From NCBI RefSeq assembly GCF_002056795.1, contig NZ_CP020104.1:4907501-4971500 (forward strand): DNA of 64,000 nt, given 5' to 3'. The stretch is from Spirosoma aerolatum (GTDB taxonomy: Bacteria > Bacteroidota > Bacteroidia > Cytophagales > Spirosomataceae). The notes under the pieces are model-generated. The model did not search any database. It was not told where the DNA came from and saw nothing but the letters and a program-made list of their open reading frames with translations. Made by a program: the position numbers and the translations under genes. This document shows, one piece after another, positions 1 to 64,000 of this stretch. The first letter of the stretch is position 1; each line of letters opens with the position of its first letter.

Positions 1-2
1 AG

Positions 3-410
3 TTTGTTGACGGAATGACACTCGCATTGCCAGGCCGAACCGCTATTGTACTCGACGACCACCTGATTCCTGTCAGTCATTACCCATTTCAGCCTGCCGA
101 AGTCATCGACCTCCACAAACGTCAGTTAGATACGCCATTTCTGATCACGCCAACCAGCCTGCCAACCGACAGTGAGTCTTTCGCTGAAACCATTCTAACG
201 TCAGGAGAAACAGGGGCACGGCTAATTGTTGGACAACAAACCGGCGAAGGGAAACTGAATTACCTAGTATGCTATACTCCACCCCGACGCGACAGTATTG
301 CCATTGAACCTCAAACGGCTAATGTAAATGCGTTCAACAATGGTGAAGGTTTAGCCGTTCTCTCTCCTGGCGACACGCTTTCCGGTACCATCTGGGTGCG
401 ACTGGATTAG
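3..410 (+). CDS. Aldose 1-epimerase (mutarotase) C-terminal part
   Basis: The reading frame is open from the window edge to a TAG stop, so only the C-terminal ~135 residues are present. The stretch SIAIEPQTANVNAFNNGEG followed by a PGDTLSG turn is the conserved end of the galactose mutarotase-like family, which interconverts the alpha and beta anomers of aldoses. The family assignment rests on this end alone because the catalytic His and Glu region lies outside the window or is only partly seen. The gene runs toward the cassette array, and array-type repeats begin within about 20 bp of its stop, so it marks the chromosomal side of the distal array boundary. Confidence 0.8.
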   Translation, partial: FVDGMTLALPGRTAIVLDDHLIPVSHYPFQPAEVIDLHKRQLDTPFLITPTSLPTDSESFAETILTSGETGARLIVGQQTGEGKLNYLVCYTPPRRDSIAIEPQTANVNAFNNGEGLAVLSPGDTLSGTIWVRLD

Positions 411-734
411 ATTATCGGCCGAAAAAGTATCCTGCGTCACCGGGAAGAATAGCAGCGCGGAGCGAATCACTAATGCACACATCCGCTTTTCAGACTGGCG
501 CGAAGCTTATCGCTACGTTTGTCAAGCTCACCGATTAGTGGTTAATTTGTCGAACGCTACGTCCCTAACTCGCTTTTGGCTTCCAAACCGGGGCGACTCT
601 CGCGTCGCATGCGGCCCAACTCCGGCGTTTCTCGTGTCAGCCGAGGCTGGCCAACAAACCGAAAAACTTCCCTAACGAGCCGTGCAGCTTGTCACACACT
701 AGACCTGACCGCTACGTTATTGGCTGTTTGGTCC
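411..734. other. Distal array end without a gene
   Basis: This stretch between the mutarotase stop and the last attC-like site has no convincing ORF on either strand. It contains several copies of the degenerate array repeat (for example around 595-615 and 625-650, with cores like GGGGCGACTCTCGCGTCGC) and the post-attC GCGGAGCG / GCGCGAAGC words. It looks like a last cassette that has lost its terminal site. Confidence 0.6.
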
Positions 735-821
735 ACCCAACGACCGCGAGGGCTGATGGATGATGGAGCTAATCACCTGAACACTCGTACCTGCTACCTT
801 TACACCCTTTCTCGGTTGGGC
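735..821 (-). repeat. attC-like site 1
   Basis: Boxes ACCCAAC and GTTGGGC. The inner arms GCGAGGGC and ACCCTTTCTC pair only partly, so this is a worn member. It is the site farthest from the recombinase and follows the NADAR gene. Confidence 0.75.
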
Positions 822-878
822 TGCTTTGGTGGACCTTGCGGCCTGCATCCTGTCGCACGAAAGCCACCCATGCGGAGC

Positions 879-1436
879 TTACTTTTTAAGCAAGTCTCGT
901 ACTTCCATCAGAGCAAAGCCCAGCAAATTTAATCCGTTCCACCGCTTAGGATTCTCAGCCTTGTCGCTGTCAGCCGCCAGACCAATACCCCAAATTTTGT
1001 CTACCGGACTGGCTTCAACTAATACTCTCTCTTTGGTTTTGACCAAGAACTCTTTAAGGTCTTGATGTTGAGTGAATTTCTGTAGACTGCCCTCAACTAC
1101 GATCTCAAAGCGTTTGCTGTTCCAAATGGCTTCATCAAAGTTATGAACTTGCCTACCAAGTGTTTTGGCTTCGGCTGGCGATTTGGCAACGATGATTTTT
1201 TCATAAACTTCTTGGTCACCAAATAGCAAGGCTTTTTGGGCCATCATCCAATGCTCTGCCGTGTTGTATTTGACCTTGTCAACGATAAACGGTGATGTCC
1301 ACCACTGGCTAAAACAAGACGCTATCAAATCACCAGTTTTACTTTTCTGATGCCCCCAAAAGAACAAGTATTTAATTCGTCTCCCTCGTTCAAAATTTTC
1401 TATCAGCCACTCTAAACTGTATGTCATTTCAGTCAT
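879..1436 (-). CDS. NADAR-family protein (YbiA-like)
   Basis: A 185-residue protein of the NADAR (DUF1768) family. Known members cleave the N-glycosidic bond of early riboflavin intermediates, and relatives occur in NAD/ADP-ribose biology. The family blocks are visible: FSQWWTSPF, then YNTAEHWMMAQKALLFGD, and near the end WGIGLAA followed by WNGLNLLGFALMEVRD. The start is placed at MTEMTYS because the upstream in-frame extension lies in array repeat sequence. The gene ends 57 bp before attC-like site 1 and fills one cassette with site 2 upstream. NADAR proteins also turn up next to phage-defence and ADP-ribosylation genes, so a defence role is possible but not shown. Confidence 0.85.
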   Translation of the reverse strand: MTEMTYSLEWLIENFERGRRIKYLFFWGHQKSKTGDLIASCFSQWWTSPFIVDKVKYNTAEHWMMAQKALLFGDQEVYEKIIVAKSPAEAKTLGRQVHNFDEAIWNSKRFEIVVEGSLQKFTQHQDLKEFLVKTKERVLVEASPVDKIWGIGLAADSDKAENPKRWNGLNLLGFALMEVRDLLKK

Positions 1437-1590
1437 TTTCTTGTCACGCGGAACCCAGCTTTGATGTTGGCTTGGTCTATACAGGTGTCCATTTTGTCGA
1501 CCGAAACTCAGAGATGGAAGCAAAATGCTGCCTCACGGGACGTGCAATCTGTCGCCGAGACGCTGGCAATTAAGTACTGCTTTGGCCTGC

Positions 1591-1677
1591 ACCCAACGAC
1601 CACAGGGGCTGATGGCTCCAGAAGTTGCTTGAAACCACGAACGTAGTGCCTGCCTTTACACCCCTGTTTGGTTGGGC
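1591..1677 (-). repeat. attC-like site 2
   Basis: Boxes ACCCAAC and GTTGGGC, 87 bp overall. Inner arms ACAGGGG and CCCCTGT are perfectly complementary. Confidence 0.85.
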
Positions 1678-2025
1678 TGCCTTAGCTTCCCAACCGGCGA
1701 GCATCCTGTCGCTGGAACGGTGACAGGCGCGAAGCGGGCAAAACGCACGAAATCCGCTTAAAGACCAGCGTGAAGCCTCACACTACGTATCTGCTTTTTG
1801 TCAGGCTTCCTTTTGGAGCGGTTGGCTTGTCACAAAGAACATAGCAAACTCGCTTTTAGCTGACCTCACCGGGGCGCTCCTCGTGTCGACCGAGACCCGA
1901 AAGGCCACCCAACTCCGGCGTTTGTGCTGTCGACAGAAAGCCGCCGAACGAACCAAACAGTCGGCCTTCGGGACGCGCTCACTGTCGCACGACACTGACC
2001 ACTACGTTACAGCTTGTTGCGGTTC
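1678..2025. other. ORF-less cassette
   Basis: A 348-bp unit between sites 2 and 3 with no credible gene. Open frames here are made of the degenerate repeat (cores near 1870-1895, 1915-1940 and 1970-1990). The segment just right of site 2 has the recurrent GCGAAGCGGGCAAAACGCAC word. It could carry a non-coding RNA or regulatory DNA, but nothing specific is visible. Confidence 0.6.
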
Positions 2026-2086
2026 ACCCAACGACCCTGAGGGTTGATGGTGAGGAACGAACCTTTACACCCCTGCCCGGTTGGGC
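2026..2086 (-). repeat. attC-like site 3 (short)
   Basis: At 61 bp this is the shortest site; boxes ACCCAAC and GTTGGGC. Arms CTGAGGG and CCCCTGC pair imperfectly. It follows the first Rpn gene. Confidence 0.75.
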
Positions 2087-2128
2087 TGTCAAAGTTTGAC
2101 TTTGCGGACTACTACCTGTCGCAGGAAG

Positions 2129-2992
2129 CTAACCTTGCAAATTATTTGTTAGCCGGTGCTGAATTTCAAGTACAAAGTCAATACTAACTGAACTGTCTTC
2201 TGCTATCTCCTCGACTGTCAGTTTACCACGCTTTAATAATTTCGTAACAGCCTCGGTTTTTATCGACACTTCAGCTTCTCGAATTTTTTGTTTCTCAGCC
2301 TTCACCGCTTCGGCATTAGCCGCTGTCACACGAGCAAAGTAAGCCCTTTCTTCAGGAGTCATCTTCCGCGTGTCTAACTCATCAATCGCCCGCTTGAGCC
2401 ATTCCTCATTCCAGAAAGCGGGATACTGAGTCGGTTCGGTCGTATGGAGCGTCTTCATCGTATATACCAGTTTATCTAAGTCAGTTTCTATCTCAGCAAC
2501 CTGTTTGTTAAACTTACTCAATTCTACCGTAATGAACGTCATCTGGCTATCAATGATTTCACCCGCTTCGCTCCTCAAATTGGCAATCGTATGGAAATTA
2601 GCAGTTGGTAAAATGCTCTTCGCCAGAATGGCAATGGCGTATATTTTGGGCAAGTTGGCATAATCAAACTCACCCCGCTCCACCACTGTATTGAACTTGT
2701 GTAGGGCATAAAACTTCATACGCTGCACAAAATGAGGTGCAAATCCTAACTGCATTTCGACAATGAACTGACTGCCGTTTTCATCGGTACAAGCCAAATC
2801 AAAAATGCCGCTTCGACTGTCAATAGTTAGTGCCTCAAATACGTTTTTGTCGAACCTAACGTCTCGAATGGGCGTCTCGGATTTGATGAGCGCCTGTAAA
2901 GCGGTACGAAGGAATAAGCTATCAGCTTCGTTACCGAAAGTGGCTTTGAAACCGTAGTCCGAAATAATGGGAATGTATATACCTGTTTCCAT
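2129..2992 (-). CDS. Rpn-family PD-(D/E)XK nuclease / putative transposase (copy 1)
   Basis: A 287-residue protein of the Rpn / PDDEXK_2 family, whose studied members are DNA endonucleases that promote RecA-independent recombination. The nuclease core is seen in the N-terminal half: SGIFDLACTD supplies the Asp and FIVEMQL the E-x-Q pair. The tail (residues ~225-285) is charged and coiled, then ends in a short helix-turn-helix-like segment (VEEIAEDSSVSIDFV). The start METGIYIPI is chosen to match the two paralogues in the array, although the frame is open 7 codons further. It is nearly identical to the 7298 copy except in the tail. A Bacteroidota promoter element lies 5 bp before this start. 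Confidence 0.85.
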   Translation of the reverse strand: METGIYIPIISDYGFKATFGNEADSLFLRTALQALIKSETPIRDVRFDKNVFEALTIDSRSGIFDLACTDENGSQFIVEMQLGFAPHFVQRMKFYALHKFNTVVERGEFDYANLPKIYAIAILAKSILPTANFHTIANLRSEAGEIIDSQMTFITVELSKFNKQVAEIETDLDKLVYTMKTLHTTEPTQYPAFWNEEWLKRAIDELDTRKMTPEERAYFARVTAANAEAVKAEKQKIREAEVSIKTEAVTKLLKRGKLTVEEIAEDSSVSIDFVLEIQHRLTNNLQG

Positions 2993-2996
2993 CCGG

Positions 2997-3004
2997 CAAA
3001 GGTA
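2997..3004 (-). promoter_or_regulatory. Putative promoter -7 element of Rpn copy 1
   Basis: On the minus strand this reads TACCTTTG, a perfect match to the Bacteroidota TAnnTTTG element, ending 5 bp before the ATG. No clear TTG is seen 19-20 bp upstream. The position implies an almost leaderless transcript, as for copy 2. Confidence 0.45.
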
Positions 3005-3227
3005 CTCAATCAACGCACTTTCTACTTTTGTCAGCCCGGCCCTGTCAGAGTGTATACCCTGTCACACGCTACGGGGCAAAATCACCTTTTGTCAGCCTGC
3101 CCAACTGGGGCGTTTCTCATGTCAACTGAAACCCGCCCAACGCGCCAAAACCGCTTGCCTATCGGAGCCGTGCGGCCTGTCGCCGGAGCGACGGCATACA
3201 CGAACCTTTTTTATACCTGTCTGGCGC

Positions 3228-3315
3228 ACCCAACACCCATGAGGGTTGATGGATGATGACACTACGTCATTGAACAAAAGTAGTTTCCAACCTTTACACC
3301 CTCATTTGGTCGGGC
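3228..3315 (-). repeat. attC-like site 4
   Basis: Boxes ACCCAAC and GTCGGGC; the right box departs from GTTRRRY at its second T. Inner arms ATGAGGGT and ACCCTCAT are perfectly complementary. Confidence 0.8.
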
Positions 3316-3382
3316 TGCAAAGCATCCCTCGGGACGTGCTTCCTGTCGCCGGGAAGCCTGACCATGCGAAGCGAAATCACTC

Positions 3383-4039
3383 CTATTGATATAGCACCTT
3401 TTCAATCTCAATGTTAGGAAAGTTCAGCTTGACATAAGCCACAAATTCAGAGTTACCATGTTGGCTATCCAATGCCCAAATTCTTGTTTGGCTGGGATGG
3501 CTGATAAACTCCAAAATTCCTTCACTAACTTTCAGTTTATCAATCCAACCAATGATTTGGGTATTGATAAACTCTGTCAACTTTCGAAACTTGTACTCAT
3601 CCAAGCCATAAATGTTACAGGCGTTACTATTTATAATTAACGATTCTGTGCTGTCTTGGTCAATACGTTCTTCTTCCTCTCCAAATATGTGTTTAACCTT
3701 AATTTGTTTTGGGTCAGCGCTGTACTTGTGATAAAAGAGTCCCGTATGCCCAAATAAAAAGCCTTTTGTTTTACTCATCTTGGCAATTTGTTTTGAATAG
3801 AAAGCTGGTAAGATTTCTAGCAGAACCCATTCGCCCGGTGTGTTACTACGACTTGACCAAAAACTAATCTCAAGCTTTAATACATTATCGCTGTACGTGA
3901 TTTTGGGCCTTGACCGTGAATATTTAAAGCTTCTCTTCTCGTAATACTTTCCCAGTTCGTCGCAAACCGCTTGAAATATCTCTTGGCAGGGAGTATATTT
4001 TGAATGCGTAAATAAAGGCTTATTGTTTGTCAAATTCAT
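3383..4039 (-). CDS. Hypothetical cassette protein (218 aa)
   Basis: I do not recognise this family. It encodes about 218 residues from an ATG at MNLTNNK (an upstream TTG is also in frame). No signal peptide or membrane segment is visible. The composition is that of a soluble mixed alpha/beta protein, with a central acidic run (FGEEEERIDQD) and conserved-looking aromatic strands (ISFWSSRS, GEWVLLEILP). It is the only gene between sites 4 and 5 and its stop lies 67 bp before site 4. Proteins of this size with a CQEIFQAVCDELGKYYEKRSFKYS-type opening resemble DUF4304-like proteins in layout, but I would not assign it. Confidence 0.7.
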   Translation of the reverse strand: MNLTNNKPLFTHSKYTPCQEIFQAVCDELGKYYEKRSFKYSRSRPKITYSDNVLKLEISFWSSRSNTPGEWVLLEILPAFYSKQIAKMSKTKGFLFGHTGLFYHKYSADPKQIKVKHIFGEEEERIDQDSTESLIINSNACNIYGLDEYKFRKLTEFINTQIIGWIDKLKVSEGILEFISHPSQTRIWALDSQHGNSEFVAYVKLNFPNIEIEKVLYQ

Positions 4040-4271
4040 TCCTGTCAAAACTGTGTTTTGTCACGCATATTTACCTTCAAATATTGAGTTCGACCAAATC
4101 AGACGTTCGCTCTGTCAACCGAAACCTAGAAATGGAAGCCTAAACCTGACCAACCGGGGCGTTTACTTTGTCACACGGAACCCGCCCAACGAGCCAGAAA
4201 AACCTGACTGTCGAGACGTACGCCCTGTCGACCGACGGCCAACGCTACGTTGTTTTTCAGCTTGTTGCATC

Positions 4272-4358
4272 ACCCAACGACCCTGAGGGTTGATGGATAA
4301 GGACGCTACGTTACTGAACAAGAAGACTCCTAACCTTTACACCCTCATTTGGTTGGGT
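4272..4358 (-). repeat. attC-like site 5
   Basis: Boxes ACCCAAC and GTTGGGT. Arms CTGAGGGT and ACCCTCAT have one mismatch. The central part (GGACGCTACGTTACTGAACA) is nearly identical to that of site 9. Confidence 0.85.
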
Positions 4359-4444
4359 TGCCCCGCTTTCCCTCGGGGCGTGCCCCCTGTCGCCCGCAGG
4401 GTGACAGCCGCGAAGCGAGCAAAACGCACTGTCCGCTATTTCTA

Positions 4445-4999
4445 TTAATCAGTTTTGGGTCCTAAAAAATACTGATTGATAAATTTAGTATAACCTTCTG
4501 AGTGATAAACATACCCTTTGATGTCGTTCAGAACCCAAAGAATATTTGGGTATTCTTCTTTTAGTGAAGCATCGCTCTCAAATTTTCTTGTTACAAATTC
4601 AATTACTTTATCGACCTCATGGCCTAAAGTGACCATATCTCTATCAAGAACACAAGCCGCATCCATGTGGGTCGCATTATATTTGGCCGCATACAAATCA
4701 AATACACTTCTAAATCGCCGATTGTATAAAGATAAAAGCAGAGTTGATATAGATTATCATGAATCCAAGTTTCCTCCTCACATTTTAGCTCTTCAGTAAA
4801 AATGGACTTGATTAGTGGACGGTCAGTTTTAGTAAAATCATATAAAAGGGCTTCCACTATTTCTGTACGAAAGACGAGGTTAGCATCCTCTAATTCTCCT
4901 TCTTGGTTCTTAACAGGTTTGAAAGCGAAAAAAGGGATTAAATTCGGCAGGAGTTCGCCATTATTCGATTGCCTGTAAGCCAAAATAAGTTGAGTGAGG
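4445..4999 (-). pseudogene. Truncated and frameshifted hypothetical cassette gene
   Basis: Two overlapping frames encode one protein. The first reads up to IGDLEVYL near 4700, then goes out of frame (a net one-base loss), and the continuation is DLYAAKYNATHMDAACVL onward to LGPKTD. The upstream end runs directly into the IS3 element at 5000, so the true N-terminus is missing, and the first ~10 codons of the open frame are IS sequence. About 184 native codons remain. I do not recognise the family. The stretch FVTRKFESDASLKEEYPNILW and the acidic, aromatic composition suggest a soluble protein. Its cassette lost its upstream boundary together with the IS insertion. Confidence 0.7.
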
Positions 5000-5117
5000 T
5001 GGGCCGGTTTAGCCGGACACTTTGTCATTTAGAGTTTGAGTGAAATTAGCTTGGTAATACTGCTTCTCAAAATTAATCGGTGATTGATAGCCTAAGGCCG
5101 AATGTAAACGTCGGAGG

Positions 5118-5918
5118 TTATAATACATACCCTTCAATATAATTAAATAGCTCATCGTGAGCGTCTTGAAGATTATCAAAGCAACCATCTTCTAACAATT
5201 CAGCTTTCAGACGGCTCCACAAGGATTCCGCATGAGCATTCTGATAAGGGTTATCTTTCTCGGCCATGCTCTGGCGGCAAGCCCATTTGTCGAGCCATTT
5301 CTGAAAAACTTTACCGAAATACTGGCCACCTTGGTCCGAATGCACAATTAAGCCCGATTTGGGCCGCCGTAAGGCAGTAGCTTGATCGAAGGCCCTAATA
5401 ATCAAGCTCTCTTCCATCGTTAAATCGACACACCAACCGACAATCCGGCGCGAGAACAAGTCTAACCAACTCGCTAAATATACCCAATCTCCACCAGTAA
5501 GCGGTAGGTATGTTATATCCCCCACCCAAGCCTGATCAGGCCGAACAGGTATGCCCAGTTCCAGCAATAAATTGGGGCAGGGACGCAAGCCGTGACTTGA
5601 ATCGGTAGTGCGGGGAACAAAACTGCGGGGCTGAATCGCTTGCCAATTGTGTTGTTCTATAAGCCGTCTGATTCGATGACGCCCCAATGCTATCCCCTCT
5701 TCAAGCAGCGCTTTCTGCACTCGACGACTACCATATCGTCGACGGTTTTCCCAGAAAATTTCCTGAATGTGAGTTGTCATCTGTTGATCGTTCTGGGAGA
5801 CTTGAAAGGTTTGGCCGGATCGGTAAGCATAGTAACTACTTTTGCTGACTTCCAACGTGTTACACAACAATCTTATTGGAAAGTTGGGCTCTTCCTGCTG
5901 GATGAATTGGTAAATCAA
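5118..5918 (-). pseudogene. IS3-family transposase OrfB, C-terminus frameshifted
   Basis: This is the integrase-core part of an IS3 transposase. The DDE triad is visible: Asp in WVGDITYLPL, Asp in IVHSDQGGQYF, and Glu in NPYQNAHAESLW. The frame stops after NYIEGYVL. The expected continuation YYNLRRLHSALGYQSP is present downstream in another frame, because GTAT is duplicated (GTATGTAT) near 5121-5130. The missing ~30 residues are conserved in the family, so activity is doubtful. The first codon used here is TTG. In intact relatives OrfB is made by a -1 slip from OrfA at an A-rich stretch, and TTTTAAAAAAAGC lies at the proper place. Confidence 0.8.
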
Positions 5919-5955
5919 TCTCAGGTCTGTCGGCTGAAAATGGCGACAGCTTTTT

Positions 5956-6207
5956 TTAAAATCTCTCGCTCCATTTCGGTTTGACGGAGTTGTCGTTTGA
6001 GCGACTCCACTTCATCTTCCAAAGCGGATGATTGTTCTTTTCCCCCTTTGTTCTTTTTTCAGCCGCCCGCCAGGCATGGATGATGCTATCGCTGATGCCC
6101 ATTTTACGAGCTACGGCAAGGATGGGTTCGCCGTTGGCAACCAGGCGCAGCACATCGGCTTTGAATTCAGCGGTGTACTTTCGTTTGGGAGTTGAATGTT
6201 TGGCCAT
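5956..6207 (-). pseudogene. IS3-family OrfA, frameshifted
   Basis: The N-terminal ~55 residues (KYTAEFKADVLRLVANGE, then VARKMGISDSIIHAWR) are the helix-turn-helix DNA-binding part of IS3 OrfA. After EKRTKGEK the frame leaves the expected path. In another frame the leucine-zipper segment continues as SSALEDEVESLKRQLRQ and ends in FSRQT before a stop. One base change in the run of five G and four A explains this. The product as written is therefore a truncated OrfA with an unrelated tail. The ATG is preceded by the right inverted repeat. Confidence 0.75.
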
Positions 6208-6254
6208 TTGACACGAAGTTAAAAAAGTTTCGTGTCCGGATTTTTAGGACCATC

Positions 6255-7061
6255 TCAACTCACTGGTTGATAAGCATACGTAAAGTATTTAATTGCCTTA
6301 TCGAGTAGTCCTTTTTTTAAATAAAGGTGGGCCAAATATTCGTCCGAATTAGAATCTCGATTTAATTCCTTTTGGTTGATTACTCGAACGCTCTCCTCAT
6401 ACCAATATATGGCTGAATCTAGATTGTATTTAACGTTCTTGGCATCTCCATACAAACTACAGAGACTAGAATAAGCACGAGCCTCGTCTAAATTAGCCGC
6501 TGCTTTCCATAAAGAAGTTGTAGAATCTAAGTTCTTGTTTACTCCCAACCCGCTCAAGTAAGCAGCACCTAAATTATATTTTGCTTCGCCGTCTCCATTT
6601 ATACTCGCAAGCTTCTGCCATTTTATATACTCAGAAGTATCTTTCTTCACTAACAAGGCAAACATAGCCCATCTGGTTTGTGCTTCTGGTAAACCTTGCT
6701 CTGCCGCATTTTTGATAAAAGGCAACGGCTTAGTAAAATCGGCGCTTATATCACTTAGTACGAATTTTGCCTCTAATGAACCGGCTGCTTTTGCTTGAGC
6801 CAATATGGCGTAAGCTCGTGCCTGATTATCTTTGTATTGCTCACGGTACTTAATATAAAAGCGTGCAGCCGCTACTTGCGCTTCTATTTTATTCGTTTTT
6901 TCAAGTTTTTGGTATAGCATCTCTGCTTTTTTATACCACAATAAACCATCCAATCGTTTAGCCTCGATAATTAATTTAGTTACATCCTTAGAGGCCGGTT
7001 GTCCTGATACACACTGATTAAATAAAACACAAATAAAAAAGACACTCAGTATATGATTCAT
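6255..7061 (-). CDS. Sel1/TPR-like repeat lipoprotein
   Basis: A 268-residue protein with an N-terminal signal segment ending in LFNQC, a plausible lipobox. The rest is built of helical repeats; the clearest Sel1-like units are GLPEAQTRWAMF and GDGEAKYNLGAAYLSGLGV. Such proteins usually act as scaffolds for protein contacts at the outer membrane or in the periplasm. Its stop lies only 2 bp from the IS3 end, without the usual 50-80 bp tail and attC site. The C-terminus may therefore be natural or may be shortened by the IS-associated deletion. The upstream boundary is site 6. Confidence 0.7.
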   Translation of the reverse strand: MNHILSVFFICVLFNQCVSGQPASKDVTKLIIEAKRLDGLLWYKKAEMLYQKLEKTNKIEAQVAAARFYIKYREQYKDNQARAYAILAQAKAAGSLEAKFVLSDISADFTKPLPFIKNAAEQGLPEAQTRWAMFALLVKKDTSEYIKWQKLASINGDGEAKYNLGAAYLSGLGVNKNLDSTTSLWKAAANLDEARAYSSLCSLYGDAKNVKYNLDSAIYWYEESVRVINQKELNRDSNSDEYLAHLYLKKGLLDKAIKYFTYAYQPVS

Positions 7062-7159
7062 TTATAAGATTTTTTGTGAGCCAAAAAGTTGCCCTGTGGG
7101 ACGCGCTTACTGTCGCCGAGACGCTGGTAAACACTCATTTTTTACTGCTTGTGCTTTGC

Positions 7160-7246
7160 ACCCAACGACCATGAGGGTTGATGGATGAGCGCAAAACTAT
7201 ACTGAACGCGAGCGACTTGCACCTTTACACCCTCATTTGGTTGCGC
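7160..7246 (-). repeat. attC-like site 6
   Basis: Boxes ACCCAAC and GTTGCGC; the right box is off-consensus at position 5. Arms ATGAGGGT and ACCCTCAT are perfect complements. The whole site is identical to site 7 and differs from site 13 only in the right box. Confidence 0.85.
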
Positions 7247-7297
7247 TGCATGGCTTCGACTTAGGGACGTGCTGCCTGTCACAGGAGACGCTGAATA

Positions 7298-8161
7298 CTA
7301 ATTGACAGATAATTGAGCCTGAATCTGAGCTACAAACTCAGCCGACACATTTGCCAATTTTGCTGCTTGTTCAACAGTTAGACCCATTTGGAGTGCATTC
7401 CTAACGGTTTCGCTTTTCACCAGATTTTCTCTACGTTCCTCGGCTTCCTGAATTTTTTGCTTCTCAGCCTTGACTGCTTCAGCGTTAGCTGCTGTTACAC
7501 GAGCAAAATACGCTCGTTCCTCTGGAGTCATTTTTCGCGTGTCCAATTCATCAATGGCCCGCTTCAGCCATTCCTCGTTCCAAAATGCGGGATATTGCGT
7601 GGGTTCTGTTGTATGAAGCGTCTTCATTGTGTATACCAGTTTATCTAAATCGGTCTCTATCTCAGTTACAAGCTTGTTAAATTTAGCCAATTCTACTGTG
7701 ATAAACGTCATCTGCTCATCGATGATTTCACCTTGTTCGCTCCGTAAATTGGCCACCGTATGAAAATGAGCGGTTGGTAAAATACTCTTCGCCAAAATGG
7801 CGATAGCGTAGATCTTGGGCAGATTGGCATAGTCAAACTCACCTCGCTCTACCACTGTATTGAACTTGTGTAAAGCGTAAAACTTCATCCGCTGCACAAA
7901 ATACGGGGCTAAGCCCAACTGCATTTCCACGATAAACTGACTGCCGTTTTCGTCGGTGCAGGCTAAATCAAAAATGCCGCTACGGCTGTCAATAGTTAAT
8001 GCCTCAAATACGTTTTTATCGAATCTAACTTCCCGAATAGGGGTGTCCGACTTTATGAGTGCCTGCAAGGCGGTACGCAAAAACAAACTGTCGGCTTCGT
8101 TACCAAAAGTGGCCTTAAAACCGTAATCGGAAATAATAGGAATATAAACGCCTGCATCCAT
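7298..8161 (-). CDS. Rpn-family PD-(D/E)XK nuclease / putative transposase (copy 2)
   Basis: This 287-residue protein is nearly the same as copy 1 through residue ~235, including SGIFDLACTDENGSQ and FIVEMQL. It then diverges: here the tail is MGLTVEQAAKLANVSAEFVA, a helix-turn-helix-like motif shared with copy 3. In related families the tail may set DNA target choice, so the swap between copies 1 and 2 suggests tail exchange. The gene sits between sites 6 and 7 and has its own promoter directly before the ATG, so it does not depend on read-through from the recombinase end. Confidence 0.87.
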   Translation of the reverse strand: MDAGVYIPIISDYGFKATFGNEADSLFLRTALQALIKSDTPIREVRFDKNVFEALTIDSRSGIFDLACTDENGSQFIVEMQLGLAPYFVQRMKFYALHKFNTVVERGEFDYANLPKIYAIAILAKSILPTAHFHTVANLRSEQGEIIDEQMTFITVELAKFNKLVTEIETDLDKLVYTMKTLHTTEPTQYPAFWNEEWLKRAIDELDTRKMTPEERAYFARVTAANAEAVKAEKQKIQEAEERRENLVKSETVRNALQMGLTVEQAAKLANVSAEFVAQIQAQLSVN

Positions 8162-8165
8162 GCGA

Positions 8166-8195
8166 CAAAGTTACAGGAAACTTGACAGTGTTCAA
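8166..8195 (-). promoter_or_regulatory. Bacteroidota promoter inside an Rpn cassette
   Basis: On the minus strand: TTG (8195-8193), a 19-bp spacer, then TAACTTTG (8173-8166), and only 4 bp to the ATG at 8161. This matches the TTG / TAnnTTTG architecture of Bacteroidota housekeeping promoters. Transcription would start at or within the first codon, so the mRNA should be leaderless or nearly so. Confidence 0.65.
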
Positions 8196-8350
8196 TCCGT
8201 AAGCTAGAACCTAAAAATACAAGTTCAAACTTACCGAACTGGGGCGATTCTCGTGTCAACCAAAGCCAGCTAACGAGCCAAACAGCCAGCCTTTCGAGCC
8301 GTGCGACCTGTCGACCGAGGCCCGCAAACACGCCACTCTTTTTGTTCATC

Positions 8351-8437
8351 ACCCAACGACCATGAGGGTTGATGGATGAGCGCAAAACTATACTGAACGC
8401 GAGCGACTTGCACCTTTACACCCTCATTTGGTTGCGC
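8351..8437 (-). repeat. attC-like site 7
   Basis: Exact copy of site 6, including the GTTGCGC right box. It bounds Rpn copy 2 upstream and an ORF-less cassette on its other side. Confidence 0.85.
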
Positions 8438-8729
8438 TGCAAACCTGCCGACGGGACGTGCGTCCTGTCACCAGACAGGGAAGCCACGCGGAGCGGATCA
8501 ACCACGCACGCAACCGCTTAAAACCGAGCGCGAAGCTCTTTTACTACGTTGCCGCGGAGCGATTGCCCTGTCGACCGTTAGCTACCAACCGCGCTTTTGT
8601 CAGCCTGCCCAATCGGGGCGATTCTGGTGTCGACCGAAACCCGACTGACGAGCCAAAATTCCCTGTCGCGGGACGATTGCCCTGTCGACCGAGGCACGGC
8701 CATCACGGTGTTTTTCAGCTTGTTGCAAC
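8438..8729. other. ORF-less cassette (family A)
   Basis: A 292-bp unit with no convincing gene. Its left half is nearly identical to the gene-free cassette at 13521-13757, including GCGGAGCGGATCAACCACGC and the word TTGCCGCGGAGCGATTGCCC. The right half carries repeat cores near 8610-8640 and 8665-8690. Confidence 0.65.
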
Positions 8730-8793
8730 ACCCAACACCTCCATGTGCTGATGACGACCGTAGGGAGACATTTACACACATGGGATGTTGGGC
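8730..8793 (-). repeat. attC-like site 8 (short, divergent arms)
   Basis: A 64-bp site with boxes ACCCAAC and GTTGGGC. The arms are CCATGTG and CACATGG, unlike the other sites yet perfectly complementary. This is one of the strongest covariation cases. Confidence 0.85.
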
Positions 8794-8841
8794 TGTCAAA
8801 CTTTGACTTTGGGACGTGCTACCTGTCGGTGGAAAGCCAAC

Positions 8842-9714
8842 CTATTCGTTTGCAGCGATTTTTTGACTGATTGATTCAGCTACTGGGACGGAAACACCTG
8901 CTAATTTTGCGCTTTGTTCGAGAGTTAGCCCCATGCTCAAGGCGGTTTTTATAGTTTCGATTTCCTTCTGTTCTACGGCCTCCTGAACTTTCTTCTTTTC
9001 ATTCTTAACTGCCAGTGCGTTAGCCGAAATCGTCATTTCATAACTCAATCGCTGTTCAGGAGTCAAAGCTCGCTTGTCTAATTCATGTATAGCTAGCTGT
9101 AGCCACTCCTCATTCCAAAAAGGGGGGAACTGGGTTGGCTCACTTACTTCGTGTATCGTTTTCATCGTATAAATCAGTTTATCGAGGTCACTTTGAATCT
9201 CAAATAAGCTTTTCTTGAACTTGTCCAACTCCACTGTAATAAACGTCATTTGGTCGTCTATCAGTTCGTCGTTCTGATTTTTCAACACAGCAATGTTTTG
9301 ATAGTCAGTAACCTCCGAAAAAATACTGATAGATAAAATGCCGATGCAATATATTTTTGGCAAATCGTCAAACTCATAATCGCCTTTCCGAATCAGCGTG
9401 TTGAGTCGGTAAAACGAATAAAATTTCATACGTTGAATAAACTCTGGGTATTCGCTCAACTGCATTTCTACAATGAACTCGTTACCCCGCTCATCTTTGC
9501 AAAACAGGTCATAGATTCCGCTCCGACTATCACGAGTTACGCCCTTGATTTCGTTCTGGATGAATGTCACCTGCTCAATGGTAACTGGCGAATTGATGAG
9601 AACCTGCAATGCTTTCCGCAAAAATCTCGTGTCTGACTCGTTGCCGAAGGTAGCCTTGAATCCATAATCTGAGACAAGCGGAATGAATCGTTCATTGTCG
9701 TTGTACAAGTCCAT
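8842..9714 (-). CDS. Rpn-family PD-(D/E)XK nuclease / putative transposase (copy 3)
   Basis: A 290-residue paralogue, clearly more diverged from copies 1 and 2 than they are from each other. The start (FIPLVSDYGFKATFGNE), the core (SGIYDLFCKDERGNE, then FIVEMQL) and the tail (MGLTLEQSAKLAGVSV) align well. It therefore keeps the Asp and E-x-Q nuclease residues. It is alone between sites 8 and 9. The segment before its ATG reads TACCTTTA on the minus strand, one base off the TAnnTTTG element of the other two copies. Confidence 0.85.
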   Translation of the reverse strand: MDLYNDNERFIPLVSDYGFKATFGNESDTRFLRKALQVLINSPVTIEQVTFIQNEIKGVTRDSRSGIYDLFCKDERGNEFIVEMQLSEYPEFIQRMKFYSFYRLNTLIRKGDYEFDDLPKIYCIGILSISIFSEVTDYQNIAVLKNQNDELIDDQMTFITVELDKFKKSLFEIQSDLDKLIYTMKTIHEVSEPTQFPPFWNEEWLQLAIHELDKRALTPEQRLSYEMTISANALAVKNEKKKVQEAVEQKEIETIKTALSMGLTLEQSAKLAGVSVPVAESISQKIAANE

Positions 9715-9960
9715 GCGGTAAAGGTAGCGAAAACCGGAGCGTTTCCTTTGTCGCAGGAAAGTCGGTTTAGAAACTCAAACTTGCCTAATTCTGGCGTTTC
9801 CAGTGTCAACCGAAACTAACCAACGAGCCAGAAGCTGCCTTGTAGGAAAGTGCTTATTATCGACCAAAGCAGATCAACGAACCCAAAAGTCTGTCTGTTC
9901 GAGACGCGCAAGTTGTCAACGAGAAGCTGGAACTCACGCATTTTTTTACTTGTCTGGCGC

Positions 9961-10047
9961 ACCCAACGACCATGAGGGTTGATGGATGAGGACGCTACGT
10001 TACTGAACAACAAGACTCCCAACCTTTACACCCTCATTTGGTTGGGC
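9961..10047 (-). repeat. attC-like site 9
   Basis: Boxes ACCCAAC and GTTGGGC; perfect arms ATGAGGGT and ACCCTCAT. Its centre is almost the same as that of site 5. Confidence 0.87.
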
Positions 10048-10093
10048 TGCCTAGCTTCCTTCAGTACGTGCATCCTGTCGCCCACAACCTGCC

Positions 10094-10636
10094 CTACTTA
10101 AATTTACTGTTCCTCATAAAAGCCTGTAACTCGTTCAAGATTTCAAGCTGATGCTCTGCTTTTACTCGCGAGCGATTGGCAATATCTGAGAAGCCCTCAA
10201 TAACGCGTGCTTTTTTGTCAACTGCACGTTCGACAAACTTCTTTACTTCATCAAGAAACTGACCTTGTTTAGCAAAGACTTCTTCTTGTTTCTGGTAGGA
10301 CTCAATATGCCGCATCAGGAACGTAGTTAGTTCCTCTGAATTGTACGGCCGCTTTTGCGTTGCGATTTTGTCACAAGTAAAAGTGTAAACGGCATCGTCC
10401 AGATATGTTGATATTGTCAGTTTGCTCCTGTTACCTACTGATTGCTGCTCATAATCTGCATCTTCTTGAAAAGCAACTAACTTTTCGAGCTTGCTAACAT
10501 CAAGGTCAGACGCATCAACATTTGTCAGAATCCAAACCTGAACAGCATCAGGTTGGTTTGGCTGGAAGCCCCAGTGTAAATATTCTTCCAACTCAAGGTT
10601 AGAACCGCTGATTTTGTACGATTTAATTACGCTCAT
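10094..10636 (-). CDS. Hypothetical cassette protein (180 aa)
   Basis: Not recognised. From the ATG at MSVIKSYK it encodes about 180 residues without signal peptide or membrane segment. The first half is a beta-rich domain (YLHWGFQPNQPDAVQVWILTN, then STYLDDAVYTFTCDK). The second half, from about residue 105, is a long charged helix with coiled-coil character (YQKQEEVFAKQG through LEILNELQAFMRNS). The stop is 46 bp before site 9. A longer in-frame start 9 codons upstream exists but lies in non-conserved array sequence. Confidence 0.7.
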   Translation of the reverse strand: MSVIKSYKISGSNLELEEYLHWGFQPNQPDAVQVWILTNVDASDLDVSKLEKLVAFQEDADYEQQSVGNRSKLTISTYLDDAVYTFTCDKIATQKRPYNSEELTTFLMRHIESYQKQEEVFAKQGQFLDEVKKFVERAVDKKARVIEGFSDIANRSRVKAEHQLEILNELQAFMRNSKFK

Positions 10637-10831
10637 TAGAACCGTTTTTGCAAAGCTTAACAAACTCCGGCGTTTGCCCTGTCAGCCGAAACCTGCCTAG
10701 TTAGTGTCAGACTGCACTTGCCGGGGCATTCACTTTGTCACACGCAACCCGCCGAACGAGTAAAAACCTGCCCACTGCGGCCTGCAACCTGTCGCCCGGA
10801 ATCCACTACGTAAGCACTTTATGGCTGGTTC

Positions 10832-10916
10832 ACCCAACAACCATGAGTGTTGATGGTGATCTCGAAACTCAACTGAACAAACGTACCCAAACCTTTACAC
10901 ACTCATCATGTTGGGC
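10832..10916 (-). repeat. attC-like site 10
   Basis: Boxes ACCCAAC and GTTGGGC. Arms ATGAGTGT and ACACTCAT: the G-to-T change in one arm is matched by C-to-A in the other. Confidence 0.87.
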
Positions 10917-10974
10917 TGTCAGCTTCCTGCGGGACGTGCATCTTGTCAGCGGAAGCCTGCCTGCGCGGAGCGTA

Positions 10975-11526
10975 TTACTTTTGAACTGTATTCCGATTTG
11001 TCAAAATCTCCCGCGCTGCTTGCAATGCTTCTGGTACATACTTTTTTTCCTGTAGAATAGTCTCAAGTTCACTGTCAGTGTACTTCGCGTAACGAGTTTT
11101 GAACTTGCTAATTTCTTCTGCTTGTTGGGCTTTTCGGTTTTTCTCAACCCGCTCTGGAGAGGGGCCAATTAAAGCAATTAAGACTTTATTAGCTTGATTG
11201 CGATTAAGAAAATACGTGAGCAAGACAACCACGAAGACAACCGGAGAAAAGTAAACCATCAAACTACCAATACCAAACCCAGTCGTTACTTCGGCAGGGA
11301 TGAAGTTTATAAGGTTAAATAAGCCCAGTCCTAAAGTCAACACTAGTAGATATTTATAAAGTGGACGAGCAATAAAAAAACAAATTACCGTAATAGTAAG
11401 CACGACAAAGGCTCCATACTGGTTACCAGAAAGGTCAACCCCGCCTTGTAAGGCAATGCTAATTGTCCATAGACAGCACACAATGAGTACTAAAACGGGT
11501 ATCAACTGTTTGTATTTGTGTTGCAT
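10975..11526 (-). CDS. Membrane protein with C-terminal helical tail
   Basis: A 183-residue protein with about four membrane segments in its first 110 residues (LIPVLVLIVCCLWTISIAL, AFVVLTITVICFFIA, LLVLTLGLGLFNLI, VYFSPVVFVVVLLTYFL). A cytosolic tail follows: after a basic stretch, YAKYTDSELETILQEKKYV and PEALQAAREIL form a short motif often found at the end of small Bacteroidota membrane proteins. No enzymatic motif is seen and the function is unknown. It is alone between sites 10 and 11. Confidence 0.75.
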   Translation of the reverse strand: MQHKYKQLIPVLVLIVCCLWTISIALQGGVDLSGNQYGAFVVLTITVICFFIARPLYKYLLVLTLGLGLFNLINFIPAEVTTGFGIGSLMVYFSPVVFVVVLLTYFLNRNQANKVLIALIGPSPERVEKNRKAQQAEEISKFKTRYAKYTDSELETILQEKKYVPEALQAAREILTNRNTVQK

Positions 11527-11665
11527 AGGCTTTTTTGATTAACTATTGGCTTTTTCAGGCATTCGTCCTGTCAACCGGAACCCCGACCAACGAGCTAAAA
11601 GCTGACCCTTTGAGACGTGCGCCCTGTCGCCGGTGACCTGCCTTTAACTCCCATTTTGGACCCGC

Positions 11666-11752
11666 ACCCAACACCCCTGAGTGCTGATGGCCTAATAAGC
11701 TACTTGAAAAAATGCACGTACCCGCTGCCTTTACACACTCAGCGGGTTGGGC
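11666..11752 (-). repeat. attC-like site 11
   Basis: Boxes ACCCAAC and GTTGGGC. Arms CTGAGTG and CACTCAG pair perfectly and differ from site 10 by one compensated pair. Confidence 0.88.
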
Positions 11753-11816
11753 TGCCAACTTTCCTGCGGGGCGTGCTGCCTGTCACCGGAAAGCAACCTT
11801 GTACAAAATCTCTATC

Positions 11817-12413
11817 TTACTTAATCAAACTATTCTGTTTTTCTACAACCTTGAGAATTTTGTCTGACTGCTCAAATACAGGTATATCTTCAAAAGCCAC
11901 TCCAAATTCTAAATAAAATACCCTGTTACCAGTGCGACCCCATCTATAATTTTTAGACCAAACGTCATCCAACCTTTTTAGTACATCGCGGAGATGCCTT
12001 TTTTTAAAGAAACCAACAATCAATTTTGCACTTTTTTCATTTGGCAATACCCATTCTTCAACCAAAATATCCGTGCTGTCAGGTATAGTGCCAATATTAG
12101 TTGAATAGACGGTGGCTACACTTGAAAATACATTAGTTTTATAAGCTTTGTTCATGGTTCTGAACAAGACCCTTCTGTAATAGTCAGCCATTTCTTTGCC
12201 CATGTCGTCACGGTAGAAATAGCCCCATGTCGCCCTATAGATTTTCATTTCCTTATTTAAATCAAGTAAAACCTTACTTAAAATAGATGGAACAGGTGGC
12301 TTTTTTCTGCTGATGTATAGCGTATCAATCGAAATGGATTGTGCATTAAGCGTCTGAAGTGTAACACAAAACACACAAATTACAATTACTCTGCTAAACA
12401 CGACAAGTTTCAT
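11817..12413 (-). CDS. Exported hypothetical protein (198 aa)
   Basis: Not recognised. The start MKLVVFSRVIVICVF is chosen because it gives a good Sec signal peptide ending at LNAQS. The longer open frame upstream is array repeat. The mature part (~175 residues) has no further membrane segment and is rich in basic and aromatic residues (WGYFYRDDMGKEMADYYRR, WSKNYRWGRTGN). It is probably a periplasmic protein. It lies alone between sites 11 and 12, its stop 65 bp before site 11. Confidence 0.72.
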   Translation of the reverse strand: MKLVVFSRVIVICVFCVTLQTLNAQSISIDTLYISRKKPPVPSILSKVLLDLNKEMKIYRATWGYFYRDDMGKEMADYYRRVLFRTMNKAYKTNVFSSVATVYSTNIGTIPDSTDILVEEWVLPNEKSAKLIVGFFKKRHLRDVLKRLDDVWSKNYRWGRTGNRVFYLEFGVAFEDIPVFEQSDKILKVVEKQNSLIK

Positions 12414-12554
12414 CTGTTTATGAATTAGATAAAGTCTCCTGGCCGGAGCGATTGGCCTGTCAACCGAAACCCGACTAACTAGCCCCAAACCTACCTAATG
12501 AGACGTGCAACCTGTCGCCCGGAACCCGCCCATGACTCACATTTTGGCCGGGCC

Positions 12555-12639
12555 ACCCAACGCCAACAAGGGTTGATGGCGCGCAAGTTAGCTCATTTCA
12601 CTACGTGGCTCCCACCTTTTCACCCTTGTTTGGTTGGGC
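12555..12639 (-). repeat. attC-like site 12
   Basis: Boxes ACCCAAC and GTTGGGC. Arms ACAAGGGT and ACCCTTGT are complementary. The left spacer is GCCA, as in sites 17, 18 and 20. Confidence 0.88.
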
Positions 12640-12710
12640 TGCCCCGCTTTCCTCCGGGACGTGCTGCCTGTCGCCGAGAACCTGCCCCACAACGAGTTAT
12701 AGCACTTTCA

Positions 12711-13196
12711 CTAGTGAAAAAGTCGACTAAAAATATTCTTCTTACGGTAATTGCCTTTCGTGTTTTCTACTAACTCCATTGCTAATATCCGAGTCGTGAC
12801 AAACTCGGCTTGATTTGACCCTAGATGACCATAAGCCTTTTGGTCATCGCTGTAAATGCCCTTCGCGGTGATGACTAAAGACCTTTTCCAATATACTTCT
12901 AACACTTTACGAAACATCTTTTCCTGCTCAGAAGTCAAATGTAAAGTATCGACATTCAAGTCAATTTTGGTTGGCGGAACACATCGTTTATCAAATGAAG
13001 AGAAGTCCCAATATTCATCTATGCCTGAATAAATCCCTTTTGTAATTACCTCTTGATGTTTATGATTAGCCAAGTCACACACATCAATGATGGACTGCTG
13101 GTTACGCTCATCCGAGTGAATCGACTCTAGGACAATGCGCCTGTTACAAGCTAGTATAAAGAAACAAAAAGTAAGAAGGTAAAGCGTTTTGTTCAT
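12711..13196 (-). CDS. Hypothetical lipoprotein (161 aa)
   Basis: The N-terminus MNKTLYLLTFCFFILAC is a lipoprotein signal with the lipobox ILAC. The mature part of about 145 residues is not recognised. It has two cysteines (DVCDLAN and KRCVPP) and a charged helical region (LTSEQEKMFRKVLEVYWKR). It lies alone between sites 12 and 13. Confidence 0.72.
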   Translation of the reverse strand: MNKTLYLLTFCFFILACNRRIVLESIHSDERNQQSIIDVCDLANHKHQEVITKGIYSGIDEYWDFSSFDKRCVPPTKIDLNVDTLHLTSEQEKMFRKVLEVYWKRSLVITAKGIYSDDQKAYGHLGSNQAEFVTTRILAMELVENTKGNYRKKNIFSRLFH

Positions 13197-13433
13197 AAAA
13201 TCGCATTCTATTGGAATACTTACCGTTGTCTAATAGAGTGTCCTATTCACTTTTAAGTTCTCCCAACTAGGCGTTTCTAGTGTCAACCGGAACCAACCAA
13301 ACCGCCAATGCTCTCCTAACTGGGGCGATTCTCTTGTCCACAGGAGCCGCCTAACGAGCCAAAACCGCCCGGCTACGGGGCGTGCCTCCTGTCGCACACG
13401 AGCCCACCGCTAAGTCATTCGCTGTTTGGCATC

Positions 13434-13520
13434 ACCCAACGACCATGAGGGTTGATGGATGAGCGCAAAACTATACTGAACGCGAGCGACTTGCACCTTT
13501 ACACCCTCATTTGGTTGGGC
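13434..13520 (-). repeat. attC-like site 13
   Basis: Identical to sites 6 and 7 except that its right box is the consensus GTTGGGC. Arms ATGAGGGT and ACCCTCAT. Confidence 0.88.
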
Positions 13521-13757
13521 TGCAAACTTTCCTTCGGGGGCGTGCTGCCTGTCGCACGAGGCCAACCCACGCGGAGCGGATCAACCACGCACGCAACCGC
13601 TTAAAACCGAGAGCGAAGCTCTTTTACTACGTTGCCGCGGAGCGATTGCCCTGTCGACCGTTAGGTGCCAACCGCGCTTTTGTCAGCCTGCCAAACCGGG
13701 GCGTTGCCGATGTCGACCGAGACCCGACCGCTACGTTGTTTTTCAGCTTGACTATTC
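13521..13757. other. ORF-less cassette (family A)
   Basis: A 237-bp gene-free unit that repeats most of the 8438-8729 cassette (GCGGAGCGGATCAACCACGC, TTGCCGCGGAGCGATTGCCC). It differs near its right end, where a repeat core ends in GTCGACCGAGACCC. Confidence 0.65.
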
Positions 13758-13844
13758 ACCCAACGACCCAAGGGGTTGATGGATAATGAGACCACTCCAG
13801 ACAACAAACAGAGCGTCAACCTTTACACCCCTTGCTGGTTGGGC
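13758..13844 (-). repeat. attC-like site 14
   Basis: Boxes ACCCAAC and GTTGGGC. Arms CAAGGGG and CCCCTTG, a fully compensated variant. Confidence 0.88.
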
Positions 13845-14104
13845 TGCAAACTCTCCTCCAGGACGTGCTCCCTGTCAGCGAAAGCCTGCCCGCGCGGAGC
13901 GAGCAAAACGCACAGTCCGCTTTGAATAGACCAGCGCGAAGCTCAATCAAGCACTTAACCGCTTTTTGTCCAGCCTGCCTAATTTGGGCGTTTGTGGTGT
14001 CAACCAGTATTCAGCCAACGAGCTAAACCCTTGCTACTATAAGAAGTTACCTATTGGAAAAGTGGGTAGCTGCTCACACAAAATTATTTTGGTTTTTTAC
14101 AAAC
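13845..14104. other. Gene-free 3' part of a cassette
   Basis: About 260 bp between site 14 and the split lipoprotein gene, longer than usual for this position. It has one post-attC repeat, the GCGGAGCGAGCAAAACGCAC word and one more repeat core near 13985-14010. An attC site may once have stood here, but no boxes remain. Confidence 0.5.
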
Positions 14105-14735
14105 TTATTGACAAGTGTAGCCTAACGAAACTGCTCTTGAAAATGTTGTCGACCCATACACGTCGTCAATTCTAATATGATTTACTTTCCCATCGCTATC
14201 GTACTTGTAGTTGTATTGCGAGGTTTTAACCGCTATGGTTGGTGCTAATGCTAAATAAACTGTTGATTTTTTAATCAAATTAGTTGGAGCTTTACCGCTC
14301 ATTCCTGGTAACAAATCCCCAACCTGAATTCCATAGTATACTGGTGTAATACCGCCTTTTGGTTCAACTAAATCATAAGGGGGGAAATTAAAGGGCATAG
14401 TATTTTTCTGATCTAAATTATATTCGTTAGTAACTACACCACGCACACCATCAGAATAAGATACTATTGTGTAGGAAGTAGGATTGTCAGCCCCATTCGC
14501 GTATTGATAAGTGACTTTTACTTGATATTCGCTGGAAGATTTACTAATTAAGTAACCACTACTATTATACTGTAAGCTAGCTGATTGACTATTACCTGAT
14601 GCATCCTTGTAGGAAACCTTAGTAATATACTTGTTATCATCAAGTATTAAGGTAGAGATTGGATTACTATCTGTTACTCCGGTTGAAGAAGTATAGATAA
14701 TTTCAACTTGATTACTAGTATAATTAAGAGCCTGT

Positions 14736-15491
14736 TTAAAAATGCTTAAGAATTCGGTTGATGTTGGATAAATACACAAACGATTCATGGGAAGCAACTC
14801 CACATTCATAGTCCTTGCTGAGCCGTCGCGACCAGTTCATCCAAGCAAAGGTTCGCTCTACCTTCCAGCGCATAGGCACCACCTGGAAACCGGCCAACTC
14901 TTTTACTCTCACCACATCTAAAATTAACCCAAGGGACTTTTTAAGCCAGCGGGCTAACTTTTTGCCATAGGCACTGTCAGCTAAAATCTTACTCATTCGC
15001 TTATATCCTTGATCCGCTAAACGACTTAACACTGCTCGTGCTGCCGGACTATCATGCTGATTGGCAGCATGGACCACCACTACTAAAACTAAGCCCAATG
15101 TATCAACGACAATATGCCGTTTGCGTCCGTTGATTTTCTTATGCCCATCATAGCCTTTGGGAACGACGCCCCATTCACTACACTTAACACTCTGTGAATC
15201 AATGACACCCACGCTGGGTGAGCCCTCCCTCCCGGCTTTCTTTCGTCGACGTTCGACCAACTCTTTATTGAGTCTTTCCCACATACCATTATTGCGCCAC
15301 TTCCAAAAGTAATAGTAGCATAAGGGCCAGGGTGGCAGATCGTTGGGTAAAAGTCGCCATTGGCATCCAGCTTTTGTTACATATAATAAGGCATTTAGAA
15401 TAGTACGAAGGGAATACTTGCGTTTACGTTTGTCGGCCAGTATTTCTTCAATAACTTGCCAGGCAGAATCTGTCAGATCTGTGGGATACAT
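14736..15491 (-). CDS. IS5-family (IS427-like) transposase
   Basis: A DDE transposase of about 251 residues; the start MYPTDLTDSAWQ fits family members, while an upstream start six codons earlier is also in frame. The N-terminal part LLYVTKAGCQWRLLPNDLPPW is the DUF4096 region. Catalytic residues are seen as Asp in VGVIDSQSVK, Asp in LADSAYGKK, and Glu in RWKVERTFAW. The frame is intact and its stop lies within the left inverted repeat, so the element may be active. Confidence 0.9.
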   Translation of the reverse strand: MYPTDLTDSAWQVIEEILADKRKRKYSLRTILNALLYVTKAGCQWRLLPNDLPPWPLCYYYFWKWRNNGMWERLNKELVERRRKKAGREGSPSVGVIDSQSVKCSEWGVVPKGYDGHKKINGRKRHIVVDTLGLVLVVVVHAANQHDSPAARAVLSRLADQGYKRMSKILADSAYGKKLARWLKKSLGLILDVVRVKELAGFQVVPMRWKVERTFAWMNWSRRLSKDYECGVASHESFVYLSNINRILKHF

Positions 15492-15551
15492 CTGTTGTTG
15501 GATTAGCATACAAATTGATTACCCAAAAGATTCTTTCGACAGGAGTTTACC

Positions 15552-15905
15552 ATGAACACCGAAGAATTCGTAGAAGTAATTAAAGTTGTCACTGAGCAAT
15601 GCGCTCAAGCTACAATTGGCTCTTTATTAGTAGTTCCAGGCCGTAAGCCTGACGGCACTAAATTGGCTCTATCTCAATGGTATAACTCTTTAGGCGATAT
15701 AGAGAAAGATAACGTGAACAAGATTATCAAAGAAGCAACTGCACAAACAACTTTTTCCTTTCTATGTGTTCTTGATGGAGTCACTGCCATTGAAGATGGC
15801 GAAAGCAAAGGGGCTCTTGAGCTTACATACATTGCGTCTGATGGGAGTCGGCTTTTGCTAAATAACCCAAACAATGAACATCTCCATGATGTGTTCAACA
15901 GTTAA
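15552..15905 (+). CDS. Passenger protein inside the IS5-family element (117 aa)
   Basis: An intact 117-codon frame lies between the transposase start and the right inverted repeat, on the opposite strand, with GGAG before the ATG. I do not recognise it. The product is a small soluble acidic protein: an N-terminal helix (TEEFVEVIKVVTEQCAQ), a segment LVVPGRKPDGTKLALSQWY, and strands near the end (GALELTYIASDGSRLL). Being inside the IS, it would move with it. It might help the element or be an unrelated cargo gene. Confidence 0.7.
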   Translation: MNTEEFVEVIKVVTEQCAQATIGSLLVVPGRKPDGTKLALSQWYNSLGDIEKDNVNKIIKEATAQTTFSFLCVLDGVTAIEDGESKGALELTYIASDGSRLLLNNPNNEHLHDVFNS

Positions 15906-16265
15906 AAGCCGTTTTTAAACAGGCTCTAAGCGTGTAAAATGCGCCTTCGCTAGTTGCTACTTTCGTTAGTTTACCCCCAGAATCATACAGATATTCTAAT
16001 ATTATGGAATTTGAATTTGGAACGGGTATTAAATATGTAGTAAGTAAACAGCCTAATGGTTGAACATCGGCTTCTTTTTCTTTACAACTAGTCAGTAAAA
16101 AATTTATTAAAAAAAACATAAATAAAGATAAACTCTTCATTGAATTTTGGGTAATATTTTTAAGTAAGTAATAGGTTTATTCGGAAAATCAATTCTCGAC
16201 TAATGTGATACGGGATGTACCGCCTAGCGGCCGAAGTCTATCTAATTTTTCGACTTCTATAAAAA

Positions 16266-16745
16266 TCACCGAAATAGTTGCCACGATTCTACAAATCCAT
16301 TCGCAATATCCAGATCAAACGACCATTTAAAGGTAAGTATAAGATCTTTACTTAGTGTCGATGCAGGGATACTACGTGACATATTTAAATGTGTATCGTC
16401 TAGTTGCTGAATTGAATAACTATACTTACTCCCATTGGTTAATACCACATTTAGGGTTTGGTCCTTCAATGTCCACTTTCCATTAAAATCGGGCGCAGCT
16501 GTAAATGTGCCATCTTTTTTGAAATCCCATTTATAATTTTCGTAGCCTCCTATAAAAGTAGGATATGGAAGCCCTTCTTTACGGTAAATAAGCTCGGTTT
16601 TATTACTACCAACAAATTCTACTTTATCAACTTTCCAAACATGTGTAAGTAATCCAACCAAAGGACTTGGGGGAGTATCATCGGATTTTTTACAGGAAAA
16701 TGAAACTAAGATCAAGAATAGGATTAAGTAGTTTTTTGTCTTCAT
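16266..16745 (-). CDS. Lipocalin-like lipoprotein
   Basis: A 159-residue protein with a lipoprotein signal ending in LVSFSCKK. The mature part has the pattern of Bacteroidota lipocalin-like lipoproteins: HVWKVDKVEF early, then NYKWDFKKDGTF, then GKWTLKDQTLNVVL and a late MSRSI. These are small beta-barrel proteins tethered to the envelope, often of unknown ligand. It is upstream of the split lipoprotein gene (125 bp apart, no attC-like site between), so this cassette carries two genes. Confidence 0.75.
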   Translation of the reverse strand: MKTKNYLILFLILVSFSCKKSDDTPPSPLVGLLTHVWKVDKVEFVGSNKTELIYRKEGLPYPTFIGGYENYKWDFKKDGTFTAAPDFNGKWTLKDQTLNVVLTNGSKYSYSIQQLDDTHLNMSRSIPASTLSKDLILTFKWSFDLDIANGFVESWQLFR

Positions 16746-16917
16746 AAGTAAAATTTACATCAACACTAAAGCTAAACAGATTAATCGTTTGTTCTGTCGA
16801 ACCCAACCCGCCCAAACTCTACAAGCCCGAACTTGGGGCGTTTGGCTTGTCAACGGGAGCCGCCTAACGAACCCCAACGCTGGCCTGTCGAGGAGTGTGG
16901 CTTGTCGCACACAACCC

Positions 16918-17004
16918 ATCCAACACCCACAGGGGTTGATGGATGGGAAAGCTACATCCCTGAGCAACAAGACTTTCAACCTTTACACCCCTGTTTGGTT
17001 GGGA
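16918..17004 (-). repeat. attC-like site 15
   Basis: Boxes ATCCAAC and GTTGGGA: the left box has one change (still RYYYAAC), the right box ends in A instead of a pyrimidine. Arms ACAGGGG and CCCCTGT are perfect. Confidence 0.82.
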
Positions 17005-17081
17005 TGAAACCCTCCTTCGGGACGTGCGTCTTGTCAGCGGAAGCCCACCCATGCGGAGCGAGCAAAACGCACAATAACCGC

Positions 17082-17198
17082 TTAAAACCTCCGACTCTTG
17101 GGCTTGCTAAACGGCCCAAACAATCCTTCTAAAAGCATCATGCTAAGGACAAGTGTCCAACTAAACAGAGCCTTAAGAACGTCTTTTAGAGTTTCCAT
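17082..17198 (-). CDS. Small cassette-encoded membrane peptide (38 aa)
   Basis: A 38-codon frame in the normal cassette gene position, between sites 15 and 16, with its stop 77 bp before site 15. The peptide begins METLKDVLKALFSW, crosses a membrane-like stretch (TLVLSMMLLEGLFG) and ends in a basic tail (SKPKSRRF). It has one hydrophobic helix plus a basic C-terminus, as small stress or toxin peptides do, but the function is unknown. It is the only candidate gene in its cassette. Confidence 0.5.
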   Translation of the reverse strand: METLKDVLKALFSWTLVLSMMLLEGLFGPFSKPKSRRF

Positions 17199-17403
17199 TT
17201 TTACGAATCAAATTTTGTCAGGCCACCGTTGCGGGACATTTACCCAGTTGCCAGCGACCTGCCCAACAAGCTGAAGCCTGACATTTGGGGCAGTTGGCTT
17301 GTCGACCGCAACCCGCCTAAAGAGCCCAAAGGTGGCCTGTCGGGACGTGCGCCCTGTCGCCGGAGCGATGGCATACACGAACCTTTTTATACCTGTCTGG
17401 CGC

Positions 17404-17490
17404 ACCCAACGACCACAGGGGTTGATGGATGATGAAACCACCCAAGACAATAACCGAGGCCTCAACCTTTGCACCCCTGTTTGGTTGGGT
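17404..17490 (-). repeat. attC-like site 16
   Basis: Boxes ACCCAAC and GTTGGGT; arms ACAGGGG and CCCCTGT. Confidence 0.87.
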
Positions 17491-17551
17491 TGCCGACTCT
17501 CCGACGGGACGTGCTCCCTGTCACAGGAAAGCTATCCTTGTAGGACTAAAA

Positions 17552-17965
17552 CTATACTTGACTGACCCGTAACTGGTTGAACTTAAGCCAAGTTCTAGTT
17601 ATGTAATACACAACTAGGAAAACATAGCCAATATATAAATAACCCATAAGTAGAAAAACTATTTCCTCACCCATTGCTATCAGTGTTGGCACCAAGGTAA
17701 CGACAATGTTAAAAAGCTGGCTCAGTATTACCAACGTGCAAACACCCAGAATAGCTATAATAAGCTTGTTTGAGCTATAATCTCTATTCGTAAACAAAAT
17801 GAGGGAGCTGAAATACAAAAAGACCAAGTTGGCGATTAGCGTCAGTGATGTATTAGCTAAATTGGGCCACTGGATGTATTCAATTTTACTGAGTGTAGCC
17901 CCCGTTGAGATAAGCAACATCAATACAATAATCACTCGGATAAATTTTAATAGAAAACTCTGCAT
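17552..17965 (-). CDS. Four-helix membrane protein (137 aa)
   Basis: A 137-residue, very hydrophobic protein with about four membrane segments (VIIVLMLLISTGATL, LIANLVFLYFSSLILF, LIIAILGVCTLVILS, IVFLLMGYLYIGYVFLVVYY). Charged residues are few and no catalytic motif is seen. I do not recognise the family. It is alone between sites 16 and 17 and its upstream region holds four spaced copies of the array repeat. Confidence 0.7.
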   Translation of the reverse strand: MQSFLLKFIRVIIVLMLLISTGATLSKIEYIQWPNLANTSLTLIANLVFLYFSSLILFTNRDYSSNKLIIAILGVCTLVILSQLFNIVVTLVPTLIAMGEEIVFLLMGYLYIGYVFLVVYYITRTWLKFNQLRVSQV

Positions 17966-18013
17966 AAAGGATTGATTTGAATCTGTTTACTGAGCCACAA
18001 AAAAAAGCTTCTT

Positions 18014-18190
18014 ATGGAGCGGTTCTCGTGTCGCACGTTACGTTCTAAGTATCCAAACCGGGAAGGTTCTCGTGTCGCAGACGACCCAAAAAAGCGGCCT
18101 AACTCCGGCGTTTATTTTGTCGACCGGAAGCTGCCCAACGAGCCAAACTGCTTGACGTTGGGACGTGCTGACTGTCGCACGCGAGCCCGC
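18014..18190. repeat. Degenerate direct-repeat run upstream of a cassette gene
   Basis: Four copies of the array repeat are spaced about 44, 45 and 55 bp, measured at the TGTCG core: GGTTCTCGTGTCGCACG, GGTTCTCGTGTCGCAGACG, GGCGTTTATTTTGTCGACCG and GGACGTGCTGACTGTCGCAC. The general form is GG(A/G)CGTnnnnCnTGTCGnCnG. Similar runs lie in every gap of the array and one copy usually follows each attC-like site at its right. Confidence 0.75.
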
Positions 18191-18217
18191 AAACGAGCAC
18201 TACCTTTTAGCCGATGC

Positions 18218-18302
18218 ACCCAACGCCAACGGGTGTTGATAGTGGACACGAAACTCAACTGAACACACGTACTTACACCTTTACACCCTCGTTTGGTTAG
18301 GC
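18218..18302 (-). repeat. attC-like site 17
   Basis: Boxes ACCCAAC and GTTAGGC. Arms ACGGGTGT and ACACCCTCGT pair with a two-base bulge. Confidence 0.8.
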
Positions 18303-18372
18303 TGCAAACTCTCCCTCGGGGCGGGCATCCTGTCACCGGAGCGGTGGCACTCACGTACTTTATGTCCGAAAC
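18303..18372. other. Minimal 70-bp ORF-less cassette
   Basis: Sites 17 and 18 are separated by only 70 bp, holding one copy of the array repeat (core GGGGCGGGCATCCTGTCACC) and no gene. It shows the smallest unit present in the array. Confidence 0.7.
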
Positions 18373-18460
18373 ACCCAACGCCAACAGGGGCTGATGGATG
18401 AGTACACAAGATAACTGAACGACTACAACTTGCAACCTTTACATCCCTGTTTGGTTGGGC
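18373..18460 (-). repeat. attC-like site 18
   Basis: Boxes ACCCAAC and GTTGGGC; arms ACAGGGG and TCCCTGT with one mismatch. Confidence 0.86.
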
Positions 18461-18521
18461 TGACCCGCTCTCCCTCGGGACGTGCGTCCTGTCGACGGGA
18501 AGCCACCCCACGCGGAGCATA

Positions 18522-19061
18522 TTATTTTTTTGGTCTGTTAAACCACTTGTAATCATTCCAAGGCTTCAACTTCTTCCAACGCTTTTGATAGTTAACTGAG
18601 TTTTGCTCGTCCACAAACGTCCCTCCAAGAGTAATCAATGTTTTTAATAGCGATTGAACGCCATAAAATTGATTTATTTCAACCTCAAACAGTATACAAT
18701 TGCCTTCTACTTTAAAAGAAATTTCATAGAAAGGCAGATTGAAGAATAGAGACCGAACATACACAAAAGGAGTGAGTTTTTTATTGATGTCATCGCGCTT
18801 GCCGGCCAGCTTTTCGTAGTCATCAAAAGTAGACTCAGGGTATTTTGCTCTAAAATCAATTCGCTCCTGTAACAAGGTTCTGACCTGCTCAGAATCATTC
18901 CTCAAGGCATCGTTCACATCTTTTATACTCAGCAATAAAGGCAGATTGATGTCGGCAGTTATCCATAGTTTGAGTCCTGTCTGAGTGTCAAATTGGTGTT
19001 CAATTTCAGAAAACGGTGGTATGTCTGAGTCAAACTGTATCTTGTATGTTATAAGCCCCAT
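18522..19061 (-). CDS. Hypothetical cassette protein (179 aa)
   Basis: Not recognised. A soluble protein of 179 residues with strands at the start (LITYKIQFDSDIPPF, TGLKLWITADINLP), a central helix (SEQVRTLLQERIDFRAKYP) and a C-terminal YQKRWKKLKPWNDYKWFNRP that is rich in Trp, Tyr and Lys. No signal peptide is seen. It ends 61 bp before site 18. Confidence 0.7.
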   Translation of the reverse strand: MGLITYKIQFDSDIPPFSEIEHQFDTQTGLKLWITADINLPLLLSIKDVNDALRNDSEQVRTLLQERIDFRAKYPESTFDDYEKLAGKRDDINKKLTPFVYVRSLFFNLPFYEISFKVEGNCILFEVEINQFYGVQSLLKTLITLGGTFVDEQNSVNYQKRWKKLKPWNDYKWFNRPKK

Positions 19062-19278
19062 TCTACTATAAAAGTGATTTTATGAAGCGTGAATTCCATT
19101 AAATTGTCTGTCGGGCGCTTATCCTGTCACACGCTACGTCAAAAACCCACTTTTTTCATACCCAACCGGGGCGCTTCTCGTGTCGACCGAAGCCGAAAAA
19201 CGAGCCAAACAGTTCATCTGTCGAGCTGTGCGGTCTGTCGCCGAGATGCTGACTTACAAGCAACTGCTTTTACTGTCC

Positions 19279-19365
19279 ACCCAACGACCACAGGGGTTGA
19301 TGGATGAGGAAACCACTTCAGACAACGAACGTGGCGTCAATCTTTACACCCCTGTTTGGTTGGGC
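19279..19365 (-). repeat. attC-like site 19
   Basis: Boxes ACCCAAC and GTTGGGC; arms ACAGGGG and CCCCTGT. Confidence 0.88.
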
Positions 19366-19429
19366 TGCAAACTTTCCTACGGGACGTGCTTCCTGTCACC
19401 AGAGAACGACCCCACGCGGGGCGAATGGA

Positions 19430-19882
19430 CTACCAAATTACTACCTCGCTGAACGGCTGGTTGAAGTAGTCTTTGAAATCACGCACTTTTGACACACCTA
19501 ACGGTTTGGACAAAGAAGAAAAATCTATTGTCAATAACCAAATAGCACTGCCTTCAGTCCAAGGGTCTGTAAGGACTAACGTCTTGTATTCGTCAATCAT
19601 TTTCAGACCATAAATGTCTTTCAAGTCATCAACGACCCAAAGTGTGTGATTAAGTAGCCCTTTTATTACAAGCACCTCGCCACCTACCAAGCACCAATCA
19701 TTGTTCTTTCCCACTAAGCCACAGGTTGGATCACCGTAGAACTGGAAGATACCTAATTCTTCTTTGGTGAGCTTATTGAACAGGTACGCATTTTCAAAAC
19801 AATGGCCGAGTACCATTACTGTGTTTTCAAATAAGGTTTTGAAACAGGCCTCATCTTTAATGTATCCTTTATGATGTAGCAT
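19430..19882 (-). CDS. Hypothetical cassette protein (150 aa)
   Basis: Not recognised. A soluble, acidic protein of 150 residues with hydrophobic strands (DWCLVGGEVLVIKGLL, HTLWVVDDLKDIYGL, GSAIWLLTIDFSSL) and no export signal. Its size and acidity are like those of small immunity-type proteins, but no family motif is visible. It lies alone between sites 19 and 20. Confidence 0.7.
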   Translation of the reverse strand: MLHHKGYIKDEACFKTLFENTVMVLGHCFENAYLFNKLTKEELGIFQFYGDPTCGLVGKNNDWCLVGGEVLVIKGLLNHTLWVVDDLKDIYGLKMIDEYKTLVLTDPWTEGSAIWLLTIDFSSLSKPLGVSKVRDFKDYFNQPFSEVVIW

Positions 19883-20065
19883 CTTTCAATTTGCCTAATA
19901 TAAAAGGTCATACTGTCATCCGCAGCTAGACGAACAAGCAAAAGCCTGACCTCTAGAACGCGCTCCCTGTCACCGGAACGCTGAAAATGAACCTTAAGAC
20001 TTGCCTAACGGGGCGGTCAAATTGTTGCACGAAAGCCCGAATTTGAAGTAATTCCTGGACGGGGC

Positions 20066-20151
20066 ACCCAACGCCAACAGGGGCTGATGGTGGGCGCACA
20101 AGTTAATACAAACAACCGCACTTGAACCTTTACACCCCTGTTTGGTTGGGC
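20066..20151 (-). repeat. attC-like site 20
   Basis: Boxes ACCCAAC and GTTGGGC; arms ACAGGGG and CCCCTGT; left spacer GCCA. Confidence 0.88.
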
Positions 20152-20211
20152 TGCCAGCCTTCCCTCGGGACGTGCAACCTGTCGCAAGACAGGTGACACA
20201 TGCGGAGCATT

Positions 20212-20562
20212 TTACTTTCGCCACTCATGGATACGGTAGCCAGTAGCTACGGAGTCCTTTGAGAAGTGGACGATAAGCCTTTTTGAGTAAACAGGGTCTT
20301 CCACGCCGTAATCAATGTCGATATTGTAAGCAATCTGACCTGTACTATCAAGCCCGTCTTGCGGCTGATTGAGAAGGTCAATCACCTCTTTGTAGGTTTT
20401 GCCTTTCAGGTTATAATGCTGAGTAAGGTCATCAATCATGTACTTTCGGTTGGGAAAAGTCATCAAATCGCCAACTTCATTCCATTTCTCTTTGTCAAAC
20501 TTTTGCTGAGGTTGACATGAGAAAACAGCCATGAGGAGAAATACAAAAAAAGACTTTACCAT
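20212..20562 (-). CDS. Small lipoprotein, possibly BamE/SmpA-like
   Basis: A 116-residue protein with a lipoprotein signal ending in AVFSCQPQ. The mature part has a helical pair, MIDDLTQHYNLKGKTYKEV and IDLLNQPQDGLD, then strands (IAYNIDIDYGV, KRLIVHFSKDSV). The order 'short helices, G-KT-EV--LLG-P, beta strands' recalls the small BamE/SmpA lipoprotein fold. The match is weak. It is alone between sites 20 and 21. Confidence 0.68.
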   Translation of the reverse strand: MVKSFFVFLLMAVFSCQPQQKFDKEKWNEVGDLMTFPNRKYMIDDLTQHYNLKGKTYKEVIDLLNQPQDGLDSTGQIAYNIDIDYGVEDPVYSKRLIVHFSKDSVATGYRIHEWRK

Positions 20563-20788
20563 TCTTAAAGTACTATTTGTCAGCCGAAACCCCGAACTGG
20601 AAACTAAGACCAGCCTAACTGGGGCGTTCCCTGTGTCACACGCAACCTGCCAAATCTATCAGCCCCCAAACAAGGGTTTACCCTTTCAGCCGAAAGCTGA
20701 AAATGAAAGCCCAAAAGCTTGCCTGTCCGAGACGTGCGCCCTGTCGCCGGAGCGATGGACTACACTCATTTTTATACCTGTCTGGCGC

Positions 20789-20875
20789 ACCCAACGACCA
20801 CGAGGGCTGATGGTGAACGAGCAAAATAGACTAAGCAAACACCGTTTCAACCTTTACACCCTCGTTTGGTTGGGC
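20789..20875 (-). repeat. attC-like site 21
   Basis: Boxes ACCCAAC and GTTGGGC; arms ACGAGGG and CCCTCGT. Confidence 0.88.
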
Positions 20876-20982
20876 TGCTGACTTTCCCCCGGGACGGGCA
20901 TCCTGTCGCCCGAAGGGTGACAGGCGCGAAGCGGACAACTACGCACGCAATCCGCTTAAATCCGAGCGACAAGCCAAACTCT

Positions 20983-21519
20983 CTAGTTCAAAGTTCGTCT
21001 AAGTGTTAGGTTGAGGTATTTGTCAGTTATCAGATTGATTAAATCATCTGTATTGGTAATTGCTAAGATTTCCGCCCTATCAATCACAATAACTTTGATT
21101 TTATCAGCTGTTAATGCGTCCATAATCACTGAGTTTGCATATCTATATCCATTCAGTTGTCCGGCAATTCCACTGGAAGAAATCAATAAACCTGTATTCG
21201 CACCACGGCTTCTCAATTTTGCAATAAATTCTCTACACTTGGCACTACTTAATGGGTTTGCTTCATTTTTGCATTCAGATATTAGTATTGGATCTAAAAA
21301 GTCAAATGGAGATCTTACACGGTTATTCCAAAAAACAACATCAAGCTCTTGGGCTCCAGTATTGTCTAATACATTCCTGTCAGCCACTCTCACTCCTTGA
21401 AATTTCTCTAGTAAATATATTGATAGATCTTCAAATATTTTTCCTTTAGCATCTGGATTAGGAGCTGCATCTGATCTATCCAGAAAATCTTGAATCCTTG
21501 CTTTATTATAATTTGGCAT
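20983..21519 (-). CDS. Mrr-like PD-(D/E)XK restriction endonuclease-fold protein
   Basis: A 178-residue protein with the restriction endonuclease-like core: KGKIFEDLSIYLLEKF as the first helix, QELDVVFWNN giving the Asp, and ILISECKNEA giving the E-x-K pair. It continues with FIAKLRSRGANTGLLISSSG, typical of Mrr-type nucleases. It probably cuts DNA or degrades a nucleic acid. Its start is 3 bp after the stop of the 21523 gene, so the two are almost certainly co-translated. The pair fills one cassette and may form a defence system, with this protein as a nuclease subunit. Confidence 0.78.
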   Translation of the reverse strand: MPNYNKARIQDFLDRSDAAPNPDAKGKIFEDLSIYLLEKFQGVRVADRNVLDNTGAQELDVVFWNNRVRSPFDFLDPILISECKNEANPLSSAKCREFIAKLRSRGANTGLLISSSGIAGQLNGYRYANSVIMDALTADKIKVIVIDRAEILAITNTDDLINLITDKYLNLTLRRTLN

Positions 21520-21522
21520 GGC

Positions 21523-22398
21523 TTAGGAATTTCCGTGAACAGCTCTGTTTCGTTTTTCAATAAGCATCTTCTCAAAGCCTTGGGATGCGATACCGTTAAT
21601 AAAATCTTCTAGGTCAAAAAAAAGTATAGAATTGTAACCGGTTCCTAGATTATCAAAACGCTTATTATTACGATCAAGATAGAGAACAATAGCACCTTTT
21701 GCCTCTGACGTTTGCATATATTTTAATAACTGTTCTTCAGCTTGTAGAATCCGTTGGGCACTCAAGTTTCCAGTCTTGACTTCGACAAATATTGGATTAC
21801 CAAAATAAGGAGTTAAATTTTTACTTCTAATTATAAAGTCAACCCCTTTATCAGCTATAGATTCGCTTATAGAAACATTCTGAACATCAATTTTGGAAAA
21901 GGTCTCCTTTATCAGATCGAATATTTTTCCCTCATCAGGGTTTTTACGCAGATTTGATATTCTTACTAATGTGTTTGTAGTTTCATCTACTGAAAGAGTA
22001 TCATTTTCTTCTTTACGTATATTATATTTTTTCTTGCTTCCAATATCCTGGATGAAATTTTTCAGTGCAAGTTCAATTAGCGAAAAATCTTTAAAATTAG
22101 TCTGATAATAGAATTTTGTATCTAAGAAAAATGGTACTTTTAAGTTTTTATCGACAAGAATAAATGTTGGCTTTCTTAAACCTTCAGCAACACCTAATTC
22201 AAAAAGTACATTTGAATTATCGAATTCTAAAATTGCTATTACAAAATCAGAATCTCGGATTTTTCTTCTGATTAAATCAGAAAAAGTCGTACCTATTGAA
22301 AAGTCATAAAAACTATGATGCTTGATATTTTGGTTTTCGAGTAATGCCTCGACTTTAGTCAAGTCAAAATTAGCTGATGCCGATATATAGCAATTCAT
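21523..22398 (-). CDS. TIR/NDT-like domain fused to a PD-(D/E)XK domain
   Basis: A 291-residue protein with two parts. Residues ~1-105 look like a TIR-like or nucleoside 2-deoxyribosyltransferase-like fold: YISASANFDL, then IRDSDFVIAILEFDNSNV and LFELGVAEGLRKPTFILV. Residues ~140-255 are a nuclease-like core: a helix with DEGKIFDLIKETF, GVDFIIRS with the Asp, and PIFVEVKTG with the E-x-K pair. Such fusions of a nucleotide-sensing or NAD-processing domain with a nuclease are typical of phage-defence proteins. The gene is very AT-rich compared with its surroundings, which suggests transfer. It overlaps nothing and leads the two-gene cassette. Confidence 0.75.
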   Translation of the reverse strand: MNCYISASANFDLTKVEALLENQNIKHHSFYDFSIGTTFSDLIRRKIRDSDFVIAILEFDNSNVLFELGVAEGLRKPTFILVDKNLKVPFFLDTKFYYQTNFKDFSLIELALKNFIQDIGSKKKYNIRKEENDTLSVDETTNTLVRISNLRKNPDEGKIFDLIKETFSKIDVQNVSISESIADKGVDFIIRSKNLTPYFGNPIFVEVKTGNLSAQRILQAEEQLLKYMQTSEAKGAIVLYLDRNNKRFDNLGTGYNSILFFDLEDFINGIASQGFEKMLIEKRNRAVHGNS

Positions 22399-22666
22399 TT
22401 TGTGTTTCGTAAACTTTTATGATATTATATTGCTTACACACAACTCGCCGATTGCCGCACCTTCAATTAAGAACATGCTCCTTGTGTTGTGTATTATTCC
22501 GAGTCTTATCTTTTAGGACGTTTCCTTTGTCGAAGGCAACCAAAAAACTGCCTAACTCTGGCGTTTATCCTGTCGACCGAAGCCGCCGAATGAACTAAAC
22601 AGTCTGCCCTGTCGGGACGTGCGGCCTGTCGCCGAGACGCTGGCACTCAAGTCTTCCGTTTGCACC

Positions 22667-22754
22667 ACCCAACGACCGCGAGGGCTGATGGATGAGCGAG
22701 CAAGATAACTGAACACAAACAAGTCACAACCTTTACACCCTCGTTTGGTTGGGC
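22667..22754 (-). repeat. attC-like site 22
   Basis: Boxes ACCCAAC and GTTGGGC; arms GCGAGGG and CCCTCGT with one mismatch. It is the site closest to the recombinase. Confidence 0.87.
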
Positions 22755-23087
22755 TGCCCGCTTTCCCTCGGGACGTGCTTCCTGTCACCCGACAGCGACC
22801 CTACGCGAAGCGGGCAAAACGCACGTTCCGATTTTCAGACCCGCGCGAAGCCACACGCTACGTGTCAGAGTTGCCATGTCACTCCGTCTCTCGTGTCGGA
22901 CGCGACCGCGCCACGGTGGCCCATTTTCAGCCTCCTAACTGGGGCGTTTCTCGTGTCGACCGCAACCTAAAAACCGCCCAACGCAGGCGTTTATGTTGTC
23001 GACCGCAAGCAAAACAGCCCGCCCTCGGGATGAGCTTACTGTCGCACGCGAGCCGACCACTGCGTTCTTTTTCAGTCTGTTGGCATC
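22755..23087. other. ORF-less cassette next to the recombinase end
   Basis: 333 bp between site 22 and the lone half site, without a convincing gene (the longest minus-strand ATG frame I see is about 29 codons). It has several repeat cores, for example GGGGCGTTTCTCGTGTCGAC near 22940-22960 and AGGCGTTTATGTTGTCGACC near 22985-23005. By position it would be the most recently inserted unit. Confidence 0.6.
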
Positions 23088-23094
23088 ACCCAAC
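23088..23094 (-). other. attI-like lone half site at the array boundary
   Basis: A single ACCCAAC (GTTGGGT on the minus strand) in the context GGCATCACCCAAC, as in real attC left ends such as site 13. To its right the sequence changes at once to ATAGTATTGTACG with no arm and no partner box. Integron insertion cuts after the G of GTTRRRY, so this is where the first cassette should join the attI platform. No further integrase-binding repeats could be recognised by eye. Confidence 0.6.
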
Positions 23095-23115
23095 ATAGTA
23101 TTGTACGCAGAACTG

Positions 23116-23164
23116 CGGAACTAAAAGTAGCTAACAACCTAAGTGTTAGCTACTTTTAGTTCCG
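23116..23164 (+). terminator. Perfect 21-bp hairpin beside the attI-like site
   Basis: Arms 23116-23136 and 23144-23164 are exact inverted repeats (CGGAACTAAAAGTAGCTAAC...) with a 7-base loop, followed on the plus strand by TATTTTTTTGC. The T run fits an intrinsic terminator for plus-strand transcription leaving the array. The position, 22 bp from the lone recombination box, also allows a structural role. Confidence 0.6.
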
Positions 23165-23250
23165 CTATTTTTTTGCAACCAATGTACATGATTAGGTTCC
23201 TCAACAAATAAATAACTTGCACATTGGAATAACAAATTGGATTTTGCGAA

Positions 23251-23499
23251 GTGATTAAACGGTATATTCACTGGGTGCCAGTGCAACGGCTATGGGATAT
23301 AGAAGGATACCCAACCTACTTTTTTGGCGATGATCATGAGCTGTACCGAATCACTAAACGAGGTGAACTCAAACGAATTCGGCGAAGTATGAAACGGTAT
23401 ACCCAGGGTTATGTACTCAAAAGTACATTCTACAGCCTAAAACAACTTCGTTTGCTACTCCGTCGGCATGACCTTACAGGTCGTCCAGCGGGCTTTTAA
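23251..23499 (+). CDS. Small NUMOD4-like protein
   Basis: An 82-residue basic protein starting at GTG. The segment WVPVQRLWDIEGYPTYFFG followed by ELYRITKRGELKR resembles the NUMOD4 motif (W-x(n)-IEGY-x(n)-Y-x-V-S-x-x-G) found at the N-terminus of HNH homing endonucleases, here without a nuclease domain. The rest is Arg/Lys/Tyr rich and could bind DNA. It runs toward the recombinase and overlaps its 3' end by 26 bp on the opposite strand. It may be a free-standing DNA-binding factor of the locus or a relic of a mobile element. Confidence 0.6.
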   Translation: MIKRYIHWVPVQRLWDIEGYPTYFFGDDHELYRITKRGELKRIRRSMKRYTQGYVLKSTFYSLKQLRLLLRRHDLTGRPAGF

Positions 23500-24649
23500 G
23501 GGTACTTATTTTATCAGCCGTGACATGCGTGTAACGCATGGTAGTCAGGATACTCTCATGGCCCAGCAGTTGCTGGATATAGCGGATGTCAATACCTGAT
23601 TCAAGTAGGTGCGTAGCGAAACTGTGCCGTAACGAGTGAATCCCTCCCCTTTTTTGGATGCGGGCGTGAAGCACAGTATCGCTATATACCAGTTGAATGG
23701 CTCTCGTTGTTAATGGCTCGGCCGTTTCGGTATCGTCAAAGAGATACGTTTTAGGCTGATAGCGGGCCAAATAGTCATTTATAATGACGGTGAGTTTCTC
23801 CGAAAACATCACGATGCGATCTTTTTTGCCTTTCCCACCCCGGATTGTAATCAGCCGACGAACGGGATCAAGGTCGGTTAGACGCAGGGTGGCAACCTCG
23901 CTTACGCGCATACCCGTTGCATACACGAGCTGAAACAGCGTTCGGTATTTCAGACTGGTTGTCGCCCGAAAGATTGCTTTCACTTCCTCCACACTATAAA
24001 CAGTCGGCAGTTTGTGGGCTTGTCGCGGATAAGGGATGTCGTAGTGTTGTTTGTTGCGGCCCAATACTTTTTCCTGATAGAACTTCCATCCGTTGATGTG
24101 TACGTTCAGCGTGGCCGGGCTTAGTCGTTTCTTTTCCTGTAGAAATAGCAGATAGGTTTGGTACTGACTATTGGTTAGTTCCTCCAGCGGTTTGTTGCCC
24201 ATGTAACGAATGAGGGCAATCAGCGCCTGTTTGTAATTTCTTATCGTCTTAGGGCTATAGCTCTGAACCCGCAGCACCTTACTGACGGCTACAATAACCG
24301 GGTGACTGTCGTATTTATGTAAGGATGGAGCATACCGAAATGGTTTCCGAAAGGACTGTGACTTACCTACAGGAGGCCAGACGGGATTTGAAGCCAGATT
24401 AACCTCATCAGTTGTAGCGGTTGGTTTGTAAAGCCTCACAACCGCTTCATCGAAGCGACAATAGGCTCTGCCAAAAAGTTGTCCGATTTTAACGACCGAT
24501 TCACGCGTGTTTGGAACAACCCAACACCGTCGGGAGTAGCTCCAGCGTCGGCCTGGAATCTGCCGGATTAGGTCATTACCAATGGGGTCTTCAGGAAATG
24601 AAACGGACAGTAGAGCGGAGTCTTTATCGTCAATACAAATTGTAATCAT
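23474..24649 (-). CDS. Tyrosine recombinase (candidate integrase of the array)
   Basis: A 391-residue tyrosine recombinase. Residues ~1-65 form an extra N-terminal domain with IPGRRWSYSRRCWVVPN, common in Bacteroidota recombinases. Residues ~110-195 are the SAM-like core-binding domain (SYSPKTIRNYKQALIALIRY). The catalytic set is complete: Arg in ATGMRVSEVATLR, Lys in GGKGKKDRIV, HSLRHSFATH, LGHES, and Tyr in RYTHVT. The end ISTLKSPLDDL resembles the IntI tail, but the IntI-specific insertion between the Lys and His-x-x-Arg motifs is missing. The ATG at MITICIDDK is chosen because the upstream frame runs through a palindrome. Same strand as the cassettes. Confidence 0.85.
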   Translation of the reverse strand: MITICIDDKDSALLSVSFPEDPIGNDLIRQIPGRRWSYSRRCWVVPNTRESVVKIGQLFGRAYCRFDEAVVRLYKPTATTDEVNLASNPVWPPVGKSQSFRKPFRYAPSLHKYDSHPVIVAVSKVLRVQSYSPKTIRNYKQALIALIRYMGNKPLEELTNSQYQTYLLFLQEKKRLSPATLNVHINGWKFYQEKVLGRNKQHYDIPYPRQAHKLPTVYSVEEVKAIFRATTSLKYRTLFQLVYATGMRVSEVATLRLTDLDPVRRLITIRGGKGKKDRIVMFSEKLTVIINDYLARYQPKTYLFDDTETAEPLTTRAIQLVYSDTVLHARIQKRGGIHSLRHSFATHLLESGIDIRYIQQLLGHESILTTMRYTHVTADKISTLKSPLDDL

Positions 24650-24678
24650 GTACGATAAGACTTTCCGATTGTTAAAAA

Positions 24679-24761
24679 GTTTCTCTGACAGGATTAACAA
24701 GATGAACAGGATTTCTTGCAATAAACAATCCTGTTCATCTTGTTAATCCTGTCAGAGAAAC
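24679..24761. terminator. 35-bp perfect palindrome between recombinase and dehydrogenase genes
   Basis: Arms 24679-24713 and 24727-24761 are exact inverted copies containing GACAGGATTAACAAGATGAA, separated by 13 bases. It begins 3 bp from the dehydrogenase stop and lies 30 bp upstream of the recombinase ATG. It probably ends minus-strand transcription from the dehydrogenase gene, insulating the recombinase. The same word occurs widely in Bacteroidota genomes, so it may be a dispersed palindromic element. Confidence 0.65.
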
Positions 24762-24764
24762 TTA

Positions 24765-26300
24765 CTACAATTCAAAAGTAATTCCCTGTGCCAGGGGCAT
24801 AGTGGTTCCGTAATTAATGGTGTTGGTTTGTCGGCGCATGTAGGCTTTCCAGGCGTCGGAACCCGATTCGCGGCCACCACCCGTTTCTTTTTCACCCCCA
24901 AAAGCTCCGCCAATTTCAGCACCGGAGGTTCCAATGTTTACGTTGGCAATGCCACAGTCTGACCCCGCAACCGATAAGAATCGTTCGGCTTCACGGAGGT
25001 TCAGGGTGAAAATAGCTGATGATAACCCCTGTGGAACAGCGTTTTGCTGGGCGATGGCATCATCCAGTGTGCTGTATTTAAGCAGATACAGAATAGGCAC
25101 GAAGGTTTCGCGCTGCACAATGGGCCAGCTATTTTCAGCTTCGGCAATGCACGGTTTTACATAACAGCCCGATTCAAACCCTAATCCATCCAGTACCCCC
25201 GGTTCCACCACAAATCGCCCACCTGCCTGCTGTATTTCAGTCACGGCTGTCCGATAATTTTTCACCGCTAACTGGTCGATTAACGGGCCAACGTGGAATG
25301 ACTCATCGAGCGGACTGCCGATTCGAAGTTGGGCGTAGGCATTTTTCAGCCGATTCTTCACATCGTCGTAGATGCTTTCCTGAACAATGACCCGGCGCGT
25401 AGTGGTACAGCGTTGTCCGGCAGTACCAACAGCCCCAAACACAATGGCTGGAATGGCCAACTCCAGATCGGCATGCTCCGACACAATAATGGCATTATTA
25501 CCACCCAGTTCGAGCAGGGTCCGGCCCATCCGTCCGGCGACCGCTTCGGCAACCGCTTTCCCCATCCGTGTGCTGCCTGTAGCCGATACCAGGGCTACGC
25601 GCGGGTCGCGGGCCAGCCATTCTCCTGCATCGCGGCTACCCGTAATAAGGCACGATACACCTTCGGGTACGTCATTATTCCGTAGCACATCCCCAATAAT
25701 CTGTTGGCAGGCCAGCGCCGTCAGCGGTGTTTTTTCGGAAGGTTTCCAGATGCATACATCTCCGCATACCCAGGCAATCATGGCATTCCACGACCAAACG
25801 GCTACAGGGAAATTAAAGGCTGAAATGATGCCTACAATACCCAGCGGATGCCATTGCTCCATCATCCGGTGGGCTGGCCGTTCGGAATGCATCGACAGAC
25901 CATATAACTGACGCGACTGCCCCACGGCAAAATCGCAGATGTCAATAATTTCCTGGACCTCTCCCAGGCCTTCCTGCAACGATTTACCCATTTCATAGCT
26001 CACAAGCGTACCGAGTTCGCGCTTGTACCGCCGAAACTGTTCACCCATCTGCCGGACAATTTCGCCCCGACGCGGTGCCGGAACCAGGCGCCACTGCGTA
26101 AACGCAGCCTGAGCCGTTTCGACTACTTTATCGTAATCCGTACGGGTAGATAGATGTACACGGGCAATGAGCTGGCCATCAGCAGGCGAGTACGAGTCAA
26201 TCGTCTTTTCGCTTCGGTCCGTTGCGGAATGCCAGAAATGCTGCCCTGTACTGGTTCCTGGCTTGACGGGCTGGGTGGGTAGGGGAAGAATAGACTGCAT
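24765..26300 (-). CDS. amaB: Piperideine-6-carboxylate / aminoadipate semialdehyde dehydrogenase (ALDH7 type)
   Basis: A 511-residue aldehyde dehydrogenase. The catalytic Cys is in GTAGQRCTTTRR and the catalytic Glu in LLELGGNNA. The C-terminal signature TSGAEIGGAFGGEKETGGG followed by SGSDAWKAYMRRQTNTINYG is that of the ALDH7 family (antiquitin, AmaB). These oxidise L-aminoadipate semialdehyde, in equilibrium with piperideine-6-carboxylate, with NAD+ in lysine breakdown. The start MQSILPLP is chosen as the second in-frame Met, giving the usual length. It stands alone, head-to-head with the fasciclin gene. Confidence 0.88.
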   Translation of the reverse strand: MQSILPLPTQPVKPGTSTGQHFWHSATDRSEKTIDSYSPADGQLIARVHLSTRTDYDKVVETAQAAFTQWRLVPAPRRGEIVRQMGEQFRRYKRELGTLVSYEMGKSLQEGLGEVQEIIDICDFAVGQSRQLYGLSMHSERPAHRMMEQWHPLGIVGIISAFNFPVAVWSWNAMIAWVCGDVCIWKPSEKTPLTALACQQIIGDVLRNNDVPEGVSCLITGSRDAGEWLARDPRVALVSATGSTRMGKAVAEAVAGRMGRTLLELGGNNAIIVSEHADLELAIPAIVFGAVGTAGQRCTTTRRVIVQESIYDDVKNRLKNAYAQLRIGSPLDESFHVGPLIDQLAVKNYRTAVTEIQQAGGRFVVEPGVLDGLGFESGCYVKPCIAEAENSWPIVQRETFVPILYLLKYSTLDDAIAQQNAVPQGLSSAIFTLNLREAERFLSVAGSDCGIANVNIGTSGAEIGGAFGGEKETGGGRESGSDAWKAYMRRQTNTINYGTTMPLAQGITFEL

Positions 26301-26333
26301 ATACGTTCGAATTGTGGTTTGTTGACAGGTAGG

Positions 26334-26341
26334 CAAATCTA
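26334..26341 (-). promoter_or_regulatory. Putative -7 element of the dehydrogenase gene
   Basis: Minus-strand TAGATTTG matches TAnnTTTG and lies 33 bp before the ATG. A TTG occurs about 16 bp further upstream, a little closer than the usual 19-20. Confidence 0.45.
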
Positions 26342-26530
26342 CCCGCCTTTAGGCAAACAATGCCTATTTCACAACAAACTTTTTGGAAGCGATCGAGTTA
26401 AACCTGAACAAATGATATGACCAATTAGCCTTCATATGCTTCTTAAGATTTTGGGACTTCAGGGATTCCTGACGAACCGATCCTAAACCTAGTGGGATCT
26501 AAAGAACATCTGGGCCAAACAACTAACGTT

Positions 26531-27517
26531 ATGAAAATCAATGGAACGTTGAGCCTGATGGCGATCGGCATCGCACTGGCTTCTACTACAACCTGGGCAC
26601 AAACAACGCCCACCGGAACCGTCTCGTCAAGCTCCATACCGCAGGGAGCCGTTGCACCCGACTCGGCACCCGCTAAAGCGGCTGCCCGTAATCAGAAACG
26701 GGCTATGCGCCAGGCTCGCCGATCAATGAATCAGAACAGTACAAACGGCACGGGCAACACCACCGCCCAGGACGCACAGTATCGGCAGAGTTCTACTAGC
26801 GACGGTACGGCTATCAACAACAGCAACACCACCAATTATAACAGCAACAACGTTACCAATGCCCCTACAGGTGCCGGTAGCAACCCCAATACGATGACAA
26901 ATTCGGGGAATACGACAACATCAGCCCCTACCAATAGCAACCGCAGCAGCATGAACCCAACGGATTCAAATGCAGGAACAGTGGAAGCAGTAAAAGGCGC
27001 TCGAACCACCGAAACACCAGCCGTAAAAGCAGGGAGTACCGTTCGCAATTCAAGCGTGGGGGATTTTATTGGCTCCTCACCCAATTACATAACGCTGCAA
27101 AATGCCCTTCAGTCGTCAGATCTCTATGAGATGCTTAAAGGTAGTGGGCCTTACACGCTTTTTGCACCGACTAACAGTGCATTTAAGAAACTGCCCGCCA
27201 ACGTTCAGGCAGGCTTACTGGATGGCAGTCATCGGGATGCGCTGAAACAACTGCTGTCTTACCATATCGTTAGTGGCGCCCTCAATTCGGATGATTTAGG
27301 CCAACAAATTAAAGCGGGTAATGGCAAGGCTCAATTGAAAACATTATCGGGTGGAACGCTCACGGCTGCCATGGGCGCCAACGGTAAACTATCGCTGACC
27401 GACGAACAAGGCAATACCGTTCATGTCGAGGGTAGTGGCAACAGACAGGCAAATGGGATGGTTTATGGTATCGATAACGTACTCATGTCCAAAACGGGGG
27501 CATCGTCTTTTAGATAA
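26531..27517 (+). CDS. Secreted fasciclin (FAS1) domain protein with Asn/Thr-rich linker
   Basis: A 328-residue exported protein. The start MKINGTLSLMAIG gives a Sec signal ending at TTTWAQ; the frame is open 13 codons earlier. Residues ~60-165 are low complexity, rich in Asn, Thr, Ser and Gly. Residues ~180-320 are a FAS1 domain: NYITLQNALQSSDLYEMLKG, then GPYTLFAPTNSAFKKLP, a YHIVSG strand and NGMVYGIDNVLM at the end. FAS1 proteins mediate adhesion at the cell surface or in the matrix. It lies upstream of the ECF sigma factor gene in the same direction. Confidence 0.88.
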   Translation: MKINGTLSLMAIGIALASTTTWAQTTPTGTVSSSSIPQGAVAPDSAPAKAAARNQKRAMRQARRSMNQNSTNGTGNTTAQDAQYRQSSTSDGTAINNSNTTNYNSNNVTNAPTGAGSNPNTMTNSGNTTTSAPTNSNRSSMNPTDSNAGTVEAVKGARTTETPAVKAGSTVRNSSVGDFIGSSPNYITLQNALQSSDLYEMLKGSGPYTLFAPTNSAFKKLPANVQAGLLDGSHRDALKQLLSYHIVSGALNSDDLGQQIKAGNGKAQLKTLSGGTLTAAMGANGKLSLTDEQGNTVHVEGSGNRQANGMVYGIDNVLMSKTGASSFR

Positions 27518-27531
27518 GACGGAGGAGTAGC

Positions 27532-27600
27532 CGAAACGGGACGGTGGGAGTAATGAAGCTAGCGATACTGGTTTACCTTGCTTCTTATCGTCCCGTTTTG
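27532..27600 (+). terminator. Possible terminator after the fasciclin gene
   Basis: Arms CGAAACGGGACG (27532-27543) and CGTCCCGTTTTG (27589-27600) pair with one G-T, followed by GGCTCATTTTTTCC. The loop is long (45 bases), so the call is tentative. Confidence 0.4.
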
Positions 27601-27698
27601 GGCTCATTTTTTCCATTTTCAGTAAACAACAAGCTTATTCATGCCGTTAATTGAATGATATTGACGTTTATATGTCCGTTCATTTTTTAAAATTCTTA

Positions 27699-27706
27699 TA
27701 TATTTG
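27699..27706 (+). promoter_or_regulatory. Putative -7 element of the sigma factor gene
   Basis: TATATTTG matches TAnnTTTG and lies 20 bp before the GTG start. The -33 TTG is not evident at the usual distance, so an alternative sigma factor is possible. Confidence 0.45.
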
Positions 27707-27726
27707 ACCCAATTAATACACTCTGC

Positions 27727-28278
27727 GTGAAACGCCCGTCCTCTTTAGTGTCAGAAAGCGTCCTGATCGAGAAACTCACTCAACGCGATCAGCAGGCTTT
27801 TCAGTGGCTTTACGATCAGTATTCCCCCGCCCTGTATGGCGTGGTGCTGCGTATTGTCCGCGACGACGAACAAGCTGCCGATCTTCTTCAGGATATCTTC
27901 GTTAAAATCTGGAAAAACCTGGATGCCTATGATGCCAGCAAAGGGCGTTTGTTCACCTGGATGCTGAACATTGCCCGCAACAGCGCTATTGATTCCCTGC
28001 GAGCACGCAAAACTCAGCCTTCAGCAGCAATCCGAACGGATGAAGAAAACGTACATATAGTTGACAGGCAGTATAATACCGAGCAACCCAACCCAGAATT
28101 CATAGGTGTTCAGGAGGTTGTCAATCAGTTACGGCCTGAGCGGAAGCAACTGATTGACCTGGTTTATTTTTCGGGTTATACGCACGAAGAAGCTGCGGAA
28201 AAATTAAACCTGCCTTTAGGAACTGTAAAAACGCGAATACGCGCGGCTTTACAGGAGCTGAAACAACTATTTAAATAA
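27727..28278 (+). CDS. ECF-type RNA polymerase sigma factor
   Basis: A 183-residue sigma-70 family protein beginning at GTG. Region 2 is seen in FQWLYDQYSPALYGVVLRIV and QAADLLQDIFVKIW, with the DNA-melting part GRLFTWMLNIARNSAIDSLR. Region 4 is LIDLVYFSGYTHEEAAEKL followed by LPLGTVKTRIRAAL. Sequence and the neighbour fit the SigK-like ECF group controlled by a membrane anti-sigma factor. The anti-sigma gene follows 16 bp downstream. Methionine sulfoxide reductase is next but separated by ~200 bp. Confidence 0.92.
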   Translation: MKRPSSLVSESVLIEKLTQRDQQAFQWLYDQYSPALYGVVLRIVRDDEQAADLLQDIFVKIWKNLDAYDASKGRLFTWMLNIARNSAIDSLRARKTQPSAAIRTDEENVHIVDRQYNTEQPNPEFIGVQEVVNQLRPERKQLIDLVYFSGYTHEEAAEKLNLPLGTVKTRIRAALQELKQLFK

Positions 28279-28294
28279 TGAACGTAACTAGATC

Positions 28295-29110
28295 ATGAAC
28301 ATAACGGAATATATAGCGTCGGGCATCCTGGAATCGTACGTAATGGGCGCGGTAAGCGACCAGGAACGACGCGAGGTGGAGTGCCTTTCGTCTATCTATC
28401 CTGAGATTCGTCAAGAAATCGATCAACTAGCCGAAGCATTGGAAAATTATGCCCTGCTGCATAGCGTAGAGCCCCCGGCCTCGGTAAAAGATAAATTACT
28501 GAAAGAACTGGAATTTGGACAACCGAAAGAAGTTGAACATGAACCTATCATTCGTGAGTTGCCTACCAATGGCCCAACGTACCGGGTCACCTGGATCGTA
28601 GCCGCTTCAATGGGGTTACTTCTGCTGCTGTTCTCCTTTTATCTGCTGTCCGAATTGCGTACCAATCAGAAAACGCTGGCTGCTACCCGCACAGCAAACG
28701 ATGCGCTACAGCTTGAAATGCGCCAAATACGTGACAATCAATCCCGTACAGAACAGACCTTGGCGCTACTACGCCAGCCCGGTTTACGAACGATAGAATT
28801 GCGCGGCAATGAAAAAGCCCCTCAGGGTGATATGATTGTTTTCTGGAATACGCAAACCCATCAGGTTGCGGTTGATGTTCGGTCCTTACCCAATCTGCCT
28901 GCCGACAAACAGTATCAATTGTGGTCGATGGTTGATGGAAAACCCGTTGACGCTGGTGTATTCGACGCAACAAACGGTACAGAGTTACTTCAACGACTCA
29001 ATCGTACTGTTGCCAGAGCCGACGCCTTTGCCGTTACGGTCGAAAAACGGGGAGGCAGCCCTATCCCTACAACTTCAACCCTACTGGCCTTGTCGCCGGT
29101 GAACGCCTGA
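28295..29110 (+). CDS. Anti-sigma factor, RskA-like
   Basis: A 271-residue single-pass membrane protein. The N-terminal part (ASGILESYVMGAVSDQERRE) is the cytoplasmic helix bundle that binds the sigma factor. A membrane helix lies near residue 100 (WIVAASMGLLLLLFSFYLL). A short coiled coil follows, and the C-terminal RskA domain shows MIVFWNTQTHQVAVDVRSLP, then YQLWSMVDGKPVDAG and FAVTVEKRGGSPIPT. It should hold the upstream ECF factor inactive until a signal in the periplasm triggers its release. Confidence 0.9.
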   Translation: MNITEYIASGILESYVMGAVSDQERREVECLSSIYPEIRQEIDQLAEALENYALLHSVEPPASVKDKLLKELEFGQPKEVEHEPIIRELPTNGPTYRVTWIVAASMGLLLLLFSFYLLSELRTNQKTLAATRTANDALQLEMRQIRDNQSRTEQTLALLRQPGLRTIELRGNEKAPQGDMIVFWNTQTHQVAVDVRSLPNLPADKQYQLWSMVDGKPVDAGVFDATNGTELLQRLNRTVARADAFAVTVEKRGGSPIPTTSTLLALSPVNA

Positions 29111-29314
29111 ACGAGTCCTGGTATTTTATTGTTTTATAGCGACAGACCAACGCGTTGTGGTGTAGGGGAATTAGTATCCCAAAACCCGTTGGGCAGCAAC
29201 CTGTTTCTGTAGTCGTCTGGTAAGCCTGATTTCTCGGGGGATAGGCCATCCGGTAAAATCCTAAACTTCACCAGAAACGTATATCTGAGCATAACGCTTA
29301 ATCGGAAAAAATTC

Positions 29315-29794
29315 ATGAAAACGCTTTTGTTATTCGTATTATCCGCATTTTTTGTTTCGGCAATTCACTATAATCGACCGATTTTCCAGAAAGAAGAACC
29401 GCCAAAGAAAGTGGTCAAGACCGATGCCGAATGGAAGAAAATCCTGACGCCTGATCAGTATGCCGTTCTGCGTGAACACGGCACCGAACGAGCCGGAACA
29501 AGTCCACTGGTAGAGGAACATCGACATGGTGTCTTTTACTGCGCTGGCTGTCATAGTCCGCTTTTCTCATCCGACACCAAGTTTGAATCGGGTACAGGCT
29601 GGCCAAGCTTCTACGCTCCGATCTCGAAAAATGCGGTAAAGGAATCGGTCGATAGAAGTTATGGCATGGTGCGTACCGAAGTAACCTGCGCCGTATGTGG
29701 TGGCCATTTAGGGCACGTTTTCAACGATGGTCCTAAACCTACCGGCCTACGTTACTGTATGAACGGCGTAGCCATGACATTTGAGAAAAAATAA
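29315..29794 (+). CDS. msrB: Peptide methionine (R)-S-oxide reductase, exported
   Basis: A 159-residue MsrB with an N-terminal signal segment ([16 protein letters not shown]). The domain starts at [19 protein letters not shown]. Zinc-binding pairs are CAGCHSPLF and [12 protein letters not shown]. The catalytic Cys is in RYCMNGVAM, and [11 protein letters not shown] is the substrate pocket. It reduces the R form of methionine sulfoxide in proteins, here probably in the periplasm. It follows the sigma/anti-sigma pair at 204 bp; the gap has no gene. Confidence 0.93.
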
Positions 29795-29845
29795 CGCAAA
29801 GCCAGAAAGGCCAACCGGTCTTAAAACATCAACAGGCTAAAAAGG

Positions 29846-29875
29846 AACCGGGTTGTTTATACAGCCCGGTTTTTG
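29846..29875 (+). terminator. Intrinsic terminator of msrB
   Basis: AACCGGG and CCCGGTT arms with a 12-base loop are followed by TTTTG. It lies 50 bp after the msrB stop. Confidence 0.75.
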
Positions 29876-29900
29876 TATATCACATCGGCCGAAAATACGT

Positions 29901-29908
29901 TATCTTTG
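29901..29908 (+). promoter_or_regulatory. Putative -7 element of the penicillin-binding protein gene
   Basis: TATCTTTG matches TAnnTTTG; a TTTG lies about 25 bp upstream, somewhat far. The leader to the ATG would be about 110 bases. Confidence 0.45.
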
Positions 29909-30026
29909 GGGTTCGGTCTGGATAGTGCCGTGAGGGTTTACATCGACCGTTTTTTGCTGTCAGCAACAGGCCAATTGGCGTCTGGCTGTAAATACTAGTC
30001 ATAGAGAGTTTTCTTCAATACAACGC

Positions 30027-32603
30027 ATGAGTCAATATAGGGAGCGATTCCGCGCCGTTCGGCACGCTTTTGGTGCATTTCGACAACGGATTCGACAACG
30101 CCAGAGTAAGCTGGGCAGCGTCAGACGCGGAGTAGGCCGACAAATCGTCAGAATAGCCGGTGAAGAACGAGTCAGCTCGTGGGTAAACACATATCAGGGA
30201 TATCGAAATCGCTTACGCGCCTTCATTCATCAATACATTGATCCTGACTCCTGGTATTATCCTTACCTCAAAGGCAGCATTAAAGGGTTTCTCTGGGCAT
30301 TTCTGGCCCTGGGTATTTATGTGTTCATCCTGAACTATAACTTCCTCTACCTCACGGGCTCCATGCCCAGTGTTGAAGAACTGAAGAATCCGAAACTTAA
30401 TCAATCGTCGGAAATTTACTCCCAGGATGGGGTGATGATCGGTAAATTTTATGCTGAAAACCGAACTCCGATCAATTACGAGAACATTCCCAAATCGCTC
30501 ATCAATGCGCTGGTCGCAACTGAAGATGCCCGGTTCTACGAACATGGTGGTATTGACCCACGCGCTATCGGCCGGGCAGTCATTAGCCTGGGCCGCGAAG
30601 GGGGCGGGTCTACCATTACGCAGCAGTTAGCCAAAAACCTGTTTAAAACCCGGCGAAAAACGGAAACAGGGCTACTAACCCGGATTCCACTGATTCGCAA
30701 AGTCATTTATAAGTCGAAAGAATGGCTGATGGCGCTGAAACTGGAACGAAATTTTACGAAAGAGGAAATCATTACCTACTATTTTAATACAGTTGATTTC
30801 GGCAGTAATGCATTTGGTTTGAAAACGGCCGCCCGAACGTTTTTCAACAAAGTCCCCGACAGCCTCAATGTTCAGGAAGGGGCTGTATTGGTCGGCTTAC
30901 AGAAAGCAACAACCAGCTATAACCCACTACGACACCCCGACCGCTCGCGTGAACGGCGGAATGTGGTACTGGCGCAGATGGCGAAGTATAAATTTCTTAC
31001 CAAACACCAGGCCGACTCCATCAGTGCTCTACCCCTGGAAACCGATTTTACGCCCGAGAATCCGTATTCGGGCCCAGCCAGCTACCTTAAGAATGCCGTT
31101 CAGGATTTCGTTAAAAAGTGGGGGGAAGAGAATGGGTACGATCTGTATACCGATGGCTTACGCATCATAACAACCGTCGATTCGCGGATGCAGAAGTATG
31201 CTGAAGAAGCAACCAGCGAGAAAATGAAGCAGTTGCAGCGTACCTTCGACAATCACTGGCGTGGTCGCAATCCCTGGACGGATGAAGATGGTAATGAACT
31301 TCCCGGTTTTATCGACTCTGTTGCCCGACGTACCGAGCGCTACAAATCACTCAGCCGCCGTTTTCTTCCTCTCTATCCCGACTCGATCATGTACTACATG
31401 AAAAATGTGAAGTACAAAATGCGGGTCTTCAGTTGGACCAATAAACGGGGCTACGATTCAACCGAAATGACGCCTTATGACTCCATTGCCTACTATAAGC
31501 ATTTTTTGCAGGCCGGTATGGTCGCTATGGACCCCCGCACGGGGTATATCCGGGCCTGGGTAGGCGGTCTGGATTATGACTACTTCAAATACGACCATGT
31601 AAAACAGGCCAAACGGCAGCCTGGGTCGACATTCAAGCCGTTCGTCTATACGACTGCTATCGACGATACCTTGATTAACCTGAGCCCCTGCGACCGGGTT
31701 CAGGACCGACCTTTCCGCAAGGAGTATCGGGAGAATGGCGAAGACAAAATCTGGGAACCACGCAATTCGACCGGATATTACACCTATTCAAACATGACGT
31801 TGCGCCGGGCACTGGCCCGGTCGGTAAACTCAATCACCGCCCAGTTAACCGATCAGGTTGGCCCGGAACGGGTTGCCGAGTACGCCCACCGGATGGGCAT
31901 CAAAAGTCGTCTACAGGCCGTACCGTCCATTGGTCTGGGGTCGTCGGATGTATCGTTGTACGAGCTGGTTAGTGCCTATTGCACATTCGTCAATGATGGG
32001 GAAACGACAGAGCCGGTGATTGTTCAGCGCATCGAAGATCGGGATGGAAATGTCATTGAAACATTCACGAGCCAGCACAAACGGGCCATCAGTTCTGAAA
32101 CAGCTTTCCTGATGCGGTATATGCTACAGGGCGGTTTGCAGGAGTCGGGAGGTACATCACAAAACCTGTGGTCGTTCGATTTATTTAAAAATCACAATGA
32201 AATGGGGGGCAAAACCGGCACCACGTCGAACAACTCGGATGGTTGGTTTGTTGGTGTATCAAACAATCTGGTGGTTGGGGCCTGGGTTGGTGGCGATGAC
32301 CGGAGTATCCATTTCCGCTCGACGGATTTGGGCGAAGGCGCCAAAACCGCGTTACCGCTGGTCGGGCGGTTTCTGGAAAAAGTGTATGCCGATCCGAACT
32401 TTAAAAACTTACAGGGCCCTTTCCCGAAAGCAGACGGTATTACTAAAAACTATTTAAACTGTGGGCCTTCCGATGATGAAGCTAGTAGCGAGGAATCTGA
32501 CTCGACCGATACGTCAGGGGCATCAGGCGATTCGCTCTTACTCCAAACCCCATCGGAGGTAGAGCCGACCACGCCACCCGATACCACAGGCGGCAATCGG
32601 TAG
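30027..32603 (+). CDS. Class A penicillin-binding protein (PBP1A-like)
   Basis: An 858-residue bifunctional peptidoglycan synthase. One membrane helix lies near residues 90-112. The GT51 glycosyltransferase follows: ATEDARFYEHGGID with the catalytic Glu, and GGSTITQQLAKNLF. The transpeptidase domain (~residues 500-770) has the Ser-x-x-Lys in GSTFKPFVYTT, the SVNS motif, and KTGTTSNNSDGWFVG. A disordered Ser/Asp/Thr-rich tail ends the protein. It polymerises and cross-links cell-wall glycan on the outer face of the inner membrane. It is followed at 83 bp by a hydrolase gene after a hairpin. Confidence 0.93.
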   Translation: MSQYRERFRAVRHAFGAFRQRIRQRQSKLGSVRRGVGRQIVRIAGEERVSSWVNTYQGYRNRLRAFIHQYIDPDSWYYPYLKGSIKGFLWAFLALGIYVFILNYNFLYLTGSMPSVEELKNPKLNQSSEIYSQDGVMIGKFYAENRTPINYENIPKSLINALVATEDARFYEHGGIDPRAIGRAVISLGREGGGSTITQQLAKNLFKTRRKTETGLLTRIPLIRKVIYKSKEWLMALKLERNFTKEEIITYYFNTVDFGSNAFGLKTAARTFFNKVPDSLNVQEGAVLVGLQKATTSYNPLRHPDRSRERRNVVLAQMAKYKFLTKHQADSISALPLETDFTPENPYSGPASYLKNAVQDFVKKWGEENGYDLYTDGLRIITTVDSRMQKYAEEATSEKMKQLQRTFDNHWRGRNPWTDEDGNELPGFIDSVARRTERYKSLSRRFLPLYPDSIMYYMKNVKYKMRVFSWTNKRGYDSTEMTPYDSIAYYKHFLQAGMVAMDPRTGYIRAWVGGLDYDYFKYDHVKQAKRQPGSTFKPFVYTTAIDDTLINLSPCDRVQDRPFRKEYRENGEDKIWEPRNSTGYYTYSNMTLRRALARSVNSITAQLTDQVGPERVAEYAHRMGIKSRLQAVPSIGLGSSDVSLYELVSAYCTFVNDGETTEPVIVQRIEDRDGNVIETFTSQHKRAISSETAFLMRYMLQGGLQESGGTSQNLWSFDLFKNHNEMGGKTGTTSNNSDGWFVGVSNNLVVGAWVGGDDRSIHFRSTDLGEGAKTALPLVGRFLEKVYADPNFKNLQGPFPKADGITKNYLNCGPSDDEASSEESDSTDTSGASGDSLLLQTPSEVEPTTPPDTTGGNR

Positions 32604-32617
32604 CTCAACCATTTACT

Positions 32618-32658
32618 CAAATTTTTAGCCATCCAGGATTCGGCTGGCTAAAAATTTG
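32618..32658 (+). terminator. Hairpin after the penicillin-binding protein gene
   Basis: Exact 14-bp arms (CAAATTTTTAGCCA at 32618-32631 and its complement at 32645-32658) with a 13-base loop. The T run lies inside the stem, so it may work in both directions. Confidence 0.6.
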
Positions 32659-32686
32659 CAGGAGTACTATTCACACAATTCAGGTT

Positions 32687-33643
32687 ATGAAACGGTTCAT
32701 ACGAATACTTTGCTGGAGTTTATTAACGCTATTCGTTTTGGCCGCTTGTGTCGTTGTAGGTGCCTGGTTTTTTGAATCCCGACTTACGGATCAGGAAATA
32801 GTGGCTGAATTTAAGGGCCAGCGCATTCGTCCGGTTGTTCATTCGTATCAGGTTGCTGGTCTAAAAAATCCGGATGGCTCCGAGGAGCCTCCCCGGACGA
32901 TTCGCTTTATTGAGACTCCGATCCAACCCGGCGATTCTGCGTTGCCGGTAGTTCTGTTTGTGCATGGCGCCCCTAGCTCGCTCTCGTTTTTCACGGATTT
33001 CTTTAAAGACACCACGCTGTTGAATCGGGCTCAGCTTGTAGCCGTTGACAGACCAGGCTATGGGTTTTCTGATTTTGGACGCGTTGAAACGTCAATTATC
33101 CGGCAGGCCGAATACCTTCAGCCACTAATTGACCGCTACAAAAAGGCTCCCTATCTAATGGTTGTCGGCTCATCGTATGGGGGTTCGGTTTCAGCGCGGC
33201 TCGCGATGAACAATCCCGACCGAGTCGATCATGTCGTATTCGTTTCGTCGGCACTGGGACCAGGTCTTGAGCGAACGTATCCTATTAGTTACTTTGCCAA
33301 CAGCCCTCTCGTCCGTTGGGGGGTGCCACCACTGCTCCGATTGGCCAACGATGAGAAACTGGCTCACCGGAAAGCCCTGGAAGCAATTCTGCCTGACTGG
33401 CCTAAAATTCGAGCCAGTATAACCATGCTTCATGGCCAACTCGACGAACTGGTGTATCCGACCAATATATCGTTTGCTCAGCAGCATTTGGTCAATGCTA
33501 AGGTGAAGCAGTTTTTACTTCCCGAAAATCGGCACGATATCGTATTCAACAAACGCGAGTACATGACTCAGATCATCCTCGATATCCTGAACAGACGGGT
33601 TGTTAAAGAAACAGGCCATGTGAAGTCAATGGCGTTGAAGTAA
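32687..33643 (+). CDS. Alpha/beta hydrolase, membrane-anchored
   Basis: A 318-residue hydrolase with an N-terminal membrane segment (ILCWSLLTLFVLAACVVVGAW). The fold's signatures are present: the oxyanion HGAPSSLSF, the nucleophile elbow VGSSYGGS, the acid in HGQLDELV and the catalytic His in ENRHDIV. The substrate cannot be told from the sequence. It is probably an envelope-facing esterase or lipase-like enzyme. Confidence 0.87.
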   Translation: MKRFIRILCWSLLTLFVLAACVVVGAWFFESRLTDQEIVAEFKGQRIRPVVHSYQVAGLKNPDGSEEPPRTIRFIETPIQPGDSALPVVLFVHGAPSSLSFFTDFFKDTTLLNRAQLVAVDRPGYGFSDFGRVETSIIRQAEYLQPLIDRYKKAPYLMVVGSSYGGSVSARLAMNNPDRVDHVVFVSSALGPGLERTYPISYFANSPLVRWGVPPLLRLANDEKLAHRKALEAILPDWPKIRASITMLHGQLDELVYPTNISFAQQHLVNAKVKQFLLPENRHDIVFNKREYMTQIILDILNRRVVKETGHVKSMALK

Positions 33644-33662
33644 TTAAGCCAAACTACACCTA

Positions 33663-34055
33663 TCAAACCGTTATTTCGATTCGGTTATTTTCCGGGTCCA
33701 GCACAATGCTTTCGTAATAGCCATCCCCTGTTAGGCGAGGCTCTCCTGCAATGGTATAGCCATCCCGTCGAAGTCGCTCGGTTAATGTATCAACCGTTTC
33801 TTGACTACCTACCGACATCGCCAGGTGTGTCAGGCCCAGGTATTGACTCAAGCCATCCGATGCCAGATCGATTATTCCAGGCATGAGCATCAGTTCGAGC
33901 CGAGCGCACCCACCGGGGAATGTCAAAAAATAGGATGAAAACCCTTTACGGAGATTGCTATATTTATCGTTGGCTGTTGCGCCAAAATAGGTTTCATAAA
34001 AGGTCCGCATCGTTTCCAGATTACGAACCCACATAGCTACGTGTTCAATATGCAT
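33663..34055 (-). CDS. VOC-family (glyoxalase-like) protein
   Basis: A 130-residue protein with the paired beta-alpha-beta-beta-beta modules of the vicinal oxygen chelate family: HIEHVAMWVRNLE at the start with a metal His, and GLTHLAMSVGSQE in the second module. It ends in LDPENNRIEI with the metal-binding Glu. Members include lactoylglutathione lyase, fosfomycin resistance enzymes and dioxygenases. This one is closest in layout to the small glyoxalase/bleomycin-resistance group. It converges with the hydrolase gene. Confidence 0.85.
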   Translation of the reverse strand: MHIEHVAMWVRNLETMRTFYETYFGATANDKYSNLRKGFSSYFLTFPGGCARLELMLMPGIIDLASDGLSQYLGLTHLAMSVGSQETVDTLTERLRRDGYTIAGEPRLTGDGYYESIVLDPENNRIEITV

Positions 34056-34080
34056 AAGTTAAAGTGAAGAGTGAGCAATG

Positions 34081-34127
34081 AAACGTAAAAAGTAGACTCA
34101 TCCAGTTATTCTTCACTTTTTACGTTT
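34081..34127 (-). terminator. Hairpin at the 3' end of the UbiA-like gene
   Basis: Exact 13-bp arms, AAACGTAAAAAGT (34081-34093) and its complement (34115-34127), overlap the stop codon of the gene at 34126 by two bases. Confidence 0.5.
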
Positions 34128-34968
34128 ACAGCACCAGGGCAGGCATCCAGAATACACCATCGCCGAGCCATCGATAGCGCTCATGCTTCAAAAAATAGTC
34201 GGGATACCGCTGAATACCGTATAAAGTCAAACTCATTAGTGCGAGCATAATGGCCGACCGCTGCGCAAACCGATCTTTTGTCAGGAAACACAGGATTAAT
34301 CCGGTGGCGATAATCCCAAACGTTAACCAGCGAAGAATAATGTCGCATCGGTCAATTCCCCATTCAGTTGCCAGTGAAAACATCGGCTGGCTGGGCGACT
34401 CCTCCTGTTCCATAATCGCAAATAGCAACAGATTCTGAAAGGCAATCCCCAAAAACATCAGGCATTCGGCTATGTCGATCGAGCTAATCACGGGCCGTTG
34501 AACCCAGACGCTTCCCCAAACGCCAGCGGTATATAGCGTTGCCACAAGGGGTTCTTTCAACAATAAAGCCGTATGCTTTGACGGTAGCCGAAATACGGCA
34601 CCAACATACGCTACACAAACAGCCCCGAGCACAATACCAAACTTAACGACACTGACGGGCAGAAAAAAAGCCAGAATAATCACTAGCACAGCAGCCCCAA
34701 TTACGGCCCACCCTAACAGAGTAGCATAGTGCCGGTGAAACTGATGCCGGGCTGATAAGGGTAACCTGGAGGCCCCTAACTCGTATTTTCGCACATCCAG
34801 CAACCGATCTGCCGTATAAATAATAAAGACTACTAAGGCCAGCACAACGGGAGTAGCCCAGTGAATTGGTTCGACATCCGATAACCGGGCTGCCATTCGG
34901 TTCGACAGCACAGCCCCGATGACCACCGGAAAGCTCATGTAGTAAATGTTGCGGATATAGGTTAGCAA
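34126..34968 (-). CDS. UbiA-like polytopic membrane protein
   Basis: A 280-residue protein with about eight membrane segments. IIYTADRLLDVRKYE near residue 53 is placed like the first Asp-rich motif of the UbiA prenyltransferase family, but only two Asp remain and the second motif is weak. Bacteroidota contain many such UbiA-like proteins of unknown substrate. It is likely in the inner membrane. It may be co-transcribed with the upstream MOSC and tsaD genes on the same strand (37 and 19 bp gaps). Confidence 0.65.
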   Translation of the reverse strand: MLTYIRNIYYMSFPVVIGAVLSNRMAARLSDVEPIHWATPVVLALVVFIIYTADRLLDVRKYELGASRLPLSARHQFHRHYATLLGWAVIGAAVLVIILAFFLPVSVVKFGIVLGAVCVAYVGAVFRLPSKHTALLLKEPLVATLYTAGVWGSVWVQRPVISSIDIAECLMFLGIAFQNLLLFAIMEQEESPSQPMFSLATEWGIDRCDIILRWLTFGIIATGLILCFLTKDRFAQRSAIMLALMSLTLYGIQRYPDYFLKHERYRWLGDGVFWMPALVL

Positions 34969-35005
34969 AGGAAAGTTTACTTTATTTTATTTTAATTGTC
35001 CACAA

Positions 35006-35869
35006 TTACAGCAACGTCTGATCGATAGGCGGAGCCAGCCAGGGTTCCTGATACCGAATAACCTCCACCTGTTGCCCTACCCGAACGGTTCCGACAATAG
35101 GCGCCCCGGTCGATTTAACCAGCATATTCTGACCAAATAGGATCTTATGCTTCCATTGTCGATAGGTGGCCAACGTTCGCAATGGTTCTTTACCTTGCTC
35201 ACCCGTTTCTGGATCGATAGTCGTCAATACGCAACGGGCACAGGGCTTCACCCCATAAAAATTCAGATCGCCGATGCGAAACTCGCCCCAGCCATCTTCT
35301 TCGTTCGGCAAACTACCGTTCACAATAAAGTTAGGCCGAAACCGGCGCATTGACATAGGCGTAGCAAGCCGGGTATTTAAGTAATCGAGCGACCACTGAC
35401 CAATGAGTAAGTACGGGTATCCATCGGCAAAACTAACCGCATCGTCATTAAGGGCATACTGCATATCGACGGCCCGGCGGGTCGTTTCAGGCATAAATAC
35501 CAATCGGCAGGGCTGGCCCAGAACGTTGGTGAACCAGGTATCGGCTTCTGGGCTCACCGTTACAGCCGGAACATCTTTACTATCCCAGATAGTAACCAGC
35601 ATAGACTCCGTTGAATCAGATACCGTAAGGGGGAGTATCAGCACATCAGTTGGTCGCTGACGATGCCAAATCCGTAGTTCGTCACCCTCAATGGCTACAT
35701 CAATCAGGGCCATCTGTGGATTAGTCCGCTGGGTTAAAAACTCACCGGATGGCGTAACCAGCATAAATCGTCGGTCATACCGAAGCCCTTTTTCTTCAAC
35801 CACCACCTCGTTTACTGCAATGCCACCGAGTGATTTTATTGGATAGATGTAGAGTTCAGAAATAGTCAT
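35006..35869 (-). CDS. MOSC-domain protein (YcbX-like)
   Basis: A 287-residue protein with an N-terminal beta-barrel MOSC_N domain (LYIYPIKSLGGIAVNEVVV, then RYDRRFMLVTPSGEFLTQR). The C-terminal MOSC domain has the conserved Cys in VKPCARCVLTTIDPETGE and a late VRVGQQVEVI. MOSC proteins bind molybdenum cofactor with a sulfido ligand; YcbX and mARC members reduce N-hydroxylated compounds. It lies 19 bp after tsaD on the same strand. Confidence 0.9.
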   Translation of the reverse strand: MTISELYIYPIKSLGGIAVNEVVVEEKGLRYDRRFMLVTPSGEFLTQRTNPQMALIDVAIEGDELRIWHRQRPTDVLILPLTVSDSTESMLVTIWDSKDVPAVTVSPEADTWFTNVLGQPCRLVFMPETTRRAVDMQYALNDDAVSFADGYPYLLIGQWSLDYLNTRLATPMSMRRFRPNFIVNGSLPNEEDGWGEFRIGDLNFYGVKPCARCVLTTIDPETGEQGKEPLRTLATYRQWKHKILFGQNMLVKSTGAPIVGTVRVGQQVEVIRYQEPWLAPPIDQTLL

Positions 35870-35888
35870 AGTAGTTTACGGTAATCTT

Positions 35889-36887
35889 TTACAATTCCAT
35901 CCTCGGCATCGGGCTAACGGTTTGAGCCGTAAAATCACCCTGCTCATACTTAAATTGTGCGGCAATGGCAATCATGGCGGCATTGTCGGTACAATACTCA
36001 AATCGGGGAATGTAGACCTTCCAGCCCAGTGATTCACCCAGTTGAGTCAACGCAGTTCGGAGGCCGCTATTCGCCGATACGCCACCCGCAATCGCAACTT
36101 CCCGAATACCTGTTTCGCGGGCAGCCCGCTTCAGTTTAGTGAGTAACATCTGCACCAGTGTATGCTGAATGCTGGCGCAAATATCCGCCATGTTCTCCTC
36201 AATAAATCCGGGATTGGTCTTTGTGTGATCGCGAAGAAAATAGAGAATAGCCGTTTTAATACCACTAAATGAAAAATCCAGGTTGGGCATTTCGCTCATT
36301 GGAAACCGAAACGCCAGAGGATTCCCCGCTTTCGCGTATTTATCAACCAACGGACCACCCGGATACGGCAGCCCAAGTAGCTTAGCCGACTTATCAAAGG
36401 CCTCTCCTACAGCATCGTCCATCGTCTGCCCGATCACGGTCATATTGAGCGGTCCATCGACCCGAACGATCTGAGTATGACCTCCACTCACCGTCAGGCA
36501 TAGGAATGGAAAAGCCGGTTTAGGGTTTTCAATAAAATGCGCCAACACATGAGCCTGCATATGGTTTACTTCAATAAGCGGGATGTTCAGCCCCAGGGCA
36601 AGCGCCTTGGCAAACGAAGCGCCCACCAGCAACGAACCTAATAAACCCGGCCCGCGTGTAAAAGCGACGGCAGATAAGGCATTTTTCGATAAATTTGCAT
36701 CGGCCAAGGCCCGTTTCACTACGGGCAGAATGTGCTGCTGATGCGCTCGGGAAGCCAATTCAGGCACTACTCCGCCGTATTGCTCGTGAATTAACTGCGT
36801 GGCAATTACGTTCGACCGAATATGACCGTTGACCAAAACAGAGGCCGATGTTTCGTCGCAGGAAGACTCAATAGCTAAAATGTTCAC
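35889..36887 (-). CDS. tsaD: tRNA N6-adenosine threonylcarbamoyltransferase
   Basis: A 332-residue protein of full length. It starts with LAIESSCDETSASV, has the metal site NHMQAHVLAH, the nucleotide loop SGGHTQIVRV, and SGIKTAILYFLR and AIAGGVSANSGLR later. TsaD transfers the threonylcarbamoyl group to A37 of tRNAs that read ANN codons, together with TsaB and TsaE. It is nearly universal and essential. It is divergent from the TamB-like gene. Confidence 0.95.
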   Translation of the reverse strand: MNILAIESSCDETSASVLVNGHIRSNVIATQLIHEQYGGVVPELASRAHQQHILPVVKRALADANLSKNALSAVAFTRGPGLLGSLLVGASFAKALALGLNIPLIEVNHMQAHVLAHFIENPKPAFPFLCLTVSGGHTQIVRVDGPLNMTVIGQTMDDAVGEAFDKSAKLLGLPYPGGPLVDKYAKAGNPLAFRFPMSEMPNLDFSFSGIKTAILYFLRDHTKTNPGFIEENMADICASIQHTLVQMLLTKLKRAARETGIREVAIAGGVSANSGLRTALTQLGESLGWKVYIPRFEYCTDNAAMIAIAAQFKYEQGDFTAQTVSPMPRMEL

Positions 36888-37109
36888 CGTACAAAACTAA
36901 TGGATAATGATTTCTCCCAGAATAAACAATGGAAGTTGTCGTTAAACCGTTCCATCAAAAAGGTATCAAATTAGGGTTGAATTATTGGTTTACGGCTTTA
37001 GTGTACAACTGACTGACGCATTAGTGGTTCTTTATATGCGCCGGTAAATCGTAAACTACAAACCAAACACTGTTTAATTTTCTTTCTATCTTAGGCTTTC
37101 CAGCGCCGG

Positions 37110-40100
37110 ATGCGTCAATTTTTTTCTATATTCCTGAAAACACTGCTCTACCTGTTTGTTACGGTAGTAGTTTTGGCGTTGGGAATATTACTGGGCCTGC
37201 AAATTCCGGCGGTACAGACACGCCTGGCTAAAGAAGGGGCCGAGTGGCTTTCCAAAAAATTGCTTTTTCCGGTTACTATCGATGGGGTTTCGATCAAATG
37301 GTTTGATTCATTAACCCTCGAACACCTCACTATTCAGGATCGTCAGGGTCGCCCCATGATCGTTATAGGCCGACTCGATGCCGACTACAATCTCCGAAAT
37401 CTGATCGACTCATCCGCCCATAATATCCATCTGGATGAAATTGTCCTGTATCGTCCCGATGTACGGATGATCAAGAACAAAACCAATGGCGACACGAACC
37501 TTGACGATTTTATTGCTCGAATCGAAGAGCTGACCTCTGACCCAACCAAGCCAAGTATACCCAACCAGAATGTCCCCTTCACTGTCAGCCATATTCATCT
37601 GGTCGATGGCAAATATACCCTCGAAGATCCCCGTGAGCCATTCATGCACAACCGGAATAGCTTCGATTATAACCACTTCACACTCCAGAAGCTTAATGCG
37701 GAAGTCAGTGATTTTTTAGTGCTGGGCGATACCATTGCCTTTGATGCCAAAAGTTTGTCCGGTATTGATCGTGACTCGCGCATCAAAATCCGCCGACTCG
37801 ACACGCGCTTTCTGTATTGCAATACCAAAATGGAGCTTGCTGACTTGTATGCGCACATTGGTAACTCCATCATTCGTAATGAATTAACTTTTTTATACGA
37901 CAGACCATCGGCGTTTGGCGATTTCAATAGCCGGGTACTGATGCAGGCCCGTTTTCGGGATAGCAAAGTTCAGTCGGCCGATTTGGGATTTTTCTCCGAC
38001 TACCTGCGTGGCCTGAAGGAAACTTGGTATCTGACGGGCAACTTTACGGGCACTGTCAATGACTTTCAGTTGCAGAAAACGGATCTTCGCTTTGGCCCAA
38101 ATGGCCGAAGTAGGCTGGCAGGAGACATCGCCTGGAAAGGCCTGCCCGACATCGATCATACAACGGTCAATTTTGCCTTTACGCCATCGGTAGTCAACAT
38201 GGCCGACATTCGGCAGTATTACCCGGATACGTCCTTCAATCATACCATTCAAAAACTCGGCACAGCTTCTTTCGACGCTACGTTTGTTGGCACTTTTAAT
38301 AACTTCAGGACCAAAGGTACATTCCGCACGGCTATTGGCTCGGTAACAGGCGACCTGGCCCTCAAACTAGCCGATAAATCTGATCTGACGACCTACACGG
38401 CTAACCTGCGTAGCGAAAATCTCGATCTGGGACAATTGATTGATCAACCCGATGAGTTCGGTACTATTACGGGCGAAGGACGCATTACCGGACGGGGTAC
38501 TGATTTCAAGCGGGCAACCATCGATTTCGACGGCAAGTTTAGTCAATTTGGCTGGCAACAGTACGCCTACCAGCAAGTAGCTGCCCGTGGCAATCTGCAA
38601 AAAGCCTTATTTCAGGGTCAGTTGCACATTCACGATCCTAATTTATCCTTCGACCTTGATGGTGAATTTAATCTCAGCGGCCCACGAAATCATTTCAACT
38701 TTCAAGGGGATATCCAACATGCCGATTTACGAGCTTTGGGGTATCTGAACGATTCACTGGTTGTTCAGAGTAATGTAGACGTACAACTGGAAGGTAGTAA
38801 ACTGGATGACATTGTTGGCAGTGCTATTTTTAACAATACGATGCTCAGTCGAAATGGGCGAAATCTGGCTATCGAGAAACTGAATCTAACCTCGTCGATT
38901 GAACAACGTGCCAGAGTAACCGTCGATTCAATAGGCAGCCAGCGCTATTTCGACCTCGACTCCGATTTTCTGACCACACGCCTTCAGGGGAATTTCGAAC
39001 CGCAGCGTACGATTGATGATCTGAAGCGTCTCGTACGTGAATATACGCTTCATTTTGCAGGCGATGCGGCTGGCATGAAGACATATTATGCTCAGAAACG
39101 CGAAGCGGCAGCCCGGCTGGCCAGTCGTCGTTCTGCTGATACGCCAACCCGCTATGGAGTCGATTATCAGTTGATTACCAAAAACAGTACGCCTTTACTG
39201 ACCTTTCTGGGATCACCCGTCTACATTGCCCCGTCAACACGACTGGAAGGCCGCTTTACCGAAGACAATACCTCCTTTCTGACAGCCACCGTCAAAACCG
39301 ATTCGCTGCACTTTGGTAGCATTAGCTTTGGGCCAAGCGATCTGGACCTGACGACATCAAAATTTAAGCTCAACGAAGAAGTACTGGCATCGGCCGTTAT
39401 TTCGTCAAAACGGCAAGTCTTCAGTTCGCTGCTGCCCACTCAAAACCTACAGGTTGAAGCCTCGTGGGATGTAGACCACATCGACTTCACGAGTGATATT
39501 GACCAAGCCGACAGCAGTGGCTCCTATACCAATCATGCTGATTTAAACGGTGAGCTTCGCTTTAAAGGCGACGCCATTGACCTGACCTTCCGCCAGTCGA
39601 AACTTCGCGTACTAAACGGCAACTGGGTATTGAACCCGGAAAGTCTGATTCGAAAAGTGGGGAATGAATACACCATTCGTAACCTGTCGCTGGTCAATGA
39701 GGCCCAACTGGTTCAGGCATCGGGCAAAATTTCGACTGATTCAGTTGAGCACCTGGCCATCGAAGCCCAGAATTTTCTACTGGCATCCTTAAACTCCGTT
39801 CTAAACACAAAATTAGGTGGCAGTCTGAATGGGTCGATGGCGATACGGAATATCTACCAAACGCCCATTATCGAAAGCGCCCTATCGGTACGAGCATTTT
39901 CATACGACAATGCCCTGATTGGCGATGTTCGCGGCCAGGGTGACTGGGACCCACAGACCCAGCGGGTGGATGTAACGGCCAGTATCAACCGGAACGGAGC
40001 CAACGTAGTCACCCTGATCGGAACGTATAATCCACAGCTTAAAACGGACCCGCTGGCAGTTAAAGCGAGTGTCAATAATGCCGATCTGGTTTTGCTGGAA

Positions 40101-41804
40101 CCTTTCACAACCGGGCTTTTCTCGAACCTGGGTGGCATTGCCAGCGGAACAATTGCCGTAACGGGTAAACCAGCCGCCCCCGTTCTAAAAGGCGAGGTAG
40201 CGATTCAGGGTGGGCACGGCCGATTCGATTACCTGAAAGCAGATTTTGCGTTCGATGATAAAATCTATTTCGGCGAAAATGAGATTATTACCCGGCAGTT
40301 GGTGCTGCATGATCCGCAGGGCAATACCGCTACACTGCGCGGAGGAGTGTATCATGACTACTTTCGCTACTTTACGCTTGGGTTCGATGCGGATCTGAAG
40401 AATTTCCGCATCATGAACACCACAGCTAAAGACAATGATGCCTTTTACGGACAAGCCATCGTGACGGGTCGTGCCGAACTCTATGGGCCAACCGACAACC
40501 TGACGATTAGGTCTACGGCAACCAGTAATAAAGGAACCAGAATTTATATTCCTCTCGATGGGGCAACGTCGGTCGATGCCGATGACCAGATTCGGTTTGT
40601 CAACCTGAGTAGTAAAACGCCGGGTAAACCCACCAGCCAAACCGCCACCGAATCAGAAAATGAAATCGACCTGTCGCGCATCCAGATGGATTTCAACTTC
40701 GATATTACTCCCGATGCCTATTGTGAAATTCAGTTAGACCGTCAGACGGGCGATATTATCAAGGCTTATGGCCAGGGGCGGGTAGCAATGAAAGTCGACA
40801 CGAAAGGTGACTTCACCATGACGGGCAATTATGAAATTCTCAAAGGTGATTACACCTTCACCTTCCAGAACATCATTAACAAGCGGTTTGAGATCCGTCC
40901 AAATAGCCGCATCACCTGGACTGGCGATCCGTATGGGGCGTTGCTGGATGTAACAGCAGCCTATACCCAATATACATCGCTGGCCCCCCTGCTTGTCAAC
41001 CAGTCAGCCACAACCACATCGGCCGAACAAACCCGGCGGTATCCGGTCGATCTGGTCATTAAACTCAATGGTGAACTGGGCTCTCCCTCCATCGGTTACG
41101 ATCTCGACATTAAGGAATACCCTTCGTCGTCAACCTATCGGCAGGCAGTTACCGCTTTTGAATCACGACTACAGAGTAACGATCAGGAGCTAACCCGGCA
41201 GGTAAGTAGCGTTCTGTTATTCAACCAGTTATTACCGGAAGGCACCAGCCTGTTCGATCAGGGGCAGGTAAACTCAGGGGTTGCCAATAGTGTAAGTGAA
41301 CTGATTTCAAATCAGATTAGCCGACTGGCCTCGAATCTGAACGAAAACCTTGACATAGGCGTATCGTTTGGTGGATTTACCAGCACCAGTACCCAAAACG
41401 ATAATCTACTCAACAACCTGCAGTTGCGGTTTTCGTATCGACTGCTCAACGATCGGCTGCGGATCAGCCGCGATGGTGGCTTTACCTACGGCCAGAGCCA
41501 GTATAACGCGGCCAGTCTGCTCGGCGAATGGACGCTGGAATACTTTATTACTCCTGATGGGCATCTGCGTGCTAAAGTATATAACCGGAATCAGCAAAGT
41601 ATATTAAGTCAGTACAACCTGACCAGTACCATTACGACGGGGGGGGGTATCAGCTTATTGTATACTCGGTCTTTCAATCACATATTCGGCAGCAAGCGCA
41701 CAACGCCAGGACTAGTTCCACCAGCCTCAGCTAATGAATCGCTGCCGACGACTACGCCCCTACCGGGTGCCAGCCTTTTAGGTAAAAGGCGACAGGAACT
41801 CTAA
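37110..41804 (+). CDS. TamB-like translocation and assembly protein
   Basis: A 1564-residue protein with an N-terminal membrane anchor (LLYLFVTVVVLALGILLGL) and a very long beta-rich body of AsmA/TamB-like repeats. The C-terminal DUF490 domain (from about residue 1130) includes ILKGDYTFTFQNIINKRFEI, then a PVDLVIKLNGELGSP strand and the final LQLRFSYRLLNDRLRISRDGG segment. TamB spans the periplasm and takes part in outer-membrane protein assembly or phospholipid transport to the outer membrane. It stands alone; the 222 bp before it show nothing else. Confidence 0.9.
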   Translation: MRQFFSIFLKTLLYLFVTVVVLALGILLGLQIPAVQTRLAKEGAEWLSKKLLFPVTIDGVSIKWFDSLTLEHLTIQDRQGRPMIVIGRLDADYNLRNLIDSSAHNIHLDEIVLYRPDVRMIKNKTNGDTNLDDFIARIEELTSDPTKPSIPNQNVPFTVSHIHLVDGKYTLEDPREPFMHNRNSFDYNHFTLQKLNAEVSDFLVLGDTIAFDAKSLSGIDRDSRIKIRRLDTRFLYCNTKMELADLYAHIGNSIIRNELTFLYDRPSAFGDFNSRVLMQARFRDSKVQSADLGFFSDYLRGLKETWYLTGNFTGTVNDFQLQKTDLRFGPNGRSRLAGDIAWKGLPDIDHTTVNFAFTPSVVNMADIRQYYPDTSFNHTIQKLGTASFDATFVGTFNNFRTKGTFRTAIGSVTGDLALKLADKSDLTTYTANLRSENLDLGQLIDQPDEFGTITGEGRITGRGTDFKRATIDFDGKFSQFGWQQYAYQQVAARGNLQKALFQGQLHIHDPNLSFDLDGEFNLSGPRNHFNFQGDIQHADLRALGYLNDSLVVQSNVDVQLEGSKLDDIVGSAIFNNTMLSRNGRNLAIEKLNLTSSIEQRARVTVDSIGSQRYFDLDSDFLTTRLQGNFEPQRTIDDLKRLVREYTLHFAGDAAGMKTYYAQKREAAARLASRRSADTPTRYGVDYQLITKNSTPLLTFLGSPVYIAPSTRLEGRFTEDNTSFLTATVKTDSLHFGSISFGPSDLDLTTSKFKLNEEVLASAVISSKRQVFSSLLPTQNLQVEASWDVDHIDFTSDIDQADSSGSYTNHADLNGELRFKGDAIDLTFRQSKLRVLNGNWVLNPESLIRKVGNEYTIRNLSLVNEAQLVQASGKISTDSVEHLAIEAQNFLLASLNSVLNTKLGGSLNGSMAIRNIYQTPIIESALSVRAFSYDNALIGDVRGQGDWDPQTQRVDVTASINRNGANVVTLIGTYNPQLKTDPLAVKASVNNADLVLLEPFTTGLFSNLGGIASGTIAVTGKPAAPVLKGEVAIQGGHGRFDYLKADFAFDDKIYFGENEIITRQLVLHDPQGNTATLRGGVYHDYFRYFTLGFDADLKNFRIMNTTAKDNDAFYGQAIVTGRAELYGPTDNLTIRSTATSNKGTRIYIPLDGATSVDADDQIRFVNLSSKTPGKPTSQTATESENEIDLSRIQMDFNFDITPDAYCEIQLDRQTGDIIKAYGQGRVAMKVDTKGDFTMTGNYEILKGDYTFTFQNIINKRFEIRPNSRITWTGDPYGALLDVTAAYTQYTSLAPLLVNQSATTTSAEQTRRYPVDLVIKLNGELGSPSIGYDLDIKEYPSSSTYRQAVTAFESRLQSNDQELTRQVSSVLLFNQLLPEGTSLFDQGQVNSGVANSVSELISNQISRLASNLNENLDIGVSFGGFTSTSTQNDNLLNNLQLRFSYRLLNDRLRISRDGGFTYGQSQYNAASLLGEWTLEYFITPDGHLRAKVYNRNQQSILSQYNLTSTITTGGGISLLYTRSFNHIFGSKRTTPGLVPPASANESLPTTTPLPGASLLGKRRQEL

Positions 41805-42103
41805 TCCCTATTGGATTACAGCACTAAAAAGGGCCAGGCACAACACTGCAACTGTCTGACCAACAGCTCTGAATAGTACCTCCAGAATAATCTGCATAAA
41901 ATTTCCTGAGAAATTCCGGGGCAAATCCTTGCGGGAAATCGTCTGTCGATTTAAGTTTGTTTAAAATTAGTCTAAATAAGTAATTAAACTTATTAAACAC
42001 CGAACGAGCTTAAGCCCTGTGTACCGGTTATGTTTCAGTCTTGAGACGCGCGACTCAATCCATTGCCGGACACAGGCACTATTTCCAATTAAATCAACTA
42101 GCG

Positions 42104-42439
42104 ATGACTACCTGCAAACCACTCATACTGCTTGAAGAAACGGCTTTCTATATTACTCAGTGCCAGCACTGCCAGCGTATTGGCCTGATTTATAACAATC
42201 TGGTATTGGGGTTCAAGCATGAAGAGTTTATTGGACTCTGTCAAACTCTCGACTCGGTAAACTTTGACCAGAGCAGCGTTCTCCTTCCCGATGGACAGCC
42301 TTATCTGATCATTAAAACCGGTCATCCAGATATACAGCTTAGTTTATCAAAAGTCGAATACAATAGTTTTCGGGCTGGATTGCAACAGGCACTTCGACGC
42401 ATGAATCTGCATCAACTTCTACGCCTTCAATCAAACTGA
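42104..42439 (+). CDS. DUF6686-like small protein
   Basis: A 111-residue protein starting at MTTCKPLILL; the frame is open 21 codons earlier but without similarity. The motif ITQCQHCQRIGLIYNNLVLGF followed by FIGLCQTL has a Cys pair and the layout of a short Bacteroidota family annotated as DUF6686. Its job is unknown; the CxxC and the Fur-type neighbour 134 bp downstream suggest a link to metal handling, which is only an inference. Confidence 0.65.
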   Translation: MTTCKPLILLEETAFYITQCQHCQRIGLIYNNLVLGFKHEEFIGLCQTLDSVNFDQSSVLLPDGQPYLIIKTGHPDIQLSLSKVEYNSFRAGLQQALRRMNLHQLLRLQSN

Positions 42440-42573
42440 TGGTCCTGAATCTAGTATGAACAGCCGTTCGTACTGGCAATAAATGTAACATGGATAACTA
42501 CGTTTCATAGGTTAAAAGCGATAGTAAAGGAACTGGTCATTGTCCGGTTCCTTTCTTTAAACTATTCTGATGT

Positions 42574-43065
42574 ATGCAAACTTCTTCTACACTGCTTGCC
42601 ACTGCTCGTATTAAATTCGAAGACTGGCTTCTGGCTAAAGGGTTACGTCGATCGGGCGAACGATTTGCCATTCTGGATGAAGTATATTCCCGCGATGATC
42701 ATTTCGATGCCGAAGATTTGTTTAAGGCTATGCAGGAAAAATCGTATCGTGTAAGTCGGGCAACCGTCTATAATACCCTGGATGTATTGATTGAGTGTGG
42801 TTTGATCATCAGGCATCAGTTTGGCGATGATGACAATGCAAAATATCGCTACGAAAAATCGCTGGGTCGCCAACAACATGCTCATCTGGTGTGCACGCTC
42901 TGCCATCGGGTAAAAGAGTTTTGCGATCCGCGTCTGCACCTTATCAAAACAAATGTCGGAAAGGCCCTTCAATTTCAGGTTGTGTCCCATTCATTGGTTT
43001 TTTACGGCCAATGTACCGACGAAGCCTGTGAAGCTCGGCTTGCCAACGTCGCTAAAGAAGATTAA
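42574..43065 (+). CDS. Fur-family metal-dependent regulator
   Basis: A 163-residue regulator. The winged-helix part is KGLRRSGERFAILDEVY through YRVSRATVYNTLDVLIECGL. The dimerisation and metal part has HAHLVCTLCHRVKEFCDP and, near the end, YGQCTDEACEA. These are Cys pairs of the structural zinc type. Family members (Fur, Zur, PerR) repress genes in response to Fe, Zn or peroxide. Which ion this one senses cannot be told here. Confidence 0.9.
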   Translation: MQTSSTLLATARIKFEDWLLAKGLRRSGERFAILDEVYSRDDHFDAEDLFKAMQEKSYRVSRATVYNTLDVLIECGLIIRHQFGDDDNAKYRYEKSLGRQQHAHLVCTLCHRVKEFCDPRLHLIKTNVGKALQFQVVSHSLVFYGQCTDEACEARLANVAKED

Positions 43066-43128
43066 TTCGGAAAGGGGAAGGGGTAAAAGGACCAATTTTA
43101 CTCTTTATGGATAGAAACCTCTTCCTAC

Positions 43129-44196
43129 ATGCTCATGACTGCCTATTCTATTGGCGGGCACCTTACTCGTCTGTTACGTTTACTGCTCCTGCTAACGCTC
43201 ACCCATCCCCTGGTGGCTCAGCGGACCTTTACCAACCCCATCAAAAATTCAGGCCCCGATCCCTGGGTGCTCCAAAAAGACGGCTGGTATTACTATATGA
43301 ATACGACCGGTCGCAACCTGACACTCTGGAAGACCCGGAACATAGCCGACCTTGCTACAGCCGAGAGTAAAGTAGTCTACACTCCACCTGCGGACAAGCC
43401 CTATTCCCGTGAACTCTGGGCACCCGAAATCCATTTTCTGAACGGCCGCTGGTATATCTATTTTTCTGCCGATTCGCTCAATAATTTATCCCACCGAGTA
43501 TGGGTTATCGAAAACCAATCGGCTGATCCGATGCAAGGCGAGTGGACCATGAAAGGAAAAATTGGCGATAAAGAGAACCACTGGGCCATCGATATGTCGG
43601 TCATTGATTTTAACGGGCAGCTTTATGCGGCCTGGTCAGGCTGGGAAGGTTCAACGAATGGCCGACAGGATATTTACATTGCCCGACTGAAAAACCCCTG
43701 GACTATTGATGGCGACCGGGTTAAGCTGTCTCAACCAGATCTCCCCTGGGAACAGCACGGCGATGTGCCGCAGGCGTGGCAGAAAAATGGAGAAGTGCCT
43801 AAAATTTACGTCAATGAAGGCCCTGAATTTCTACGGCATAACGGCAAGCTATTTATTGTGTATTCAGCCAATGCCTGCTGGCTCGACTATTGTATGGGTC
43901 TGTTAACCTATAGCGGTAAAGGCGATCTGCTCAACCCCAAAAACTGGGCTAAAAGTCCCACTCCAGTTTTTCAGCAAGCTCCTGAAAATGATGTCTGGGC
44001 GCCAGGGCATGGTGGTTTTTTCCGCTCGGCCGATGGCAAACAGGACTGGATGATTTACCATGCTAACCCATCAGCAACGGATGGCTGTGGCAACAAACGC
44101 GCTCCCCATATCCAGCCATTTACCTGGAATACCGACGGATCACCTAATTTTGGCAAACCTGCTCCTAAAACGCCCATGCCTGTACCAGCAGGATAA
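43129..44196 (+). CDS. Secreted glycoside hydrolase family 43 enzyme
   Basis: A 355-residue exported enzyme with a signal peptide ending near HPLVAQR. The five-bladed propeller signatures of GH43 are present: SGPDPWVLQKDGWYYYMNT with the catalytic Asp, HWAIDMSVIDFNGQLYAAWSG with the pKa-tuning Asp, and VNEGPEFLRHNGKLFIVYS with the catalytic acid Glu. Members are arabinanases, arabinofuranosidases and xylosidases; the exact sugar is not clear. It is followed by a GH5-like gene in the same direction, which suggests joint use on a plant polysaccharide. Confidence 0.9.
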   Translation: MLMTAYSIGGHLTRLLRLLLLLTLTHPLVAQRTFTNPIKNSGPDPWVLQKDGWYYYMNTTGRNLTLWKTRNIADLATAESKVVYTPPADKPYSRELWAPEIHFLNGRWYIYFSADSLNNLSHRVWVIENQSADPMQGEWTMKGKIGDKENHWAIDMSVIDFNGQLYAAWSGWEGSTNGRQDIYIARLKNPWTIDGDRVKLSQPDLPWEQHGDVPQAWQKNGEVPKIYVNEGPEFLRHNGKLFIVYSANACWLDYCMGLLTYSGKGDLLNPKNWAKSPTPVFQQAPENDVWAPGHGGFFRSADGKQDWMIYHANPSATDGCGNKRAPHIQPFTWNTDGSPNFGKPAPKTPMPVPAG

Positions 44197-44237
44197 TGGA
44201 TAATGCATAACGGTAGCCTTTTCATTATCCATTATCC
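44191..44237 (+). terminator. Hairpin between the two glycoside hydrolase genes
   Basis: Exact 15-bp arms GGATAATGGATAATG (44191-44205) and complement (44223-44237) with a 17-base loop. It overlaps the GH43 stop codon and may end or attenuate transcription before the next gene. Confidence 0.5.
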
Positions 44238-44275
44238 ATTTATAAACTCTCTGAAACAACCCTAATTAGTACATC

Positions 44276-45424
44276 ATGAAGCGATTTTCATTTGTAGTCC
44301 TTTTCCTTATCTCCACCCTCGCACTTGCGCAACCCACCGCACCAATTGCCCGATGGTCAGCTGCCAAAGCCAACACCTGGTATGCAAAAGAGCCCTTTCT
44401 GGTCGGTTCCAACTATATTCCAGCCAATGCCATCAATGAACTCGAGATGTTTCAGGCCGAAAGCTTCGACCCAGCTACGATTGACAAAGAATTAGCTATG
44501 GCACAAAGCATCGGCATGAACACAATGCGGGTATTTCTGCATGATTTACTTTGGCAGGATGCGGCTGGTTTTACCAAACGACTCGACCAGTTTTTGAGTA
44601 TCTGTGCCAAACATAAAATCCGGCCGATGCTGGTTCTTTTTGATTCGTGCTGGGACCCACTGCCCAAGCTTGGCAAACAGCATGAGCCAACGCCTGGCAT
44701 CCATAATTCAGGCTGGGTGCAAAGTCCGGGTGCAGAAGCCCTTTCCGACGTGTCGCAGTATCCCCGGCTGGAAGCGTACGTCAAAGGCGTTGTAGGTGCG
44801 TTTAAAAACGACAATCGGATACTGGCCTGGGATATCTGGAATGAGCCAGATAATGGCAACGACAATAGTTATGGCCAAAATCACACCATCAAAACCGAAT
44901 TACCTAAAGCCCGTAAAATCGCCATCGTTACCCGATTACTGCCTCACGTATTCCAGTGGGCACGAGCAGCCGGAGCTACTCAACCCCTTACGTCTGGCGT
45001 ATGGATTTACCGGAGCCCCGAAGACTGGCAAAATGCGGCTAAATGGTCGCCGATGGAAAAGGTACAGTTCGAAAATTCAGACATCATAACATTCCACCAA
45101 TACTCGAAACCAGCCGATCTGGAGAAAGTTATTCCAGCGCTGGCCTCGCTCGGCCGTCCGGTAATCTGTACTGAATACATGGCGCGGGGTGTCGATAGCA
45201 AATTCCAAACGCACCTGCCCATTGCAAAAAAAGCGAAAGTCGGCATGATCAACTGGGGCTTTGTAGCAGGTAAAACGCAGACATTCCTGCCCTGGGATAG
45301 TTGGCAGAAACCTTATGTAAATGGTCGCGAGCCCTCAATCTGGTTCCACGAAGTATTTAAACAGGATGGCACCCCGGTCGATGCAGCCGAAGTCGCTGCG
45401 ATCAGGCAGGCAACGGGGAAATAA
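44276..45424 (+). CDS. Secreted GH5-like glycoside hydrolase
   Basis: A 382-residue exported protein with a signal ending in LALAQP. A TIM-barrel glycosidase is indicated by MNTMRVFLHDLLW, the acid/base Glu in AWDIWNEPDNG and the nucleophile Glu in PVICTEYMARG. It resembles the GH5/GH2-type 1,4-beta-xylanase or mannanase annotations common in Cytophagales. The substrate is not resolved. It shares the locus with the GH43 enzyme. Confidence 0.85.
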   Translation: MKRFSFVVLFLISTLALAQPTAPIARWSAAKANTWYAKEPFLVGSNYIPANAINELEMFQAESFDPATIDKELAMAQSIGMNTMRVFLHDLLWQDAAGFTKRLDQFLSICAKHKIRPMLVLFDSCWDPLPKLGKQHEPTPGIHNSGWVQSPGAEALSDVSQYPRLEAYVKGVVGAFKNDNRILAWDIWNEPDNGNDNSYGQNHTIKTELPKARKIAIVTRLLPHVFQWARAAGATQPLTSGVWIYRSPEDWQNAAKWSPMEKVQFENSDIITFHQYSKPADLEKVIPALASLGRPVICTEYMARGVDSKFQTHLPIAKKAKVGMINWGFVAGKTQTFLPWDSWQKPYVNGREPSIWFHEVFKQDGTPVDAAEVAAIRQATGK

Positions 45425-45532
45425 TCAGGCGTTCTTCAAAAATTTTCAAAAAAATTACGACGGTGAACCACTTGATTCCCAACGAATAGACACAGAAGTT
45501 TGTTGTTTCGCCATTTTTTTTCAACGAACCGC

Positions 45533-45563
45533 TTGCACAGAATACCCTAAACGCCTACTTTTG
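45533..45563 (+). promoter_or_regulatory. Promoter of tRNA-Asp
   Basis: TTG (45533-45535), a 20-bp spacer and TACTTTTG (45556-45563) match the Bacteroidota TTG / TAnnTTTG consensus. The tRNA begins about 45 bp downstream. Confidence 0.7.
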
Positions 45564-45608
45564 TGCCACGATTTAGGAAGACGGCAGCGTCAAATAAATC
45601 AAAAAGTT

Positions 45609-45682
45609 GGTTCGGTAGTTCAGTTGGTTAGAATACCTGCCTGTCACGCAGGGGGTCGCGGGTTCGAGCCCCGTCCGGACCG
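45609..45682 (+). tRNA. tRNA-Asp (GTC)
   Basis: A full cloverleaf is seen: acceptor GGTTCGG with CCGGACC, D arm with AGTTGGTTAGAAT, anticodon arm CCTGC-CTGTCAC-GCAGG with anticodon GTC, and T arm with GGTTCGAGCCC. The discriminator is G and no CCA is encoded. It lies upstream of the tail-fibre-like gene. Confidence 0.95.
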
Positions 45683-45735
45683 CAAAAGAAAAAGCACTTG
45701 CCGCGTAAAAGCAGTAAGTGCTTTTTCTTTTGCGG
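45680..45735 (+). terminator. Terminator of tRNA-Asp
   Basis: A 20-bp perfect stem: CCGCAAAAGAAAAAGCACTT at the tRNA end and its complement ending in TTTTTCTTTTGCGG, with a 16-base loop. The 5' arm starts inside the last bases of the tRNA acceptor. Confidence 0.75.
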
Positions 45736-45809
45736 TTATTTAAGCGTACAAACGTGTTAGATTCCTGAATTACATTTCTTTGCTAGATAGCCACCTCAAC
45801 TCTTCCTCT

Positions 45810-47180
45810 ATGAAACTCACCTCTATTTTTTTATGCGTATTGTTGTCTGTTCCAGTTTGGGCTCAGACAAACTATATAGCCACTTCACCACTTTCGACTA
45901 CACCAGGTATTTACAATACGCTCGTAGGCTATGGAGTAGGTACGGTCCTCTCCTCAGGATCCTATAATGTGTTTACGGGCGTTAATACTGGCTTGTCAAC
46001 GACTACAGGCTCATTCAATACGTTTCAGGGGGCATGGGCCGGTTATACGAACACAACTGGCGACAACAACACATTCATAGGGCATTCTGCAGGTGAAGCC
46101 AATACGACTGGCTCTTACAATGTCTTTATAGGCTATAACTCTGGTCATAAAAATAAAGATGGCTTCTGGAATGTATTTGGAGGTGTCGAATCAGGCTTCA
46201 GTAATACCAGTGGTTCATTCAACACGTTCCTGGGGCATTTTTCAGGAGCTTCTAACTCTACAGGTGTGGAGAATGCATTTTTTGGTTACAATGCAGGCGG
46301 AGGGAGTTCAACTGGCAGCTATAATACTTTTTTAGGTACAAGAACAGGTGGCGGGAACTTAGCCAACTATAATACCTTCGTAGGTCATCTATCCGGCCAA
46401 AGTAATACGACAGGCCTGGAGAATACTTTTCTGGGAGCCTATTCAGGAGCTAACAATTCGCTGGATATTCAAAATCTGTATGTAGGCTTTAAGGCAGGAT
46501 CGTCAAGTATCGCAGGAAGTAAAAACACGTTCCTGGGGCACAATGCAGGGATAAATACCTTACAGGGAGATAACAACATCATTATTGGCCAGAATGCCGG
46601 AACGAACATTATCACAGGAAATGACAATGTATTGATGGGCTACAATAGTCAGGCAGAAGACGGTTTGCAAAATGCCATTGCTATAGGAGCTAATAGCTTG
46701 GTAGCGGCCAGCAACGCGCTAATTCTGGGTAGTGGCGTAAACGTTGGTATTGGTACTTCTGCCCCAACGAACCGTCTGCAGATTGTTAGTGAACTCCCCA
46801 ATACAAGCGGACTAACACTAAGCCACTTAACCAGTCAGAGCAACCCCAGCCAGTCTACTGATCAGTTTTTAACGGTCGATGAGAAGGGCGAAATCGTGAA
46901 GGCTCGGTATGTGCTACACATTCAGGAGCCTTCTCAATGGAGCGATCATGTATTTAGCCCCGCCTATTCCCTTAAATCGCTGCCGACCGTTGAAGCGTAC
47001 ATACACCAAAATGGACATTTGCCCGATATACCTTCCGCAGAAGAGGTAACCAGCAAAGGCGTTGATCTGGTTAAGCTGAATACCCTACTACTTCAGAAGA
47101 TTGAGGAGTTGACGCTCTATAGCATCGAGCAGGATAAGCGAATAAAAGCACTCGAAAGGCAGCTTCGCAAAAAACGCTAA
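45810..47180 (+). CDS. Secreted Asn/Gly-repeat protein with tail-fibre-like C-terminus
   Basis: A 456-residue exported protein (start MKLTSIFLCVLL, signal ending VWAQT). Residues ~25-290 are about 14 repeats of the pattern NTFxGxxxGxxNxTGxxN, for example GSFNTFLGHFSGASNSTG, which should form a beta-solenoid or trimeric stalk. The C-terminal part has WSDHVFSPAYSLKSLPTVE and HLPDIPSAEEVTSKG followed by a coiled coil (LLLQKIEELTLYSIEQDKR). This is the conserved end of Bacteroidota tail-fibre-like surface proteins. A surface or adhesion role is likely. Confidence 0.85.
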   Translation: MKLTSIFLCVLLSVPVWAQTNYIATSPLSTTPGIYNTLVGYGVGTVLSSGSYNVFTGVNTGLSTTTGSFNTFQGAWAGYTNTTGDNNTFIGHSAGEANTTGSYNVFIGYNSGHKNKDGFWNVFGGVESGFSNTSGSFNTFLGHFSGASNSTGVENAFFGYNAGGGSSTGSYNTFLGTRTGGGNLANYNTFVGHLSGQSNTTGLENTFLGAYSGANNSLDIQNLYVGFKAGSSSIAGSKNTFLGHNAGINTLQGDNNIIIGQNAGTNIITGNDNVLMGYNSQAEDGLQNAIAIGANSLVAASNALILGSGVNVGIGTSAPTNRLQIVSELPNTSGLTLSHLTSQSNPSQSTDQFLTVDEKGEIVKARYVLHIQEPSQWSDHVFSPAYSLKSLPTVEAYIHQNGHLPDIPSAEEVTSKGVDLVKLNTLLLQKIEELTLYSIEQDKRIKALERQLRKKR

Positions 47181-47408
47181 CAGCTGGCCCGGCAGTTAAG
47201 CAGACGTTTGGTAACGTTGCCTACATTGGCAGATAAACCGGACGGAGTCGATAGATTGATGGAAGATAGCTCAACATTCCCCTCCTTCAAGTTGGGCTTT
47301 TGGAAAATATTTACGCAAAAACAGAAACACTTTTGACTACATTGCACGCCCTACAAACGTAGAAACGGCCAGACCTATCCTTAGCCTGACCCAAAGCGGC
47401 CTAAAAAC

Positions 47409-48179
47409 ATGTTAAACAAAATTGCCATCGTAACCGGTGCCGCCAGGGGTATAGGTCTGGCTACTACAAAGTTATTCCTGGAAAATAACTGGCGAGTCGC
47501 GATGATCGACCGCGACGAAGCCGCACTCCAGCTAACTTCGGAGCATCTAGCCGGTACGCTGCCCATCGTGTGCGATGTTTCTATTCCCGAAAGGGTTCAG
47601 GATATGGTGTCGAAAGTACTGGTTACGTTTGGGCGCATTGATGCCCTGATCAATAATGCCGGGGTAGCTGTTTTCGAACCACTCGAAAAAACAGACTTCG
47701 ACAGCTGGCGCACCATTATGGCAACTAACCTGGATGGTGTCTTCCTTTGTTCGCAAGCCGTTATACCGGCTTTGAAAGAAAGCCAGGGTTCTATTGTCAA
47801 TATTGCCTCCATTTCGGCACTTCGGGCGAGTACGTTACGAGTAGCTTATGGCACCTCAAAAGCCGCGGTGGTTCACCTGACCAAGCAATTGGCGATTGAA
47901 TTGGGGGATTATGGCGTTCGGGTAAATTGTGTTTCACCAGGTCCGGTTAAAACAAAGCTGGCCGAAGCTGTTCATTCACCCGAAATTATCAAAGCCTATT
48001 ATGATGGTATTCCGCTAAATCGCTCAGCAACCGAACAGGATATTGCCGAAATGGTCGTCTTTCTTTGCTCGACAAAGGCCTCTTTTATCACCGGCCAGAT
48101 GATTGCCGTCGATGGAGGCTTCGATGCAAGCGGTGTCGGCTTACCAGCCCTTCGGGCATCCAGATTGCGTTTTACGTAA
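47409..48179 (+). CDS. Short-chain dehydrogenase/reductase
   Basis: A 256-residue SDR enzyme. It shows the nucleotide loop TGAARGIGLATT, the NNAGVA motif, the catalytic Ser region IVNIASISAL and YGTSKAAVV with the Tyr and Lys. VSPGPVKTKLAE and a FITGQMIAVDGGF end complete the classical family pattern. An NAD(P)-dependent alcohol/ketone conversion is expected; the substrate is unknown. It converges with the kinase gene on the other strand. Confidence 0.92.
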   Translation: MLNKIAIVTGAARGIGLATTKLFLENNWRVAMIDRDEAALQLTSEHLAGTLPIVCDVSIPERVQDMVSKVLVTFGRIDALINNAGVAVFEPLEKTDFDSWRTIMATNLDGVFLCSQAVIPALKESQGSIVNIASISALRASTLRVAYGTSKAAVVHLTKQLAIELGDYGVRVNCVSPGPVKTKLAEAVHSPEIIKAYYDGIPLNRSATEQDIAEMVVFLCSTKASFITGQMIAVDGGFDASGVGLPALRASRLRFT

Positions 48180-48198
48180 GCGTCTTGCTGGCTTTATT

Positions 48199-49314
48199 TC
48201 AGACTATAGTGGCCTGCTTATCCAGTTGCAACCATATTGACACAGTCGTCTCATCGTCCGATTTGCTGGCAATACACAGTCGGCCCTGATTCAATTCTAA
48301 AATCCGTTTGACAATCGCCAGGCCCAGCCCGAATCCTTGCTGCTCGTATTGCTGACGATCAAACTGGGTGTAGGGCGCGATCTGGTCGTAGTAACATGCC
48401 TTAAAGGGTTGCCCTTTATTGATAAACACAAGTCGATACTGGTCGCCATCGCATGCGCCGGTCAAACGCACTTTTTGTGTGCAGTCCGAGAACTTAAACG
48501 CGTTATCAATCAACTCTTCCAGACATAGGCGAAGGCTATCCTCCGAAATTCGAAGCGATACAGATTGGATACTGAGTTGGTAGCTAAGTGTCCGGTCGAG
48601 TCTATACAACACAGCCTGAACGATGCCCTCGACCTGCTTAGCTGTAATACAGCAACTACCTTTCGAAAAGTAAGCGTAGGCGTTGGTACGAGATGCATCG
48701 ATTTGCTGTAATGTATCCATAAGCTGAATGTTATCCAGGGACCGTTTCAACCGCAGGCCACTTACTTTGACCATACCCATCATTTCGACCGTTTCCTCAT
48801 CGGATAACTGCTGATAATCATCCAGGACCAGGGATGATATACTGATAATACCAGCTAGAGCCGTATTGTACTCATGCGCAGTTACGGAGGCTAGTTTGTG
48901 GCGAAACGTATCGATCTGCGTTTTAAGCTCTGCTTTCCGTAAATCCTCCCGCTTCAACCGACTTTCAATTGTACGCAGCAGATTCTGAAAGGTGAACGGC
49001 TTTGTCAGGTAATCATCGGCCCCCAGGTCCATACCTCGTCGCATATCGGAGGTATCCGATTTGGCGGTAAGGAATATAAACGGCACATTGGCAATCAGGC
49101 GATTGGTACGGATCACCTCAAGCACCTGGTAGCCACTCAATTCCGGCATCATAATATCGCAAAGGATCAGGTCTGGAGCGTGTAGCATAGCCTGAGTTAT
49201 TCCCTCCCGGCCATTGGTAGCGGTTTCTACCTGGAATCCCTGCAACGTCAACAGCTCTTCTACATTTTCGCGCATCTGAACGTCGTCTTCAATGAGTAGG
49301 ATTTGTGTAGCCAT
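48199..49314 (-). CDS. Response regulator-histidine kinase fusion
   Basis: A 371-residue protein with an N-terminal receiver domain (residues 1-120; LLIEDDVQM, phospho-acceptor Asp in LILCDIMMP, FLTAKS, DYLTKPF). A dimerisation helix follows with the likely phospho-His in VTAHEYNTALAGI, and then an ATPase domain (ELIDNAFKFSD, GFGLGLAIVKRIL). The G1 box is weak (FINKGQPF). This REC-first order is used to receive a phosphoryl group from another kinase and pass it on. Its receiver is very similar to that of the LytTR regulator at 53147, with the large kinase between them. Confidence 0.9.
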   Translation of the reverse strand: MATQILLIEDDVQMRENVEELLTLQGFQVETATNGREGITQAMLHAPDLILCDIMMPELSGYQVLEVIRTNRLIANVPFIFLTAKSDTSDMRRGMDLGADDYLTKPFTFQNLLRTIESRLKREDLRKAELKTQIDTFRHKLASVTAHEYNTALAGIISISSLVLDDYQQLSDEETVEMMGMVKVSGLRLKRSLDNIQLMDTLQQIDASRTNAYAYFSKGSCCITAKQVEGIVQAVLYRLDRTLSYQLSIQSVSLRISEDSLRLCLEELIDNAFKFSDCTQKVRLTGACDGDQYRLVFINKGQPFKACYYDQIAPYTQFDRQQYEQQGFGLGLAIVKRILELNQGRLCIASKSDDETTVSIWLQLDKQATIV

Positions 49315-49362
49315 GTATTCAATCTAGTTTGGCAATTTGTTAATGAATTAAAATTCAGCCCA

Positions 49363-52300
49363 TTAAGACCTGATCAAAATCGATTCGGTCGCGTTGACGG
49401 GTAGCGAAATCGTACAAGTCGTTCCCTGCTTTTCCTGGCTCTGAATAGCAAAATGCCCCCCATGCAGTTCGATAAACTGCCGGGCAATGACCAGGCCCAA
49501 CCCTGTACCTGGAATGCCACTTGTGTTGCTAGCCCGAAAGAAGGCTTGAAACAAGGCAGATAGTTCTTTTTCAGGAATCCCAATTCCTTGATCAACTACC
49601 TCGAAAACAAGATGTTGCTCGTCGAAAATAAGGCGCAGCGTAGGATTGCTTTTCGAAAATTTGAAGGCATTAGACAATACATTGACGATGACATGGCTAA
49701 TCAGTTTATCGTCGACATACACCGCATGCGGAACGCCTACTACGCTGAAATCGACAGCCCGGTTATCGTTCCGATGGCTAAAATGAGTAGCAATTATTTC
49801 TTCACATAGCAGCACCGCATCGACAGATCGGGGAGAAAAGCTCACCTTTTTGGACTCAATCCGGCCGATTGTCAATATATCAGTAAGCAATGCACTGAAT
49901 TGCTCGATCTCTTTTTCAATAACGGAGAGGTGTTTTTCAATAGATGCCCTGGCATTGGGAATGGGCAGATCCAGGTATAATTTGATTAAGTCCACACTCG
50001 ACTGAATAGTGGCCAAAGGGGTTCGAAACTCATGCGAGGCCGTAGCTACAAACTGCGACTTCAGTTGGTTCAGCTCCTGTTCCTGCCGGAGTGATTGTTG
50101 TAAAACCAGTTCTTTTTCCTTCTGGCTCGTGATGTCGTTGGCAATGCCAATCTGCCGTGTGACGGTACCTGTCTCGTCGCGAATAATAAATGTACGAACC
50201 GACATCCAAAATAAGGTACTATCCGGCCTGACTCCCCGGCACTGGATACTAACTTCCTCCCCTACTTCATACAGACTAATCGCTTTCGCAACAGCCGGTC
50301 TATCCTCTTCGTAAATGGTATCGAGAAACGAAAAGGGGTTTTCGTATAAGCTCTGACAGCTCCGGTTCCAGATGCGTTCATAGGCCGAATTGACATATAG
50401 CAACCGAAATGGGTCTGTTGCATGAATCCAGAAGACCTCATCTACATTATCGGCAATATCTCGAAAACGTTGCTCACTTTCCAACAAAGCCGCTTCAGCC
50501 AGCTTTCGTTTGGTTACATCCCAGGCAACGCCAATCGCCCGTATGGGTTTTCCTTTTTCATCCTGGATTACTAAACCATTTGCTTCAATGTAGCGCACAT
50601 TGCCATCGGGCCGGATAATCCTGGATACGATGGATTGCTTGCTATTTTGCGCTCTGGAAAACGTAAGCTCCTGAAAGGTAGACACATCATCGGGGTGAAT
50701 TATAGCCAGGAACTTCTCGAAGCGCCAATCAGGCTGACGATATTCCTCACCGAAAATCTGCCACATCTGATCATCCCAGAATAAAGAGTCTGTTATTAAA
50801 TCTTTTTCCCATAGGCCCTGTCCAGCCGCCTGAGTGGCTAATTGTAGCCGCTGATTCAGGCTACGTAGCTGACTTTCGGCTTCCTGCCGCTCGGTAATAT
50901 CCCGAGCCGATCCGTATACTACCTGATTGATTCCGACCGCATTCCATTCAATGATCCGGTAGGAGCCATCTTTTCGTCGCATTCGATTGATCTGATTACG
51001 AATCGGCTGTTCCAGAATCGTTTCTAACAAATTTTTATAAACAAATTTCTGCTCATCAGGATGAATGAGCTGCAAAAAAGGAATACGCATGAGTTCGGTA
51101 GCCGAATACCCCAGCGTAGCCTGAAAGGCCTGATTAGCTGCCCATATATTCCCTCGGCTATCGGCAATACAGTGCATATCCAGCGACCCTTCAAAAAAGG
51201 TGTTCAGTTCCTGATTCGTTTGCTGAAGCTTTAGTTCGGCTTTTTTCAGGGCCGATATGTCAGTAGATATACCCACATAGCCAATGAAAGCCCCACTATC
51301 GTCCTGCAAAACGCTAACGGCTAACAGAATAGGTACCAGACGGCCAGATTTGGCACTGGCGACACATTCACAATAGAAAAAGCCTTCGGCAGCCAGTATC
51401 TCCGCAAACCGGGTAGCCGGACGGGCATCCTGAGTAACCGATCGATAGACAACGACGGGTAAGGGGTGTTCAGTTGTACCGGGTTCGAGGTAAGTCTGAC
51501 GACCAATTAATTCATCAGGCCGATAGCCTAGTAAATATTCACAAGCCTGGTTGGCAGTCTGGATAACCCCATTCATATCGGTCGATACGATCGCTTGCCC
51601 GGCATGTTTTAATATAGCCTGATGGAGGGTTGACAAACGTCGGATTTCCTGAGTTCGCTCTTCTACCCGCCATTCAAGCAGTTCTGTATAGCCCTTTAGC
51701 TGTTTATCCAGTTGCTGCTGGCGTAGGCCAATGGCTAACAGGCGTCCTACTTCCTGCGCAATCTGAAGGTACTCCTCCTTAAAGAAATGAGGGGTTACCG
51801 ACATCAACGTAAAGGCCCCAATACAGTCTTTCTGGCTGTATAATGGAATGGTGACCTGTGAACGAAAACCGTTCAGGCTAGGTAATAAATCAGGAGGTAT
51901 ACCGGTTGTGTCGGTCTGTACATCCGGGTAATAGATCAGTTGAGTGGGTATCTGGTTTTGCAGGAATCGCTCATCAAAGTAACGGGCTGGCACCGCCAGG
52001 GTGGGGTTAGTTTCCAATTCCCCCTCAATTACCCGGCATTGAGCTTCCGCCAGCCCTGTCTCCCTATTGATTTGAAATACCGAAATCCGATTACAGGGCA
52101 CCATGGAATACATATATTGCATGGCAATGGACAGCGGTGGCTGATCATTTATTCGGGAATTGAGCAAGGCCTGATCAATAGCATGCAGGCCTTCCAGCCG
52201 ATAGTTTACACGTTGTATGGCTGCTTCCTGTTGCAATCGCAGGAGTACATTAGCAATTAACGTACTGAATGTCTCTAACAGCGATATATCGTTTTGGTCC

Positions 52301-53112
52301 CAGCTATGCGGTTTACTGATTGTATAAAACCCGATAAACCCCTGCGTTTTTCGCTTCTGAATCAAGGGAACGGCAATCATTGAATACACCGAAATGAAAT
52401 CAAAGAAGGCCTTTTCCTGAATCTGATCCGGCGTAAGTTCGTTAATCTGTAAGCGGATAAATTCGCCATTTTCCAGCTTTGGCCGCATCCAGTCGAAGCA
52501 CTCCTGGGGTCGGTTCTGAATTTTAGCTTTCCTTAACGAATGCCCAGGTGTACACCATTCGTGCATGCAGTAGCCTTCCTGATAATCGTCGGAGTACATA
52601 AATACCGATGCCCGTTCAGCATCAATATACTCGCCAATCTCTTGCAGGGCTTTACTAATATACCGATCAGCCTGATCGGTTTTTAGGGTAATGAACCGGC
52701 TGGAAATGGTCGAGATGATTGACTCCATAGCCAAACGTCGCTGCAGACTATGTTCATATCGTTTCTGTTCACTGACATCCTGAATAGTCACTATGATCTG
52801 GCCACCCATTGGAGTTAACGTAATATCCTGCCACAGGCTTTCACCAGCTTGCTCCTGCCGCTTACCCATATGCTGTGGCTCACCCGTCTGGAAACTAGTT
52901 TCCAGCGATCGAATGAACTCCTCTCCCAGCGTATTTATACTGATCATCTGGCCTGTAAGCGCTTCCTGGGTTTGCCAGACCATGTGGGCAAACGCCTTAT
53001 TAACCAGCTTATAGCGAAAGTCAATGAGTAATCCCTGCGCATTCTGCACCGGCTCTACGAAAGCAACTCCCTGCGACGAAGTATTAAACCAAAGCGCCAG
53101 ATCCGTTTCCAT
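49363..53112 (-). CDS. Large PAS/GAF multi-sensor histidine kinase
   Basis: About 1249 residues without membrane segments. Order: PAS (~5-120), two GAF domains (~130-300 and ~305-480), a short coiled coil, four PAS/PAC domains (~505-625, ~640-755, ~765-885, ~890-1010), the HisKA helix with the phospho-His in ATASHEFRTPLATIQS, and the ATPase domain (NVLSNAFKFSK, VVDQGIGIPEKE, GTGLGLVIARQFIE). It should sense cytosolic ligands or redox state and feed the nearby receiver proteins. The ATG at METDLALWF is used; a GTG lies two codons upstream. Confidence 0.92.
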   Translation of the reverse strand: METDLALWFNTSSQGVAFVEPVQNAQGLLIDFRYKLVNKAFAHMVWQTQEALTGQMISINTLGEEFIRSLETSFQTGEPQHMGKRQEQAGESLWQDITLTPMGGQIIVTIQDVSEQKRYEHSLQRRLAMESIISTISSRFITLKTDQADRYISKALQEIGEYIDAERASVFMYSDDYQEGYCMHEWCTPGHSLRKAKIQNRPQECFDWMRPKLENGEFIRLQINELTPDQIQEKAFFDFISVYSMIAVPLIQKRKTQGFIGFYTISKPHSWDQNDISLLETFSTLIANVLLRLQQEAAIQRVNYRLEGLHAIDQALLNSRINDQPPLSIAMQYMYSMVPCNRISVFQINRETGLAEAQCRVIEGELETNPTLAVPARYFDERFLQNQIPTQLIYYPDVQTDTTGIPPDLLPSLNGFRSQVTIPLYSQKDCIGAFTLMSVTPHFFKEEYLQIAQEVGRLLAIGLRQQQLDKQLKGYTELLEWRVEERTQEIRRLSTLHQAILKHAGQAIVSTDMNGVIQTANQACEYLLGYRPDELIGRQTYLEPGTTEHPLPVVVYRSVTQDARPATRFAEILAAEGFFYCECVASAKSGRLVPILLAVSVLQDDSGAFIGYVGISTDISALKKAELKLQQTNQELNTFFEGSLDMHCIADSRGNIWAANQAFQATLGYSATELMRIPFLQLIHPDEQKFVYKNLLETILEQPIRNQINRMRRKDGSYRIIEWNAVGINQVVYGSARDITERQEAESQLRSLNQRLQLATQAAGQGLWEKDLITDSLFWDDQMWQIFGEEYRQPDWRFEKFLAIIHPDDVSTFQELTFSRAQNSKQSIVSRIIRPDGNVRYIEANGLVIQDEKGKPIRAIGVAWDVTKRKLAEAALLESEQRFRDIADNVDEVFWIHATDPFRLLYVNSAYERIWNRSCQSLYENPFSFLDTIYEEDRPAVAKAISLYEVGEEVSIQCRGVRPDSTLFWMSVRTFIIRDETGTVTRQIGIANDITSQKEKELVLQQSLRQEQELNQLKSQFVATASHEFRTPLATIQSSVDLIKLYLDLPIPNARASIEKHLSVIEKEIEQFSALLTDILTIGRIESKKVSFSPRSVDAVLLCEEIIATHFSHRNDNRAVDFSVVGVPHAVYVDDKLISHVIVNVLSNAFKFSKSNPTLRLIFDEQHLVFEVVDQGIGIPEKELSALFQAFFRASNTSGIPGTGLGLVIARQFIELHGGHFAIQSQEKQGTTCTISLPVNATESILIRS

Positions 53113-53146
53113 TAGCACATACTAGTATTCATGCAGTAGTCTGATT

Positions 53147-53890
53147 TTAAGCAGATAACCAGTTTTTAAAGTAACGAAACCGTGCTTTCGGCAAAATCAC
53201 TTCCTGATGTTTGCCCCCTGCTTCTATTAATAAGCAGTGCTTACCTTTGTCCCAATACGTATAGTTCAGGATGCTTTTCCGGTGCAAAATAATATGCCGA
53301 TTTACCCGAAAAAACTGGGCAGGGTCTAGCTTGGCAGTCAATGTGTCGAGGCTTGTATCGATCTGGAACGCACCTAATGGATGATGGACAAAGTACTCCC
53401 GTTTATGGGTGCAGAAATAACTACATTCGTCGATGCGTAGAATCATGTACCCTTTCTCATCGCGTCCCCGAATCGTTTTTAAGTACGGACTTACAGCACC
53501 AGTATCCCTTCGCTGCTCATAATTCCTCTTCAATCGACTCTCTATTGCATTCAGCAAATCGCGGAGCAGAAAGGGCTTTGTCAGGTAATCATCGGCTCCC
53601 AGCCCCATCCCTTGTCGCAAATTTGCCATATCTGCTTTGGCAGTTAAAAAAATAAATGGAATATGAGCCGTATCCGGGCAGGTGCGGATACTCTCCAATA
53701 CCTGATAACCGCTTACGCTGCCCATCATTATATCGCACAGAATCAGGTTGGGAAGCCATTGACGGGCTTGCTTCAAACCCGTTATGCCATCTTCAGCGGT
53801 ACGTACGTCATATCCATTCAATGCCAATTGCTCAGCTACATTCTCCCGGATTTGTGCAACATCGTCAATTATGAGTATTTGCTTCAACAT
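53147..53890 (-). CDS. LytTR-type response regulator
   Basis: A 247-residue regulator. The receiver (1-120) has LIIDDVAQ, the Asp in LILCDIMMG, FLTAKA and DYLTKPF. The C-terminal LytTR DNA-binding domain (~135-245) shows ECSYFCTHKREYFVHH, then FFRVNRHIILHRKSI and a final KARFRYFKNWL. It probably is the transcriptional output of the adjacent kinases. It lies 34 bp upstream of the large kinase gene on the same strand. Confidence 0.92.
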   Translation of the reverse strand: MLKQILIIDDVAQIRENVAEQLALNGYDVRTAEDGITGLKQARQWLPNLILCDIMMGSVSGYQVLESIRTCPDTAHIPFIFLTAKADMANLRQGMGLGADDYLTKPFLLRDLLNAIESRLKRNYEQRRDTGAVSPYLKTIRGRDEKGYMILRIDECSYFCTHKREYFVHHPLGAFQIDTSLDTLTAKLDPAQFFRVNRHIILHRKSILNYTYWDKGKHCLLIEAGGKHQEVILPKARFRYFKNWLSA

Positions 53891-54354
53891 GTGTAGATAA
53901 GATACAACGCGAACTACGCATTCGCTAGCTATCAGCCACTGAATGCATTGACTAAACCCAATTATGTTTGTTGAGTTGCCAGCGCCCGGAGAATACTCTA
54001 TGTCAGGCAGCCTGAGAGGCTTACTTACTATGTCTGCAGAAAAGAAAAGACATTGATCGCTGATTGATGAGGTCCATTAATTAAGGGGATGGTCTCACGT
54101 TTACGAACAATCCATTAAGCAAATATATTTACATAATTTTCAATAAAAAAAATACAAGTAATCCTACTAATTGGTAAGTAAAATAAAAATACCACTAACA
54201 GAAAATACATATATTCATATTTACCATATTCTAGATTTGTTTCTCTATATGTAAAATACGTATTAACTGATAACTATTAGGTAGTCATACCCTGTCCTTA
54301 CGTACTCAATATATGTACATAAAAGCTTCCACTACTAACGCCTGGGAACCTACT
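53891..54354. other. AT-rich intergenic region
   Basis: 464 bp without a credible gene, very AT-rich from about 54110 to 54260. It lies upstream of the LytTR regulator gene and downstream of the protease gene. It may hold the promoter of the signalling operon, but I could not identify an exact TTG / TAnnTTTG pair on the minus strand. Confidence 0.5.
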
Positions 54355-55206
54355 CTAAGGGTACATGGATTTTACCGTATTGATATCTAGTGCCGACAAA
54401 CCCTGACGCTGACTTATAAACGTCGATCCATCTTTTCTTGTCATCGTCGGTAAACCATTTCTCGAAAAGTCATAGGAACCGTACATCATGATTGAGCTTA
54501 AATCCAGCTCCCCTGCGTAATCGAACCCATCCATTCCTCGTTGAACGTACGTCTGGAAATCGGACTCATAACCAGGCAGTATATTAGCTGTATTTATGGT
54601 AACGTACACATCCCGGTCTGCCCGGCTCTGTTCGTGCCACAACCCAATGGTGTGACCAATCTCATGAATCGTATTACCGGTGGTGCACATACTCGACAGG
54701 TTTATGTATTGGACACTGCCGATATATCCCACGTTGGACGAGCAACCTGGACCAGGTCGAAATAAGACATACCCTCGCTGGGTGGTACGGAGCACAAACC
54801 GAATTGGAGTATTAGCTTCCCAGTGAGCAATCGCGTCGGTTACCCGAGCCTGATTGGGGAGTGCTGGATCAATAGCGTAATAAACGATTTTGTTGGGCCA
54901 GCGAGAAGATACTTTCGAGCGGCCGGTTCCCTCTGTATGCAGATCGGCTGCCCCATTAATCGAGTCTGGCTTTATCAGGATATCGCTCTGAAAAACTGCC
55001 TGACCGTTGATGAGGGAATACGCAATTTCCTCCCCATTCAGCATACCTGTTTCTGGTAGCCCCTGTTGAAGAGGGAATGCTTCTTCAGGACGGGTAACGT
55101 TTACTTTTGGGCTAACTTCCTGCTCTTTTTCAGTTGTATTCTGCGAGCAACTCAGTAAGCTACAGACAAATGCATAAAGCAATATAGAGATTAATTTAGT
55201 TTTCAT
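54355..55206 (-). CDS. Astacin-like (M12A) lipoprotein metalloprotease
   Basis: A 283-residue protein with a lipoprotein signal (FVCSLLSCSQN). The catalytic zinc motif HEIGHTIGLWHEQSRADRD is that of astacins (HExxHxxGxxHE), and the Met-turn is seen in SSIMMYGSYDFS with its Tyr ligand. Early motifs NKIVYYAIDP and GCSSNVGYIG match the family. Relatives include flavastacin of Elizabethkingia, secreted endopeptidases. The ATG overlaps the end of the response regulator gene by 11 bp, so it is translated together with it. Confidence 0.9.
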   Translation of the reverse strand: MKTKLISILLYAFVCSLLSCSQNTTEKEQEVSPKVNVTRPEEAFPLQQGLPETGMLNGEEIAYSLINGQAVFQSDILIKPDSINGAADLHTEGTGRSKVSSRWPNKIVYYAIDPALPNQARVTDAIAHWEANTPIRFVLRTTQRGYVLFRPGPGCSSNVGYIGSVQYINLSSMCTTGNTIHEIGHTIGLWHEQSRADRDVYVTINTANILPGYESDFQTYVQRGMDGFDYAGELDLSSIMMYGSYDFSRNGLPTMTRKDGSTFISQRQGLSALDINTVKSMYP

Positions 55207-55615
55207 GGGTGGTTAGTGGCAAGATCATTAACGATGTCAATACGTCTTCATCATTCTGGTAAAAACTAGATTTATCAAGGAATACGGAGCAGCCTAATTC
55301 CAGGCAACGCTTTCGGGCGAGCCTGTCAGTCGAAGCACTGTAAACGATAACAGGTATTCCTTTCCAGTCAGGATCGCCTTTTAGCAGACGTAATACATCA
55401 TATCCAGACAGGATAGGCATAGACAGATCCAGTAAAATCAGATCGGGAAACCGGGAATCCAAACGATGGGTAAGCTGTGTAATCAGATCTGCGCCATCGC
55501 TAAAACAGCGGATAGCATACGACTCAGTTTGTTCGTCAGAAATGGATTGCGCCAGAAAATGCTCATCCTGGTCATTATCAACCAGATAAATCAGTGGTTT
55601 GTGGAATGCATTCAT
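55196..55615 (-). CDS. Single-domain response regulator
   Basis: About 139 residues: only a receiver domain. LIYLVDNDQDE gives the acidic pair, LILLDLSMPILSGYD the phospho-Asp, IPVIVYSAST the Thr/Ser, and FLDKSS the Lys. The start MNAFHKPLIY is preferred over a longer frame. Such lone receivers usually act by protein contact. Its stop overlaps the start of the protease gene (ATGAAAACTAA), so the two form a tight operon, an unusual pairing. Confidence 0.87.
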   Translation of the reverse strand: MNAFHKPLIYLVDNDQDEHFLAQSISDEQTESYAIRCFSDGADLITQLTHRLDSRFPDLILLDLSMPILSGYDVLRLLKGDPDWKGIPVIVYSASTDRLARKRCLELGCSVFLDKSSFYQNDEDVLTSLMILPLTTHEN

Positions 55616-55974
55616 ATGGTAGGTCACGAAAGTAGTTACGGTGAACATGTAGTCTGCGCTAATGGGCAATACACACAGTTATGCCCTATCGAATGGTTGA
55701 CTAACGAATCATCCGATAAGGCTAACCTAGTATACACCCTCATAAAAGTCTACTGACCATCATCCGTTCATGCGTGAAATGACCCTTTTGCCGGATGAAA
55801 TGACCTAAAACAATTTACCAATCACTTACATATCAATACAGATAGTTACTACTTATCTATATTTCACAACAAAAAATCACCTACTTGATCCATAGCTTAC
55901 CCCCTCGATCAAAACAGAGCAGGCGGTACTGATAGGTCGGTACCGCCTGCTCTGTTTTGATCAACCCATATAGC
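55616..55974. other. Intergenic region with a terminator
   Basis: 359 bp between the receiver gene and the methyltransferase gene. Apart from the strong hairpin at 55907-55962 no gene or site is recognised. Confidence 0.5.
55907..55962 (-). terminator. Terminator of the methyltransferase gene
   Basis: Perfect 23-bp arms (GATCAAAACAGAGCAGGCGG... at 55907-55929 and complement at 55940-55962) with a 10-base loop, 12 bp after the stop. The U-rich side of the stem is on the minus-strand transcript. Confidence 0.75.
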
Positions 55975-56727
55975 CTACATTTTCTCGGCAACAAGATATA
56001 CTTGTGGATCACCCATTTGGTAGACGATCCCGTCGGTTGAGTTATAGACCGCTATTGTTTGTAAGCCGAAGTTTGCCAGCAGCCGTTTCATCTCAGCAAG
56101 CGTATACACATAGTGTTTGAAGTAGTGGGTTTCCACCTTTCCTGCTCTAGTATAGGTAAGTTCTGTAGTCAGGCAACTCTCGTCGATGTTATATCCATTG
56201 TGAATATCCATTAGCAGGTCGCCCAGAACGTACTGCTTCGTACGCGGAAAATTAGGCAAAATGCTTTCGGCGAGCAGGCCCGAATTAATTACTAATCGCG
56301 ATCCCGGCTTTAGAGCCTCAGCCACTTTACTGACAAACACCTGCATGCCCTCGTGCGCTACGTACCCAAAGCTATTTCCTAAACAGTATGCCCCATCAAA
56401 ACCCAAAGGCAACTCTATTGTCAGAATATCACCCAGAATCAGGTTCATCGACAGTTGTTCAGCTGCCAGTTGATTGCGAAGAGCTTGCATAAACTCAGCG
56501 GAAATATCCACACCTGTCAGGTTAAATCCTCGTTTGACTAGTTCGACTGCATGCCGGCCAAATCCGCAGGGAATATCCAGTACGTTAGCACCGGGGGCGA
56601 TTTCCAGTTCTTTGACAAGGAAATCAACTTCACGCTGTGTCCATTCTGGCGTCATGGCTCTTTCCCACATTTCGCAGTTCAGGCCTGCAAAAAAATCTTC
56701 GTACCAATTATTTTTAATTGTTGTCAT
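55975..56727 (-). CDS. Class I SAM-dependent methyltransferase
   Basis: A 250-residue methyltransferase. Motif I is NVLDIPCGFGRHAVEL, the acidic loop NLTGVDISAEFM follows, and motif post-I is ILGDILTIELPLGFDGAYCLG. The N-terminal NWYEDFFAGLNCEMWERAM is typical of a Bacteroidota/Firmicutes group with unknown small-molecule substrate. It is monocistronic. Confidence 0.88.
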   Translation of the reverse strand: MTTIKNNWYEDFFAGLNCEMWERAMTPEWTQREVDFLVKELEIAPGANVLDIPCGFGRHAVELVKRGFNLTGVDISAEFMQALRNQLAAEQLSMNLILGDILTIELPLGFDGAYCLGNSFGYVAHEGMQVFVSKVAEALKPGSRLVINSGLLAESILPNFPRTKQYVLGDLLMDIHNGYNIDESCLTTELTYTRAGKVETHYFKHYVYTLAEMKRLLANFGLQTIAVYNSTDGIVYQMGDPQVYLVAEKM

Positions 56728-57178
56728 TGTCTTTATTAACAGGGCCTTAGCCCATTAGTAGTTAGTTTAATTGAAATCAACGGACTAGACCTGAGCAAGC
56801 CGCGTGGGCTGGTCATTGGTCTAGTCTTATCTGCAAGCATACAGAAGCCAGCCATAGCAAAGCTGTCCAGGAAATACCCAGCTAAATCTGGCTATACGTA
56901 TCAAGGCAAATCGGAGCCAATCGAACGGTTGACGGTTAACTGGTCAATCCGAATCGGCTCAACTGAAGGAAGATAAACGATGAACCCGCGTAGGGTTCTC
57001 AGGCCATGGTAGGCACCGGCAGTGTATTTATGTACAGAGCAAAGCTAATGAATTCGTTTGTCAGAAACCCTATGCTCAATGACTCAATAGCTACTGATCC
57101 ACCTTAACGAGGAATACAAATAAAAACACCCCGAATGGCTCATAACCGTTCGGGGTGTTTACTCTGGTTTTAGTAGCG
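56728..57178. other. Intergenic region
   Basis: 451 bp. Near its left end it must contain the methyltransferase promoter; near its right end a terminator. Between them I see no gene, RNA or repeat that I can support. Confidence 0.5.
57124..57160 (-). terminator. Terminator of the SMP-30-like gene
   Basis: AAACACCCCGAA and TTCGGGGTGTTT arms with a short interior, 18 bp after the stop at 57179. On the minus-strand transcript the stem is followed by a U-rich run (TTTATTTG). Confidence 0.75.
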
Positions 57179-58024
57179 CTATTTAAGCGAATACGCTTTT
57201 ACTGTATTGTGAAAAAAAGTTGGCACATAAAGCATCTGGTTACTGGAGCTATAACCAATGTCGGCCGAATTGATTTTCTCTTTCGACGTATCGAGTTTTA
57301 ACTCCGTTTTGCCATCGGGCTGTACGTACCAAATCTTCCCCGCCCATTCCGTGACGACGTATTTTTTGTTACCCAGGGCAACGATCCCATCGATTCCGCC
57401 CATACCCTTAGCCAGCGTTGTCAGTTGTTTGGTAGCCGGATTCATTGACAATAACGAGCCGTCGCCATTACCAATCAGCAGTTGATTGTTTTCAAACAGA
57501 AGGCCGTTCGGCCCCTTAAGCGGAGCGCCTGCCAACACCAGACTTGGTTTGCCACCCGTAATGGCCCAAACCTTGCTGTCATCTGAATCCGATACATACA
57601 CAATGCCTTTCTGGGTATCGATGGCAATATCATTCAGGAACTTAGCCCCTGCTACCGGATACCGATTGAGTATTTTACCTGTTGCCAGCGACACTTCAGC
57701 CACCTGATTCATCTCGGTAACGTACAGTTTGTCGCCCAGAATACCCATCCCTTTGGTGGAGTTGAGACCTTCGGTGAATTTTAACTTAATCACCTTGCCA
57801 TCCATGCCCACTTTGGCGAGGTAGCTACCTTTGTTTTGCAGGGTTGGGTTTCCATTGATGCAGGCTACGTACAGCACTTTTTTGGCAGGATCTACCAGCA
57901 CGCATTCAGGGGTTCGGAGCGTAGTATCGGTTTCCCAAACAGGTTTTAAATGAATGGTTTGTGCCTGAGTGATCGTAGAGCAGGCAATCAGACTCATACA
58001 GGCGATAACGAGTGTTTTTCTCAT
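57179..58024 (-). CDS. SMP-30/gluconolactonase-like beta-propeller protein, exported
   Basis: About 281 residues with a Sec signal (start MRKTLVIACMSLIACS, cleavage near TQAQT). The mature part is a six-bladed propeller: TPECVLVDPAKKVLYVACI, FLNDIAIDTQKGIVYVSDSD, GPNGLLFENNQLLIGNGDG and NSADIGYSSSNQMLYVPTF. The repeated Asn/Asp at blade entries fits the calcium-binding SMP-30 type fold. Lactonase activity is possible but not certain. It is monocistronic. Confidence 0.82.
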   Translation of the reverse strand: MRKTLVIACMSLIACSTITQAQTIHLKPVWETDTTLRTPECVLVDPAKKVLYVACINGNPTLQNKGSYLAKVGMDGKVIKLKFTEGLNSTKGMGILGDKLYVTEMNQVAEVSLATGKILNRYPVAGAKFLNDIAIDTQKGIVYVSDSDDSKVWAITGGKPSLVLAGAPLKGPNGLLFENNQLLIGNGDGSLLSMNPATKQLTTLAKGMGGIDGIVALGNKKYVVTEWAGKIWYVQPDGKTELKLDTSKEKINSADIGYSSSNQMLYVPTFFHNTVKAYSLK

Positions 58025-58265
58025 CGATTGGTTGGTTTTGAGGAACAAATGAAAGCTATCTCATAATCGTTGATATAGCGCGGCCAATCTATCGAATTTT
58101 CGCCAATAAACACATCTGGCCTAGCCAGTGAAAGCCTCTTACACCCTATATCCGAGTGAATGGTAATAGCTGGTTCACAAAAAGTCTTTCTGGCAGATGC
58201 AACCCCGCCCAAACGATTAACATCTACGCTATAAAACAGCTTAAACCCGTTAACTCGTTTTACGA

Positions 58266-58637
58266 ATGACCCGTTCTCTCTTATCCATTTGCCTGCTTGT
58301 GTCTATCAGTTCATGTTCATTTACCAGACAGTGGCAGGGCACCTCAAACGCCCAACAAACCAAAGCCACTTTCAAGGAACTAACTGGCCGACAGACATTC
58401 ACGCTTCATGTGCCCGAAAACGATATTTATCTGGCCTATCAGTTTATTGAAAGCGATGGAGAAATGTCGGCTTCCGTAAAATCACCTTCGGCTACCGTTT
58501 TCCATAAGAGAATCGGCGCATCCGAAGCCAATACATTGCACCTGGTCAATCAGAAAGGAGCTGAATACAGCGTGACAATTAAAGGGAAACGGGCCTCCGG
58601 CGCGTTCGATGTTCGGTTCGTAGCCACGTCGAATTAA
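58266..58637 (+). CDS. Small lipoprotein of unknown function
   Basis: A 123-residue protein with a lipoprotein signal (ICLLVSISSCSF). The mature part is beta-rich (QTFTLHVPENDIYLAYQF, ANTLHLVNQKGAEYSVTI) and ends in GAFDVRFVATSN. No family is recognised; it looks like a small envelope-attached beta-sandwich. Confidence 0.75.
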   Translation: MTRSLLSICLLVSISSCSFTRQWQGTSNAQQTKATFKELTGRQTFTLHVPENDIYLAYQFIESDGEMSASVKSPSATVFHKRIGASEANTLHLVNQKGAEYSVTIKGKRASGAFDVRFVATSN

Positions 58638-58660
58638 TAGGTCGTATACCCTCCTCCAAC

Positions 58661-58683
58661 CCCTCTCCTGTTTTAGGAGAGGG
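58661..58683. terminator. Hairpin between convergent genes
   Basis: CCCTCTCCT and AGGAGAGGG arms with loop GTTTT, between the lipoprotein gene and the converging RidA gene. The word is also known as a dispersed element in related genomes. Confidence 0.5.
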
Positions 58684-58702
58684 ATGCAAAGCAGGCTAGA
58701 AA

Positions 58703-59164
58703 TTAGATATAGGCGATGCAGTCCATTTCGACCAGTGAATCGCCGGGAACACCACCATACACGGCTACCGTTGTACGAACAGGAGGTTTGCTACCAAAAC
58801 GGCCTTTGTACACTTCGTTCATGGCTTTATAGTCGTTCAGATCATGTAGGAACACATTGACTTTCAATACCTTTTCCATCGATGACCCGGCCTTGATCAA
58901 CTCTTTTTCCAGTTCTTTCAGTACTTCGTCGGTGTGTACTTTAATATCACCCTCTTTGTGATAGCCCTTTCCGGCCACAAATACAAGATTACCCAGCTTG
59001 GTAGACCCCGAAAAGAGAGGCACATCCTGGTGATGCTCTACATTAAACACTTCTTTTTCAGGTGCAGCTTCAGCGGCCACGGCTTTCGTAGTAGCGCCCA
59101 GCCCAATCGCTCCGGCGGCTGATGCGAAAAGGCGTTTTAAGATGGAACGGCGTTCGGTTTTCAT
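58703..59164 (-). CDS. RidA-family protein with Tat signal (copy 2)
   Basis: A 153-residue protein. The N-terminus MKTERRSILKRLFASAAGA is a twin-arginine signal. The RidA domain follows: VFVAGKGYHKEGDIKVHTDEV, then LKVNVFLHDLNDYKAMNEVY, the catalytic Arg in PVRTTVAVYGG and the Glu in LVEMDCIAYI. RidA proteins hydrolyse reactive enamine/imine intermediates made by PLP enzymes. Export of RidA is unusual. It is the last gene of the operon at 58703-63954, separated from the amidohydrolase by a dispersed hairpin. Confidence 0.88.
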   Translation of the reverse strand: MKTERRSILKRLFASAAGAIGLGATTKAVAAEAAPEKEVFNVEHHQDVPLFSGSTKLGNLVFVAGKGYHKEGDIKVHTDEVLKELEKELIKAGSSMEKVLKVNVFLHDLNDYKAMNEVYKGRFGSKPPVRTTVAVYGGVPGDSLVEMDCIAYI

Positions 59165-59226
59165 ACGATTTAAAAATGTTTTTTATGTTTATCAGATGGT
59201 TGCAGGATGGGGTTTCTGTTTCATTT

Positions 59227-59349
59227 AAACCGCGAGGACGCAAAGGCGCAAAGAGCCAATTATCGACTTAAGCAATCACACAAAATTTCGTTCAATTTAA
59301 ATTTACGCAATTGCTTATAGAACCTTGCGTCTTCGCGTCCTAGCGGTTT
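59227..59349. repeat. Dispersed inverted repeat (REP-like)
   Basis: Two 27-bp arms, AAACCGCGAGGACGCAAAGG... at 59227-59253 and its near complement at 59323-59349, with four mismatches, separated by ~69 bp. Such 'rolled' cgc/gcg-rich words are scattered in Bacteroidota intergenic regions. It may reduce expression of the distal RidA gene. Confidence 0.55.
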
Positions 59350-59353
59350 GTCA

Positions 59354-60601
59354 TCAGTTTAAGCCCATCGGGCTGACGATCCCATTCAGGTCATAGACGA
59401 TCTTTCCGCCTTTGATGGTCATTTCGCATTCAAACTTTTGTTTAGCCATTAGTTTATAGCCTGTTTTATCATACAGGCCAAAATTACCCTGTCGCATACT
59501 CAGAATAGCCACATCGGCAATGGCTCCGACCGAGAGATGCCCCAGGTTTTCGCGTTTGATGACCTGCGCCGGAGTCCAGGTGCTGGCCCGGATCACACCA
59601 GGAATATCCTCTCCCATCGCTACGAATTTCGACATGATACTAAGCATGTCTTTCATGGAGCCATTCATACTGCCTGTATGCAAGTCGGTACTGATGGTGG
59701 TTGGATAAAACTTGCTTTTGATAGCCGGAATCGCCTGCGAGAAATTAAAACTAGCTCCACCATAGCCCACATCAAACACAATACCTCGTTTGCGGGCCTC
59801 CCAAACAAACGGTTTTACGGTTTTGGTGTCTTCATCCACAATTGTTTCCCGGACATTGTTGGGCAATAACGTATAGGTGTGCGTAAAAATATCGCCCGGA
59901 CGCAGGTGCTTCAGAAACAGGTCTTCGAGAGGCAATGGGGGTTGACTGCCACCGAAATCGACCATGACCGGCATGCCTGCCAGCGTGCCAGCCTCCACCG
60001 CATGATCGACAGGCGCCCAGCTTGCACCCTGAAAATGAGCCACTTTAAAACCAACCACATCGTTCTTATTCTCCATGGCCACCCGAGCCGCCTGTTTCGG
60101 GTCCATGTCGGTAGTGTCCTGCTCGAATTTGCCCCCCCGCATGCCCTCGCCTACAATATTGAGGAACGACAATACCCGCGTTTTGGCCGTTAGGATGATG
60201 TTCTGCTTGAAGGTTTCAAAGGATTTCCAGCCTGCCCCCCCAGCATCAACAATGGTCGTAACACCCGTACGAAAGGTGAAGCCATCGGGCGCTACGGCCG
60301 TAGCGCCATTGCTCAGGTAATGGTTGGGTTCGGTTCCGTAAAATACATGCCCATGCAAATCAATCAGGCCGGGAGTTACGTACATACCTTTCGCATTAAC
60401 CACCTGTCTGGCCTGACTGGCGTCAATAGACTTGGCTACCTGCACGATTTTACCGTCTCTAATCGCTACATCCATCAGGGCATCAATGCTATTCTTCGGA
60501 TCGATCAGGCGCCCACCTTTAATAAGAATACTATACAACTGAGCATCAGCCGTATAGCCTGACATATAGATAAGGGTAAGGAATAGTATAAGCTTTTGCA
60601 T
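59354..60601 (-). CDS. Exported amidohydrolase/deacetylase family enzyme
   Basis: A 415-residue metallo-hydrolase with a signal segment (LILFLTLIYMSGYTADAQ). The metal site is seen in TPGLIDLHGHVFYG, with later motifs FKVAHFQG, FTHTYTLLPNN and STDLHTGSMNGS. It belongs to the dihydroorotase-like amidohydrolase superfamily, in the branch found beside SelA-like PLP enzymes. It should remove an acyl group or open a cyclic amide in the periplasm. It starts 37 bp after the PLP enzyme gene. Confidence 0.87.
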   Translation of the reverse strand: MQKLILFLTLIYMSGYTADAQLYSILIKGGRLIDPKNSIDALMDVAIRDGKIVQVAKSIDASQARQVVNAKGMYVTPGLIDLHGHVFYGTEPNHYLSNGATAVAPDGFTFRTGVTTIVDAGGAGWKSFETFKQNIILTAKTRVLSFLNIVGEGMRGGKFEQDTTDMDPKQAARVAMENKNDVVGFKVAHFQGASWAPVDHAVEAGTLAGMPVMVDFGGSQPPLPLEDLFLKHLRPGDIFTHTYTLLPNNVRETIVDEDTKTVKPFVWEARKRGIVFDVGYGGASFNFSQAIPAIKSKFYPTTISTDLHTGSMNGSMKDMLSIMSKFVAMGEDIPGVIRASTWTPAQVIKRENLGHLSVGAIADVAILSMRQGNFGLYDKTGYKLMAKQKFECEMTIKGGKIVYDLNGIVSPMGLN

Positions 60602-60638
60602 ACGCTACGTAAGGTTTACTGTAAACCAGATTTGGACT

Positions 60639-61859
60639 TTATACCGAACCCTTTGCCAGTTCTTCTTTTAAGCGGGTAGCTACGATTTTTTCTTCGCCGG
60701 GCTTCAGCATCCAGGTTGTCATACCAATGGTTTTTCCATCGCTGACGATCTCAATGGAAGGAGTTCCGTTTCGCAAACCTTCCTGCAAGGCTTTGGCGGT
60801 CAGATTCACGTTGGCGGTATCCCAGCTTATACGCAGGGTTGGGGTATGGTTTCCCAGCTCAGGTGCGAACGTTTCGACGCTTACTCCCTTCACACTTTTG
60901 GCTGCTTCGGTAATGTGGGTGGCACGTTCTTCCAGCATTTTCCAGTCTTTGGCCTGATCGCGGGCAATGAACTTTTCAAGGGCTACATACATGCCCAGAA
61001 TTTCTTCCTTGTTTACTTTCATACCCCGCCCGATGGTCGATCCGCGTGGCGGCATGCTAAGCCGGGCTGCATCGACATACTTTTTTTTGCCCATCAGTAA
61101 ACCTGCACTTTGTGGGCCGCGCATGGCTTTTCCACCTGATACACAGACCAGGTCGAAGCCCATATCGTTGAATTTCCACAGGTTTTCGACGGGGGGCACA
61201 TCGGCGGCAATGTCGATCATAGTTGGAATAGTATGCTTTTTACCCAGATCAACCCACTGCTGGTGCATGATCTTACCTTTGTCGGACTGAATATTCAAAA
61301 ACCAGAGCATGGCGGTTTTCGGATTGATTGCCTTTTCAAGCTCGTCAACCGTTTCCACGAATACAATTTTACACCCTGTGTTGGTCAGGGCATGGGAGTA
61401 CCCGACGTTGTGGCCCTTCTGCACAATTACTTCCGATTTGATGTCGGTACCGTCGAGGTGCGGAAGTTGCTCCACTTTTTTCTGGTCCATACCCGTCAAC
61501 ACACCAGCGAGGCCCAGGGTCATTGCCGAAAAACAACCGGCCGTTACCACAGCCGACTCAGCATGGGTCAGGGCGGCAATTTTTTCGCCCACTTTGGTCT
61601 GCACGTCATCCAGCATCATAAACTCTTTCGACGATGCCAGGATGGTGCTGACAACGTCGTCATCCATGAGCGACCCCGTCATGGCTGTATACGTGCCAGC
61701 CGCATTGATAAAGGTTCGGATACCTAATTCTTTCACCAGATTGCGGGGAGCCAGGGCCGGAGCCACCAGGGTCGAGGCAACGGATGCACCCTCTCCGAAA
61801 AAACCGCCAACCAGCGGCATAGCCGATAAGTGTTTGATTAATGTTCGTCTGCTGAGCAT
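60639..61859 (-). CDS. SelA-like PLP-dependent enzyme with Tat signal
   Basis: A 406-residue fold-type I PLP enzyme. The N-terminus MLSRRTLIKHLSAMPLVGG is a twin-arginine signal. The core has GIRTFINAAGTYTAMTGSL, the cofactor-binding ESAVVTAGCFSAMTLGLA, the Asp in MIDIAADVPP and the Schiff-base Lys in VSGGKAMRGPQSAG. It resembles SelA and D-glucosaminate-6-phosphate ammonia-lyase (DgaE) more than aminotransferases, so an ammonia-lyase or dehydratase reaction is likely. An enamine product would explain the two neighbouring RidA proteins. Confidence 0.87.
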   Translation of the reverse strand: MLSRRTLIKHLSAMPLVGGFFGEGASVASTLVAPALAPRNLVKELGIRTFINAAGTYTAMTGSLMDDDVVSTILASSKEFMMLDDVQTKVGEKIAALTHAESAVVTAGCFSAMTLGLAGVLTGMDQKKVEQLPHLDGTDIKSEVIVQKGHNVGYSHALTNTGCKIVFVETVDELEKAINPKTAMLWFLNIQSDKGKIMHQQWVDLGKKHTIPTMIDIAADVPPVENLWKFNDMGFDLVCVSGGKAMRGPQSAGLLMGKKKYVDAARLSMPPRGSTIGRGMKVNKEEILGMYVALEKFIARDQAKDWKMLEERATHITEAAKSVKGVSVETFAPELGNHTPTLRISWDTANVNLTAKALQEGLRNGTPSIEIVSDGKTIGMTTWMLKPGEEKIVATRLKEELAKGSV

Positions 61860-61944
61860 GATTGGTTTATGTCTGTATTGTTAAAGGAATAATGACCTGA
61901 TTAATGTAGCTCATAGGAGGTGGAGTATTGACGCTTCAATAGAC

Positions 61945-62379
61945 TTACGCAATGCAGTCCATTTCCACCAGTGAGTTACCCGGTACACCTGCACGTGGGG
62001 CTACAGTTGTCCGAACGGGCGGTTTGGGACCAAAACGACCTTTGAACACCTCGTTCATCGGCTTGTAATCCATCAGATCATGGAGATAGACATTCACCTT
62101 CAATACCTTCTCCATCGATGAACCCGCTTTGGTCAGCTCTTTCGCCATTTCGTTGAGCACATGATCGGTATGCGCTTTGATATCACCCTCAAAATGAGCG
62201 CCTATTCCGAAGATAAAAACCAGATTATCCAGCTTCTTCGCACTCGAATATAAGGGAAGGTCCTGATGGACACCTCCATCCGTCACCTGATGGTCGGCAG
62301 ACTTCATGGATGTCAGTCCCGTCAGGCTGGCGACTGACGAAAAAAGTCGTTTAAAAAGCGAACGCCGTTGTACTATCAT
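61945..62379 (-). CDS. RidA-family protein with Tat-like signal (copy 1)
   Basis: A 144-residue RidA. The N-terminus MIVQRRSLFKRLFSSVASL is twin-arginine-like. The domain has the catalytic Arg in PVRTTVAPRAG and Glu in NSLVEMDCIA, and GAHFEGDIKAHTDHVLNEM. It is closely related to copy 2 at 58703 and both are in the same operon. It starts 12 bp after the SusD-like gene. Confidence 0.87.
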   Translation of the reverse strand: MIVQRRSLFKRLFSSVASLTGLTSMKSADHQVTDGGVHQDLPLYSSAKKLDNLVFIFGIGAHFEGDIKAHTDHVLNEMAKELTKAGSSMEKVLKVNVYLHDLMDYKPMNEVFKGRFGPKPPVRTTVAPRAGVPGNSLVEMDCIA

Positions 62380-62391
62380 ATACCAGGTTCC

Positions 62392-63954
62392 TTACTTATC
62401 CCACCAAACCACGCTCGACAGGGTATTGGTACCGCCCTGACGTGTACGCGCTTCGATAAAATTGGTTTTGTTATACGTCTCTTCCGAATCAGGGATCACG
62501 AAGCGGGTTGGAATCTTACCCCCCGTCAGATTACCCGGATAATTGGTCGGCGTCAACACGGGATACCCGGTACGGCGCCAGTTTGAAAAAATCTCGTATT
62601 CATCTTCCAGAAAAAGCGATACCCATTTTTGGGTACCAATTTGTTCCATCTGCTGGGCTACCGTCCCACTTGTTTTATACGGATTGGCGGCCAGATACGC
62701 GTTGATCTTCGCATCGGAAATAGCGCCCCCCGTACCAAAAAGTGACCACTGCCGCATACCGGCTTTTACTGCATTGGTGTAGGCTGCTTCCGCCGAACTC
62801 CCTGTATACCAACCCCGAACAGCCGCTTCGGCCAGCAACAGATACATTTCGGCATTGGTCATTACAAGCAACGGAGCACTGTATTTCAGCAGTGTGTTTG
62901 GATTGGGTTCCGAAAACGAGTTGAAGTTCGCAGGCAGGCTGTTGTAGGCTGCATTTGGCATACCACTTTGCAGGGCGGTAGTGGTATCGGCCGTAAACGT
63001 TTTATTGTCTGTGGTCGTCCATACTATCGAAATCACGTTCAGCCGTGGATCTTTGGTATTCTTCAGATAATCGATCAGGGTTTTGGCAAACTTCCCTCCT
63101 TCTACATTATCGCCACCGGGCGTTATGTAATCGGTGCTGAGCAGGCCACTGGCAATGAAGTTCCGGCTGGCGGTTTGCGAGCCATCTACATAGGCAATGG
63201 TAGCCCGGTCAGCATCATCTAGAATTACCCCACCGGCAATCGCTTTCTGTACCCAGGTTTTAGCCATTGCCGGATCCACTTCGGTCAGGCGCATACCCAG
63301 GCGAAGCATCAGCGAATACGCGAATTTCTTCCACTTGGTCACATCTCCCCCAAACATCAGATCGGCATTTCCGAACGTTCCTTTCGAGGCATCGAAGGCA
63401 GCAATCGACTCGTCAAGCTCCTTGAGCAAATCAGCGTAGATGGTCTGCTGCGTGTCGTATTTGGGGCTGTAGTTCTTATCCGACAGGGCTTTCCCCGCAT
63501 CGAAATAGGGTATATCGCCGTAGACGTCGGTCAACCGATGGAATATATACGCTTTCCAGATACGGGCTGCCGACAGTTTGTTTACAGTAAGTGCATTGCC
63601 CGAAACGGCATCGATCACCTGCCGAATGGAGATGATAGCGCCTTGTCCGGCGGTGGTTCCGGCGTAGGCATTCCAGTTGCCCGTCGAATAGCTGTAATTG
63701 AAATATTTATCCCCGGCTGCCGGTACTTCCTTGTAAGTAGCAAAGTGCTGCATCGACTGGCCGATGGTCAGATAAGCGGCTCCCGTAAAGTTGGTACTCA
63801 CCCCGTCCAGCAGCGCGCGGGTGAACAGATACTCCGGAACAACCTCAGCATATTTGTTGGGGTCTACGTTCATTTCCTCGAAACCTTTATCGCAGGCTGT
63901 CAGAAGCAGAAACAACGGAGCCACGAAACCTATTTTTTTGATCAGACTCTTCAT
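62392..63954 (-). CDS. SusD/RagB-family nutrient-binding lipoprotein
   Basis: A 520-residue lipoprotein with signal FVAPLFLLLTACDKGFEEM. It has the SusD-like layout: FEEMNVDPNKYAEVVPEY, the TPR region KLSAARIWKAYIFHRLTDVYG and DIPYFDAGKAL, and the C-terminal FLEDEYEIFSNWRRTGYPVL. It sits on the outer surface and, with the TonB-dependent partner encoded just upstream, binds and passes an oligomer or peptide-like nutrient. The neighbours suggest the substrate is an amino or amido compound rather than a plain glycan. Confidence 0.93.
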   Translation of the reverse strand: MKSLIKKIGFVAPLFLLLTACDKGFEEMNVDPNKYAEVVPEYLFTRALLDGVSTNFTGAAYLTIGQSMQHFATYKEVPAAGDKYFNYSYSTGNWNAYAGTTAGQGAIISIRQVIDAVSGNALTVNKLSAARIWKAYIFHRLTDVYGDIPYFDAGKALSDKNYSPKYDTQQTIYADLLKELDESIAAFDASKGTFGNADLMFGGDVTKWKKFAYSLMLRLGMRLTEVDPAMAKTWVQKAIAGGVILDDADRATIAYVDGSQTASRNFIASGLLSTDYITPGGDNVEGGKFAKTLIDYLKNTKDPRLNVISIVWTTTDNKTFTADTTTALQSGMPNAAYNSLPANFNSFSEPNPNTLLKYSAPLLVMTNAEMYLLLAEAAVRGWYTGSSAEAAYTNAVKAGMRQWSLFGTGGAISDAKINAYLAANPYKTSGTVAQQMEQIGTQKWVSLFLEDEYEIFSNWRRTGYPVLTPTNYPGNLTGGKIPTRFVIPDSEETYNKTNFIEARTRQGGTNTLSSVVWWDK

Positions 63955-63972
63955 GGTCAGAATATTATCAGG

Positions 63973-64000
63973 TTAGAATTTCACTTGTAAGCTTACACCA
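63973..64000 (-). CDS. SusC-like TonB-dependent receptor, last residues only
   Basis: The minus strand entering the window reads GVSLQVKF followed by TAA, the typical aromatic-ended final strand of an outer-membrane TonB-dependent barrel. It lies 18 bp upstream of the SusD-like gene, where a SusC partner is expected. Only eight codons are inside the window. Confidence 0.7.

Follow-up and report, generated by a model that had tools for sequence, protein, structure and literature searches.

Sedentary chromosomal integrons with an IntI recombinase are known from Vibrio, Xanthomonas and Treponema. Integron integrases are held to require the I2 insert in order to accommodate the extrahelical bases of the folded attC site. 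An additional domain around patch III is what defines IntI (PMC9668308, PMC4792948), and the I2 domain is stated not to have been identified outside integron integrases; the only somewhat similar reaction is the integration of CTXphi by XerCD, which have no I2-like domains, at a site whose stem, lacking extrahelical bases, imitates a duplex (PMC4792948). The IntegronFinder 2.0 study names complete integrons in Chlorobi and Ignavibacteriae and, for Bacteroidetes proper, a single one, that of Salinibacter ruber M1 (PMC9024848). Among the titles listed from the open-licence PMC literature, none refers to such a system in Spirosoma or Cytophagales.

The window analysed here is a stretch of 64,000 nt of Spirosoma aerolatum (GCF_002056795.1, NZ_CP020104.1, positions 4,907,501-4,971,500 of the forward strand). 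A resident recombinase, an adjoining attI-like core and an array of units in one orientation, each of which ends in a foldable attC-like site, can be read directly from the DNA. As judged from sequence, the locus is built like an integron and carries the same insertion scars, yet its recombinase is not an integron integrase, and the locus points to a second, overlooked route by which bacteria stockpile gene cassettes. In the following list the attC-like sites were placed by covariance search, the attI-like site by its sequence and by the joins of shared blocks, and the hairpin by sequence.

582..23058, minus strand, stretch with 83-85 copies of the ladder motif, cassette-strand consensus TGgCgGGTTTCGGGCGACAGGacGCACGCCCCG
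733..824, minus strand, attC-like site 1 (last from attI)
879..1439, minus strand, cassette gene for a NADAR domain protein
1589..1680, minus strand, attC-like site 2
2024..2089, minus strand, attC-like site 3 (short terminal loop)
2129..3013, minus strand, cassette gene for an Rpn-type PD-(D/E)XK nuclease (more copies at 7298-8161 and 8842-9714)
3226..3318, minus strand, attC-like site 4
4270..4361, minus strand, attC-like site 5
7158..7249, minus strand, attC-like site 6
8349..8440, minus strand, attC-like site 7
8728..8796, minus strand, attC-like site 8 (short terminal loop)
9959..10050, minus strand, attC-like site 9
10830..10919, minus strand, attC-like site 10
11664..11755, minus strand, attC-like site 11
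12553..12642, minus strand, attC-like site 12
13432..13523, minus strand, attC-like site 13
13756..13847, minus strand, attC-like site 14
16916..17007, minus strand, attC-like site 15
17402..17493, minus strand, attC-like site 16
18216..18305, minus strand, attC-like site 17
18371..18463, minus strand, attC-like site 18
19277..19368, minus strand, attC-like site 19
20064..20154, minus strand, attC-like site 20
20787..20878, minus strand, attC-like site 21
20983..22398, minus strand, two-gene cassette with two weak Mrr_cat-like proteins (under the curated cut-off)
22665..22757, minus strand, attC-like site 22 (first from attI)
23087..23108, minus strand, attI-like site, GCGTACAATACTATG/TTGGGTG
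23116..23166, no strand assigned, long hairpin adjoining attI
23251..23499, plus strand, small gene (82 aa), convergent with the recombinase gene and overlapping its 3' end by 26 bp
23474..24649, minus strand, tyrosine recombinase (391 aa) reading toward the array; its start is taken at the first ATG (24721 in the ORF list)

The original prediction held that 22 sites separate mostly single minus-strand genes in an array from 411 to 23094. Every one of the 22 sites was confirmed, the outer limits being 733 and 22757, and a covariance model recovers them all on the minus strand of the 64-kb window at E 3.5e-10 or better, as expected since the model was built from these sites; on the plus strand the sole match has E 0.14. 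The core at 23087-23094 is the attI-like site and not a 23rd attC. The idea that the box repeat suffices to define the sites was rejected, since GTTGGGTG is common throughout the genome (138 + 166 occurrences vs 128 + 129 for the reversed control, i.e. an ordinary octamer) and the box alone proves nothing. The fold of an integron attC is present, with an R stem, an unpaired spacer, an L stem and a terminal structure. In the 22 window sites a pair is kept through two-sided changes in 33 cells, against 11.6 in shuffles (none of 500 was as high). An alignment of the 150 best of 201 matches from 40 sources, which was fitted to the structure, has 259 double changes keeping pairs vs 80.5 when shuffled. 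The inner stem covaries, that is, the fold goes beyond chance. The consensus L stem consists of 8 unbroken pairs, neither the R nor the L stem has a single bulged base, and the asymmetry of the consensus site sits in two internal loops (GTAAA/ATCA and the spacer). When the cassette start was compared with its own R'' box, the Spirosoma boxes were nearly invariant, and the variants gave 0 of 30.

The orientation of the genes was counted in 135 between-site intervals of 400-1600 bp from 36 loci with at least two sites. Taking the longest ORF of 80 aa or more in each, 121 intervals have it on the cassette strand and 4 on the other, while 10 have no such ORF. Two intervals of the window array (5118-5918 and 14736-15509) hold IS genes, four of 67-350 bp have no clear gene, and gene-less short intervals also bear the ladder. 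The contents had been predicted to be lipoproteins, membrane proteins and defence-type genes; this holds in part, most of the scanned cassette proteins being without any match in a family scan. The second of the Mrr_cat-like proteins has a weak TIR/deoxyribosyltransferase-like N-terminus.

The same units are found again in other arrays, joined at G/TTGGGTG at both attI and attC as far as aligned sequences can place the joins. Similar cassettes (92-98.6% identity) lie at attI in one array and in the middle of another with this join. For 130 blocks shared between arrays, with 26 shifted cuts as control, 32 blocks stop in both copies at 4-12 bp beyond the cut (shifted cuts: mean 0.15, maximum 4), and in 8 blocks both copies begin no more than 3 bp from a cut (shifted: mean 0.42, maximum 6). 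All 8 pair an attC with an attI, and three of them are cassettes of 95-98.6% identity; a fourth cassette pair (L077/L107, 92%) starts at the attI core in L107. Breakpoints at the box had been foreseen, and shared blocks do end there far oftener than at shifted boxes, while the four cassettes start within 2 bp of G/TTGGGTG, one copy at an attI and the other at an attC. The cassette interpretation withstands the checks proposed with the original prediction. The crossover in attI probably falls between 23094 and 23093. The attI-like core lies 350-437 bp after the recombinase and is an exact match in 23 of 25 loci; the hairpin next to it is perhaps a terminator.

Residues 1-95 of the recombinase were modelled and resemble UvsW/XPB/HARP at moderate scores, with UvsW ranked first; a lambda-type arm-binding domain was absent from the VIA-align matches of this N-terminal model, which does not exclude one. 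The small gene is found in all 25 loci having a recombinase match. Its homologs are labelled NUMOD4 by UniRef, and Pfam gave nothing convincing for the small protein (DUF6690 in 8 of 20 members, best E 0.00026).

A further element, missing from the original prediction, is the ladder. Its rule is one copy ending a few bp before the site and up to 4 copies after the cut, about 55 bp apart, and it surrounds most sites. The arrays hold 875 copies on the cassette strand and 0 on the opposite strand; upstream of attI the motif is at background level. A hairpin or RNA element was considered and rejected, as 919 copies have no stem-like pattern of covarying pairs. The pairing excess of columns 24/35 (0.55 vs 0.32 expected) is put down to two motif variants, and Rfam found nothing at E 0.1 in window positions 1-24800. 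To our knowledge the ladder, the extra N-terminal domain and the small conserved partner gene are each new for such a system.

The locus could be an ordinary sedentary integron whose divergent IntI was unrecognised by the tests used. The anatomy is the same (an attI, attC sites having both an R and an L stem, cassettes on one strand and joins at G/TT), the profile TIGR02249 scores 177 bits in two pieces, and IntI4 is among the best PDB matches. However, the curated cut-off of TIGR02249 is 265, and XerA is a better match than IntI4. The catalytic part is Xer-like without the IntI insert: the patch-to-patch distance is 66-71 aa in 21 Spirosoma-type enzymes out of 22 (the pattern misread the remaining one) and 69/73 aa in E. 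coli XerC/XerD, but 107 aa in all 24 measurable IntI (29 tried). A single clade of Spirosoma-type recombinases (SPI) and IntI is rejected (p-AU 0.00975). The missing insert, the score below the cut-off and the separate clade together indicate that the recombinase is not IntI, and a divergent IntI, rejected on these grounds, is very improbable. The original prediction left the choice between a sedentary integron and an independently evolved analogue; the analogue is favoured in the sense of another recombinase family, independence from IntI integrons not being thereby claimed. It is less easily dismissed, if still unlikely, that mobile cassettes are recombined at unfolded, double-stranded inverted cores in a Xer-like way. 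Such a route would fit the lack of an IntI insert, the stems without a single bulged base and the account of XerCD without I2-like domains and of a CTXphi stem mimicking duplex (PMC4792948). The L arms vary yet covary, with the excess of double changes given above, and this counts against duplex use because a duplex-binding site needs no such covariation.

That the array is a cassette-like fossil, and the recombinase of a dead system has another role, is suggested by the early internal stop in the recombinases of L078 and L100, by the lack of any recombinase match at E 1e-60 in 12 of the 36 genomes of the genus, and by the IS genes and gene-less intervals of the window array. The window recombinase gene is intact, however, and cassettes at attI share 95-98.6% identity with copies elsewhere, a sign of recent movement. 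Furthermore, G027 and the window share 14.7 kb of the recombinase-side flank (88%) but differ in their cassettes; their arrays have only 6 common blocks of 164-297 bp (76-83%), about the size of a site with its ladder. We regard a fossil as improbable. Ordinary dispersed intergenic repeats (REP-like) lying between genes by chance are hardly credible: the covariance search of the 7.96 Mb genome does give 11 matches outside the window array, yet these are confined to four places, which speaks for a platform and not for scattered repeats, and multi-site loci are one-strand clusters with a ladder, tied to one recombinase and joined at the box. The most serious competitor concerns the ladder alone, which may be a cis-regulatory array giving each cassette its own regulated promoter region and no part of recombination. 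The majority of the copies occupy the stretch from the cut to the start of the gene, with a median of 46 bp between the final copy and the ORF, and TAnnTTTG occurs upstream of 13 of 122 cassette genes vs 3 of 122 on the other strand. On the other hand 213 copies (251 sites) end at most 15 bp before a site and hence behind the gene, the distance to the site being 5-9 bp for 199 of these; the ladder is also present in gene-less short intervals, and the full TTTG-spacer-TAnnTTTG pattern was found upstream of 0 of 122 cassette genes. The promoter signal before cassette genes is weak overall. A regulatory ladder is possible, but we do not favour it.

The recombinase, the attI-like core and the same-strand array occur in the genus Spirosoma and in three other genera of the family. 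The covariance search proposed with the original prediction found clustered arrays, and none of 41 loci (40 distinct, 251 sites; 36 of the 40 with at least two sites) is of mixed strand; neither in the genome nor in related loci are sites scattered in both orientations, as dispersed repeats would be. In each of the 25 loci where tblastn matched a recombinase gene, in some cases a partial one, this gene lies upstream of the first site and on the site strand. Of 99 genomes, including that of the window, 27 have sites and a recombinase (at least 60% identity), 11 sites only (in some just 1-3), none the recombinase only and 61 neither. Site clusters in genomes or places without a recombinase are a feature of CALIN; one such cluster in the source genome is at 5125585-5129255. 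The statement that large arrays with a resident recombinase are hardly described in Bacteroidota applies better to the class than to the phylum: a sample of 296 genomes from the phylum in its GTDB delimitation includes 84 with an IntI above the curated cut-off, and among 85 IntI-matching genomes only G135 bears the label 'same class', the size of the same-class sample not being given.

Relatives of the recombinase among the matches listed for genome contigs have 29-46% identity and include no Spirosoma, so this set is uninformative on absence; the 221 plasmid records matching at E 1e-40 are each below 60% identity. Part of the wider family has an extra N-terminal region (among the matches listed, alignments run from residue 3-37 on). 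Some distant relatives without the insert adjoin cassette-like arrays and many do not. A claim from a strict scanner that the ~40% homologs are without arrays was overturned when self-comparison revealed repeat arrays beside some of them; near the genuine IntI of L153, too, this scanner found no site. Arm complementarity of at least 7 nt within the own cassette occurs in 21 of 62 cases, against 0 of 77 for the same site and 9 of 338 for other pairs. A simple arm score on repeat islands was mixed, being above shuffled in most of the 15 loci kept and below in L142, L152 and L170. In a second sample of 20 relatives hand-picked from 92 matches listed, 3 of the 13 in which over 5 kb of sequence follows the gene have at least three downstream repeat islands, with 11 between-island ORFs on the recombinase strand and 4 opposite; own-cassette complementarity was 0 of 19, and the wider-family result is not supported there. 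We lean slightly towards a second kind of integron with I2-less recombinases, some sharing the N-terminal region, whose arrays would have arisen on several occasions in Bacteroidota and on one in a Firmicute (Saccharibacillus, L181, with three sites); the Spirosoma site would then consist of a foldable core, an arm ladder phased at 55 bp and its own small DNA-binding partner.

For Spirosoma we propose that the recombinase releases units in circular form and integrates them at attI, attC being recombined as a folded single strand, as in integrons, and attI as duplex. Since the enzyme has no IntI insert which reads extrahelical bases, its UvsW/XPB/HARP-like N-terminal domain might help to recognize the hairpin. 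The ladder might provide arm sites for this domain or for the small partner protein, mark the cassette ends and help extrusion, synapsis or direction. The recombinase-less sites in 11 genus genomes would be CALIN-like remnants. Taken as a whole, a chromosomal integron-like platform with this route and these roles is quite probably the best explanation.

Compared with the IntI sedentary integrons, the attI, the one-strand array ending in attC-like hairpins, the G/TT crossover and the recombinase-less clusters in relatives are alike, whereas the Spirosoma recombinase has no IntI-specific insert, belongs to another clade and reads toward the array, and the system has a ladder, a small partner gene and an extra N-terminal domain. 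XerC/XerD and archaeal XerA resemble the enzyme in the length of the catalytic domain and are its best sequence and structure matches, but only the Spirosoma enzyme is tied to an attI/attC-like array and has the extra domain. CTXphi integration by host XerCD likewise has a hairpin substrate and recombinases without I2 (PMC4792948); Spirosoma differs by its resident recombinase and cassette array. Arm-binding recombinases of the lambda Int and Tn916 class (PMC8138268) likewise combine an extra N-terminal domain with repeated motifs near the core. In contrast, the N-terminal model from Spirosoma ranks UvsW above any known arm-binding domain, arm binding is putative, and the best sequence matches of the enzyme are simple Xer-like enzymes.

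If a cassette system does operate without I2, the insert would be dispensable, and the system would serve as a natural counterpart in studying how the use of hairpins by tyrosine recombinases arose. It would also represent a reservoir of cassettes that can be missed by tools relying on IntI. Should the reading as a second kind of integron be true, more than one kind of protein would have solved the problem of structure-specific cassette capture.

A covariance model built from the 22 attC-like sites of the window (R1) recovers all 22 of its own training sites, all on the minus strand; the sole plus-strand match in the window has an E-value of 0.14. The sites are 66-93 bp each (one flanking base per end counted) and are located from 733 to 22757 in the window, which is 4907501-4971500 of one 7.96 Mb contig. 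Searched against the complete genome, R1 has 33 matches with an E-value of 1 or below, 22 of which are the window array; the others are six at 5125585-5129255, two at 1525404-1526715, one at 2660794 and two at 6652667-6653251, of which the final one reaches just E 0.64. We collected 40 distinct loci with 251 sites and oriented them by site strand, leaving out L074, which duplicates three window sites. None of the 40 loci has sites on mixed strands, and 36 have two or more sites.

The site reads, in cassette orientation, GCA-GCCCAAC-(3 nt)-L''-GTAAA-GG ... CC-ATCA-L'-(4 nt)-GTTGGGT-G. When it is folded the R stem has 7 pairs and is almost invariant between sites; the L stem has 8 pairs, the sequence of which varies by site, yet both arms match. 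The folding arms seen at the outset hold up in the 22 window sites: 95.7% of the cells are paired vs 88.8% in shuffles, and 33 cells stay paired despite changes on both sides vs 11.6 shuffled. The best 150 of 201 matches, in an alignment fitted to the model and biased toward it, have 97.6% paired vs 88.7% shuffled and 259 double-sided changes with the pair kept vs 80.5. R, spacer, L and terminal parts are those given for attC in the available text of PMC2727003. In the consensus no single bulged base is seen in the L stem, and the asymmetry of the arms is confined to two internal loops.

The features at and inside the array are, in window positions:
23474-24649, minus strand: tyrosine recombinase, 391 aa from the first ATG, reading toward the array
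23251-23499, convergent with the recombinase: small gene between recombinase and attI
23087-23108: attI-like core, from exact-match core and alignment
within 14736-15905: IS5-family transposase inside the array
15552-15905, plus strand: 117-aa ORF beside the IS5-family transposase, no Pfam match
5118-5918: IS3-like transposase inside the array, with rve and HTH_21 domains

In textbook integrons intI is divergent from the array, unlike the recombinase here. The recombinase is upstream of the first site and on the same strand in all 25 loci with a tblastn match (window counted; some matches are partial), and 23 of these have the attI core 350-437 bp past it, as an exact TTGGGTG set in GCGTACAATAnTATG or in a close variant of this context. 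A tblastn search detects the small gene in 28 of the 40 loci, including all 25 with a recombinase match, and a few copies contain stops. Across the whole protein collection there are 41 homologs of it, of which the named ones are from Spirosoma, Nibrella or Fibrisoma only and several are labelled NUMOD4 by UniRef. Named close homologs of the window recombinase are from Spirosoma, Nibrella and Fibrella.

Our sample of 99 genomes, one of them that of the window, was scored for sites at E 0.01 and for recombinase at 60% identity or more; G059, with a 45% homolog, was scored as negative. Sites are present in 38 genomes, namely 35 of the 36 of the genus and G037, G042 and G052 from three other genera of the family; none were found at E 0.01 in 38 genomes from the rest of the order. 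The recombinase is present in 27 of the 99 genomes, all 27 with sites, while 11 have sites without recombinase and 61 have neither. The median number of sites per genome is 17 with recombinase vs 4 in site-bearing genomes without it. This co-occurrence is the pattern of integrons and of CALINs, attC clusters without integrase. Among the genus relatives G030 has the highest count, 28 sites, and it retains an attI core (L107, oriented 10875), although no recombinase was found in this genome at the threshold used.

Most of the window cassette proteins scanned have no family match. Those that could be named are NADAR, three Rpn nucleases, a lipocalin-like protein and a DUF4595 protein, together with two paired proteins that weakly resemble Mrr, one of which also has a weak TIR-like part. 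The genes for the Rpn-type recombination-promoting nucleases are in three cassettes (2129-3013, 7298-8161 and 8842-9714).

It had been predicted that whole units would be gained, lost or reordered with breakpoints at the box, between G and TTGGGTG. A blastn comparison among the 40 loci gave 130 blocks within arrays (at least 80% identity, at least 150 bp), and block ends are at the box much more often than at shifted cuts: 32 blocks end 4-12 bp past the cut in both copies, after the common TTGGGTG, while the number after moving the cut 100-400 bp in 26 ways averaged 0.15 and never exceeded 4. In an earlier count, made under slightly different limits, it was 39 of 140 ends vs 2.4 expected at random. 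The remaining 98 blocks have no box end in both copies, many of them being at single genes, e.g., Rpn nucleases. Eight blocks start at most 3 bp from the cut in both copies (shifted mean 0.42, maximum 6), and all eight pair one attI copy with one attC copy. Five of them span just 169-224 bp, roughly as far as the ladder described below extends, and three are whole units or large parts of them.

Table. Long blocks starting at the cut (attI vs attC) and a fourth pair
L077/L100: 1027 bp, 95.5%, starts at the cut, attI vs attC
L079/L089: 502 bp, 95.0%, starts at the cut, attI vs attC
L085 vs itself: 724 bp, 98.6%, starts at the cut, attI vs attC
L077/L107 (fourth pair): 758 bp, 92.3%, begins at the attI core on the G030 contig

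The recombinase-side flank of the window is common to G027 over 14.7 kb (88%) and to G020 over 12.3 kb (83%), and these blocks halt 479-2098 bp before the first cut. The arrays of the window and G027 (5 sites on that contig) have only 6 common blocks, of 164-297 bp and 76-83%; G020 was compared by flank only, its contig stopping at the first site.

A motif repeated about 55 bp apart around the sites, the ladder, was scanned for over the 807 kb of the 40 loci with a 40 bp profile trained on the window. There are 875 copies inside array limits and 44 elsewhere in the same loci, all on the cassette strand and none on the opposite one. Ahead of a site 213 copies end within 15 bp, 199 of these at 5-9 bp; past the cut there are 195, 181, 126 and 30 copies at about +35, +90, +145 and +200, and 169 copies fit none of the fixed places. 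The two kinds adjoining the core are of one variant, GACAGG..GCACGtCCCG, and the outer copies of the other, AAACGCCCC. In the 400 bp ahead of attI the score is that of background; past attI a good copy is found within 120 bp in 20 of 23 loci (19 at +29 to +37, one at +72) and none in the other three. The fixed places, the background before attI and the copies past it together indicate that the ladder belongs to the cassettes. In a circular unit, ladder copies would lie to either side of the core. The spacing is about five helical turns, and we take the copies for putative protein-binding sites, for recombination or for expression.

The recombinase was compared with IntI, the integron integrase. 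TIGR02249 gives 177 bits in two stretches, the cut-off being 265, and the PDB match to IntI4 splits in two at IntI4's extra residues. Between the GKG..DR patch and the H.LRH motif, 21 of 22 Spirosoma-type enzymes have 66-71 residues (the pattern mis-read the other one), E. coli XerC has 69 and XerD 73, and all 24 IntI with both motifs found (29 tried) have 107. The IntI-specific domain is described as a defining character in the text available from PMC9668308 and as not identified elsewhere in that from PMC4792948. The tree gives full support to a Spirosoma clade and to an IntI clade; a single clade of the two is rejected (p-AU 0.00975). By these three kinds of test the Spirosoma system is not part of the IntI-based family. 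A tree with more homologs leaves the order of the deep branches unfixed, so that an older hairpin-using ancestor common to both systems may have existed. IntI genes above the curated cut-off were found in 84 of 296 genomes sampled across the phylum sensu GTDB; of 85 IntI-matching genomes one is labelled as belonging to the window's class.

Homologous recombinases were sampled at 93 loci, 13 from the genome sample and 80 among the matches listed in a contig search. Of the 89 in which the patch distance was measured, 86 have 63-72 and one has 107. At least three repeat islands are present at 25 of the 93 loci, and at 17 of these loci at least three lie downstream of the recombinase; 15 of the 17 were kept, leaving out L164 (record identical to that of L151) and L188 (repeats on both sides). 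ORFs between islands run in the direction of the recombinase gene in 36 of 39 intervals (23 loci). In the own-cassette test the bases past GTT of one site are compared with those ahead of AAC of the next; complementarity of at least 7 nt was found in 21 of 62 cases, in 9 of the 15 loci, vs 0 of 77 within the same site and 9 of 338 in other pairs. Arms complementary across one unit are the trace that circular cassettes leave. The signal is absent in L142, L146, L160, L163, L170 and L184. The nine loci with arms matching across the unit and not within the site (L171, L151, L152, L148, L178, L143, L181, L162 and L182) lie beside more distant recombinases without the IntI insert (I2), including those of Rufibacter, Flavobacterium, Arundinibacter and Saccharibacillus, and resemble integron cassettes in this match of arms; the signal is clearest in the first five, and the Firmicute L181 is positive in 1 of 2 cases. 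A second sample, 20 hand-picked from 92 listed matches, had such islands in just 3 of the 13 loci with room, and its own-cassette test gave 0 of 19. With a positive first and a mostly negative second sample, these recombinases seem to have genuine arrays next to them, though only sporadically. Of 295 genomes sampled across the class, 83 carry a relative of the Flavobacterium enzyme (L171) at E 1e-55. Seven of the 20 fetched loci (L269, L272, L280, L284, L285, L287 and L288) have a contig end within 4 kb past the I2-less recombinase, perhaps where the assembly broke at repeats.

In every sequence test that could be made bar one, which is uninformative because the boxes are invariant, the Spirosoma platform looks and has behaved like an integron. 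It differs from the IntI integrons in the family of its recombinase, in its composite site and in the added small partner gene, and we regard it as a new variant, integron-like but built around a different recombinase family.
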